Shown here: in pieces, positions 1 to 64,000 of the stretch
Layout: each line of letters opens with the position of its first letter
Numbering within the stretch: the stretch's first letter is position 1
Assembly: GCF_964204865.1 (NCBI RefSeq)
Contig: NC_135250.1
Span: 4,278,001 to 4,342,000, forward strand
Direction: 5' to 3'
Source of the DNA: Styela clava
Taxonomy: Eukaryota; Chordata; Ascidiacea; Stolidobranchia; Styelidae
DNA: 64,000 nt
Program-made: the position numbers and the translations under genes
The notes under the pieces: generated by a model
Seen by the model: the letters and a program-made list of their open reading frames with translations, nothing else
Database searches by the model: none
Told to the model about the DNA's origin: nothing

Positions 1-782
1 GTATATATGCATTATATAGTCACAATTGCAGCTGCGGCGGATAATACTGCAAAAATGATTGACAGGTTATTTGCAAAATTTTCACAGGATCTGAGTTATG
101 TTTTGTCACAACCACCCACATGTCAGTGTATAGCACAGATATGTTTTTCTTTTCTCTCCCACCACCATTGCGACATCGTGATGCTCTTATATTATTACAG
201 TTTTATTACAAATTTTCATGCAATACAACGGAAGCGGAAATAATAGACGGCCTATGAAAAGGCCAGTTTTGTTTGATGAAATCATAACTAAGACACCGCG
301 TCGTCGTGCTCGCTGCCGAATAGACTCGGGGAAACGTCCCTCGTACTGCAACCGAACCGACACCAGAGTTTACTTTCAACGTTTGGTTACAAAAATAAAT
401 ACTCCGGCTCTTGATCCTGGTTTTAAGAAATCGACTCCGTCACCTTCGACTCCCGCGTAACAAAAATTTCAATACAATATATCTGGCAAAATTATTTTAG
501 TTTCAATTGGAAAAATCAAAATTTACGGCTACGCGATTTTTGAAAAAACGGTTCCAATACTCATGATTCCATGTTTGCTTCACAGACTAGCACAGCGGTT
601 CGTAAACTTTTTGTTCGTGCGGTGCCACCGGCAACGGGTCTGCAATTTAATTCCAATGTAAAGTAATTTATGATTTGATAGCTTACAAAAGATTTTATAG
701 ATTTGGTTTAAATACCATACTTTTGTTTTAGTATATTTACTTACTCATTGTTAAGCTGTTGTAAACTACGAAATCACTCAAA
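1..782 (+). other. 5' flank of Ly6-like gene A1
   Basis: No exon is seen here. The stretch is homologous to the upstream flanks of A2 (about 4.0-6.2 kb), A5 (32.5-34.8 kb, inverted) and A7 (45.0-49.1 kb, inverted): it shares the block around 160-270 that ends in a TATA-like GGCC-flanked motif, and the block at 655-782 running up to the ATG, which includes TTTATGATTTGATAG and a TTTTAG about 50 nt before the start codon. Probably promoter plus 5' UTR of A1. Homology is seen directly; function is inferred. Confidence 0.5.
249..264 (+). promoter_or_regulatory. TATA-like motif upstream of A1
   Basis: The motif GGCCTATGAAAAGGCC is the A1 version of a site that reads GGCCTATAAAAAGGCC upstream of A5 and a close variant upstream of A7. 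Its GGCC ends are preserved although the core has changed from TATAAA to TATGAA. It lies about 520 nt before the ATG, so use as a core promoter would require a long leader or a 5' UTR intron. Confidence 0.3.
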
Positions 783-2622
783 ATGAAGATATTCTTGACT
801 GCATGCTTGTGCTTCATGTTCGTCGCGAGAGGTTCGTATTTCAGCGGTTTTTTAAACTTGTTTTCTTGGCTTTAAATAAAAAATTATGGTACTCCCGTAG
901 TGTGTGTACCAGGTTAGGAATAGGCCATAGTTTTATTAGGCTTTTACGTATTTTAGTTCTATTACGAGTCCGAAGTGAATATCGAAGTGAATTTTTTGTA
1001 ATCTAAAAACCACTCGTTGAATTATTGTTATTTATTTTATCACTTATAATTCAGGTTACGCGATTCAATGCTACACTTGTATTAACTGTCGCGATGCCAA
1101 AAATCTAGTTGCTTCTCAACTCGTGAACTGCTCTAGCTCATTCATGACGTGTCAAAAGACTTCCATAAACGGTGAGTGCTTTATACACCATACACATTGC
1201 TTTAGAACGTTACTGCATGGATCAGTGGTTTTCAACAATTTCATATTCAAATGCTGGACATTTTCGAATACCTGGTGATTACAGAATCGAATCGAATAAT
1301 ATTTTCGAATCGATACTCGAATATATCGAGTGTTCTATTGCAATGGATCCTTCAGACACATAATTTAGTGACGTATTCGATTACTCAGACAGTTCGCCGA
1401 GTGTCCACACACATTGATAAACATGTTTCATTAATAAATCTCTTGGAAAAAAGAGTCGCATTATTTTGCATTTTGAAAATATGACTTGAGTCACTTCGAT
1501 CTTTTTCGAACAAAAAAACAAGATGGCGAAATTTCTATTTAAACCGATTCGAATAATGTATTGTTCGATCGATTCGAAATGCCCATCCCCAGTTTAATTT
1601 GAATAAAATTTTTAGACGTTGTTACACGAACTTGTGGAGTCTCAACTACTACCGGATGCAATAAAGTCACTCTTGCTACTATAACCACGGAAACTTGCAG
1701 CTGCAAAGGGGGTGAGTCATTGTATCATTTTTTATACTTTTATACGCATTTCTCTCCACACAAGGCTCGGTACTCCCGTAGTATGTGTATCAGGTTAGGG
1801 TTAGGCCATAATTTTATTCCGATTTTCCTTATTTTAGTTCTATTACGAGTTCGGGACTGTCTGTGTTAGCCAAGTATATACCCCCTGCCGATAGGTTTCA
1901 GTCCTTTTAAACCAGGGGTCGGCAACCTTTTGTCGCTCGCGGGCCAAATTTAAGGGTTGCAAGTCATTGGCGGGCGCACATATTTTTAGAAAGTAGAAAA
2001 CCGAACGGATGATACTTTTTATAATAAAAATCAATCAGTGATCCATCTCTCGAATAGAATATAGATTTATTTCCTCATTGCAATGCCTCTCAAAAAATTC
2101 CATCTGAATATTTTTGGCGCCATTGAACCCTTTGCACTTAGCATCAACTTTTCTTCGTTTTGGTGCCATTTGTTAAATTATAATCAAATTATAGGCTCAT
2201 TAAACGAGTAATTGTGAATTTTATACTTGTTAGATTATAATACTATTTAGTCTACACTTGTCTCACACTAAATTCTGTTACGGAAAGAATCAAAACAAAT
2301 ATTTTGTAGGTATAATTCAGTGAAGCGTCGCGGGCCGGATTATATTACTTCGCGGGCCCTGGCTGTAGGTTGCCGACCCCTGCTTTACACAATTAGTTAC
2401 TTCCATATTGGTACACACACTTCTGGAGCGATGTATAATGCGGTTCAACTCTCTTTATTCAAACAAACGAAAATAAGTCGATATTTTAAAAACAAAAGTG
2501 TCATCACGTTTGTTAATTTTTTTCAAATTTATTCAGATAAATGCAACGGAGCTGGAACCGTGAAATCGAGCATCATAGTTGGATCCGTTATCAGCCTCCT
2601 TGTTGCTAAATTTCTTCTTTAG
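783..2622 (+). CDS. Ly6/uPAR-like GPI-anchored three-finger protein, copy A1
   Basis: Four exons: 783-831, 1055-1171, 1616-1711 and 2537-2622, joined in phase 1 with GT-AG introns; 348 nt, 115 residues. Exon 1 encodes a signal peptide (MKIFLTACLCFMFVARG). The mature protein starts near YAIQCYTC and has ten cysteines in the pattern CxxCxxC, C, C, C, GC, CxC, ending in KCN, the Ly6/uPAR hallmark. The last residues (SSIIVGSVISLLVAKFLL) form a hydrophobic tail with no basic end, typical of a GPI-attachment signal. Compared with other A copies the Thr-rich stalk is almost absent, so the domain would sit close to the membrane. Likely a small cell-surface protein; ligand unknown. The ATG is the only one in frame before the signal peptide. 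Intron 2 carries a hAT-like MITE and intron 3 a nested MITE. Confidence 0.82.
889..1000 (+). repeat. Fragment of the palindrome-related repeat family
   Basis: Lies in intron 1 of A1. It carries the family's conserved stretch from CTCCCGTAGTGTGTGTACC through TTAGTTCTATTACGAG but lacks the second half, so it is a truncated copy of the elements at 1769, 3544, 8997 and 9919. Confidence 0.6.
1254..1592. mobile_element. hAT-like MITE in intron 2 of A1
   Basis: The stretch begins near CTGGACATTTTCGAATA and ends near GAAATGCCCATCCCCAG, imperfect inverted ends rich in the words TCGAAT and ATTCGAA. Related sequence sits at the same place in intron 2 of A2 (about 6740-6800), so the insertion probably predates the A1/A2 duplication. 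Confidence 0.45.
1769..2430 (+). repeat. ~210-bp interspersed repeat split by a hAT MITE
   Basis: The element starts GGTACTCCCGTAGTATGTG and ends CACACTTCTGGAGCG. Copies without the insert are at 3544-3746, 8997-9203, 9919-10125 and 55191-55399. Here it is interrupted at 1913-2382 by a hAT-like MITE flanked by an imperfect 8-bp target duplication. Confidence 0.7.
1913..2382. mobile_element. hAT-type MITE (CAGGGGTCGGCAACC ends)
   Basis: Terminal inverted repeats CAGGGGTCGGCAACC and GGTTGCCGACCCCTG enclose about 470 bp. The flanking octamers are TTTTAAAC and CTTTACAC; uninterrupted copies of the host repeat read CTTTACAC, so this is an aged 8-bp target duplication as expected for hAT transposition. 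It has no transposase. A second copy is at 62234-62641. Confidence 0.8.
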
Positions 2623-3543
2623 ACAAGAAATAACAAAATTAAATTTAAGTCGATTAAAGTATTGCATATGAATTACATTATAGAATATATAACAAACTTT
2701 TTACTTTTTTTTCGAACAAAGATTAAGATAACCACTCATGCTGCATATTCAAACAATTCTACTTTTTCCAAGAATCCTTGATCTCAGTTGGCATATAGTC
2801 TACTCCAGGGATGGACAAATTATGGCTCGCGGTCTCCCCAAGTATTTTGAGCGGCCCCCTGCTACTACATAAAAACTACCTAAAAAATTTAGTTATCTTA
2901 TATTGATTTCAATTATCTAAACTATGAATTTTTTTGAAATGATATTCATGTTTTTTCGTCACCGGTTTAACAATATCAGTCACCATTAAATTTGACACTA
3001 TCATAGCGAATGGGAATAGTGGATGTGACGTCACGGTCAATTCGTTGTAACGCTGAATCATAATAAGCACTGTGTGACAAACGCCATCTAGTGGAGCTTT
3101 GGCAACGAAACTGAAGACGTTTTTTACTCGCTGTTGACGTAATTTATGAACAAGCTTGGTCATATATGAATTATAGATTATTTGAACGTAGTTGTCTTAT
3201 ACAAATTTCAATACAGGAAACGATGCGTCTCATGTTCGCCATTTTATTTCAAAAGAAAAGAATTGCAATGAGTCCAGATATAGCACCGGGTATGTTTCGG
3301 ATATCCGGCGATATCCGGCTTCATTATTTCAATTATTTGTTTTATTTTTTTTTATTTTGTGTAAACAATATATTGAACAAAAATGCAATATTTATGACGT
3401 CATATTTTATGACTGACGTATTTTATTTCATTTTCGAATAAATTGATATCAATATTCAAAGTGTTCTGGTTTGAAATTTTAGAAACTGGGGTAAAATATT
3501 ACATTAGTAATTTACTTATGAGATTGTATTCTTGCCATTGTCG
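2623..3543 (+). other. 3' flank of A1
   Basis: No exon is seen. The sequence matches the 3' flanks of A2 (7817-8890), B3 (25480-25860), A5 (29680-30761), A7 (40490-41575) and A9 (58630-59588). Shared landmarks are a degenerate hAT end (about 2806-2870), CGCCATCTAGTGGAGCTTTG (3083-3102 here), a block of repeated ATATCCGG words (3275-3325) and TTTATGACGTCATATT. It therefore belongs to the duplicated unit. Confidence 0.6.
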
Positions 3544-3746
3544 TTACTCCTGCAGTATAACTACCAGGTTAAGGTTAGGCCTAGCTATTCCGATTTTCTT
3601 TATTTTAGTTCTATCACGAGTTAGGGGCTGTGTTAGTCAAGCAAATATACACCCTGCTCATAGGTTTCAGTCCCTTTATACAGCTTGATGTAAAGTAGGC
3701 AAACAAAATTAGTTACCTCTATATTGGTACATACACTTCTGGAGCG
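3544..3746 (+). repeat. ~210-bp interspersed repeat
   Basis: An uninterrupted copy of the element at 1769-2430: it begins TACTCCTGCAGTATAACTACC and ends ACACTTCTGGAGCGC. It includes the CCCTTTATACAGCTTGATG segment in which the 1913-2382 MITE inserted in the other copy. Confidence 0.7.
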
Positions 3747-3844
3747 CCGATAACTATTTTTGGACACAAAATGGTACTGTGGAGCGTTTTATTATTATTA
3801 TTATGTTGTTAGTAATTTTCTTGTTGTTGTTGTATTGACAAAAT

Positions 3845-3916
3845 CCGACACTTTTACCAAATATTGTGACGTTGCTGGGATCGCCACCAATTGATTATAT
3901 GTTGTCTCGGACCCAT
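3845..3916 (-). pseudogene. Carboxylesterase exon fragment (relic)
   Basis: The minus strand encodes WVRDNI, then an in-frame TAA, then [15 protein letters not shown]. This matches exon 4 of the intact esterase gene at 14985-15148, where the same place reads [20 protein letters not shown] followed by ESAGG. The nucleophile-elbow motif has changed from GESAG to GKSVG and a stop codon is present, so the piece is dead. Intron-like sequence beside it (about 3917-4015) also resembles the esterase intron at 15149-15240, so genomic DNA rather than a spliced copy was duplicated. Confidence 0.8.
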
Positions 3917-4018
3917 CTGTTGCATAAAAATATATTAAAAGGATTCATTAAAAATTTCAAAGTGAAAAATAACAAAAATTTCAAAATTTTACAAAATTGA
4001 CCGCGAAAGGTTTTTTTT

Positions 4019-6210
4019 ATGCACCGAGTTCAACAATTACTGTCAGTCATGAAAAGTATACAGTATGCTGTGTCATTGCTTCAGGAAATATTATTCAGCA
4101 AAATATGGAGTCAGCTCAAATGTAACAACTGGGTATTTAAAATGCGCAATAAAAAATTTCTTCGCGACATTAATAACGGCGGGAAATTTTTATTCAGTTA
4201 GCCAGATGTGAAATTCATATCTATAAATTTATAGTGACGTTTGATAACGTCGAAGGCGAAATACTCCACGGCAGTTAGGTCATCTTGGGTTTCGTTTTCT
4301 GTTGTTACAACTCCTTACAATATACACCGACATGCGATAAACCTACTTCTGATTATAGTATTAATATTATCTAGTACATTATCGAGTATTCAAACTTTTT
4401 AAGTCAGCCGGAGTGCTAGGTAATGATCTATGAAACAGCCGCGTTATGATCGCTTATGTGAATAAATACAAGCTCACGTATCGCATGATTAAATGTGAAT
4501 ATATTCCACTGCCATTTGCCATAAATTAATGCTTATAAAATTAACATTTCCTTCGCAGGCGTGATGGTTTGTAATCGCAATATGGAAAGTTAATGCGTCG
4601 CGATTTTAGAAAGTTCGGGAGATTTTTAGAAGATTGGCGCGAACCACTGCCTTTGTTTGCAAGATATATCTCAAGTTCATTGGCCCAGCATTCTTTTTGC
4701 TTCCAAATCTTTATTTTCTTGAATCAGGATATTTCCTAAGTAACCATTTAACTTTTATAAACATGAACGTTATTAGGTTGATATTATTGCATGGATACTC
4801 CTGAAGTATGCGTACCAATATGGCGGACACCGGAACGTAGTATATGTGTACCAGGTTAAGGTTAGGCAATAATTTTATTCCAACATTCCTTATTTTAGTT
4901 AAATTACGAATTCGGGGACTATCCAAGTGACTCCCGTAGTATTTGTACCTGAAATTATGGCCTAAACCTAACCTGGGACACATACTGCGTTTCGGTGTCC
5001 GCCATATTGGTACTTCAGGAGCACCATTTCATGTATAACGACATCAGGTAGTAGATGATTGAGTATAATGTGTATTTTTCATTAGGTTTTTGAACCGCTA
5101 TGGGATGGTTGTGTTTAACATCGGTGAAATACCTGCATTTATCTTTATATACAGCAGACATTGTTTTCATAGTTTGTAGTTTTTTTCAAATCTCCAAACC
5201 TTTCGACTGAAAACAAATAGAAATTGTAGCATCATTGTCGCTGAAATTGCGAAAAAAAATTTTGTTATGAAAAAATCCCACACGCACATAGTTAGAATTG
5301 TCTCTCAAATTACAAATCGCAAGAAATTTTTTCCCCCTTGTTGAAAAAATTCTACATTCGCAAAACGCCGAGTTGAAACCGCAAATTTTCCAAAGGATCT
5401 ACGTTATATTTTGTTACATCAATCCTTTCTGCATATGCCATATGTCAGTCCAGGCAACGAGTATTTTCGTTCTTGTTTTGCACCAACATTGCAACATCGC
5501 GATGCTCTCTCATACTATATAACAGCGTTTTGTTCGATTTTTTTTTCGATACTCTTCTAGACTGAGGGAGCGAAAGCAAAAATAATAGACACAACTAAAA
5601 CGTTGTTTCGTTTTGGTCGCAAAAAATACTTCTGAACTTTCTTTGGTAGAAAATAAGACTTCGACTCGGAAATTTTATAAATAAAGTCAGATAATTGATT
5701 TATTTGCCCGATGACAGTAATTTGAAGTATCGTTTAGTAAATCCTTTCCATGGTTGTAGAAATCTAATTACGTAGCGTAACTAATTACAAAAATAATAAA
5801 TACGGTTCTTGCAATCTTTTTAGGATAAAAATTATAGAATTAAAAATCATATTATACGGTTACGAATCTATAGCAAAATGATATAAATGTATCAGCAGTT
5901 AAAAAATTAAAACGTTTAAACAACGTAATACGAATGGAAAAAAGCTCACAGATGAAATACAAATGGCGGCAAAAAGCGCAAGCGATTCCGGTTTTAGGCG
6001 GGGTCGTTGAAATTTGAGACCGCAAACCTGTAATGACGTAACGCCCACGTCACCGGCAACGGTCTACCATTTTATTTCCAATATGAGTAGTTTATGATTT
6101 GATAGCGTATAATAGATTTTGTAGCTTTGGTTTTAATTTTATACTTAATTTTATTTTTAGTATATTTACTTACTTATGGGTTGTTCAAAGGTTTAATTAA
6201 ATTACTGAAA
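4019..6210 (+). other. 5' flank of Ly6-like gene A2
   Basis: No exon is seen. The order of conserved blocks equals that upstream of A5 and A7: the TATAAATTTATAGTGACG block (about 4220), the AGCTCACGTATCGCATGATT block (about 4470), a block ending near CCCAGCATTCTTTTTGC (about 4685), the CATTGCAACATCGCGATGC block (about 5485), and the proximal 150 bp with TTTATGATTTGATAG and TTTTAG. The TATA motif found in A5 and A7 is not recognisable here. A palindromic repeat (4794-5025) has inserted. Confidence 0.5.
4794..5025. repeat. ~235-bp palindromic MITE
   Basis: The two arms are CTGAAGTATGCGTACCAATATG...GGACACCGGAACG and their inverted counterpart ending TTCAGGAGC. The centre contains AATTATGGCCTAAACC-type words. 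Same family as 14661-14895, 17035-17253 and 43526-43760. Confidence 0.7.
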
Positions 6211-7816
6211 ATGAAATTACTGTTGATTGCATGCTTCTGCTACATGCTCGTCAAGACAGGTTCGTATTTCCGCGATTTTTCAATTTTTTTTTTTTCTGGA
6301 TTAAAAATAAAAAACTATTTCGAACAATTTTTTGAAATACACAAACGACTCGTTAACATATTGATATTCATTTATTAAATATTATCCAGGTTACGCGATT
6401 CAATGCTATGCTTGTATTTCCTGCAACGCTTTCGTCATAAACCTTGCTGCTTCACCAATGATGATCTTTTCTAGCTTATTCGCGACTTGTCACACAAGAT
6501 CTGTAAATGGTGAGTGCCTTCATACATCTTACACATTGTTTTTAAAATTTTACTGCATAAACCCGTAGTCTCAACAATTTCATTTTCAAATACTTTTTAT
6601 TTTACTCATAGTTTGCTGATTGTTCACGCACAATAACAAACGTGTCTCGTCAATAAATCACCCACATGTCAGTTTGTATTTACAAAAATATGCTTCAACA
6701 AAAATAAATGACGGATTCACAAAATAGAAACATTTCGAAATTTTTGTCAGAACCCCAATTCGAACAATTTACTGTTCGATTCGAAATGACATCTAGTTTA
6801 ATTTGAACATAATTTTTAGACGTTGTTACACAAACTTGTGGATACCTTACCACTACCGGCTGCAATAGTCATATGCGCACTTGCATTTGCCAAAAGTGTA
6901 AGTCATATTATTTTTTTTATACTTTCAAACGTCATTTTCTCTGTACAAGCGGCCACTGCTAGGTAGTGAGATACATTGGAAGGACTGGAACTTTTTTGCG
7001 CCTCATTTTCTAGCTCGGCGTTGCCCTGTTTATCACACCCAAGGTGGGGTGGTGTACATAGGATTTATACCTGAGATTTTTAAGCGGCGATGGGAAACGT
7101 AATAGTACAACGCTTCCACCATTATGCTTCAGACTCAGTATATAAATTGAATCCTCATCTCTCGCAAACCTACCATGAAATTTTTTATGAGTTTTTTATA
7201 CTTTTCCATCCTGAAAGAGGCTTTTGACAAAGAAGTACTAAGGTACATATTGAAATCGATCGAAAGCATTTGGGTGGGAAGCTACCATTTCAGTTCGGAA
7301 TTGTCAATCAAGTTTATTAGACCTTGCATGGGTGAGGTGGTTTGCATGGGATTTGAACCTGAGATGTTTGGATGCGATGAAAGCAAAATTAACAATTCAA
7401 CTATAATGCTTCAGGTTTATTTTTTTCTTCAACACTGACAATCTTACTATTAAAATCGTTTGAAGGACGAAATCCGATTCTGTATTAAATACTCAATTTA
7501 TTACATCATGCATGGGGGTTGAATCTGTGATCGTCATATCCAAGTAAATAGAAAAATAAAATGTAAATTTAGTAGGTAATAGTTTTTTTTTAAAATCTAT
7601 TCAGATGCATGTAACGGACCCGATACAACCGCTGCAGCAACAACTTTGACCTCTGAACCCACCACCACTCCGATCACTGAACTCATCAAATCTTTGACCT
7701 CTAAACCCACCACCACTCCGATCACTGAACTCATCAAATCAGGCGCTGGAACCATCAAATCAAGCATCATAGTTGGATCCGTTATCAGCCTCCTCGTTGC
7801 TAGGTTTATTGTTTAG
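6211..7816 (+). CDS. Ly6/uPAR-like GPI-anchored protein, copy A2 (divergent)
   Basis: Exons 6211-6259, 6390-6509, 6820-6897 and 7605-7816, all phase 1; 459 nt, 152 residues. Signal peptide MKLLLIACFCYMLVKTG; mature start YAIQCYACISC. Two departures from the family are visible. The fourth family cysteine is missing (MIFSS where other A copies have VNCSS or ECSNS), leaving nine cysteines. The third finger is shortened to GCNSHMRTCIC, about nine residues shorter than A5. The C-terminal ACNGP motif is kept. Exon 4 then encodes a Thr/Pro-rich stalk with two tandem 16-residue units (LTS.PTTTPITELIKS) and the GPI-type tail SIIVGSVISLLVARFIV. The frame is open throughout, so it may be functional with an altered fold. 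The start is the only ATG preceding the hydrophobic segment. Confidence 0.78.
7645..7740 (+). repeat. 48-bp coding tandem repeat in A2 stalk
   Basis: Two units of 48 bp beginning TTTGACCTCTGAACCCACC and TTTGACCTCTAAACCCACC differ by one base. In frame they encode 16 residues with SEPTTTPITELIK (SKPTTTPITELIK in the second copy). A single related unit is present in A5. Confidence 0.85.
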
Positions 7817-7917
7817 AGTTAGACCAGAAATACGAAAATTAAGTTGGTTGAATTATTACATATAATTTTCATAATAGATTGTATCACAAAATTTTCTTTT
7901 TTTCTGAACAAAGCTCT

Positions 7918-8222
7918 AGACGAGAATATCGGTCGGAGACCGAAGACTTATCGATCGGAGGTTAGGGGATCCCCCAAAACAGCGCTCTCACTCCATAGTG
8001 ACACCGTGTGTCCCATCACTATTTAAAAACTAAATCGCTAATTATACGACATAATTTATCGAAAATCAATAGACTTTTGATCCGAGCTATGATGAATGCA
8101 CATGCAAAATTTGGAGCAGATTCAACTCCGCTTTCGTGAGATATCGCGTACAACTAACAGACAAACAAACAAACAGACAAATACCTATCAACATACTTAC
8201 CGATCTTAAGATCGATAAGTAA
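7918..8222. repeat. ~300-bp interspersed repeat with ACAG-rich end
   Basis: Shares its full length with 11013-11300: it starts GACGAGAATATCGGTCGGAG, contains TTCGTGAGATATCGCGT, then an (ACAGACAA)n-like tract and ACCTATCAACATACTTACCG, and ends GATCGATAAGTAAT. The tail resembles the 3' ends of non-LTR elements, but no reverse transcriptase is present and the class is uncertain. Confidence 0.65.
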
Positions 8223-8996
8223 TAAGCACCAATTCACATTTAAACGAAACCAATTTTTTCAATGCCCGATTAATTCCTTTGACGTGTGGTCTACCCTAGC
8301 GATGGGCAAACTTGGGCCCGCGGGCCGCCAAGCGAATGCAAATAGTGACTATGGCGTCACAATTAATTTCTCAATGCGATTAAACAATTTGGTTTGTTAT
8401 AACGAGTTGTTTAAGATAACCGGAATTCAAAGTAACGCTGAATCATAATAAGCTCTATGCGATTGGCGCCATCTAGTGGAGCTTTGGCAAAGAAACTGAA
8501 TACGTTTGTTACTCGCTGTTGTTGACTTATTTTATGATAAAGCGTGGTTATACATAAACGATAGATAAATTGAATGTGAGTTACTTGTCTTATACAAATT
8601 CCAATACAGGCAAAGTTGAATCTCATGTTCGCCATTTTATTTCAAAAGAAAAGAATTGCACGGAGTTCGATATAGCACCGGATATGATTTGGATATCCGG
8701 ATTTGTTTCTAATTCTTTCCTTGTGAAACTAGAGAATCTAGAGAACTTTGCGACCGGATATTTTCGGGTATCCGGTTTCATTATTTTAATTTTTTGTTTC
8801 ATTTCTTCTCATTTCGTGAAACAATATATTGAACAAGAATGCACGATTTATGACGTCATATTCTATGACTGAGGTATTTTTTTTTCATTTTCGAATAAAG
8901 CGTTTTCAATGTTCAAACTGTTATGATTGAAATTTTAAAAAGCTGGGTAAATATTACATTAGTAATTTGCTTATGAGATTGTATTATTATATTGCC

Positions 8997-9203
8997 ATTA
9001 CTCCCGTAGTATACGTACCCGGTTAAGGTTAGGTTATAATTTTATTCCGATTTTCCTTATTTTAGTTCTATCACGAGTTAGGGTCTGTGTTAGCCAAGTG
9101 AATATACCCCCTTCCCATAGGTTTCAGTCCCTTTACACAACTTGATGTAAAGTAGGCGAACAAAACTAGTTATCTCCATATTGGTACACACACTTCTGAG
9201 CCT
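8997..9203 (+). repeat. ~210-bp interspersed repeat
   Basis: Copy of the family at 3544-3746: it starts ATTACTCCCGTAGTATACG, contains TTAGTTCTATCACGAGTTAG and ends ATTGGTACACACACTTCTGAG. Confidence 0.7.
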
Positions 9204-9426
9204 CCATTGCCAGCTTAAAAAAAATGCTTCCAGCTTTACAATACAAAGCAATAACTTATTTTTTTTGAGTCGCAAGTATTTGAACGATAGATTACGATAT
9301 CGTTACTGTGAAAGATTTGATGCCCGGTACTACTTTTTTTATCCTTCGTGTCCATATATTCGAGCATTGCTGTCAACGCTTCGAATAAAATTAGTTTTGC
9401 TTCAGTCAATCGGAAATAAAAAAGGG

Positions 9427-9534
9427 GTGCTCCAGAAGTATGCGCCCCAAGATGTCTCACAACCTGCACCCTGACCGGTACACACATACTATGTTCAGGT
9501 TGTGCGCCATCTTGGTGCGCATACTTCTGGAGGT
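9427..9534. repeat. ~105-bp palindromic MITE
   Basis: Inverted arms CTCCAGAAGTATGCGCCCC...CACAACCTG and CAGGTTGTGCGCCATCTTGG...CATACTTCTGGAGG. Other members are at 18004-18114, 21721-21828, 22178-22280 and 42766-42875. Confidence 0.75.
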
Positions 9535-9663
9535 CCAAAAAAGGAGCCTCTTGCTTTATGAATTGCATTTAAATTTCATTTTTGCAAACATAATAAATTA
9601 AAAGCAATAAAATTTGCATAATTTTCAACGAATACTAGATGAGGAATAGTTTGCTCTTAAATT

Positions 9664-19065
<9,402 letters not shown>

Positions 19066-19829
19066 TTCGAAATTCTATTTAAATAGATAACTGTAAACAC
19101 TGTAAATATTAGGATAAGCGACACTATGTGCCGCTATACTGATCAGAGACTTAACCTTTATTATCAAGCTAAAAGAAATTCAGCGGAATGTACAATCAAT
19201 CCGAAACCTTTCTTGAGAAGTTCACTCATTTTGTCTCGCTCGTTATAATTTCCATGCCCGACAACTAATACGCATATACAATAAAATAGGAAGGTTTTAT
19301 AGTGTCATTTCCAAGAATGAATAAATTCTTCTTGTTGACTAAAAATAGAAAACAAAAATGAAAGAATGCTTCTTTCGACTAAAAGTAGTCCGTTATTCTT
19401 ATAGTAATTGGATGTTATGTCTGAAATGCACGCATTTCATCGGACATGGGATTTCCCCTGGTACGTGATGCAAGGTCCTGCAAATGCCACAAGCTAAACA
19501 ATGTGGTGTTTAATTCTATTGTTTTTTGCATTTTCACTTGACATTTTTGTTTCGCATTTTAATTAATTGGGGTATCGCTGACTCGATGATGATCGAGAAA
19601 CTGATATCTAACGATACCTTGAAGAATCTCTTCACAGATTTAGTTTGCTGTCGAAGTTATCCAATCTATACAAGCGAGTATTTTCATCTATCTTGCTTGG
19701 TTCTTTTTAAGGAGGAATTGATAGTACGCGAAAAATTTTGGGCTAACAGTGAATCGCTCAGGAATACAGCAAAATAGTGTTGAAAAGGGAATACTAATTT
19801 GTGTCTCGTGCAAATGCCGCAAAATCACA
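19066..19829. other. Upstream of the esterase, no gene seen
   Basis: No exon, RNA gene or recognisable repeat. The first 200 bp should hold the esterase promoter or leader. No clear TATA box was found close to the ATG. Confidence 0.4.
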
Positions 19830-20460
19830 GTTCACCACATATGTTAAAAGTTGTTGGGCCCCCGATGACGTCAGCCTTCTTTTTAATTCAGACACATTTC
19901 ATGGTAAGTCGGAATAATATTTTTATTTCTTTTACTTACTTATTGAAATATACATAGAGTAGCCCTGCGTCTCGATTTAATGGTAACAACGCGGAATTGC
20001 TGAAATTATCTGACGCACGACACGCAAACCTTATGTAGTGGACGACGTCAGTTTCATTTTTGAGTTTGGACGCAAAAGCATGGTAAGTCTCGCCGGAACG
20101 TAAGTTTGATCTCACTAAATTACTTATTGAAATATACAGAATGTAGCACTACGTCTCGATTTAATAGTAACAACGCGGAATTGCTGAAATCATCTGACGC
20201 ACGACACGCAAGCTTTACGTAGCGGACGACGTCACATTCATTTTTGAATTTAGACGCAAAAGCATGGTAAGTTTTGCCGGAACGTAACTTTGATCACACT
20301 GAATTACTTATTGAAATATACAGAATGTAGCCCTACGTCTCGATTTATTAGTAACAACGCGGAATTGCTGACATCATCTGACGCACGACACGTACACTTC
20401 ACGTAGCGGACGGCGTCAGTTTCATTTTTGAATTTGGACGCAAAAGCATTGGTTAGTCTC
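19830..20460 (+). repeat. ~180-bp tandem array ending each unit in ATG|GTAAGT
   Basis: Three full units and one partial. Each has TTACTTATTGAAATATACA, then CTCGATTTA, AACAACGCGGAATTGCTGA, CATCTGACGCACGACACG, a GACGTCA-like word, CATTTTTGA(A/G)TTT and GACGCAAAAGCATGGTAAG. ATG occurs at 19901, 20080 and 20264 (spacing 179 and 184), each immediately followed by GTAAGT. The fourth unit reads GCATTGGTTAG near 20448 and has lost the ATG. The first unit has an exact TGACGTCA. It could be a minisatellite or a series of alternative first exons. Confidence 0.75.
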
Positions 20461-21199
20461 GCCGAATCCTAATTGTTATTTAATCCAATTACTTGTTGAA
20501 ATATACTTACAGTACAACCTAGATAGCTTGTTATAGTTAGGAACTGACGTAGTCTTTCCATATCTAGCTTATTATAATCATGAGCTTATTAGCTTACTGT
20601 GAGATCTCATGTAGAAAGCTACTGCCACTAATACCAAAAGGTGACACCGTCTACGTTTCAAGTACATAACGTTAGAGTGGTGTAGCGGCGTAGCGCACGA
20701 GATTTCGTGAATTAAACCTTTTTGACAAAATATTAGCTGACATCGCTGAATTCCTATTCTTTATAGCAAGGATTTTACAAAACTGTAGCGCCGCACAGGC
20801 TAAGGCTAGACTCAACATTCTGCTAGCATTGTTAATGACAATATTCTGCAAACTCGAAGCTATATCCTAACTACAAATGCAGCAACACTGTGCTTATACA
20901 TGCTATCCATTGCAACGACAATTTCTTAATTTAGCATACCAATATTTAGATACCTAATCGTTTTTGAATAACTCTCTGCATCGACCTACAGTTAAAACAT
21001 TTGTACGCCTACTATGGTCGTCGTGTTAGGCAGTGTAGGCTAACAGTAGACTTTTCGCAAACATTTTAGCAGTCTCTGATAAAATCATGCTTTTACCTGT
21101 TTAATCATTCACTATGATCAAAGCTCGTCTTGTGCCCTTACTTGCGACATAAGTAAACAAAGCCCGCAAAAATCTAGATAGACAATTCGTGCCAAAGGT
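20461..21199. other. Intergenic, nothing recognised
   Basis: No exon or repeat family could be assigned. It contains a few paired AGCTTATTA words but no clear element. Confidence 0.4.
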
Positions 21200-21378
21200 A
21201 ACGAACTAAGTTTGTTCGCCTACTTTATACATCAAGTTATATAAAGGCACTGGACACTATTGGCAGGGGGTATATCCACTTGGTTAACACAGACAGTCCC
21301 GAACTCGTAATAGAACTAAAATATAGAAAATTGGAATAAAATCACGGTACAACCTAGCACACATACTACCTGAGCGTC
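21200..21378 (-). repeat. ~210-bp interspersed repeat, minus orientation
   Basis: From AAGTTTGTTCGCCTACTTTATAC to CACATACTACCTGAGCG; inverse of the family at 3544-3746. The ACTTCTGGAGC end is missing. Confidence 0.65.
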
Positions 21379-21720
21379 GTATTTTGAATAGCCGTCTGGA
21401 TCGGTCAGATTGGTTTCAGTCACGTGACAGCTGACCAATCAGGAGTTCCCAATATTTTTCGTTAAATTCTTCACTTCGCGTATTTGACAACTCTTTAATA
21501 CTCCATCACTACTCATAAAAGTACTATATTTTTTAAAATAATTATTAAACCCCCAATAAATAATAAAATTAATGAAATGTTTTTGGAAATAGAGGACTGC
21601 AAGCAACCCTAGGTACTGATTTTTTTCACTGTAGCAACCCCCAAAACAACAATAATTAGGCAAAAAGTAATTAAAGAGCCATAATGCGCATTGTCAATAA
21701 AGGTTCAGATTGTTTATTTG

Positions 21721-21828
21721 GCGCTCCAAAAGTATGTGTAACAAAATGGCGCACATCCTGAACCCTAACCGGGTACACATACTATATTCAGGTTGTGCGC
21801 CATCTTGGTACACATACTCCGGAAGCTC
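21721..21828. repeat. ~105-bp palindromic MITE
   Basis: Arms GCTCCAAAAGTATGTGTAAC with AAATGGCGCACATCCTGAA, and CAGGTTGTGCGCCATCTTGG with ACACATACTCCGGAAGC. Confidence 0.7.
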
Positions 21829-22177
21829 CGTTTATTCTTTGGCGAGTTCGCTTAAACTGAAGCTATGCGTTTTTCGATTTTTGTAGAGATTCATTTAAAA
21901 CACGACTAGTATTACTTTCATTTTTATTATAAAATATGACGCGAAACTTACTTTTTACTCCTACCAAAGCTTACTCCCAACAAAACCCTAGCTAAGCTCC
22001 AATTCAAATTTGAACAAAAAACTTTTTTTAAAAAACCGTTTTACTGGTTCATCAAATACTCTACTACAGTAATGGATCTCAATCTAAAACAGGGTCCCCA
22101 GAAAATTCTGAAAGTCACAGTGGGTCGCTTTTTTACAAAATTCCAAATATTACTGATTATATTTCGTTGGAATTTTC

Positions 22178-22280
22178 GGAGCTCCCGAAGTATGTGCACC
22201 AAGATGGCGCACAACCTGAATCCTAACCTGGTACACATAATATGCTCAGACTGTGCGCCATCTTGGTGCATAGAAGAACC
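22178..22280. repeat. ~105-bp palindromic MITE
   Basis: Arms GGAGCTCCCGAAGTATGTG with CACCAAGATGGCGCACAACC, and GACTGTGCGCCATCTTGGTG with GCATAGAAGAACC (decayed right tip). Confidence 0.7.
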
Positions 22281-22329
22281 GAATTTTCTTTGTTAATTTT
22301 TTAATTGATACTGATGAGCTGCTCAATAT

Positions 22330-22612
22330 GTATGTGGAAAGCATCGTGACTCAAAAACATGGAGGCATCATTGTGCTAAGTGCAGTCATGCCACGAAAGC
22401 TCCCGACATGCGCAGCTTTCTTACTTTGTGATAATTTCTGGGAAAATTGTAAATTATGTAAAAACGATAGTTTTGTATTAGTTATGTTGTAATGTTTCGA
22501 CCTTGAAAGCACTACATGCCTATACTTGAGTCATGGGATATTACAAAATTTATTTTTGAAAAAAATTTTGGTTTGCTTGAAAAAGAGGTTCGAACCACTG
22601 CTCTACCCAATT
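22330..22612. mobile_element. hAT-like MITE remnant
   Basis: The right end AAAAAGAGGTTCGAACCACTGC is a typical hAT-type terminus. The left end is not clearly matched, so the boundary is approximate. No coding potential. Confidence 0.35.
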
Positions 22613-22703
22613 CATAACAAAAGAAGATGTATGTAGTGGGCGATTCATGAGGGACCCATAATCAGATATATTTTCTGTTATTTATGATTTATTACATTTT
22701 TCG

Positions 22704-22840
22704 GAACTCCAGAAGTGTGTGTACCAATATGGAGGTAACTAATTTTGTTCGCCAATTTTACATCAAGTTGTGTAAAGGGACTGAAACCTATGGGCAGGGG
22801 TAATATTCACTTTGCTAACACAGACAGTCCCCGAACTCGA
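22704..22840 (-). repeat. Partial ~210-bp interspersed repeat, minus orientation
   Basis: Begins GAACTCCAGAAGTGTGTGTACC, contains TTTTGTTCGCCAATTTTACATC and stops at GACAGTCCCCGAACTCG, so only the second half of the element is present. Confidence 0.6.
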
Positions 22841-22859
22841 AACCCATTTTTCAATACAT

Positions 22860-23577
22860 TGTTTTCAATATTGAAAATGTTTTGGTTTGAAATTTCAGTA
22901 AGAATGGTAAAAACATAAGATATGAGTCTGAAATGTGTTTATTGAAATATATTCAAAATAAAACCATTGGATGAGAAATATTTGGATTTGATGAAACTTT
23001 TACAGCCCCGACAAGCGCAGGTATTTTGTGCAGCGCAATCTTAAGTAATATACGACGATGTAAATGATCATAATATTATATATTACCGTTAAAGTGCTAT
23101 TTTGATATCACATTAATGATTCGTTGATCACCTGATTCAATGTTATGTGTTGTGAGTATACAAAAATATAGTTTAAAAAAATTGTTGTAAAACGCTAAAG
23201 TTGTAGAATGCATGAATTCGTCGTGTTGTGACGACTACTGAGAATGCGAACGCATTTACACTGTTTGCATACCTTAGCATTAATTTTATCAAAAGCAATT
23301 TTATTCGTATTGAAGTAATCTTTTTTTTTTATGAGATATTTTGCATTTACGATCTGATAAAACATTACAAGCAGTCTGACACAAATTTATTGATTTTTTT
23401 CAACAGTATTAAGCGGAAGAATGAATCAGAATAAAAAACTATATACTGTAGAGGTTTGTTGTTTTTTAGAATTATTTTAGGCGGTGCCTTGCTAGCGAGA
23501 AGGAAGAAGCTATTTTTGGTGTTGATACTTTATTCGCAACGTTAATTTCGTTGTTTTAATTCACAAATTCAATCGGA
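22860..23577 (+). other. 5' flank of B3 (B-type promoter region)
   Basis: Shares blocks with the flanks of B4, Bx, B6 and B8: CACCTGATTCAATGTTA (about 23130), CGATCTGATAAAACATTAC (about 23350), AGCGGAAGAATGAATCAGA (about 23413), then GAATTATTTTAGGCGGTGCC about 110 nt before the ATG. The last is a pyrimidine-rich TTTTAG that could be a 3' splice site for a 5' UTR intron or a trans-spliced leader. Confidence 0.5.
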
Positions 23578-25441
23578 ATGAATTTGTTATTGATTGCTTG
23601 TTTTTGTTTGATGGTTGCTTATACAGGTATGTTAATAAACATTGTTACTTGTACTGTTTCTTGTAGCATCGAGCCTAGTTTATTTAGTTTCAAAATCTCA
23701 AAACCATCTGGATTTATATGGTCTGGTCAATTTATTAAACGCTCGGCTAGAAGAGTGAGTTTGGAATGACAGTATTCCTTCTGGCAGGATAAAGTAATTC
23801 TGATCCCAGGCACGACCACACCCAGGGCAAGTTTATTCCTTTCTGTTCTCACGATGTTTACACTTAAATTTATCGATAGATTAGCATTTGTAATAATCAG
23901 CGTCTGATAACTCTGGACGAGAAGTATGATATGAGAACTCGTGAAAATTGAATTCCTTTTGGGCAGGTAACGCAGCCAAGTGCTACACTTGCAGCAATTG
24001 CAGCGATGAGAAGTTGAGTAGTTCCCAACTGATGAATTGTTCGGTTTCCCAGACCACATGTGTCAAAGAAACGAAATCAAATGGTGGGCATTTTATTCTT
24101 ATCCGGCAGATACCTTATTGGTCCTAAATACTTCTTGTAATTTTACAAATATTTCAGCATCTTGAGCGATACAAGTAAAAACAAAAAAGCATTGTTCAAT
24201 TATTTGGACACAATGCATACGGGTGTCTGTTTGATATGTTCATTGCCGAGCAACCGAGTTTGCTGCAAAGAAATAAAAAATTGTTCATTTTTAATTGAAA
24301 AACTTCAAATTAATTTTGGTTGAGACGTTATTTACATCAAGTACTGAATTTTTAGCGGCAACAGCAATCACCCAACACAACAAGAATTTAACAAAATGTT
24401 CGATATGTTCATCTAGTGTCTAATAAAAAATCTGTTATCAAACTTTACGAATCATAATGCGCACTGTCAATTAATGCTTTGATTACGGTTTTCATCATAC
24501 ATAAGGCACTGCGGACTATAGAACGCAACCGGTACCGGTTTGGGTGCAGGCAATATGGAAGGGACTACCTGATCCATATATTAGGCGCAACAGCTTATAA
24601 GGCGTGCGATCATTCTTGAGACAGAAAAGTAAGCCTTGAGATTCCTAAAATACAAGGAAGTAACATCAATCTTCAACCTTGATTTTAGGTGCTGTTAATC
24701 GATATTGCACCTCACCGCGTGAAAGTGGATGCAAACAAAAGGGAAGTGGTGAATTCGCGACCGACATTTGTTTTTGCAACGAAGTTGAGTTTGAATTCTT
24801 AATGTGATAATCTCAATCATATTGCCATCAACAGTCGGCTGCGGTCTCTGAACAATTAGTGACTTGGTCGGCGTACTTTTAGCAATTTTCTGAAATATGG
24901 GAACCTGTCAAAATAATAGTGAATTTGATACAAAATAGAAGTTGTCCTGAAATTTAGTATTATTGATAATTGATCCACATTAGTCGGGAGATCATATATA
25001 CTTATGAATCCTGTTATGTGTATATTAGTCAATTGTAGAGCCCAGATGAACACTAACACAAATGTATTTCTGTAACGTCACATCTGACCAAGGTAAAAAT
25101 TTCAGACAAACAGCTCATGGACATAGTAACTAATAAATAAATGAAACAGTATAAAACTTTAATAATATCGCCAGCATATCAGGCTCAAATCTCTCTTTGT
25201 AAACAAACGGAAAGATGATGATATTTTAATTCACTAGTTATAATAGTTTTTTTTTCAAATTTATTCAGATGGATGTAACGGAATTGATAGCAACTCTTCA
25301 GCCGCTGCAACAACCACTTCGATTATTGAACACACCACTTTAATCATTCAACCAAACACTTCAAGCGCCGCAACCATCAAATCAAGTTTCCTGATTGGAT
25401 TCGTTATCAGCCTCATCGTCGCTACATTTATGGTCGTTTAG
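23578..25441 (+). CDS. Ly6/uPAR-like protein, copy B3 (broken splice donor, possibly pseudogene)
   Basis: Exons 23578-23626, 23967-24083, 24689-24784 and 25269-25441 by homology with B8. Signal peptide MNLLLIACFCLMVAYTG; the domain begins KCYTCSNCSDEK and, read across all exons, has ten cysteines ending GCNG. Exon 4 gives a Thr/Ser-rich stalk and a tail ending LIVATFMVV. The problem is the exon 3 donor: where B8 has G|GTGAGT, B3 has G|TTGAGT. The only nearby GT is one base upstream and would shift the frame, giving a stop within exon 4 and loss of the GPI signal. The end of exon 4 (TTTATGGTCGTTTAG) and the 3' flank resemble A genes rather than B6/B8, so B3 looks like a B/A recombinant. It is either a pseudogene, a secreted truncated form, or spliced unusually. 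Confidence 0.6.
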
Positions 25442-26649
25442 ACCAGAAATAATAAATGATCATAATAAACACTTTGTGACTGGATCTTTGGAAAAAAACA
25501 TGAAACGTTTGATATTCTCTGTTGTTGATTTATCTCACAATCAAGCGTGGTTATACATGAATGATAGATAAATTGAATGTGAATTACTTGTCTTATACGA
25601 ATTCTAATACAGGAAAGTTGAATCTTATGTTCGCCATTTTGTTCCGGAAGAAACTAATTGCAATGAGTCCGGGTATAGCACCGGATATGTTTTGGATATC
25701 CGGATGGATTTAAATTCCTTCCTTGATTCAACTTTGCCTCGGATATTTTCGGCTATCCGGTTTCATTATTTTAATTTTCTGTTTCATTTTTCTCATTGTG
25801 TAAAACAATTTATTTAACAAAAAACCACTATTTATGACGACATATTCTATGACTAACGTTCTTTATTACATTTTTGTTACATAACTCAGTAACAGGGAAA
25901 ATAAAACTTGAGTTTGGAAAGTTGTCTATTGCGATTTGTTCGAGTCAACTCGTCTATCCAACACTGCAAATAGCTCAATGTATTCAACTTTCGGCAAAAC
26001 TGAAAAGAAAAAATAAGGGCTCATCCAGGATTTTCTTGGATTCAAAATCGAAATTCCCATGCAACAGCTTTTGAAACAGTTCTCACTATTTAATTGTGTT
26101 CAAGGTAACTCGCGATTGCGTTACAACGAAATAAAAGCATTAATTCTTCGAAATACCACGGCAATCTGTTGACATTGAAAAATAAGATAAAAATTTGAGA
26201 TGACTAATTTTTAATTTTGATACGTATTGACTGGTACAACGAATTCAATGATTTGTTTTCTGGTAATCAGTATGGGATTTATTGAACGTATGCTTCAACA
26301 TATTTTCTGCAAAGTAATCTGAAGTATGATACGATATAAACATCATAACATTATATATTTCCGTTACAGTGCTAATTTGTTACCACAATAATTTAATCAC
26401 CTGATTCAATGTTAAAGCGTTCTGACTGTACTGTCAGTGTTAATTTTATCCAAATCCATTTTATTCGCATTGAAGTAACTCTGATAACTGATAAGATATT
26501 TTGCACTTACGATCTGATAAAACGCTACAAGCAGTCTGACCCAATTTTTTTAACAGTATTAAGCGGAAGAGTGAATCAGAATAAAAAACTATATACGGTA
26601 AAAGCATGATATCTTTTTAAGAATTATTAGGCAGTGATTTGCACTTGGA
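25442..26649 (+). other. A-type 3' flank joined to B-type 5' flank
   Basis: The first part (to about 25860) matches the sequence downstream of A genes, with ATATCCGG words and TTTATGACGACATATTC. Then come the CAGTAACAGGGAAAATAAAAC block (25889; also at about 29630 and 40430 on the minus strand), a block with ACGAATTCAATGATTTG, the CACCTGATTCAATGTTAAAGC block and the AAGCGGAAGAGTGAATCAG block leading into B4. No exon lies in it. Confidence 0.55.
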
Positions 26650-26924
26650 ATGAATTCGTTATTGATTGCTTGTTTATGTTTGATGATTTTTGCTACAGGT
26701 ATGTGGATAAAAATTATCACTTTTACAGTTACTTGTAGCATTGAAAAAACTCTATTGGTTTTAAAATCAATCCCAAAATTACCTGTGTCGTGTAGCACTC
26801 CCCTGTGCAAAAAGTCTGATATGGGAACACGTAAAAATTAAATTCTTTTTAGCAAGGTTACCCGACAGAATGGTGGTGCAGTGCCATGATGACTTCCTTA
26901 CGTGTGACAAAGAAACTGAAAATA
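26650..26924 (+). pseudogene. Ly6-like gene relic B4 (exon 1 and a deleted exon 2)
   Basis: Exon 1 (26650-26698) is intact: MNSLLIACLCLMIFATG plus a GTATGT donor. Exon 2 survives only as 26857-26924. It starts GTTACCCGAC after an AG, but the part with the first cysteines (CYxCxxC) is missing, and the remainder (TGGTGGTGCAGTGCCATGATG, then ACTTCCTTACGTGTGACAAAG) aligns with the second half of B8 exon 2 after an out-of-frame deletion of roughly 50-65 nt. No exon 3 or 4 was found before 28.5 kb. Not able to encode a three-finger domain. Confidence 0.75.
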
Positions 26925-27019
26925 GTGGGTATTTTATTCATATCGCGCATTGATCCTAAATATTTGATGTAACTTCACAAATATCTCAGCTGTCTTGAGC
27001 AATACAAACAAGAAAGCTA

Positions 27020-27290
27020 TGCTCAGATTAATGGACACGCATCGCCACCTAGTGGCAAATTCGGATGACGTCATAGCACACAAAAACTCGAATTATATGC
27101 AGCTCACCTGAATATTTAAAATAAATAAAAGAAATAGCCTTCTAGCGAAAAAAGGCACTGAAAATTTTGAAGCGATTGGTCCAGTAAGCAAAAAGAAAAG
27201 CGTTTGTTTTCTGTGACAAAGAAGAACAACAACATAATACTAAAACGATCTATAGGTCCACTTACGTGTCCAATAAGAACAAGAAAGCAA
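27020..27290 (+). repeat. Interspersed repeat with TGACGTCATAGC core
   Basis: Shares CTATGCTCA(A/G)AT...GGACACG, GATGACGTCATAGC, GAAATAGC(C/T)TTC(T/C), GAAAATTT...AAGC(A/G)ATTGGTCCAGTA and ATAGGTCCACT with 51590-51800, 44480-44790 and, inverted, 58260-58560. A shorter copy is at 15355-15515. Class not recognised; probably a non-autonomous transposon. Confidence 0.6.
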
Positions 27291-27490
27291 TGTTCAGTTA
27301 TATAAACACATTACAAACCAAAACCCCCAAAAAAGTGGCTGATATGCCGGCGAAGATGTCAAATACATAACACATTTTTATAAGTTACAAATAGTTTCAA
27401 CACTAATTACAAAATATTCACCACCCCCTAAATGTGCCCTCCAACCTCACCCCCTCGTTTTAAAATAAAATGCTGTGGAACATACAGAGT

Positions 27491-27673
27491 CACCGGATTT
27501 TGGAGTTAACTAATTTTGTTCGCCTACGTTACATCAAGTTGTGTAAAGAAACTGAACTCTATGGGCAGGGGGTATGTTCATGGCACAGACAATCCCCGAA
27601 CTCGTAATAGAACTGAAATATAGAAAATCGGAATAAAATTATGGCCTAACCCTGGTACACACACTACGGGAGT
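27491..27673 (-). repeat. ~210-bp interspersed repeat, minus orientation
   Basis: From GTTAACTAATTTTGTTCGCC to CACACACTACGGGAGTACC. Confidence 0.65.
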
Positions 27674-28635
27674 ACCTCTTCCTACTTTCATTCCATACAA
27701 GGCTCTGTACAAGCTGACAATGATATTTAAGGAACGACTATTTTATTTTAGTAGTTTTTATTTGTGAAATATTATATTGTAACGTGCAAAAATAAGAAAT
27801 AAAGCAAGAATAATAAATAGGAAATGAACGATGCTGATAATAACAATGATAATGCTTTTGCGGAATTGATTGGGAACATAACTTTTTGCCGCGTAGGTGT
27901 CAGATTGTGTATTTTTACTTTCAGAATTTTGATAAGAATGAGAGAAAATAAATTAGATGCATCTATCTTTACTCAGAGAAAATATCAATAAAACATCCGA
28001 ATTTTGGCAACACCATAGAACAAAACACTTTTGTACAAAGACCCCGCCACTAATGTAAAAATGTGATATTGAAAAAAAAACTGCCACGCTTTTCAATAAC
28101 AAATCAGTTGGGGTTCAAGTTTGAGTTAGGAATGATTGAAAATTAGAATTCCCAGCGCATTTCGCATTCCTAACCCTTATGCACTCCAACCATAATAATT
28201 ATTATTATTTTTTCAATTGGAGCGTTTGCCGGGGGCTTTGTACGAAAGATATCAAAACACACAGCTATTTTGTAGTTTGGAATATTACAGTTATTTGGGT
28301 TATATGTAAAAAAAAGAATAAATGGGGTTTTAAATTACATTTTCTCAAGAAATAAAAGAAAAGTACTTTTATAATCTTGGTGGTTGTTACATTTCGCTTT
28401 CATATTAGCATTCATTCTTAAACACATAAAAATAGGAAAATTTGAAACAAAATTAAGTTATCGTTGGTTTCAAAACACACAAAAATGACTTCAATCAATG
28501 CTCCAACTCACTCTTCTGACCCGGAATTTTACCGAATTGACCACACCATAAAAATCTAGATGGCTTAGAGATTAAACCAAGTAAACTATGTCCGATGCTA
28601 CAAGGAACAGTAAATATAATAATATATCCACATAC
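27674..28635. other. Intergenic at the centre of the inverted gene arrangement
   Basis: No exon or assigned repeat. It lies at the junction between the plus-strand members (ending with relic B4) and the minus-strand members (starting with relic Bx), so it may contain an inversion breakpoint. Exons 2-4 expected for Bx were looked for here and not seen. Confidence 0.4.
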
Positions 28636-28677
28636 CTGTAGCAGCAAACATAAACAAGCAGCCAATAACGAATTCAT
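28636..28677 (-). pseudogene. Orphan signal-peptide exon of a B-type Ly6-like gene (Bx)
   Basis: The minus strand reads MNSLLAACLCLLLQ followed by GTATGTGG, equivalent to B exon 1. It has a 7-nt deletion relative to B4 (42 instead of 49 nt), which changes the exon from phase 1 to phase 0 and would put a normal exon 2 out of frame. No downstream exons are found. The flank at 28678-29650 is almost the same as that around 39710-40490 below B6's upstream region, so Bx is the B member of the A5 unit, now a relic. Confidence 0.75.
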
Positions 28678-30761
28678 TCTGAGTGATTTTGTGAATTAAA
28701 ACGACAAAGTTAACGTTACAAATAAGTATCAACACCAAAAATAGCTGCGTTTCTCTACTCGCTAGCAAGGCACCGCCTAAAATAATTCTAAAAACTATAA
28801 CAGACTTCTACAGTATATAGTTTTTTATTCGGATTCATTCTTCCGCTCAATACTGTTGAAAAAAATCAATAAATTTGGGTCAGAATGCTCGTAATGTTTT
28901 ATCAGATCGTAAGTGCAAAATATTTTATGAAAGGAGGATTACTTGAATGCGAATAAAATCGATTAGAATAAAATTATTACCGAGATATTTAGAACGGTGC
29001 GAATGCGATCGCTTTGTAAGTAGTGGTTATAACGAGACAAATTTGTACATTTCATAACTTTAGCGTGCGAAAGATATCTTTGTACGATCAGAACGCTTCA
29101 ACATTGAATCAGGTGATTAACGAATCAATACTGTGGTAACAAAATAGCACTGTAACGGAAATATATAATATTATGATGTTTATATCGTAACTTATTTCAG
29201 ATTACTCTGCAGGAAATACGTTAAAGCATCGGTTCATCAAATCCCAAACTGATTACCAGCAAACAAATCAGTGAATTCGTCGTACCAATCAATGGGTATC
29301 AAAATTAAATATTATTCATTTCAAAATTTTTCATCTTAATTTTTAATGTCCACAGATTGCCGTGGTCATTTGAATCAGTAATGCTTTTATTTTGCTGTAA
29401 ATCGACGCAATCGCAGGTTACGTTGAACACAATTAAATCGCAACGATTGTTTTAAAAGCTGTTGCATGGGAATTTCAATTTTGAACCCAAGAAAATCCTG
29501 GCTGCGCCCCTGTTTTTGCCTTTCAGTTTTGTCGAAAGTTGAATACATTGAGATATTTGCAGTGTTGGAGAGACAAGTTGATTTGAAAAAATCTCAATAA
29601 ACAAATTTCCTAACTCATGTTTTATTTTCCCTGTTATTGAAGTCACCGAGCTCTCTTATTCCCTTCCAATTCCCTTTAAAAAGTTCAGATATGGAAAACA
29701 ATTTATTCAAAAATGTAATAAAATACGTCAGTCATAGAATATGGCGTCATAAACAGTGTTTTTTTGTTCAATAAATTGTTTCGCACAATGAGAAAAAAGG
29801 AAACAAAAAATTAAAATAATGAAACCGGATACCCGAAAATATCTGCAGGCAAAGTTGAATTTTTAGTTTCACAAGAAAAAAATTTGAAACCATCCGGATA
29901 TCCAAAACATATCCGGTGCTATATCCGGACTCATTGCAATTCTTTTCTTCTGAAATAAAGTGGCGAACATGAAGGGCAACGTTGTCTGTATTGGATTTTG
30001 TATAAGACAAGGAAATCACATTCGATTTATCTATCGTTTATGTATAACCAAGCTTGATTTTGGAATAAGTCAACAACAGCGAGTGACAAACGTCTTCAGT
30101 TTCGTTGCCAAAGCTCCACTAGATGGCGTTTGTCACATAGTGCTTATTAGATTTCAGCGTTACAACGAATGGCGTCATTTTAAGATTCTTTTATAACTGG
30201 ACACAACACAATAAACCAAATTAGAAAATTTTTAAACATACGCAAATGATAAAAAAAATATAACTAGGTGCGTGGAACACGAAGACCACCCCATGCACAC
30301 TACCTCGTTAGGGTGTAAGGAGTTAGGTAGTTGCGTAGCCTAGGGATTGGAAAAGTTTTTCATTGCAGGGGCCGAATTGGGAAATTGACTGTGACGTCAC
30401 AGCCACTGTTGCCATTCGCTTTGAATTTAATGGTGGCTGACATAGTTGAGTCATAGACGAAAAAATATCGATATTCATTTAACAATTCACAGTTAAGATT
30501 TTTCAATTAAATTTGTATGTAGTTGTTAACAATTTTCACAACTTTCTCCAAGAGTAGTGGGCCAGCGCAAAATGCCTGGCGGCCCGCGGGCCCCAGTTTG
30601 CCCATTCCTAGGGTAGACTACAAATCTGGTTTTGTTTAAATGTGAATTGGTGCTTATTTGTTTCTTTGTTCAAAAAAAAAGTAAAAATTTCGTGATAAAA
30701 TCTATAATGAAAATCATATGTAATACTTTCTTTCAATCGACTTAGTTTAGTTATTTCTGGT
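28678..30761 (-). other. Spacer between A5 and Bx, conserved duplicated unit
   Basis: Reading on the minus strand: A5 3' flank with a hAT-like MITE (30336-30609), the CGCCATCTAGTGGAGCTTTG block (30107-30126 inverted), ATATCCGG words, the GTAACAGGGAAAATAAAAC-type block, and then B-type upstream sequence. From about 29040 to 29680 it is nearly identical to 39840-40470, implying a recent duplication. No gene. Confidence 0.6.
30336..30609. mobile_element. hAT-like MITE in the A-gene 3' spacer
   Basis: Ends CCTAGGGATTGGAAAAGTTTTT and CCCCAGTTTGCCCATTCCTAG are imperfect inverted repeats, with GCGGCCCGCGGGCC near the right end. Equivalent copies at the same relative place behind A7 (41147-41399) and A9 (59234-59514) show it was inserted before the units multiplied. 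Confidence 0.6.
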
Positions 30762-32469
30762 CTAAACAATAATAAATTTAGCAATGAGGAGGCTGATCAG
30801 GGATCCAACTATAATGCTTGATTTGATGGTTCCAGCGCTTGATGTGAGCTCAGTGATCAGCGTGGTGGTGGGTTCAGAGGTCAAAGTTGTTGCTGCAGCG
30901 GTTGTATGGGGTCCGTTACATGCATCTGAATAAATTTAAAAAAAAACTATTACCTTCTAAATTTGCATTCCATCTTTTTACTTATTTGAATAGGGATATC
31001 GCAGGTTGAACGTGATGCATGACGTAATAAATTGAGTATTCGATACAGAGCCGAAAAGATTTCGTTCTTTCAAACGTTTTTAAAAGTAAGCTTGACAGAG
31101 GCGAATTTCAATAAAATAAACCTGAAGCCTGATGGTTTAATTGTTAACTTTGTTTTCCAACGCAGTTCAAACATCTCGGGTTCAAATTTCACGCCCGCCA
31201 CTTCACCCATGCAGGGTGTAATAAAGTTGGTTGGCAATGCCGAATTATTATGGTTCCCACCCAGAGCACTTTGAATGATTTGAACCTTAGTAACTCCTTG
31301 AAAGCCATTTTGTAGAGGAAACGTATAAATAACTCATAGTAGGTTTGCGAGAGATGAGGATTCAATTTAAAACTGAACTTGGAGCATAATAGTTGAAGCG
31401 TTATATAATTACGCTTTTCATCGCCGCTTAAAAATCTCTCTCTGGGGATTTAATTCCCATGTGCACCACCCCACCCTGGGTGTAAAAACTGGGCAATGCC
31501 GAACCAGGAAATTCCGCAAAAAAAGTTCCACTTCTTTTAAAATATAGCAGCCTCCTGCCTTGCAGTGACTGCTTTTACAGAGCCTGGTGCGAAGTGAGTT
31601 GCTTATAAAAGTATAAAAATTGATAAAACGACTCACTCCCTTTGCAAATGCAAGTTTCCGTGGTTATATGAAACAAAGTGTCTTTATTGCAGCCAGTAGT
31701 AGTAACCTTGGGGTCGCCACATGATCGCGCAACAGTCGCTGTAACTGAAGTTTCAAATTAAACAATCAAAGTATCCATACTGAAATTATAAGTAATTGAC
31801 ATTAAATCAACTTAGAGAGTGTAAACAGGATCTTCAAATGTCTACGTAGGGATTTTATCACCAGTATGCCCTTTAAATTGAAAACAATTTTTTGAAACTG
31901 GCTTCAAGGATTTATTATCGAACATATTTGATTAAACACATGTTTCGTTTTGTTGTCGTTGTTTTGTGAAAATGGGCATTTGTACCGGTTTATTGTTATC
32001 ATAATTTAATTTGGTCAGAGATAGTATTTTTTTTTACCCCCCATCCATTTTAACATGGATGTTCTAGAATAGTTGTTGGAAAAACAGTTGCTTAATTAAA
32101 ATAATAAGTTTCTGAGACTTTCAAAAGCAATGTGAATGATGTGTAAAGCACTTACATTCAATAGAAACCGTCTGACAAGTTGAGTTAGAGCATTCAATGA
32201 GTTGAGAAGCATCGAGCTTTTTGTTATCGCCACAGTCCACACATTGGTAGCACATAATCGCGTACCCTGGATTACAAGAAATAAAAAGAATAAAAAGCAG
32301 TGAACGAGTGGTTTGCAAAAAAATTGGTTTATTTTAACATAAGAACGCAACGCAATTACAGTAATAATAACTTAGTTACAGCATTGTTTGGAACAAAACA
32401 AAAAAACAGATTTTACGAACCTGTCGCGACGAACATGAAGCACAAGCATGCAATCAAGAATATCTTCAT
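30762..32469 (-). CDS. Ly6/uPAR-like GPI-anchored three-finger protein, copy A5
   Basis: Exons 32469-32421, 32266-32156, 31738-31637 and 30925-30762, all phase 1 with GT-AG introns; 426 nt, 141 residues. Signal peptide MKIFLIACLCFMFVATG; mature start YAIMCYQCVDCGDNKKLD. Ten cysteines in the family order: CxxCxxC, ECSNSTC, SCG, TTTGC, TCICKGNACN. Exon 4 adds a Thr-rich stalk (TTAAATTLTSEPTTT, LITEL), which should be O-glycosylated, and the hydrophobic tail SIIVGSLISLLIAKFIIV, expected to be cleaved for GPI attachment. All splice sites and the frame are intact, so this is a good model of a functional A gene. Its upstream region carries a clean TATA motif (33198-33213). Ligand and tissue are unknown. 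Confidence 0.85.
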
Positions 32470-33197
32470 TTTGAGTGATTTTGAAACTCGGAATAGCTTA
32501 ACAATAAGTGAGTAAATTTACTAAAAATAGAACAGAAATTTAATATTAAAACCGAAGCTACAAAATTCCATGTAAAAACTATCAAATCATAAATTACTTC
32601 ATATTGGAAATCAACAAAAAGGCACAAACGTCGCAGAATTGTTAGCGATGAGGCACGCCATGCAGAACTGCGGACTCAAATTTAAACTCTCCGCCCCGCC
32701 CTCGACTCCGACCAAAACCCGAATCTAAATCATTCACTATTTTGTCGTCTGTTCCTCTATATACGATAGCGGTTGCCTCGAACTTTTCCATCAGTATTAC
32801 TTTTGCATTTAAGTCAATGAGCTTTGAGCACACTTGCATAAAAGTATCTCCTACGATTTTCGAAACTGGTAAAACTATTTATATAGAAATACTGGCACTC
32901 TTTGACACGATTCTAAATTTTCTCATACTTATATAAACGTGAGAGTCAAAATTGATTTCTTAAAAAAAATTTAAATAAGATTCAAACGCTTCAGAGTTGT
33001 GAGTACTCGCAGTTGAATGCTTTTTTTTGAGTCTGCAGCGCTCGAAACTGATTATTTATGAAATTTACTTGACTCGGACTCGACGCGAACGCTTCAGGGT
33101 CGCAGTCTACTGTTGAGGATTTCGAGTCTGTAGCACTTCTTTTCGGCAGCGACCACGACGACACGGTGGTATGAGTGTGATATCGACAGGCGAAACT

Positions 33198-33213
33198 GGC
33201 CTTTTTATAGGCC
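33198..33213 (-). promoter_or_regulatory. TATA box of the A5 flank
   Basis: The minus strand reads GGCCTATAAAAAGGCC, a consensus TATA box framed by GGCC. The position is conserved upstream of A1 and A7. It lies about 730 nt before the A5 ATG, so a leader intron or trans-splicing to the TTTTAG about 55 nt before the ATG would be needed. Confidence 0.45.
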
Positions 33214-33855
33214 CTCAATTATTTTTGCTTCCGCTCTTTCGGTCCAGAAGAGTATCGAAGAAAAAATCCGCACATGACGCTGTAATAATATGAGAGAGCA
33301 TTACGATATTGCAGTGTTGGTGCGAAACAGAGAAAAAATACTCGTTGCCTGGACTGATATGCGCTTATTTGCTTATATGAAATTCTTTCAAAGACAAAAA
33401 GAATGCTGGGCCAATAAACCTGAGATATATCTTGTAAACAGTGGTTCGCGCAATCTTCTGAAAATCTCCTGAATTTTTCAAATTCACGACGCATTAAGGT
33501 TCTATATTACAATTACAAACCATCGCGCCCGGAAAGGAAAATTTAATTGATAAGCATCAATTTATGGTGAAGAAAAGGGGAATATATCCACATTTGATCA
33601 ATGCGATACGCGAGCTTGTGTTTATGGACTTACACGATTATACCGCTGCTGTTTAATAGCTCTGGCTGACTTTTGTACAGTTTTACCTGTCTTCACGCTG
33701 TAAAACGTCACTATAAATTTGCATCTATAAATTGCGCATCTAGCTAACTGAACAAAAATTTCACTATGCTAATGTTGCAAAGCAAAGTTTGATTGCGCAT
33801 TGCAAAACCCGATTGTTACATTTATGCTGACACGTATTTTGTTGATTGATATTTT

Positions 33856-34100
33856 TTAAAATGCATTTTTGCCATACCAGTGTCATCAGAAGCAGTAGAG
33901 CGCTTATTTAGTGCGGTGGATTGTAGTTAAATGCAAAAACAGATGTTACCCGCTTTTGTTATGAACTCTTTGAACACCAGATTTGCATATAACATGTAAA
34001 TTAAGGAAATGATTCAGGAATTATCCGGATTAACTACATTATTAAAAACAGTCGATGAACAGAAAATTGATAATTTTCTGAATGAGCAGAGATGACTCAG
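33856..34100 (+). pseudogene. hAT transposase C-terminal relic
   Basis: The plus strand encodes CIFAIPVSSEAVERLFSAV before a TAA. IP(V/A)SSxxxERxFSxxG is the signature of the hAT dimerisation domain. What follows (MQKQMLPAFVMNSLNTRFAYNM and stops) fits the decayed end of that domain. It is not an active transposase. A paralogous relic is at 46181-46430. Confidence 0.65.
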
Positions 34101-35057
34101 AGGCAGAATGGCAGAGAAATAGAATAAGAGTGCCAGAATGATGCTGAATTGTCATAGTTAGACAATACTCCTAAATTCAAAGTTAACGAAGTCAATCAAT
34201 TTTATCGTCTTTCATGTCTCTTTGCACATGCAGTCCTATTTACTAGACACTAAATCTAAATTTTCATAAATTCAGTAATCTTTATTAAATTCTATTCTTA
34301 CGGACATAAATTGCTATAAGATGGGATGGGACTATATATCTCAATGACAAGCCCTCCGCAGTGATTTTGAAACTGTTCGCCGTTGGATATTTTCAGGTGT
34401 GCACTGACGCTTTCTGAAATAACAATAAAGCAATTGTATTGAGTTTGATTAAAGATAGAATTTAATATTCAGAATGTAAATTATTCTGTTGTTCAATAAC
34501 GGCATTTTATAAACTAACACTATTGTGAAAAATATATGACGTCTTTTAACCAACATCTCTCCCAAATCTTTGTTCCCTTAATTTGTATTTCTTGGCGGAA
34601 AAATTGAGAGATCATAAAAGCAGAAATCTCCAGATTATGCTCACACAAACGGAATTATACCACCGTCGGTATCTCCGCCCCTGAAATGGTAAATGTATCA
34701 ATTCTCACATTCTGAGAACGTTCTTGCTCCCTTATCAAAACAAATAGTTGCATGCACTTTGCTTCAAGCAAAGTCGCTAGACCTCGATCAATCATAGTGT
34801 GCCATCTGATGGCTTCACGTCCGTTTATTAGTCCAAGTCGTGTATGTGATTAGTTAGCCTGTTATTATTTGTTTCAGGTGGATGGATTAGCTATAAAGAC
34901 TTCTTACATTAAAGACAATCAACTAAATATATGTATAAATTTGTAAATAATGGTCCGTGCCGTATTGGACTCGAGTGTGGATGTGATGCTCCAAACAGTG
35001 TTAGACGAAAGTCCCTACAACCCTGGTCGCGAGACCAGTCACGTCCTAGTTTGAGCC

Positions 35058-35255
35058 CCGACGTCAAGTAGAATAACTGAGAAAAGTAATTTCAAGACTT
35101 TGGTAAATGGTAATACAAGTCCGAATCGACTAGAATAACTGAGATAAGTCATTCCGGGTCTTCGATAAAGGGTGATACAAGTCCGAGTCGAGTAGAATGC
35201 CTGAGATAAGTCATTCCGAGTCTTCGATAAAGGGTAATACAAGTCCGAGTCGAAT
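35058..35255. repeat. 63-bp minisatellite, about three units
   Basis: Units begin AGTCCGAGTCGA(C/G)TAGAAT and contain CTGAGATAAGTCATTCCG and TCTTCGATAAAGGGT. The second and third units are most alike; the first is diverged. The period is a multiple of three, so the array is open on the minus strand, but no coding role is implied. Confidence 0.75.
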
Positions 35256-35831
35256 CGATGACTTGAGCTTTCCCAGCACTGCCTCCAACCGCAGATAACT
35301 TTTGGTCAACAGTTATCGTCAGTAACTATTCTAATATAGTGACGTCACAAAACTTTATTTCAAAATGGAAATAAAATATATCGAGCCATTCAAGACACTT
35401 TCATCACATAACTAGTTATCTTTACTCTTGCTACAGCATCCTTGCATTATATACACACAGATCCGCCAGACAAAAGCATAGAATAAGGATAAGTAGTTGG
35501 TCCCCTAGAGACCCAGCCAACCAACATGCGATAAAAATCGATTAAATTTGCTCATTTCGTTTTGAACGGTTAAATTCGGCAACATTTTTTTTTTTCAAAT
35601 GAACGGTTTTAAAGAAATCTTCACAAAAGTCGAAGAGTGCCGTGTTTTAGTTTACGCGAACTCGACAAATTGATCACTAACGGCCCTCGTATGGAAGGAG
35701 ACCGAGATTTTGGGTCAAATCGAAGTTTATTAAAACCTCGTTCATAAACATAAATGTTTTACCAAGAATAGCTATTGACCAGTGGAAGTAGTTTTTTGTC
35801 AGTGTAGAGAAATTTTAAGGGTAAGGTGACG

Positions 35832-36085
35832 CAGGGGCTTAGCCACAAATTTTCAAGGGAGGGTTCTGTCATTTTTGATTGCCAAGTTGGACCGCAACAG
35901 CTAGCGTGTCCGGTCGTGTAGCACGTCCGTCAGCAAGTCGGTCGGAGGCCGGAAAACGAGTGTTTTCATGAGTCTTGTGAGTCCAAAAAGCTTTTCAAGC
36001 TACAAAAATTGCTATGTATGTTACAAAAAATGCTTTAGTTTTTAGAGGGGATTCCGACCCTCAACCCCCCTGACTACGGGTACAT
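35832..36085. mobile_element. MITE with GCAGGGGCTTAGCC end
   Basis: Begins GCAGGGGCTTAGCCACAAATT, contains CGCAACAGCTAGCGTG and ends near CCCCCCTGACTACGGG. Related to 18515-18710. Confidence 0.45.
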
Positions 36086-36515
36086 CGATGTATTCAGCTC
36101 AAGGTAAAATGACTGAATGAAAGGGAAGCCGCTGTTTTCGCTCTCAGTGATTTCCAGAACGGTTGAACAACTTTTTTATACAACATTTATTCACACCCTT
36201 CGCTCAAAATTGCCCTATACAGGCAGCCACTGTTATCTAACAATACTACTAGCTACTATCATTTAAAAGGATCAGAATCTTTCCCAAAAAAATCGCCCCA
36301 TGATTACTGTTTCGTCAGGGTGTAATGTCTTGAGCGGACAATATCAAAACGAGAAGATATCAGGCTTTCCAAAACTCAGTAGTATTTTAAATGTATTTGG
36401 GATATTTATGTGAGATATTGTCTACAGATTTGTGCAGAGCAAATTTAGTAAATATCTCAGGTTATAATACAAGCAATAAAAACATATAATGTCATTTTCT
36501 TATTTCTGGTCTAAA

Positions 36516-38278
36516 CTATGATACAGCTATAGCAACGAGGAGGCTGATAACGGATCCAAATAGAGTGCTTGATTTGATGGTTCCGGCGCGTGAAGTCGAC
36601 GGTTCAAAGGTCGAATTGGTGAGTTCAGAGGTCAAAGTAGTGAGTTCATTGGTCGACGTTAATATTGCAGCGATCGAAGGGATAGTATCAATTCCGTTAC
36701 ATCCATCTGAATGAATTTGAAAAATTTAATGAAACTATTGGATTAAAATATCACCATCTTTTCATTTGCTTGAATAGGGACAGTTGAGCAGAATCATGCT
36801 GGCGATAATATTGAAGTTTCATACTGTATCATATATTCACTAGTTTGTAAGCCACGAGTTGCTTGTCTGAAAAGATATGACTCTGGTCAGATGAAAAGAT
36901 ATAGAAATACATTTGTGTTAGTGTGCAGCAGGACTCTTGACTTGCTAAAAATACGCATATCATGATCCATAAGCATATATGACTTCCCGACTAATGTGGA
37001 CCAATTATCAATAATGATAAAAACAGCAGTGATAGAATGTTAGGACGAATTCTCATTTTATTCGAACTCACTATGACGACAGTTTCTCTAATTTCAGAAA
37101 TTCTTTAATATTTAATCTGAAAAAGTATGTCGACCAAGTAACTAATTGTTCAGGTACCCATTTAAATTCCAAACTCGCCTCCTTTGCAAACACAAAATTC
37201 GGTCATCATGTCACCACTCCCTGATTGTGAGCATCCAGTGTCGACGAGTGTGGATCAAGATCGCTTAATATCACCTGAAATCAAGGTTGAATATTAACTT
37301 AGAGTATTGATAAGATAATACGTGGAGTATTTTACGGACCGTGAGGCCTGCTCCAAATACTTTTTCTTCTCAAAAATCGATCGCGCGACCCATAATCCGG
37401 TACGCCCAATGTAGAGATCACTTAGTGCTTTATTGCCTACACTCAAAACTAATACCGATTCCGGTTGCGCGTTATAGTCCGACCCGCCTTATGTGTGGAT
37501 AAAACCCCAATCTCAGCTTTTACTGACGATGCGCAATATGGTGCATAAAATATGGTAACTGGTTTTTTATTGGACACGCAGTGCACGTATTTAACGTTTC
37601 CTTAAATTCTTATTATTTTAGGGCTGATTGCTGTTATCGTAAATAAACAGTACTTGATGTGGTTGATATCCCTAGAAGGCCATTACTATTTCACCCAAAT
37701 ATATTTTTGTCGTTTTTTTATACAGTAAAAAAAAAGATAATTTTTTATTTCTTTGCAGCAAACTTGGTGCTCAGCAATGGCCTCACAAAGCAAATACTCA
37801 TGTGCGATAATTGTGTTTATATAACTGAACAAGTCTTTTTTTGTTTTTACTCGTATTGCTCAAGACAGCTGAGATATTCGTAAAATTACACAAAATATTT
37901 AGGACCAGTAAGGTATCTGCGCGATATGAATAAAATACTCACCATCTGCGGTTTCTTTGCTACATGTAGGTTTTGAATCAAGACAAATCACCAGTTGAGA
38001 ATCTTTCAATTTTCTTTCATCGTTGCATTCATAGCATTGATAGCACTTGATTGCGTAACCTGGTTAAAAGAATTTTCATTTTTCCTCGTCCTCATATCGG
38101 ACTTCTCGCGCGGATATTAGTGCTCCAAGAAACAAGGAAAACATGGTTTAGACTCTAGAGATTTTGAAAACAAATAAACTATGTTCGAAGTCACAAGAAT
38201 GAGCAAAAGTAACAATTTTAATCACATACCTGTAGAAGCAACCATCAAACATAAACAAGCAATCAATAACGAATTCAT
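36516..38278 (-). pseudogene. Ly6/uPAR-like gene copy B6 with in-frame TGA
   Basis: Exons 38278-38230, 38059-37943, 37274-37179 and 36706-36516, 453 nt in total. Signal peptide MNSLLIACLCLMVASTG; domain start KCYQCYECNDERKLKDSQL. In exon 3 the codon for the first cysteine is TGA (KRS-stop-STLVDTGC, codon 62), where B3 has TGC and B8 TGC. The exon 3 donor is GC (GGAG|GCGAGT) instead of GT; GC-AG introns exist, so this alone would not kill it. Beyond the stop the frame is open to a Thr/Ser-rich stalk and the hydrophobic tail STLFGSVISLLVAIAVS. With the stop, the product would be a truncated secreted peptide lacking half the domain and the anchor. Most likely a young pseudogene. Selenocysteine was considered and judged unlikely. 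Confidence 0.7.
37268..37680. repeat. Segment of B6 intron 2 duplicated 1.3 kb away
   Basis: This ~415-bp stretch, beginning at the exon 3 acceptor (TATCACCTGAAATCAAGG) and ending CCCTAGAAGGCCATTACT, recurs almost identically at 38568-38995. The differences are a few single bases. Confidence 0.85.
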
Positions 38279-38567
38279 TCCGATTGAATTTATGAATTGA
38301 AACAACGAAAGTTAACATTGCAAATAAAGTATCAACACCAAAAATAGCTGCTTCTCTCTTCTCGCTAGCAAGGCGACAAAGTTTTTCATTCTGATTCAAT
38401 CTTCCGCTTAATACTGTTAAAAAAATCAAAAAGTTTAGGTCCGAATACTTGTAGAGTTTTATCAGATCGTAGGTACGAAATATTTTATGAAAGAAGAATT
38501 ATTTCAATGCGAATGAAGTCAACTCAGATAGAATTAACGCTGAGATATGCGAACGGTGGAAATGCGT

Positions 38568-38995
38568 TCATCACCTGAAATCAAGGTTGAATATTAACTT
38601 AGAGTATTGATAAGATAATACGTGGAGTATTTTACGGACCGTGAGGCCTGCTCCAAATACTTTTTCTTCTCAAAAATCGATCGCGCGACCCATAATCCGG
38701 TACGCCCAATGTAGAGATCACTTAGTGCTTTATTGCCTACACTTAAAACTAATACCGATTCCGGTTGCGCGTTATAGTCCGACCCGCCTTATGTGTGGAT
38801 AAAACCCCAATCTCAGCTTTTACTGACGATGCGCAATATGGTGCATAAAATATGGTAACTGGTTATTTATTGGACACGCAGTGCACGTATTTAACGTTTC
38901 CTTAAATTCTTATTATTTTAGGGCTGATTGTTGTTATCGTAAATAAACAGTACTTGATGTGGTTGATATCCCTAGAAGGCCATTACTTACCTAGA
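38568..38995. repeat. Duplicate of B6 intron 2 segment in the B6 upstream flank
   Basis: Same sequence and orientation as 37268-37680. On the B6-proximal side it abuts B-type upstream sequence (GGTGGAAATGCG|TTCATCACCTG). On the other side CTAGAAGGCCATTACT is itself tandemly repeated (38973-39006). It may mark the scar of a deleted B gene or an unequal crossover. Confidence 0.85.
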
Positions 38996-41146
38996 AGGCC
39001 ATTACTAAGTAACTAGTGCTCGCAACTCGACAAAATTGTACATTTCATCTTCAGCGTGTGAACTATATTTTTGTACAGTCAGAACGATTTAGCATTGAAT
39101 CAGGTGATTAACGAATCATTACTGCGGTAACAAAATAGCACTGTAACGAAAATATTATAACATCATGATCTTTATATCGTACCATACTTACATTATAGCA
39201 TAGGTTCATCAAATCGCAGCGTGATAATCTTTTTGTTTTTTTAAAATCATCTCTTCCATTCAACAAATTTCGTCGAAGTACGATTTACCACGTAGTACAA
39301 GGTGTATTGAAAAAATTCGACTAAATTACTTGTTTCTTTTGCAGCAATACTCCAAAATAGACCGTGTTGATGACGATGCAAATGTTGTCAATACTTGATT
39401 AAATCCTATTTCGAATCTCAAAATAATGTTGTATGGTTTAAAAATATATTGGAATCTTTGTGCCATCACATATTTATCCATTTTGCTGTTGTTTATGAAT
39501 CAACTATGACTCGATCATCAACTCGACTTGGAATCTGAGAATTCAGTGACTCGACTTGACTTGAGAATCGAATTTAAAATTTGCTGCATATCGGAATTGA
39601 TAATAAATAATGAATTTTTGTTTAATAAATTTTTTACTCAATATGAGGAAAATGAAGCAAAAAATGCATCCGTATGTTCAAAAATATTCTGTGCTATTGT
39701 AGAGTTTTATCAGAGCGTAGGTGCAAAATATTTTATGAAAGGAGGATACTTGAATGCGAATAAAATCGATTAGGATAAAATTAACGCCGAGATATGCGAA
39801 CGGTGCAAATGCGATCGATTTGTAAGTAGTGGTTACAACAAAGCAAATTTGTACATTTCATAACTTTAGCGTGCGAAAGATATCTTTGTACAATCAGAAC
39901 GCTTCAACATTGAATCAGGTGATTAACGAATCAATACTGTGGTAATAAAATAGCACTGTAACGGAAATATATAATATTATGATGTTTATATCGTACCTTA
40001 CTTCAGATTACTCTGCAGGAAATACGTTAAAGCATCGGTTCATCAAATCCCAAACTGATTACTAGCAAACAAATCAGTGAATTCGTCGTACCAATCAATG
40101 GGTAACAAAATTAAATATTATTCATTTCAAAGTTTTTTTATCTTAATTTTTATTGTCCACAGATTGCCGTGGTATTTTGGATCAGTAATGCTTTTATTTT
40201 GCTGTAAGTGGACGCAATCACAGGTTACGTTGAACACAATTGAATCGCGACGACTGTTTTAAAAGCTGTTGCATGGGAATTTCGATTTTGAACCCAAGAG
40301 AATCCTGGCTGCGCCCCTGTTTTTGCCTTTCAGTTTTGTCGAAAGTTGAATACATTGAGATATTTGCAGTGTTGGAGCGACAAGTTGATTTGAAAAAATC
40401 TCAATAAACAAATTTCCACACTCATGTTTTATTTTCCCTGTTACTGAGTTCACCGGGCCATTTTATTCCCTTCTAAATCCTTCTAAAAAACTTTAACGTA
40501 GAGGTAGATTTGTATATGGAAAACAATTTATTCAAAAATTTAATAAAATATGTCAGTCTTAGAATATGACGTCATAAATAGTGCATTTTTGTTCAATAAA
40601 TTGTCTCACACAATGAGAAAAATGAAACAAAAAATTAAAATAATGAAACCGGATACCCGAAAATATTCGGACGCAAAGTTGAATCGCTCGTTTCACAAGA
40701 AAAGAATTTTGAAACAACCCGGATATTCAAAACATATCCTGTACCATATCCGGACTCATTGCAATTCTTTTCTTCTAAAACAAAATGGCGAACATGAGAT
40801 TCAACTGCGCCTGTATTGGATTTTGTTTAAGACAAGTAACCCACTTTCAGTTTATCTGTCATTCATGTATAACCAAGCTCAATGATGCATGATGTCAGCA
40901 ACAGTGAATAACAAACTTCGTTGCTATAGCTCCACCAGATGGCGCCAGTCGTATAGTGCTTACTATGATTCAGCGTTACAACGAGTTTCGATTTTTTAAA
41001 CAATTACTTTATAACAAGACACACCCAATAAACCAATTAGTGAATTTTTAAACATTTGCGAATGATAGAAAAAAATAACTAGGTGCGTGGAACACAAAAA
41101 CCACTTCATGCACATGACCTTGTCATGATGTACTGGATTGGGTAGA

Positions 41147-41399
41147 GCAGGAATGCGCAAAGTTTTTTTGCAAGGGCAGCATTGAGAAATTTGCTATGAA
41201 ATTGTCGAATTGAATGGTGGCTGACATTGTTGAATCGAGGACGAAAAATATAATAAAATGATTTTAATAATTCATAGTTCAGACATTTTAAATAAAGTTT
41301 AGGCATGAATCTAAATCTTGTATGTAGTTGTAAGAAGTTTTTACAACTTTCTCCGAGAGCAGAGGGCCACACAAAATTTGTGGCGGCCCACCATCTCTA
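41147..41399. mobile_element. hAT-like MITE in the A7 3' spacer
   Basis: Orthologous in position to 30336-30609 and 59234-59514, with GGAATGCGCAAAGTTTTTTTG at one end and GGCGGCCCACCATCTCTAG at the other. Confidence 0.55.
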
Positions 41400-41575
41400 G
41401 GGTAGACTATATGCCAACTGAGATAATCGGTGCTTGAAAAAAGTAGTGTCATTTAAGTATACATGGGTGCTTATCTGAAGCGTTGTTCGGAGAAAAAAGT
41501 AAAAATTTCGTGATATAATCTATAATATAAATTATATGCAATACTTTCAATCGACTTAGTTATGTTATGTCTGGT

Positions 41576-44500
41576 CTAAACAATAATAAATTTAGCAACG
41601 AGAAGGCTGATAACGGATACAAATATGATGCTTGATTTGATGCTTCCGGCACTTGAATGGGTTGCTGCTGAATCTGCTGCTGCAGTGGTTGCAGGTGTGA
41701 TGTCAGCTCCGTTACATCCATCTGAATGAATTTAAAAAAGTTTCAACTTTAAATTGACATTTCATCTTTCTATTTATTTGGATATGGATATCGCAGGTTG
41801 AATGTGATGCATGACGTAATAAATTGAGTATTCGATACAGAGTCGGAAAGATTTCTTTCCTTCAAACAATTTTAATTCGTATGTGACTTACTGTTTGTCT
41901 AGAACACGTTTAGGAGTGAAGTCGTGATATCTCATAGAAACAATTTTATAGTAAGAGTGACAGCGATGAAATTCAGTGTTTCTCAAACTGTGTGACGCGG
42001 CAAACTAGTGCGCCGTGAGAGATTCACAGGTGTGCCGCGGAACTTTTTGGAATCTTAGAATATAAGCTATTCGTTTACGAAATGACCTGTTTTTCAATCA
42101 TTGTTTCCCAAAAAGTTTGTACGAGTTTTGGCTATACGCTTACAAATACTATTCAATCATCGGTGCAAAAGCCGTCAAATTAATCTTTGCATTGTCATTT
42201 GCACAGATTTTTTACTCTGATTGAACTTAAAAGCAAAAAGGAAGCGACTTTTTGGAATTGACGATGAAATGCGGGCGTGATTGGCAACAACGGAACCTTG
42301 TTTCAATGTTATTTGTTCCTGAAAACAGGCGCTCCCATCGCATTAACATTTGTAGAATAAATTTGTTTAAAGCTAACTTCATTTTTTTACAATTGTGCCG
42401 CAATTTTCGTTTATTTGTCTAGTGCGACACAAGCAAAAAAAGTTTGGTAACCACTGGCTTAAGGCCACGTTTCCCAGCGAGGAAGTAATTTGAATGAGAA
42501 GGAAATATTACTTTGTATTTGCGTGTGGCATTACTAGTATTTCATACTTATTTAGTCGATTAAAAAATGAAAAGTTGATTTTACCGAAAACGAAAAACTG
42601 TTTAGCTAACATGATCTGTCAAAAAAGATATTCTTTCCGGTTTGAATGATTTTGGATAGGATTCATAATTGTGTGTGCCATTACTAATATTTTATACTTA
42701 TTTAGTCTTACTGTATTGTATTCAATCTATATTTATGTAGACATTATAAACTATAGAAAATGTTCGGTGCTTCCGTAGTATGTGCACCAAGATGGCGCAC
42801 AACCTGAACGTGGTATTGTATCAGGTGAGGGTTATAAGGTTGTGCGCCATCTTTATACACAAACCACGGGAGCGTTAAATGTTCAGGGGTCAGCGTACAA
42901 ATCGCATGTATCACAACCAAATGTTTTGTTATGGATTGAATGACAAAGAAGAATAGAGTTTTAAGCGTAGTAAGGGAGGAATTCAGCGCTTAAAAATAGA
43001 CCAAGGAACTGAAGGAAGGGGTTTGTCAAAAAAGATTGAGAACCACTGGTTGAAGAGTTGGACTTGTACATGTAGACTATGCCCACTACATTGCATAGGG
43101 TGTAATAAACTGTGTAGGTAATGCCGAATCAAAAAAAGTTACATTGATTCCGAGATATAGCAGCTTCCTTGCTCTGATGGAAAGGCGTATAGAAGTATAC
43201 AAAAAAAAAAATACTAGAACTTACCCTTATTGCAATGGCACGTTTTCGAGGTTACATTATGCTCAGTGGTTGTTTTGCAGCCTGTTGTAGTAGTCGAGTT
43301 GCTGTTACATGATCGCGCAACAATCCCTGTAAATAATAATACGACAAATTAAAACAATTGAAGTTTTAGACTAAAATCGAAAGTAATTGTGACATTAAAT
43401 CAACAATTCGTATGAACAAGAGCCGAAGCTTCAAATGTCTATTCACCGATTCTCAACCTGTAGGCCATGGCCTACTGGTGAGCTATAGAAACATTCTCAA
43501 GTGGGTCACAAATTTATAAAATTGCGGTACTCCCGAAGCATGTGACCCAAAATGGCGGACTCCGGAACGTAGTATGTGTACCAGGTTGGGGTTAGGCCAT
43601 AAGTTCAGGTACAAATACTATGCAAGTCACTTGGCTAGTCCACGAAATTGTAATAGAACTAAAATAAGAAAAATTTGAATGAAATTATGGCCTTAACCTA
43701 ACCTGGTACACATACTACGTTCCGGTGTCCGCCATCTTGGTTCACATACTTCGAGAGTACAAAATTGCTATGGTCATTGAAACAAGTTCTTTCATTTGCG
43801 TCGCAATAGTTAAATTTTTAGTGTAGTAGCAATGAACGATGATGCAGCTTTTTATCATAATTATTAAAGTAAAAGTGTTTATTTTTTGCAAGAGATTCTT
43901 GTTTTCACGTAGTTTTTCCATTGCATGAATAATTCAACGGGCCTATATATTTCCAGACCACGAATAAAAAAAGGTTGAGAACCACTGGTCTATGCAGTGA
44001 GTATTGAAAATTTCAAAAGCGTTGTTTTATCACTCGTATGCCGTTCAGATTGAAAATGAAACCAGGCTCGGGTTTTATTATTGGACATATTGAATTGTCA
44101 CCTGGATCGTTTTGTTATTGTCGTCGTTGATTTGTAAAAAAAAGTATTCGTGCCGGTTTGTTTTCATAATTTTAACGATTAGGAATAGTATTTTTCCGTA
44201 ACGCTTTATAATGGATGTCATAAAATAACCGTTTGGTAAACTGTCGGTTTTATAAGGATAATGTTTTAAGACTTTTATAAGCAATGTGTGAAGCACTTAC
44301 CCTTCCAAGAATCCCACCGACAAGTCGAGATTGAGCTAGGGCAATTGATGAGTTGAGAAGAAACTAGCTCTCCGGCATCGTTGCAGTTCATACAAATGTA
44401 GCATTGAATAGCGTAACCTTAATTACAAGAAATAAAATGAATAAAAAGACAGTATGCACAGATATATGGACACGAACCCCAAAACCGAATTCAAAGCTTG

Positions 44501-44948
44501 TGCAGTAGCGGGAATCTTCTTCTCTGACATGTGATTACGGATCCGCCACATGGTTGATTACGTTGCGTAATTTTGATTACGTCATCATACAATACTTCGA
44601 GGTAAAAAGCGAATTCCATACAAATCACAATTTTTTTTTTTAATATTGAAATTACTAGCGACAACAACAATTTTTACCCCGTAAAAATTTCAAAGCAATT
44701 GGTCCAGTATATAAAGAGAGAAGCAAAGTAGAAGAAAGCTGACATCATCAACAATTTAACAAATTTATTCATAGGTCCACTCCGTGAACGAACGATTTAG
44801 AAATCGCAAAACACTTGGTTTGCTTCAATATAATAACTTATTTACAGCCTTGTTTGGAGCCAAACAAAAACCATAATAAAAAATAGCAGAAATACGAACC
44901 TGTCGCGACGAACATGTAGCACAAGCATGCGATCAAGAAAATCTTCAT
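41576..44948 (-). CDS. Ly6/uPAR-like GPI-anchored three-finger protein, copy A7
   Basis: Exons 44948-44900, 44417-44301, 43326-43225 and 41721-41576, phase 1; 414 nt, 137 residues. Signal peptide MKIFLIACLCYMFVATG; domain start YAIQCYICMNCNDAGELV. Ten cysteines: CxxCxxC, INC, STC, RSC, TTTTGC, TCHCNKDGCN. The exon 2/3 join region (TCRWDSWKGIVARSC) differs strongly from A1 and A5, while the third finger is similar. Exon 4 gives an Ala/Thr-rich stalk (PATTAAADSAATHSS) and the GPI-type tail SIIFVSVISLLVAKFIIV. All splice sites are GT-AG and the frame is intact. Introns 2 and 3 are enlarged by hAT-like MITEs and palindromes. A small cell-surface protein is expected; partner unknown. Confidence 0.85.
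41973..42467. mobile_element. hAT-like MITE in A7 intron 3
   Basis: Ends CAGTGTTTCTCAAACTGTG and AAAGTTTGGTAACCACTG are the common hAT-type inverted termini, with GTGCCGCGGAA near the left and GTGCGACACAAG near the right. Confidence 0.6.
42766..42875. repeat. ~105-bp palindromic MITE in A7 intron 3
   Basis: Arms GTGCTTCCGTAGTATGTGC with CAAGATGGCGCACAACCTGA, and AGGTTGTGCGCCATCTTTAT with CACGGGAGC. Confidence 0.65.
43446..43987. mobile_element. hAT-like MITE in A7 intron 2 with nested palindrome
   Basis: Ends CGATTCTCAACCTGTAGGCC and AAAGGTTGAGAACCACTGG are inverted. A ~235-bp palindromic MITE (43526-43760) has inserted into it, so the palindrome family moved after this hAT-like element. 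Confidence 0.6.
43526..43760. repeat. ~235-bp palindromic MITE
   Basis: Arms GGTACTCCCGAAGCATGTGA and its inverse ending CATACTTCGAGAGTAC, with GGCGGACTCCGGAACG / CGTTCCGGTGTCCGCC inside; same family as 14661-14895. Confidence 0.75.
44480..44790 (+). repeat. Interspersed repeat related to 27020-27290
   Basis: Contains GTAAAAATTTCAAAGCAATT, GGTCCAGTATATAAAG and CATAGGTCCACTCCGTG, matching the family at 27020 and 51590. In intron 1 of A7. Confidence 0.45.
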
Positions 44949-45518
44949 TTTGAGTGATATCGAAGTTTACAACAGCTTAACAATGAGTAAGTAAATACAC
45001 TAAAATTAAAGTATAATATTTAAACCAAAGCTACAAAATCATTTGTAAAAGCTATTGAATCATAAATTATTTCATATTGGAAATCGAATGGTAAACGCGT
45101 TGCAGAGTTGTTAGCGATGACACATACGATATGCCATGCAGGTTTGCGGACTCAAATTTCAACGACTCCGCTCAAAGCCTGAATCCAAATCATTCACTAT
45201 TTTTGTCGTCACTTCATCTATACGTTAGCGGTTGATAGAGTCGAAATACTTATATAAACGAGGAAGTCAAAATAAATTTTACTCAATAAAACTAAAATAA
45301 AATTCAAACGCTTCAGAGTTGTGAGTTCTCGCCCTTTAATGCATTTTTCAAGACTGCAGCGCTCGAGACTGATTATTTATGAAATTTTGTTGACTCGGAC
45401 TCGACGCGAACGCTTCAGGGTCGCAGTCTACTGTTGAGGTTTTCGAGTCTTTAGCTCTTTTTTTCGGCAGCGACCACGACGACACGATGGTATGAGTGTG
45501 ATATCGACAGGCGAAACT

Positions 45519-45534
45519 GGCCTTTCTATAGGCC
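45519..45534 (-). promoter_or_regulatory. TATA-like motif of the A7 flank
   Basis: The minus strand reads GGCCTATAGAAAGGCC, one base changed from the A5 motif GGCCTATAAAAAGGCC; about 570 nt before the ATG. Confidence 0.4.
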
Positions 45535-46180
45535 CTCAATTATTTTTGCTTTCGCTCTTTCGGTCCAGAAGAGTATCAAAGAAAAAATCCGCACATGACG
45601 CTGTAATAATATGAGAGAGCATTACGATATTGCAGTGTTGGTGCGAAACAGAGAAAAAATACTCGTTGCCTGTACTGATATGTGCTTATTTGCTTATATG
45701 AAATTCTTTCAAAGACAAAAAGAATGCTGGGCCAATAAACCTGAGATATATCTTGTAAACGAAGGCAGTGGTTCATGCAATCTTCTGAAAATCTCCCGAA
45801 TTTTTCAAATTCACGACGCATTACGGTTCTATATTACAATTACAAACCATCGCGCCTGGGAAGAAAAATTTAATTGATAAGCATCAATATATGGTGAAGA
45901 AAAGGGGAATATATCCACATTTGATCAATGCGATACGCGAGCTTGTGTTTATGGACTTACACGATTATACCGCTGCTGTTTAATAGCTCTGGCTGACTTT
46001 TGTACAGTTTTACCTGTCTTCACGCTGTAAAACGTCACTATAAATTTGCATTTATGAATTGCGCATCTAGCTAACTGAACAAAAATTTCACTATGCTAAT
46101 GTTGTAAAGCAAAGTTTGATTGCAAAACTCGATTGTTACATTTATGCTGACACGTATTTTGTTGATTGATATTTTTGGAA

Positions 46181-46430
46181 ATGCATTTTGGCGATACCAG
46201 TGTCATCAGAAGTAGGAAAGCGCTTATTTAATGCGGCCGGATTGTAGTTGAATGCAAAAACAGATGTTACGCGCTTTTGTTATAAACTCTGTGAACATCA
46301 AATTTGCATGTAACATGTAAATTAAGGAAATGATTCAGGAATTATCCGGATTAACTGCATTATTAGAAACAGTCGATGAACAGAAAATTGATAATTTGAT
46401 GAATGAGCAGAGTGACTCAGAACTAGACAA
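46181..46430 (+). pseudogene. hAT transposase C-terminal relic, second copy
   Basis: Contains the paralogue of 33856-34100: IPVSSEVGKRLFNA, with the conserved E-R changed to G-K, so it is more decayed. Part of the duplicated A flank. Confidence 0.55.
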
Positions 46431-46584
46431 TACTTCTTAAATTTAAAGTTAAAGAATTCAATAAAATTTTGCATGTCTTCTTCTACATGCAGTCTTATTT
46501 AGTAGACACTAAACCTAAATTTTTCTAAATTCAGTAGTTTTTATTGAATTTTATTCCTATGGGAATCCCATAGGATGGGACAGG

Positions 46585-48639
46585 TATGGTGGCCCATCGT
46601 TGTCGCGCGTAAAATTGAAAAAAATGAAAATAAAAAAAAAATAAAAAACTTAAAATAAAAGTAAATTAAGAAAATAGTTGTGAAAAAACATAAAAAAAAT
46701 GCAAAAAAAATAAAATGCAAAAAAAATGAAAACGAAAATAAAATAAAAACGGAATAAAAAAAAGCAAAAAAAAAAAATTAAAAAAAAAAAAAACGTGAAT
46801 AAAAAGAAAATAAAAGGGTTGACAACGAGGCCCGCCTCGTAGCCCATCGTTGTCACGCGTTTTTATTTTGAGAAAATTTGCTTCTGCTTGGGACCAACGT
46901 TGTCATGAATATTCCTACGCGCACAAACGGTGTTCCCTGGGTTTCTGACTCACTAGTAGGGCTGGGAATGGTTAACCGGTAAACCAATTTCAGATGGTTA
47001 ACGGTTATGATTTATTTTAACCGTTAACTGACATCTCAGGTACAAATCATCTTCATACCGTACAATATCGTCAAATATTATTACGTCATTGCAAATTTAT
47101 CTCTTGCGGCGTTTAATTAAAAAAATATTACTAACTGTGTGGGTAAGGAATCAATATATGTAAAAAATAATGGAAGCACCAAGGTTGCTAATAATAAAAA
47201 TTTACAATGATAAATTCAGAATCAGTTTTCGGTCGATTTCGAAATATATTGTTCACGATTTCATTGCAAAATCGGATATTCAATGTCATACAACAAGTGT
47301 GCAGTTGATGCCGTTTTCTCTATGAAATATATCTCGAAGTAGAATTTGCACATCGAACACTGAAAATTTGTCACATAAATGACGTTTAAGAACGGAATCG
47401 GGTTTTCTAAAATATTTCCACATGCCCGAACCACGCTGCCTATCTTTTGCAGCAGAGGAATCATGAAATTAACTCGATTCGTGAATAATTTTGAGCGATA
47501 CCGGGATAGGAACTCGCGAAATTGCATTATAACCATTGCGACGTAACAAGCTGAAATTATAATTATTACGTCAAACGTCAAGCGGCGTTTACCGGTTAAC
47601 CGGTTAATTTTACCCGGTTAACGGTTAAAGTGTTTCCCTGAAATTCCCAGCCCTACTCACTACTGATTTTTCTGAGCAATATTCAATAAATTCAAAACGG
47701 AAATGTTCTATAAGTTCTTCATGCTACAAGTTCAACTAGAAGTAATATATTTATAATAATGATAAGAGAATATAGAATTAGGTACGAAAGTTCGGGAAAT
47801 TTGTTTATACGTGTAGAAGGTAATTGAATTGGAGAATGCTGCTCAACTAGCACAGACTTGAATTATAGAAAAGGACTGTGTGCATGAAGTAGCCTAGTTA
47901 GACTCGTCCGTCGGCTCTGGCCACTACTGTCTGATCGTTCAACTACGAGGCTGGAAGGCGATTATGGTTAGACCTGATTTCAATGGAATGTGCATGTCGG
48001 CATGTGCATACGGTATGACATACCGTGCACTGGGCTGGTAACGTACCGATCCAGACGAATGATAAATCGCGCGGGCTCAACCATTTATTTCAATCCACTC
48101 ATCGATTCACCATATTCTACTAGACTGGCCGTATCTCCCGCTCGTTTCATGAGTGACTATATGGTGGGTATCGTGTACGATCAGACGGGTATCGGTTTCG
48201 CACGAGTGTCCGGCCAACTGAGCATTTAAGCAGCATTCTCCAATTCAACTAACTTCTACACGTAAAAACAAATTTCTCGAATTTTCGTATTCAATTCCCT
48301 ATTCTCCTGTCATTATTTTATATATATTAATTACTTCTAGTTTAACTTGTATCATGGAGAGTTTATAGAACATTTGCAAATTAAATTTATTGATTATTGC
48401 CCAAGAAAATCAGTAATGAGTTAGAAACCCAGGGAAAACCGTTCGTGCGCGTAGGATTATGCATTTTTTCAATTTTTTTTTTTTATCATTTTTTTTATTA
48501 TTTTTATTTCAAATTTATTTATTTCAAATTTTTTTTGTTTTTTCACAACTATTTTTTTATTTTACTTTTATTTCAAGTTTTTTATTTCATTTTTTAATTT
48601 TTTTTTCAATTTTATGCTTGACAATGATGGGCCACCATA
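46585..48639. mobile_element. 2.05-kb long-palindrome transposon in the A7 flank
   Basis: Ends TATGGTGGCCCATCGTTGTC and GACAATGATGGGCCACCATA are inverted, flanked on both sides by GACAGG (46579-46584 and 48640-48645), a 6-bp target duplication. The arms continue inward for several hundred bp: an A-rich tract (about 46618-46815) opposite a T-rich tract (48465-48610), CCTACGCGCACAAACGG opposite CCGTTCGTGCGCGTAGG, and GAATTGGAGAATGCTGCTC opposite GCAGCATTCTCCAATTC. The unpaired centre (about 47860-48220) has a short open frame with no recognised family. The A5 flank lacks the element (around 34310), so the insertion followed that duplication. Superfamily unknown. Confidence 0.8.
46957..47655. 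mobile_element. Nested hAT-type MITE (TAGGGCTGGGAA ends)
   Basis: Ends TAGGGCTGGGAATGG and TTCCCAGCCCTA enclose 699 bp, with sub-terminal (GGTTAACCGG) repeats at both ends. Flanks CTCACTAG and CTCACTAC form an 8-bp target duplication. It lies inside the left arm of the palindromic transposon and breaks its symmetry. Confidence 0.8.
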
Positions 48640-49271
48640 GACAGGCATAAATTACTAAAAGATGGTATGAGACAGATAGTTATGTCCTATGGACAAGCAC
48701 TCCGCAGTGGGTTCCCAGGTGTGCACTGAAGCATTCTGAATTGATAAAAAGGCAATTGTATTGAGTTTGATTCAATATAGCATTTAATATTTAGAATGTA
48801 AATTATTTTGTTTTTCCATATCGGCATTTTATAAACTGACACTATTTTGTCAAATATTCTCGACGTCTTTTAACTGGCATTTCTCGCTCGACGTTGTTCT
48901 CCGAATTTATAATTCTTTGCGTAAATTGAGAAATCATAAAAGCAGAAATCTTCAAATATTGCTCACACAAACGAAATCATACCACCGACGTTATCTCTCC
49001 CCTGACAAGGCAAATGAGTCAATTGTCACAGTTTGAGAATTTTCTTGCTCCCTTAAAACAAATATTTTCATTCAGGAAGTTTGCTTCAAGCGAAGTCGCT
49101 AGACTTCAACTAAGCTAGCGTTTCCCAACCGAAGAGAAACTATTTGTAACTTATCAAAAGAGTTATGTATTTGTAGGACCGTTTTCACTGGTAAACGCCA
49201 TTTTCTGGATATTCAAATACAATTATATTCAAGTTAGGAATTCAACCGTAGTTTCGCATCTCAAAAACTTA

Positions 49272-49295
49272 GGGGGGGGGGGGGGGGGGGGGGGG
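49272..49295 (+). repeat. Poly-G run of 24
   Basis: An uninterrupted run of 24 G on the plus strand, followed by TGTTT. A 15-nt G run is at 61155-61169. Confidence 0.8.
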
Positions 49296-49646
49296 TGTTT
49301 ACCGCCTACAGCGTAGAGTGCGGATAAGTGATAGAAGAAAACTTGAAAGTCTCATTAAATGCTAAACCACCCAAAACTACCGCAATACCCTTCATGTTTA
49401 TGTGAGGACAGTTATTGTAATAAAAAATTTTATTTGGTCAAAATCACAATGAGAATGCAATAAATAAATAAGCAAAATTGCACAAACATAATTTACAGAA
49501 AATTTTACTAAAGTGCATTGTTGTGCGGGGAGTTTGAGGAAATTGAATACACACAATCATATGGCCACCAAGACCTCTAATAAGATTCATATATTTATTC
49601 ATGTCGCTTATTAACCTTGCATGGCAAATTAACCTAGGCTTGCGGG

Positions 49647-50443
49647 TAGGGATATACGTTTCAGAATTTCAAATCGATTCGAAGAAATTTAAGAAAAAAT
49701 GCTTGATTCTATTCAGAAAGAAAAATAGATACCACAAGGCAACTGCACGACACAGCAGCGCTACCGTTATATCGACCGAAAGCGTTTATTATCCTTGCGT
49801 TTACAGCTTTCCAAAGCCGTGACACTCCCAGAGTCGTTATATTTCATATTGGTAGCAGCTTTCGAGGGACCAATGGTTTCGCTCAATTTTGTTCGACTAC
49901 TTAAAATGTTACAAAGTTTCACAAATATTTGGAACGTTCCTTCAAATTATCTACATAATAATATTATAATAAAACATCATTGCTTCATACCGTATGCCTG
50001 CGATGCTTGCCTCGTTATCATTGGTTCTTTTAAAATCATGGCGCATACGGTATACTAACTATAGCGATTATAATTTGGATGAATTTTGAAGGTCAATTTT
50101 AGAAGAAACAATCGCTATAAATCCGATATTATTTGCAAACATAATTGTATGTGAGTAAATATGTAACTGAGTATAGCTTTATGTAATAAAAAATAAATCT
50201 TAGCCGTAATATATTTGGTAGTTGATACATCCATGCAGTGTGTTTTTCTGGTAACTTTCTTAATTCTTCAAGCTCATTATTGTTATTTTATCAAAATTTA
50301 TACTATATTTCTTCCAAATTTGAGAAAAGTTGACGATAATATGATGATATACTAAATAGAATCAGATTCGGAAATATTCGAATCGAAACATTGTGATTCG
50401 AAATTCGATTCGAAAAAAAATATTCGGAACTTACATCCCTACT
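49647..50443. mobile_element. ~800-bp MITE with TAGGGAT...ATCCCTA ends
   Basis: Ends TAGGGATATACGTTTCAGAAT and ATTCGGAACTTACATCCCTA, with TCGATTCGAAG / ATTCGATTCGAA inside; the same flavour as the MITE in A1 intron 2. Confidence 0.55.
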
Positions 50444-51162
50444 TGTTGGAAGTGCTGATCATCTCTGATTATTTAAACGTTTGATTGTCGCCCATATACT
50501 GGAGCGTAGCCATTAATTCTCATGGGGCTTAGACCGTAACAGACAGCGGGAAAACGTGGATTTCCAAGAGATTTAAGGATCCAAAATGCGTTTCAAGGAG
50601 AATGAGAATAAAAGGACACCCCTGCCCCCAGCACAAAAAAAAAATAAAATAAGGATAAATTAGGCCCGAGTATTATTTCTCGCAAAAAAATGAAATAATT
50701 GTCTTATTTTCGGAGACAGAGTACATGGACGAGGTGGCGGGCATCGAATTTGTACACGAGGTGTGTACCTGCTATATATACCAGATGTGGGCAAGGTTTT
50801 TGAAAAAGTGGGCCAAAAATTTTGCCCGCTTGGATTTACGGGCCGCGTAAGTGTGACGTAAAGAGTTACATTTTATGAAAAATATTTACAGTGTTGCGAA
50901 AGAAAAAGTAGGAAACAATAAATTCGAGATAAAACTCAATTTAATCGCAATCTCAACAAATTCCTTGAGCTGTTTTTCATTTGAAACATCAAAATTTAAT
51001 TTTAGTTTGTGGTTGTGGCAGCATCAGGCGGGACAGATTGAATTACCCAATCACGCGGGCCGAAGTTTGCACATGTCAGCGCTACCATTATAGTCAAACC
51101 TGAGGCATACGATTCATAAAAGTTCTGTTCGTCACTATTCAAATTTCTCGATAATATAGGCA

Positions 51163-51170
51163 TATAAATA
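51163..51170 (+). promoter_or_regulatory. TATA box upstream of the orphan secreted gene
   Basis: TATAAATA, 28 nt before the TTG at 51198 and well placed for transcription starting at about 51190. Whether it is used depends on whether 51198-51320 is a first exon or part of it is internal. Confidence 0.35.
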
Positions 51171-51197
51171 TCACGTCCTTGTTACTGCCATATTTTC

Positions 51198-52157
51198 TTG
51201 CACATCTTCGACGTTATCCTCATTTTTACCTTTATTTTTTCTTTGAAGATACCGTTCGCTCAATTTGGCTTCTACTGCTGTTATGTGAGGTGGAGGGGCC
51301 GGCAAGACCCAGAATGCAAGGTACGAATATTAGTCCGTTCCAGAGACCGTATCCAACGACACACACGAATACCTGAATTATAGAAAATTGACTTTGCTAT
51401 TATAGTATTAATAGTAAACGTTTTAAGCGAGTCGACTGCTAAATGGTAAATGTTTTAACAAGTTTTGAAGCAATCTATAGACCAGGGTTGTGGATTCGGT
51501 TTTTGAAATGTTGACATTCTGAACTGAACTTGAAATCCCAACAATTTTAAATAGCACCGTAAAATCAATAAGAAAAACAAGAGAACTATGCTCAAATATA
51601 TGGACACGTAGAGCCACATAATTTTGATGACGTCATAGCGAAAAAAAGAAATAGCTTCCTGGAGAAAAAATTTTATCTTTAACGACTGAAAATTTCAAAG
51701 CAATTGCTCCAGTATTCGACGAGTAAAAGTAACAACCTTCTGGCGACCTCTTCCGTTATTGGGTACTGGAAACTTATATCAATAGATCCATAGGTTGCAG
51801 AGAAAAGCTATTTTCCCAAATAACAATAATCAAGACAAAACATTAGTACATTTCGTGCACAATATGAAAAATATTTTTAAATAATTGTATGATTATTTTT
51901 AACAGTTAAATTACGCTGGTCGAGAAATTGATTGTGAAGTGGATTGGAAGTTTAAAAGTTTTAGACTGACGTGGGATGCAAAATGTCGGGACAAATTAAA
52001 CCCATCAATTATGCATTTGTGTGGAGGGTATAACAGCGATGTTGGAGCCTGTGAAGCTTCCTTTTCGTTTTTGATCCAATATGGCTCCGATATTGGAGTT
52101 TATCCAACTCCGTGTGATCGTGGCAACTTTGTTAAGTCTTGTGTTCCCCCTCCGTAA
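51198..52157 (+). CDS. Unrecognised cysteine-rich secreted protein (two exons, start codon unclear)
   Basis: Exon 51198-51320 ends at a GTACGA donor; exon 51906-52157 starts after TTTTTAACAG and ends in TAA. Both junctions are phase 0, and the joined frame is 41 + 83 codons. The first exon would encode a hydrophobic segment (HIFDVILIFTFIFSLKIPFA) resembling a signal peptide, then FYCCYVRWRGRQDPECK. The second encodes YAGREIDCEVDWK, KCRDKLNPSIMHLCGGY, SDVGACEASFSFLI, VYPTPCDRG and SCVPPP: ten cysteines after the hydrophobic part, an even number suiting a secreted disulfide-bonded protein. The frame opens at TTG, not ATG. Either the ATG was lost, or the pyrimidine tract is really a 3' splice site (ending GAAG at 51248) and the exon is 51249-51320 with the start upstream. 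I do not recognise the family. Confidence 0.5.
51590..51800 (+). repeat. Interspersed repeat with TGACGTCATAGC core
   Basis: ACTATGCTCAAATATATGG, GATGACGTCATAGCG, GAAATAGCTTCCTGG and TTTCAAAGCAATTGC match 27020-27290. It lies in the intron of the orphan secreted gene. Confidence 0.6.
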
Positions 52158-53430
52158 AAAAATTGATTCAAGTCCATTTTGTGTGTTTTGAGAGCGATAA
52201 GTTGATTTTTTTTTTCGTTTATTTTTTTTTTATGTATTTTAAAATGAATGACTAGAGCAATGTATTTCTTGAGAAAATATAATTTGAAACCTCATTCATC
52301 CTTTCTCTTTCACCAGAGGCGAACTTATTTTTCATGAGGCGCCCTCAAAAAATACTCAAAGCGCACTTACACGAAAAAAAATTACTGCCTTCAAATAACA
52401 CTGAATTTTGTGATCTCTTTAATGTATACATCATGCCATTTGAAGTTTGAAAACACGTTGGCCCAAAGACTGTCAACTATTCTTCCTCACCTTTGCCTGA
52501 TTTTCCACTCGCTACCCTCGTTAGGGCAGATAAATTAACTCCAGCTCACGAAAGTCCGGCCTTATTTTGTGAACCCTGTCCTACATTAAACCTAAGAGTA
52601 CTGTAAAATTCCAAATAACAAATATCTCTCTATCTGTGCGTTCATTCTATTATTGTGCTGAAAACTCGAATGTTTTATTGAAATTTGCTTTTTTTAGATG
52701 CATTCAATTTATTTTTCTCTCAATTTTATCTAAATTCCAAAAGTCAATAACACAATCGGATCTACACGACAAAAAATTACGTTCTTCATATCAATTTCGA
52801 TAAACATCGACAGCGATGTTCTATAGCTTTGGCCCATTATGACCGTCATTATCGGCTTTGTTTATTTCCTATTTATTAAGCTTTATTTTTTATTTTCACA
52901 CGTTATCATATGATATTTCATAAATAAAAAACGTACTAAAATAAAATAGCAGTTTCTTACATACCAATATCAGTTTGTACAGAGGGTTATATGTACGAAA
53001 AGACGTAATGAGACAGAAAAAAAGCAAAATCACCAGCGAATTACTGTTGTCCACGGGTGTACGATATTATATATTATTTGTCGGTTGGCCATACAACCAA
53101 CTTCACACATCTGACTAGATTCCACAGAAAATTAAGTTTTTGCAATGTACGCAACAAGTTATAATTATAAAATTCCGCATCAACAAAATACATTACCGAA
53201 TAGGGCCACAGTAAATGGCTTGGGAGAGACGGGTCGCGGCCCAGGGCCACATGTTGCACAAATGCGAACTGTAGGACAATACATATATATACCTAGATCA
53301 GAAGAGTATTGACGACAGCACAATAAATTAGGAAATTTATTTTTTCCTTGACTGACTTCGATTTACGAATTTACTCCAAGTTAAATGCTTTGAAAAACAG
53401 TTGGGCGACAAGAGGAAAGGCCGACATTAG
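52158..53430. other. Intergenic, nothing recognised
   Basis: AT-rich sequence with no convincing exon. An AATAAAAAAC near 52922 could serve as a distant poly(A) signal for the orphan secreted gene, but a closer signal was not seen. Confidence 0.4.
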
Positions 53431-53549
53431 GGCGCTCCAGAAGTGCGTGTACCAATATGGAGGTAACTAATTTCGTTCGCCTACTTTACGTCAAGTTGCG
53501 TAAAGAACTGAAACCTATGAGCAGAAGGTATATTTATTTGTCTAGTTTA
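53431..53549 (-). repeat. Partial ~210-bp interspersed repeat
   Basis: Begins GGCGCTCCAGAAGTGCGTG, then TACCAATATGGAGGTAAC and TTTCGTTCGCCTACTTTACG; the far half is missing. Confidence 0.6.
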
Positions 53550-54150
53550 GGGGAAAGTGGAGAAGGTTGGGACACTTTTTTCTTTTGCATATTTTGAGCC
53601 GTTACCTCTGCATATTCACTTAAGTTTGCGAGACTAATGCATAGAGGGGTAAATGTAGTTTTTATTCAGCAACAAAGAAATTCCTTTGCGACACACATCT
53701 TACTACCAAAATGCTTTGGAATACGTCTGTCAAGTGTCCCACTGTACCCCACTTGTGGGGCCTATTCGGACAGAATAGTCTGTCGAAATTCAACGAAGTA
53801 TGCCCTTAAAAATAAGCAATTAATCAGCATAATCGTCTAAAGAACAGGGAGACTTCAAATTTGAAGATTTAATATTTTTAAAATCAATGTTCAACTGAAA
53901 TACTTCAGATATTTTGGCAAAAAATTTTGCAAACAAATTTGATTATTTCCTTCCTCGAATCTAAATCTGGAAATATTATTGAATCTCGAATATATTCCAT
54001 TTTGGACCATGGGTCGAAAAAAAACCATAATATTACACAAAATATAACGCATCTCTAGGTCTCTAAGGACTTATTGTATCAAACACTGTCGAATTGTGCC
54101 CGGTAGGGCATGTCCCACTAAACCCCGGTCCATTGTCCCCCATAGGAAAC
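53550..54150. mobile_element. MITE-like element with GGGGAAAGTGGAG / CATTGTCCCCC ends
   Basis: Left end TTAGGGGAAAGTGGAGAAGG with TTGGGACACTTTTT; right end CATGTCCCACTAAACCCCGG with TCCATTGTCCCCCATAG. Inside is AGTGTCCCACTGTACCCC. The ends are roughly inverted. No coding potential seen. Confidence 0.45.
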
Positions 54151-55190
54151 AAATATTTTTAGACCATCCCACGGCGGAATTCGGAAGGCACATCCACTCG
54201 CCAACGTTATGAATATTTTACAATGCACTATAGCTGATAAATATCTGACGGTGGTTTGTCATGTTGAAAAGGCTAAAGTAGAAAAAGAAAAAAAATGGGA
54301 TGGTGAAATTTTAGTTTCAACCTCCCAAAACCAATTTCACCCCATATTTCGCGCCGCTCTACCCGTTCGCGGGGACGTTGTAACTCACCAAAGGTCGGAT
54401 CGAAACATCGAACCGTGGACAGGATTGCGGATATAGTATCAGTGGGAAAGCTGATTTTGAATAGAACTAAAATAAGGAAAGTGGGAATAACATTATGGCA
54501 AACCCTAAACTGATACACATACTTCAGGACCGACATAAGAACCCCGATTTGGCTTAAATTGCAAAAGCGCAAGATACCGAGACAAATAAACCAATTATTT
54601 AGGTTCAGCTTAGGACGAAAATTGGTTAACAATCACCATATCTAAATAGGTAGGCTACAAATCGAGCGGGTTACCCGGTAACTCAGTATGTTCCATGGAT
54701 TTTTATTTTAAGGAAGGGGTTGGGAGCAAATTTGCTGATATGTATTCTTGTTATTAATGATAGAAGTATTTGTAACTTATAAAAATGTGTTGACTTATCA
54801 TCTTCACCGGCATATAAGTTACTTTTTGAATTCAATTTTATTTACGTTAAGAAATAAGGTCAAGTGTCACACCTGAAAATTAATGGAGGGAGAGTGTAAA
54901 TCAATGCCCGGTGTTAATATCAAAACGGCAATCAAAAATATATCATAAACAAAAATCATTACTATTTGGAAAATACAAAAAATCGATGTCACTTAAAGTT
55001 TCAATACCTTTGGTGTAAGAAGTCAATATCGATTTTAAGTAAGTTTATAATCATTGCCATAATAAACGAAAAACACGACTGCTATCGCTTCAGCGAAGTT
55101 TGTATTTTAAGTAAATCCTACGTGTATTATCGTGACCCACTAATGCAAGGCCCTTTATAAGCAGCATCTGATATCTAGCGGTATGTAATG
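54151..55190. other. Intergenic, repeat fragments only
   Basis: Contains a minus-orientation fragment of the interspersed repeat family (about 54460-54535: TAGAACTAAAATAAGGAAAG ... CTGATACACATACTTCAGG). A minus-strand open stretch over 54273-54632 runs through this repeat and is not credible as a gene. Confidence 0.4.
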
Positions 55191-55399
55191 GATACTTCCG
55201 TAGTATGTGCACCAGTTTAGGGTTAGGCCATAATTTGATTCTGATTTCCCGTGTTTTAGTTTTATTACGAGTTTGGGGACTGTCTGTATTAGCAAAGTGA
55301 ATATACCCACTGACCATAGGTTTCAATCCCTCTACCTACACAACGTAAAGTAGGCGAGCTCAAATTGTTTCCTTATTGGTATATACACGGCTGGAGCGT
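55191..55399 (+). repeat. ~210-bp interspersed repeat
   Basis: Starts GGATACTTCCGTAGTATGTG and ends TATACACGGCTGGAGCG; same family as 3544-3746. Confidence 0.65.
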
Positions 55400-55483
55400 C
55401 ATCTAATGAGCTACTATCATTTGATAGGATCGGAATCATTCTCAAAAAATTACCTAATGAACACAATCTCGGGTGTGTCTAAA

Positions 55484-57126
55484 CTATAATACAGCTATAG
55501 CAACGAGGAGACTGATAACCGATCCAACTATAAAGCTTGATTTGATGGATCCGGCGCTTGAAGTGGTTTCTGTAGCAGTTGTAGAGGCGGTATCCATTCT
55601 GTTGCATTTATCTAAATAAGTTTGGAAAGTACTATTAATTTCTGAATTATAATAACTAGCTTTTCACGTTCTGCAGCTTAAAGCTTTTGTTTAAATCTTT
55701 CCAAGATCAAAGCATTTAAAATCCAAACTCACCTTCTTTGCATATACAGACTTCCCTCATCACATCACCAGCCAACCTTTGTTTGCATCCAGTTTCATTG
55801 TGTTTGGAGCAAAACAGACTAACAGTACCTAAAAACGAAGTTGAAGATTGACTTGATATTAGCGTATCGTATTTTAAGGACATTAAGGCCTTCTTCAAAT
55901 ACTTTTTTTTCTCATAAATCGATCGCGCGCTTTATAAGCCTGTGCGCCTAATATATCGATCAATTAGTGGCGCAGCGGTGTGGCTAAGCGTTAGGAATAT
56001 GCTCGCCACCGCAGTGACCGCACCTCTGATTACGCTGCGTGGGTTCGCAGGTTCGAATCCCATGCGGGGATAGCTATGTGCGAGAGGATTGCTGGACTCC
56101 TCGCCGTCTTTGGGTGGTTCAAGTAACTGCTGGTCGGTTACGGCTTCCTTCACCATCAAGTCCATGCTTTCCAAAACAAATAACTAACTAATCCCATACC
56201 CGACATGGAATGGTAACCGGACGAGATGCCATGGTTCGCCATATGGTTAAGCCGTTTTATCGGCTTTCCACCTCCCCAGGATAGATATGTAAATCCTATC
56301 CTATCTTGGTTTCTAATTCTTTACTGCATACTGTCGAAACCAGCACCGGTTGTACTTAATGCACGTGAACAGCCCTAGTCCGAGCATTTACTGACGGTGC
56401 GCATTATGGTCCGTAACATACGGTAACTGATTCATCATTGGACACGAGATGAACATTTTGCAAAAAAATTCTCGTTGTTTTTGGGGTGATTGCTGTTGCC
56501 GTGAAAAATCCAGTACTCGGGAGTGGTTGAAATCTTTGAAAGGCTTTCGCTGTTTGATTTACAAAAAATTATTTTTGCCGTTTTTCAGTTAAAATGGGGA
56601 TCATTTTTATTTCTTTGCAGCAAACTCGGTGCTCGTTAATGACCTCACCGAGCAGACGTCCATAAGTGGTCATTGTATCCAGATACCTGAACATTGCCTT
56701 TTTTTTCTTATTCGTATTGCTCAAGATAGCTGAGATATTTGTAAAGTTACATGAAATATTTAGATCAATAAAGTATCTGCGCGATATGAATAAAGTGCAC
56801 ACCATTTTCAGTTTCTTTGGCACATGTAAGGAATTCATCACGGCAGTCCACCACCATAAGAAATGTTGTCAACTTCTTATCGTTGCAATGGGAGCAAACG
56901 TAGCACCTGATTGCGTAACCTGGTTAAAAAAAAAAAAAATTTCACGTGTTCCAAATATCATCCTTCTTTCACGGGGAGTAGTGCAACACGAAACAGATGG
57001 TTTTGAGATTTGAAGATCAAATAAACTATGCTCGATGCTACAAGAAACAGCAAAAGTAACAATTTTTATCCACAAACCTGTAGTAGCAATCATCAAACAT
57101 AAACAAGCAACCAATTCCGAATTCAT
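55484..57126 (-). CDS. Ly6/uPAR-like GPI-anchored three-finger protein, copy B8 (intact B gene)
   Basis: Exons 57126-57078, 56919-56803, 55828-55733 and 55611-55484, phase 1; 390 nt, 129 residues. Signal peptide MNSELVACLCLMIATTG (with an unusual Glu at position 4); domain start YAIRCYVCSHCNDKKL. Ten cysteines: CxxCxxC, DC, TC, LFC, TGC, VCICKEDKCN. The second-finger segment TTFLMVVDCRDEFLTC lacks the SQL motif of other copies. Exon 4 gives a short Thr-rich stalk (MDTASTTATETTSS) and the GPI-type tail SFIVGSVISLLVAIAVL. This is the only B copy with all donors GT and no internal stop. Intron 2 carries a SINE (55970-56310) that B6 lacks. The exon 2 donor is GTGTGC, weaker than in other copies. 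Confidence 0.83.
55970..56310 (+). mobile_element. tRNA-derived SINE
   Basis: The head GGCGCAGCGGTGTGGCTAAGC has an RNA polymerase III A-box-like TGGCTAAGCG, and GGTTCGAATCCC about 70 nt on is a perfect B box. A non-tRNA body follows (AGAGGATTGCTGGACTCCTCGCC ... CTATCCTATCTTGG). B6 intron 2 has the empty site (TTAGTG followed directly by CTTTATTGC), whereas here those words are separated by the element. It reads opposite to B8. Confidence 0.8.
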
Positions 57127-58259
57127 TCCGAGTGATTTTCTTAATTAAAACAACGAAAGTTAACTTGACAAATAAAGTATCAACACCAAAAGTAGGTGCT
57201 GTCTTCTTGCTAGCAAGTAGGTCTGTAGGTCTGTAGGTCAAGTAGGTCTGTCTTCTTGCTAGCAAGGCACCGCCTATAATAACTCTAAAATATATAACGG
57301 ACTTCTACAGTATATAGTTTTTTATTCTGATTCACTCTTCCGTTTGTATATACTATTGAAAAAATCAAAAATTTTGGTGCGACTACTTGTAGAGTTTCGT
57401 CAGATCGTAAATGCAAAATACCTCATGAAAGAAGTATTACGTCCATGCGAATAAAATCGACTTGGATAAAATTAGATATGCGAACGGTGTAAATGCTTCC
57501 GTGATCATAAGTTATTACAACTCAGCAAAATTGTACATTTCACTTAATCATGTGAACTATATTTTTATACAGTCATAACGCCTTAGCATTGAATAAGGTA
57601 ATTAACGAATCAGTAACAAAATAGCACTGTAACGGAAATACATAATATTATGATAATTTATACTTTATCTGGTACTTTACTTCAGATTAAGCTGCATGAA
57701 ATACATTAAACCATAGTTTCATTAATTAAATCACCGTGTGACGACGCAATATAGTAACCTTTCTGTTTTTCAAAATCATCTCTTACTTTTAATAAAATTC
57801 AGTTTCAGTTGAACCATGTAGTTCAATTAGTATTGAAAAATAAAAAACGTTTAATTTACTTGCCTGTTGCAGAAATAACTCGAAATAGGCCGTGTTGAAG
57901 GACGAGTCAAATGTCGTCAATACTTGATTTAATCCTATTGCAAATTTCAAAATAACGTTGTATGGTTTGGAAAAATATTTAATCTTATTGTCATCACACT
58001 CATATTTATCCATTTCACAGTTGTTTATGAAATCAACTATGATTCGATCATCAACTCGAATTGGAATCTGGGAATTCAGTGACTCGACTTGACTTCAAAT
58101 CGAATTTTGAAATTGCTGCATATAAGAATTGATTCAAAACTGATGGGTATAATATTTATCATGACTCGTACTCTAATTGTGACTCAATTCTGTCCAAATT
58201 TTTTGAACTCGGTTGACTTATTACTCGGACAAAATCGCATCAAGCAAAACGTCGAACTT

Positions 58260-58560
58260 ATTGGACACGTTTTAGTGGCCATAATGATCGTTTCAAAATT
58301 TTGTTGTTATTGTTATTATTGTTATTTGTCTCCGTCTCCATTTTTAAAAAATCGCTTTTCTCTTCGAATACTGGACCAATTGCTTTGATATTTTCAGTGG
58401 TTAAATATGAAATTTTTCTCCAGAAGGCTTTTTACTTTTACTTTTATTTTTTTTCCTTTTTACTTTATTACTTTTTTCTCTCGCTATGACGTCATCAAAA
58501 TTATTGTCACTGGGTGGCGCCACGTGTCCATATATTTGAGCATAGCTCTCTTGTATTTTA
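58260..58560 (-). repeat. Interspersed repeat with TGACGTCAT core, minus orientation
   Basis: Contains CTGGACCAATTGCTTTGATA, GCTATGACGTCATCAAAATT and CGTGTCCATATATTTGAGC, the inverse of 27020-27290 and 51590-51800. Confidence 0.6.
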
Positions 58561-59233
58561 TATCCTTCCTTGTCACTTCGTTCACCGGGTCCCTTTATCA
58601 CTTATTCTCTTTTAAATTCTTCTAGAAAGCTCAGCATAGAGATAGATTTGAATATTGAAAACAATTTATTTCACAATGTAATAATATACCTCAGTCATAA
58701 AATATGACGTCATAAATAGTGAATTTTTGTTCAATATATTTTTTACACGAAATAAGAAAAATGAAACATAAAATTGAGACAATGAAACCGGATATCCAAA
58801 AATACTCGGTTCTATATCCGGACCAAAAGCTTTGTTCCACAAAGAAAGAATAGCTATATCCGGACTCTTTGCAATACTTTTCTTTTGAAACAAATCGGTG
58901 AAACATTAGTTTCAACGTTGCACTAATTTGGTTGAGACAAGTAATTTATATTCAATTTATCTATCGTTCATGTGTAACCAATCATGATCATAAAATAAGT
59001 CAACAACAGACAAACGTTTCAGTTTCTTTTCCAAAGCTCCACTAAATGACGTTTGTCACAAAGTTCTTATTATATTCAGTATTTTTTGAAGCATTTCCTT
59101 ATAACATGTCAAACCCAATAAACCAATTAGACAATTTTTGAAGATTAACAAATTATAAAAAAGAAAACTGCGAGTGACGCAAAAAATGCCCCATGCACCT
59201 CGTCAGGACGTAATGAATTAGGTAGTTGTGTAG

Positions 59234-59514
59234 GCTAGGGGTGGACAAAGTTTTTTTTTTTGCAAGGCCCGCATGGAGAAGTTGAATGTGACGCCACAGC
59301 CACTGTGTTTGCATTCGCTTCGAATTTAATGGTGGCTGAAATGGTTGAGTCAAAGACGAAAAAATATCGATATTCATTTTTAACAATACACAGTTTAGGT
59401 TTTTCAAATAAAATTTGTATGTAGTTGTCAAAAATTTTCACAATTGTTTCCAGGAGCACGGGGCTCGCGCGAAATGCTTAGCGGCCCGCGCGCCCCAGTT
59501 TGCCCATTTCTAGG
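59234..59514. mobile_element. hAT-like MITE in the A9 3' spacer
   Basis: From GCTAGGGGTGGACAAAGTTTT to CCCCAGTTTGCCCATTTCTAG, with GCGGCCCGCGCGCC inside; positional equivalent of 30336-30609 and 41147-41399. Confidence 0.6.
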
Positions 59515-59588
59515 GTGGACTACAAGTCAAAAAAAATATTCGGGCCTTGAAAAAATTGGTTTTATTGAAAATGTGAATTAGTGCTTAT

Positions 59589-62500
59589 CTAACGCTTTGT
59601 TTTGAAAAAAAAGTGAAATTTTGAAAAGTTGAAATTTGAAAATTTGCGATAAAATCTATAATCGGAACCATATGTAATACTTACAATCGACTCAGTTTTG
59701 TTATTTTCTGTATAAATTATAATACATTTAGCAACGAGAAGGCTGATAACGGATCCAACTATTTTGCTTGATTTGATGGTTCCAGCGCCTGATGTGGTGG
59801 GTTCAGAGGTCAAAGTGGTGGGTTCATTGGTGCCAAATTCTACGAATCCAGCGTTTGATGTGATTAGTTCAGCGATCGAAGTGATTAGTTCAGTAATCGA
59901 AGTGGTTGGTTCATTGGTCGAAGTGGTTGGTTCATTGGTCGAAGTGGTGGGTTCATTGGTCGAAGTGGTGGGTCCATTGGTCGAAGTGGTGGGTTCATTG
60001 GTCGAAGTGGTTGGTTCATTGGTCGAAGTGGTTGGTTCATTGGTCGAAGTTGTTATTGCAACGGTTGGAGAGTTGGTATCGAGTCCGTTACATCCATCTT
60101 AATAAATTTAAAAAAAAAACTATTCACTCCTGAATTTACATTTAATCTTTTTACTTATTTGAATAGGAAGATCGCAGATTCAACCCTATGCATTATGCAG
60201 GGAAAGGTAGGGCTGTAGCCATTCCTAGTATCGAATCGAATCGAAGAAAGTATCGAATTACGAGATTTCCAAATATACTTACTCACTTTTTATTTTAAAT
60301 ATCTGCTAGATATAGATTATCATTCATTTGGAACGCGTATGTGTCTTGCTATCGAATAGTTAAAAAAAAATTGCGCTATCGACTAAAAAGGGGGGTCCTA
60401 TATTGAATTCATTTTAAAAATCCAGGCTAGATCTTATTTTCGGGGAAATACGGTATGTACAATTGATATCCACTTGGTTTTTATGTCTGCATTTCAATTT
60501 TCCTATTATTAAGTCTCAATGAAATATTTCAGACATTCAAAATCGGAAAAATGACATTTTGATACATTATTCTGCCAAACCTTCAATTTCATTTTAAAAG
60601 ACTTAATCTTGCTACTAGCTTCAAAAATATCACATCCTTTCCTCTCGATAATTTTACCTGATTTGTGTTTTTAAACATGATTTGTGATTTTGAATATGGC
60701 TCTTAGATGAGACAATTTTACAAGTCGAAAGATATCTTGAAAACTAGCAACCATCGAAAGTTTTTCCTGGGTTAGAAGCATATCGTGTGTACCTTACAAC
60801 ATTCGGCACGGTACACCCCTGGTACACCCTATCGTCGTGGTACACCCTTCAAACTTTTAGGTACTTCCTGGGGTGTACTATACACCCGGTTGATGAGCAC
60901 TGTTTTAGACTCCCCCAACTTTCTCTCTTGTAAATTCCTGCCTACGACCCAGTAAGTAAGTATCATAATAGTAATAAATAACTAAACAAAATTAGTAATA
61001 CAACAGACAAATAAAAGGCAAGATTCTTCTCTAAAAACGACAAAATTCGTCTATGGGAAGAAGGTCGCCCTAATAGGTATGTTTTTCATCGCACCCCCTA
61101 AACTCGGGTTCAAATCAAAGATCCACCAATGGTTATAATAAACTGGGTAGACTAGGGGGGGGGGGGGGGACCCCTGGCACGTGTGCCCATTTATTCGGCA
61201 CGCGAGCGAGGCCTCAGAAATGAGATCATTCTCTTTCAGATAAAAAGTTTCGAGGCTCTGATTTATCTGATGAAACTCGGTGTTTGTTCATTCTTATCGT
61301 TTGTTAACAATCTGTTATTCATTTAAAATTTTAAACTCTTTTTGTCTTTTCAAGACATATGGCTACAGAGAAATAGATATGACGTAACAGCTGAGTTAGC
61401 TCTTGACGAATTGTGACGACACACAGCATTCATTGGAGGTTCATTGCTACGTAATATATAGTTCGTCTGTGCCACCATTTTTCTTCATTTCTGATTGATT
61501 TATGAAGTTGTACAGCTCATGTAGGTTAGAGTAACTTGTTAACTTACTGAAATAAATTGATTTCGAAAGAAATATAACCAGTAGTTCGTATATTTCTTTG
61601 AAAGTTACAAAATATAATCCCAATGTAAATCTCTATCAACTGTAATGCAGCAGCAGAAGTCTCACTTATATAGAATAAGAAAAGTAATCAAATCTATTTG
61701 TCGGGCTGATATTTTCCCGAATAGTGAATCTGTCTGTAGCTTACATGTTTAGAAGGTTTATTATTGTGTATTTTTGCTTTAAAAGTAACAAAGCACTGTT
61801 TTTAATTTTGGTCGGCACGCGGAAGAATTCTGTCGTTAAATTTAGCCGATTTGGGCACGCGAGCCGAAAAAGGTTGCCCACCCCTGGGGTAGACAATGTC
61901 GAACCGAAGACGTTTCAGTCCTTCCAATTATATACTAGTTTCCTGCCTAGCAGTGGCTACCTCTACAGATCCTTGTGTGGGAAGAAATGCGTAAAAAAGA
62001 ATGCAAAAGTAATACTTACCCCCTTCGCAAACGCAAACTTCAAAGTTGAGAGATCCGTTAGTGACTGTATTGCAGCCAGTCGTTAAATTGTGGTCGCCAC
62101 ATGTTCGCACAACATACCCTGTAATTAAGGTTTCAAACTAAACAATCAAAGTATCCAAATGAAATTAAACGCAACAGACATTAAATCAACTTAGAGAGTC
62201 ATAGGAACAGAAGCTCTGAAGGTCTATGTAGACCAGGGGTCGGCAAACTTTTGTCGTTCGCGGCCCAAAATTAAAGGTTGCAAGTCATTGGCGGGCCGCA
62301 CATATTCGAAGGAATGGCCAATAAATCACATTTTTCAATCAGATTTCAGTTATATTTTAAGCAGTGCGCGAAGAATGATTCTTTTGAACTTTTTCTGCGC
62401 TATTAAACCATTTGCACTCAGCATCAACTTTTTTACGTTCTGTTGCCTTTTGTCTAATTATAATCAATTTATAGGCTCATTTAACGAGTGATTTTGAATT

Positions 62501-63177
62501 ATATACTTGTTAGGTTATTTAGTGTTTCAAAACAAATTCTGTTACGTATAGAATATAATTGTCAATACAGTTGTTTTGTTATTATAATCCAGTGAAGCGT
62601 GGCGGGCCGGATTATATTGTTCCGTAGTTTGCCGAGCCCTGATCTAGACAGAAGCCGGTGGAAAATCCAAATGCGGTATGTTATGTATGCCGTTTAGATT
62701 GACAATTAAACTGGGTTCTGAGTTTTATTATTGGACATATTGAATTAGACATATGTATCGTTTTCCTATCGTTGTTTTGTGAAAAAAGACATTCGTGCTT
62801 GTGTTTTGTTACCATAATTTTAATTTGATTTTAGGAAACTGTCGGTTAATCTGTTGAGACTTTCAAACGGAATGTGTATGATGTGTACTTACCACGTGTA
62901 GTATTCGTCTGACAAGTTGAGTTAGAGCATTGAATGAGTTGAGAAGCATTGAGCTTTTTGTTATCGCCGCAGTTCTGACACTGGTAGCACATAACCGCGT
63001 ACCCTGGATTACAAAAAATAAAATGAATAAAAAGCAGTGAACGATTTGTTTGCAGAACACTTGGTTTATTTTAACATGAAAACTTAATTACAGAATTATT
63101 CATGACCAAACAAGATAATTTTACGAACCTGTCGCGAAGAACATGTAGCACAAGCATGCAATCAAGAATAATTTCAT
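59589..63177 (-). CDS. Ly6/uPAR-like protein, copy A9, with repeat stalk and lost stop codon
   Basis: Exons 63177-63129, 63003-62893, 62118-62020 and 60097-59589, phase 1; 768 nt, 255 residues, the longest copy. Signal peptide MKLFLIACLCYMFFATG; domain start YAVMCYQCQNCGDNKKLN; ten cysteines ending VCVCEGDGCNG. Exon 4 encodes a long stalk with seven TSTNEPT heptads (one TSTNGPT) and two divergent TSI(T/A)ELI units, a likely mucin-type spacer. The hydrophobic tail (KIVGSVISLLVAKCIII) is followed not by the family TAG but by TAT (59712-59714). The frame continues for 41 residues from that codon (YTENNKTESIVSITYG ... FKTKR) to a stop at 59589. A hydrophilic extension should block normal GPI processing and might give a single-pass membrane form. 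All splice sites are GT-AG. The long introns hold hAT-like MITEs. Confidence 0.8.
59870..60050 (-). repeat. 21-bp coding minisatellite in the A9 stalk
   Basis: Nine units of 21 bp in frame. On the minus strand seven read ACTTCGACCAATGAACC(A/C)ACC or nearly so, followed by two diverged units. They code for heptads rich in Thr, Ser, Pro and Asn. Arrays with such similar units tend to vary in length between alleles. Confidence 0.9.
60105..61150. other. Proximal part of A9 intron 3
   Basis: No exon. A TCGAATCGAATCGAAG motif near 60232 resembles the interior of the A1 intron MITE. Direct GGTACACCC words occur around 60810-60850. Confidence 0.4.
61151..61886. mobile_element. hAT-like MITE with G-run at its left end (A9 intron 3)
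   Basis: The right end CGAGCCGAAAAAGGTTGCCC with ACCCCTGG and the left CCCCTGGCACGTGTGCCC carry matching GGCACGCGAG words on both sides (61198 and 61854). The outer flanks GTAGACTA and GTAGACAA suggest an 8-bp target duplication. The left end carries a 15-nt G run. Confidence 0.5.
62234..62641. mobile_element. hAT-type MITE (CAGGGGTCGGCAAAC ends)
   Basis: Same family as 1913-2382: left CAGGGGTCGGCAAACTTTTG, right AGTTTGCCGAGCCCTG. Flanking octamers ATGTAGAC and ATCTAGAC differ at one base, a clear 8-bp target duplication. In intron 2 of A9. Confidence 0.8.
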
Positions 63178-64000
63178 TTTGAGTAATTTCAAAACAGAAC
63201 AGTAAGTAATATTACTAAAAATATAACAGAATAGAATAAATCATTAATTACTTTGTATTATAAATCAAATGGTAGATGCGTTGCAGAGTTGCTAGCGAAG
63301 AAGAATGCCATGCAGGCTTGTCGACTCAAATTTTACTGACACCGCCCAAAGCCTGAATCTAAATCATTCAATATTTTTGTCGTCGCTTCATACATTAGCG
63401 ATTGCTTTGAACTTTTCCATCCGTTCGCGTTTAAGTCAATGAGTTTAAGTGTCTTCTGTGATTTTCGAAAATGTTGAAATTATTCATATTATTTAGCTGG
63501 ATATGGCATTCTTTCTCACGATTTTAGATTCTTTCATTTTTCTATGCAAATAGGATTCAATGACAATATGTTATTATTGTTTTTTGAATAATTGCAAACA
63601 TCATTTTTAGTTGAAGTGTCTCGAAAACAGAGCCGTACTTCTAAATTTCCCTAAGTCAAAATATCTTACTTATAAAAACGAAGAAGTTGATTTTTTTAAA
63701 TGAACCTAAAATAAAATTCAAACGAGTTGTGAGTCCTCGATTCATTTTTTTGAGACTGATTGTTTATGAAATTTACTAAACTTGACTTCGGATTTGGAAT
63801 TTTAAAATTTTCTGAAACTCGGAACATACTCAAGACTTATTTTTAATGAAATCTCCTTATGATTATGACTCGATTTGACTTAGAGCTCACAATCAGTGAC
63901 TGGACTTGACCTGTGACTTCCTTTTCCTAAACTCGTAATTGACCCGAGACTGACTGTTCATGAAATTCATGGTACTCCCGAAGTATGTGAACCAAGATGA
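63178..64000 (-). other. 5' flank of A9, cut by the window end
   Basis: The ATG-proximal block with TTTTTAGTAATATTACTTACT is conserved with other A genes. Further out, GAGACTGATTGTTTATGAAATTTAC matches the A5 and A7 flanks. At 63971-64000 the left arm of a ~235-bp palindromic MITE begins (GGTACTCCCGAAGTATGTGA). No gene. Confidence 0.5.

Follow-up and report, generated by a model that had tools for sequence, protein, structure and literature searches.

The 64-kb stretch of DNA analysed here (the window) contains a cluster of ten Ly6-type copies: five are A genes, and of the five B copies three are full-length and two are relics. The cluster has a unit structure, its A copies are mosaics, and its domain contains positively selected sites, while the signal and anchor are steadier. 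We consider it probable that this is a birth-and-death array of GPI-anchored, Ly6/three-finger-type recognition genes, with an A-B pair as the repeated unit and a domain that diversifies against a partner.

Composition of the cluster

The preliminary description proposed ten members or relics with one exon plan and phase-1 introns throughout, and both parts held. In an exon-profile search of the window, all matches at E <0.1 fell in eight full four-exon models (A1, A2, A5, A7, A9, B3, B6 and B8) and in B4 and Bx; a few rows at E 0.1-1 elsewhere were left out. Exon 1 measured 49 nt in all eight full models, and the signal exon is common to the relics, although shortened in Bx. Because exon 1 is 49 nt long and exons 2 (111-120 nt) and 3 (78-102 nt) are both multiples of three, every intron in the eight full models is in phase 1. 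No further clear member was detected in the 30 kb around the cluster, and tRNA (bacterial settings) and Rfam (gathering threshold) searches returned no hits. The copies are as follows.

783..2622, plus strand: A1, exons 783-831, 1055-1171, 1616-1711 and 2537-2622
6211..7816, plus strand: A2, exons 6211-6259, 6390-6509, 6820-6897 and 7605-7816
23578..25441, plus strand: B3, exons 23578-23626, 23967-24083, 24689-24784 and 25269-25441
26650..26924, plus strand: B4 relic, exon 1 (26650-26698) and the last part of exon 2
28636..28677, minus strand: Bx relic, shortened exon 1 only
30762..32469, minus strand: A5, exons 32469-32421, 32266-32156, 31738-31637 and 30925-30762; intact, 141 aa
36516..38278, minus strand: B6, exons 38278-38230, 38059-37943, 37274-37179 and 36706-36516
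41576..44948, minus strand: A7, exons 44948-44900, 44417-44301, 43326-43225 and 41721-41576; intact, 137 aa
55484..57126, minus strand: B8, exons 57126-57078, 56919-56803, 55828-55733 and 55611-55484; intact, 129 aa
59589..63177, minus strand: A9, exons 63177-63129, 63003-62893, 62118-62020 and exon 4 from 60097

Only A1, A5, A7 and B8 look wholly normal; the other six of the ten copies depart from this state. A1 encodes a protein of 115 aa that has no Thr/Ser stalk. The frame of A2 is open, but the gene lacks the fourth Ly6 cysteine, leaving nine, and a 48-nt stalk repeat is duplicated. A9 has a long TTSTNEP stalk and has lost the usual stop, its frame continuing to 59589. Among the B copies of the window, only B8 shows no visible defect. 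B3 is probably dead because its exon-3 donor reads TT instead of GT, and B6, in which TGA replaces the sixth cysteine codon and a GC donor follows exon 3, is probably dead as well.

Repeated A-B units

The minus-strand order A9-B8-A7-B6-A5-Bx alternates, as had been described. When spacers were compared on the same strand (E<=1e-8), they were assigned to the following classes, with a turning point between the two arms.

2623..6210, plus strand: A1-A2 spacer, with pieces of both classes
25442..26649, plus strand: A>B-class spacer, though the preceding gene is B3
26925..28635, plus strand: turning point between the plus arm (B4) and the minus arm (Bx)
28678..30761, minus strand: A>B-class spacer of unit A5-Bx
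32470..36515, minus strand: B>A-class spacer, B6 to A5
38279..41575, minus strand: A>B-class spacer of unit A7-B6
44949..55483, minus strand: B>A-class spacer, B8 to A7
57127..59700, minus strand: A>B-class spacer of unit A9-B8

Among the four A>B-type spacers, mutual coverage is 0.29-1.00 of the length at 71-83% identity; for the two B>A spacers it is 0.19 and 0.50 at 87% identity, with 45246-46421 matching 32925-34101 at 93%. None of the eight cross-class pairs (A>B vs B>A) matched at E<=1e-8. This self-comparison, with its two classes of related spacers, agrees with the unit model and the common spacer blocks proposed earlier. The accompanying claim of well-kept flanks held only in part: in A-A comparisons the 150 bp adjacent to the genes differ by 0.24 upstream and 0.29 downstream, little below exons 2 and 3 (0.31 and 0.35), while selected spacer pieces are closer (up to 93%).

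The exon-profile search found no B exon in the A1-A2 spacer, and, judged from the spacer classes, A1-A2 resembles a unit that has lost its B, and A2-B3 a unit interrupted by a carboxylesterase gene. B3 carries an A-type 3′ flank. The A and B lineages, both old, may have come to lie side by side, after which the pair would have been multiplied as a whole, a portion of the array would have been inverted, and copies would have been lost or damaged.

Selection on the domain

The diverse domains beside a steady signal and anchor, also described earlier, were confirmed, and the suggested rapid evolution is supported: site models gave good support to positive selection at a class of domain sites, and dN/dS is about 1 or above in the domain compared with about 0.4-0.5 for signal plus anchor. 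The comparison of M1a with M2a gave 2dlnL values of 24.2 for five A copies with gap columns removed (27.8 on another tree), 42.6-48.6 for four A copies on all three trees and 13.35 for three B copies, vs 0 for signal plus anchor. By exon in A, exon 2 alone gave 11.35 and exon 3 alone 38.5 and 38.3. Null simulations for the four A copies with a different tree per exon reached at most 8.45 among 64, against an observed 42.58, and the observed value was reached in 0/34 simulations for B and 0/31 for A exon 2. M0 omega was 1.35 in our own implementation and identical in IQ-TREE. These codon comparisons support the interpretation that diversifying selection acts on the domain, without such support for signal plus anchor.

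Relaxed constraint, in which a decaying, redundant array lets its domains drift at an omega of about 1 without a driving partner, would account for the pooled counting dN/dS in A of only 0.97-1.10 (A1 pairs 0.57-0.79; A2 with A5, A7 and A9, 0.78, 0.78 and 1.18), and also for the relics B4 and Bx, the probably dead B3 and B6, the missing cysteine of A2 and the missing stop of A9. We regard it as unlikely, since the A copies, exon by exon too, require a site class at omega 3.5-13, and since M1a was rejected beyond all null simulations even though it permits omega 1. Moreover, in the alignment the ten cysteines in LU-domain order, ending in Cys-Asn, are all kept in A1, A5, A7, A9, B3 and B8, and signal plus anchor are constrained. 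The probable death of B3 and B6 would push omega towards 1, and the addition of S27 lowered the B selection signal to p 0.03. The dispersed copies S21, S22, S23 and S25 gave no positive class (2dlnL 0.77) and an M0 omega of 0.14, which on their saturated tree (length 25.8) is no proof of constraint. In the selection analysis with S copies, the A2, A7 and B3 rows were shortened at the domain end, and the tree and the 65-68-codon tests used fewer columns.

Segment exchange and the anchor exon

The mosaic nature of the A copies was evident from the PHI test (0.001 at three settings, with 0/1000 shuffles reaching the observed value) and from nearest neighbours that change between blocks: A5 and A9 are closest in the block of exon 2, A2 and A5 in that of exon 4. 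Such exchange between paralogues, together with the alignment of unequal loops, could in principle create a selection signal as an artefact. This is quite improbable here, given that single exons remained significant with gap columns removed, that C5-C6 and C7-C8 span 12 residues each in A1, A5, A7 and A9, and that the simulations with a tree change between exons never exceeded the maximum given above.

In comparisons of several distant copies, including some located on different chromosomes, synonymous divergence is far lower in the anchor exon than in the domain, and the likeness ends near the exon edges. That the anchor exon behaves unlike the domain between distant copies is new here. A recent A-B anchor swap inside the cluster is not claimed, as the tree of the exon-4 end still groups B3+B6+B8 (0.92). 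Exons 2-3 of the recent pair S25/S26 differ more than introns 1-2 (19/204 vs 19/547, p 0.0023), but synonymous sites also show an excess of differences (5/44 vs 15/169 nonsynonymous), a pattern that fits exchange better than selection. A bolder reading, which we put forward tentatively as unlikely, is that the genes consist of two evolutionary modules: selection would push the finger exons to diverge, whereas exchange among loci on different chromosomes would keep only the anchor exon alike. Highly diverse recognition proteins would then have a single membrane anchor in common, possibly at a self/non-self or gamete recognition locus.

Ly6 likeness and relatives

QVR (u-PAR/Ly-6-like domain, Pfam PF17064) matched six of the seven window proteins at E 1.1e-4 to 9.2e-3 (0.001 for A1), as well as all five outside relatives tested, each time from profile position 1 or 2 to 86 of 86; A2 had no Pfam match at E<=1. 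QVR scores of window proteins and relatives (17.4-26.4 bits) lie below the curated cut-off of 27.3 bits, CD59 reached 13-18.8 bits against a cut-off of 33.9, and cluster proteins passed no curated superfamily profile cut-off. PF00021 gave no match at E<=1 to window proteins, domains or outside relatives. As a control, QVR matched none of nine shuffled domains, while the intact A5 domain was matched at E 2.8e-5; two shuffled domains had weak matches to unrelated profiles (E 0.19 and 0.25). A PDB sequence search with A7 found no relative, and two SET-domain chains returned with a 7-row profile (E 0.06-0.08) were rejected as chance. All eight full models have, by eye, a hydrophobic start and a hydrophobic C-terminal tail, extended in A9, and one separate exon (exon 4) holds the tenth cysteine, stalk and anchor.

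At least eight relatives occur elsewhere in the genome, with one related copy each of the A and B lineages found outside the cluster. Genome searches listed two other places for PF00021 (L001 and L002) and one for QVR, on C9; this cluster, with its domain divided among exons, appears in neither list. In viral contigs, a pattern search gave 0 hits and protein relatives were found in 0/29 candidate stretches, and comparison of a repeat fragment with phage records gave no match.

With QVR the best profile in all six matching window proteins and in four of the five outside relatives (CD59 being best for S25), a neural or channel-modulating set like Quiver/Sleepless or Lynx comes to mind. This is distinctly unlikely, as the matches stay below the QVR cut-off, whereas the separate C9 stretch passes it (28.4 bits), and rapid diversification and gene death are unexpected for a conserved modulator. 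Secreted toxin-like or glandular effectors, despite the exon segments faster than introns and the segment exchange described for venom three-finger families in parts of PMC2474615, are highly improbable: the hydrophobic C-terminal tail is kept in 8/8 full copies, so that a tethered protein is more likely, and A9 runs past the usual stop.

Comparison with known systems

In a diversifying recognition array, the working protein would be secreted, with three fingers and five disulfides, and tethered by a GPI anchor, in some copies on a Thr/Ser-rich stalk. Its finger loops may meet a changing partner, so that diversification would pay; a role in recognition would fit best, whether of microbes, of gametes or of other individuals. 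Venoms, salamander reproduction and mammalian clusters already provide examples of fast-evolving three-finger families. The present array adds a further animal case. Within a single 64-kb stretch it bears the marks of unit duplication, exchange of segments, gene death and diversifying selection together, and its anchor exon behaves unlike the finger exons. Among the papers listed in our literature searches, we recognised none on this array, which does not imply absence.

Like Quiver/Sleepless (PF17064), the proteins match nearly the whole profile, but they remain below the family cut-off, belong to a fast-evolving tandem array and, for S25, match CD59 better. For snake three-finger toxin genes, PMC2474615 describes under the name ASSET an exchange of exon II and III segments, together with a faster change of these than of intron segments; those are venom proteins secreted without a membrane anchor, whereas the present array keeps an anchor exon with an anchor-like hydrophobic tail, the least diverged part between several distant copies. 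The salamander proteins PMF and SPF, for which parts of PMC8904931 report repeated duplication, positive selection and recombination between families, are pheromone and sperm proteins of known tissue, whereas the array here keeps the anchor-like tail. Mammalian Ly6/uPAR clusters (human 8q24, mouse chromosome 15), as characterized in parts of PMC4839075, resemble it in being clustered genes with a signal peptide in the first exon, a ten-cysteine domain, a GPI anchor in the last exon (putative here) and variable fingertips, and differ in typically having three exons, compared with four here, where the repeated unit is an A-B pair.

Gene models and protein family

Eight four-exon genes of two Ly6-like lineages, A and B, were modelled with splice sites in the window, which spans C1:4278001–4342000 (A1, A2, A5, A7, A9, B3, B6 and B8), and exon profiles revealed two more B relics, B4 and Bx, as fragments only. 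The preliminary description had proposed ten members or relics with one exon plan, and this was borne out: exon 1 measured 49 nt in all eight full models, in which introns were in phase 1 throughout. Exon-profile matches with E < 0.1 all fell in the ten copies (rows at E 0.1–1 elsewhere were disregarded), and the 30-kb flanks on either side gave two weak partial matches (E 0.0075 and 0.012) that were not counted as members. To the right of the cluster, at ~66600–79700 on the minus strand (L006–L008), lie long frames with an apparent resemblance, judged by eye, to a tetraspanin loop and to a membrane protein of the patched type.

Cysteines 1–5 are encoded on exon 2, cysteines 6–9 on exon 3 and the tenth on exon 4, which also encodes a hydrophobic tail and a Thr/Ser-rich stalk of highly variable length, absent from A1 and, in A9, including a 21-nt unit repeated 8.5 times. 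A1, A5, A7 and B8 look normal, and six of the ten copies, as assembled, depart from this state:
A2: frame open, fourth cysteine missing
A9: usual stop gone, frame extending to 59589
B3: TT where GT is expected 3′ of exon 3
B6: sixth cysteine codon replaced by TGA, donor GC
B4 and Bx: fragments

The Pfam profile QVR ("Quiver family u-PAR/Ly-6-like domain") matched six of the seven window proteins submitted, the exception being A2, and all five outside relatives submitted, every score being below the cut-off (B6 and the relative S26 were left out, and A9 was submitted to residue 115 only). None of nine shuffled-domain controls matched QVR, and one relative, S25, scored higher with the CD59 profile. 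The sole listed stretch of the genome above the QVR cut-off was L035 (C9:6669671–6669928), perhaps the true Quiver relative. The cysteine order agrees with the LU domain as described in PMC4839075.

A-B units and their spacers

The minus-strand copies alternate strictly (A9, B8, A7, B6, A5, Bx), as do 2 of the 20 possible ways of ordering three genes of each lineage. The real evidence for A-B units is the spacers, not gene alternation. When the window spacers were compared, they sorted into two classes, and none of the eight cross-class pairs matched, upholding the earlier proposal of A-B units with shared spacer blocks.

Spacer classes in the window (X>Y, spacer between genes X and Y)
First class: A9>B8, A7>B6, A5>Bx, B3>B4; mutual cover 0.29–1.00 of length, 71–83% identity
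Second class: B8>A7, B6>A5; mutual cover 0.19 and 0.50, 87% identity

The A1>A2 spacer mixes the classes, with 0.11–0.23 of its length first-class-like and 0.20–0.27 second-class-like, which fits an A-B-A unit from which the B gene has disappeared. B3>B4 falls in the first class despite B3 being a B gene, and B3 is therefore probably a B head joined to an A-type 3′ flank. The 15.8-kb A2>B3 spacer matches 0.42–0.59 of each first-class spacer, with a small overlap with B8>A7 (0.05); its first-class matches sit close to both ends, with carboxylesterase exons in between:
10618–17615, minus strand, carboxylesterase exon pieces (Pfam COesterase, best E 1.4e-9)

The turning point between the two arms of opposite strand, probably the product of an inversion or an inverted duplication, lies at 26925–28635. 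Further repeats were observed in the window:
37270–37687 and 38570–38987, two 418-bp copies (99.3% identical) of the end of B6 intron 2 plus the first exon 3 bases, the second copy lying upstream of that gene as the result of a very recent rearrangement
4796–5010, 14680–14895, 17040–17253 and 43547–43760, a ~215-bp element (85–89% identical) with ends judged by eye to be inverted, resembling a small non-autonomous transposon
19936–20506, about three tandem units of 184 bp

Relatives elsewhere in the genome

Searches of the genome (376.6 Mb, 379 contigs) with the A7 and B8 proteins found at least eight relatives outside the cluster, on contigs C1 (3.90, 4.79 and 7.14 Mb), C3, C6 (two, 11 kb apart), C10 and C18. 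The exon plan is common to the five complete models (S21, S23, S25, S26 and S27) and to S22, whose first exon was not found within 2.7 kb upstream; in the C3 and C18 genes, exons 1–2 only were seen. Among the best candidates scored, a query of the A promoter plus exon 1 recovered, apart from the five A genes, S23 alone, and the corresponding B query found all five B copies plus S27 (C10). Since each lineage has one extra copy outside, both lineages probably predate the cluster, in agreement with the tree, which supports A with S23 at 0.93 and B with S27 at 0.98, S27 being nested within B at 0.51 only.

The C6 relatives S25 and S26 (L025/L026) are a recent pair of the same Ly6-like family with identical exon 1, whose differences in exons 2–3 (19/204) exceed those in introns 1–2 (19/547).

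Diversifying selection on the domain

By counting, pooled omega (dN/dS) in the cysteine-rich domain on exons 2–3 was 0.97 for the five A copies and 1.10 for A1, A5, A7 and A9, against 0.41 in exon 1 and 0.45 in the anchor (the hydrophobic C-terminal part on exon 4) for the five. The three minus-strand A pairs reached 2.08, 1.87 and 1.81, with bootstrap shares of dN ≤ dS of 0.023, 0.017 and 0.07, uncorrected for pair number; A1 pairs gave 0.57–0.79 and B pairs 0.84–1.21.

Maximum likelihood was run with our own code, whose M0 omega of 1.35 equalled the IQ-TREE value. A positively selected class was needed for five A (2ΔlnL 24.2 and 27.8, two trees, gap columns removed), four A (42.6–48.6) and three B (13.35), and also when exon 2 (11.35) or exon 3 (38.5 and 38.3) was analysed separately; site models of signal plus anchor found no such class. 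Null simulations with separate trees for the two exons reached at most 8.45 among 64, and one-tree simulations at most 7.12 for B (n = 34) and 6.19 for A exon 2 (n = 31). Adding S23 left the A test strong (50.0), and adding S27 lowered B to p 0.03. The rapid domain evolution suggested at the outset is supported. Sites with M2a posterior ≥ 0.9 (gap columns kept, located via the cysteine alignment) numbered five between cysteines 1 and 5, five between 5 and 6, three between 6 and 7, four between 7 and 8, and three after cysteine 8.

Mosaic copies and the anchor exon

For the five A copies, the PHI test, with 170 informative sites, gave 0.001 under each of three settings, and the closest pair changes by block, from A5–A9 in exon 2 (0.164) to A2–A5 in exon 4 (0.131).

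In distant copies, synonymous sites are near saturation in the domain and often not in the anchor, a comparison (A1, A5, A7, B8, S22, S23, S25 and S27, S21 pairs excluded) that rests on 15–17 synonymous anchor sites only.

Synonymous divergence, domain vs anchor
S23 (C1)–S27 (C10): 0.66 vs 0.06
S22–S27: 0.81 vs 0.13
A7–S22: 0.85 vs 0.13
A7–S27: 0.71 vs 0.13

The contrast is not general, as anchor values were 0.47–0.64 in S25 pairs and 0.24–0.47 in B8 pairs, and it was small in close pairs (A5–S23, 0.18 vs 0.22; B8–S27, 0.35 vs 0.31). Similarity drops to background around the anchor-exon edges in ten inspected pairs, with A1–S23 extending ~20 nt past. The nine places listed for an 89-base anchor probe were all anchor exons of members, A1, S23, S25 and S26 not being among them. 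From these alignments, the anchor likeness could stem either from exchange confined to the sole stretch still alike or from nucleotide constraint.

The family may have a role in recognition. It is of an ordinary kind and unusually readable, combining A-B unit duplication, mosaic copies and diversifying selection on the domain.
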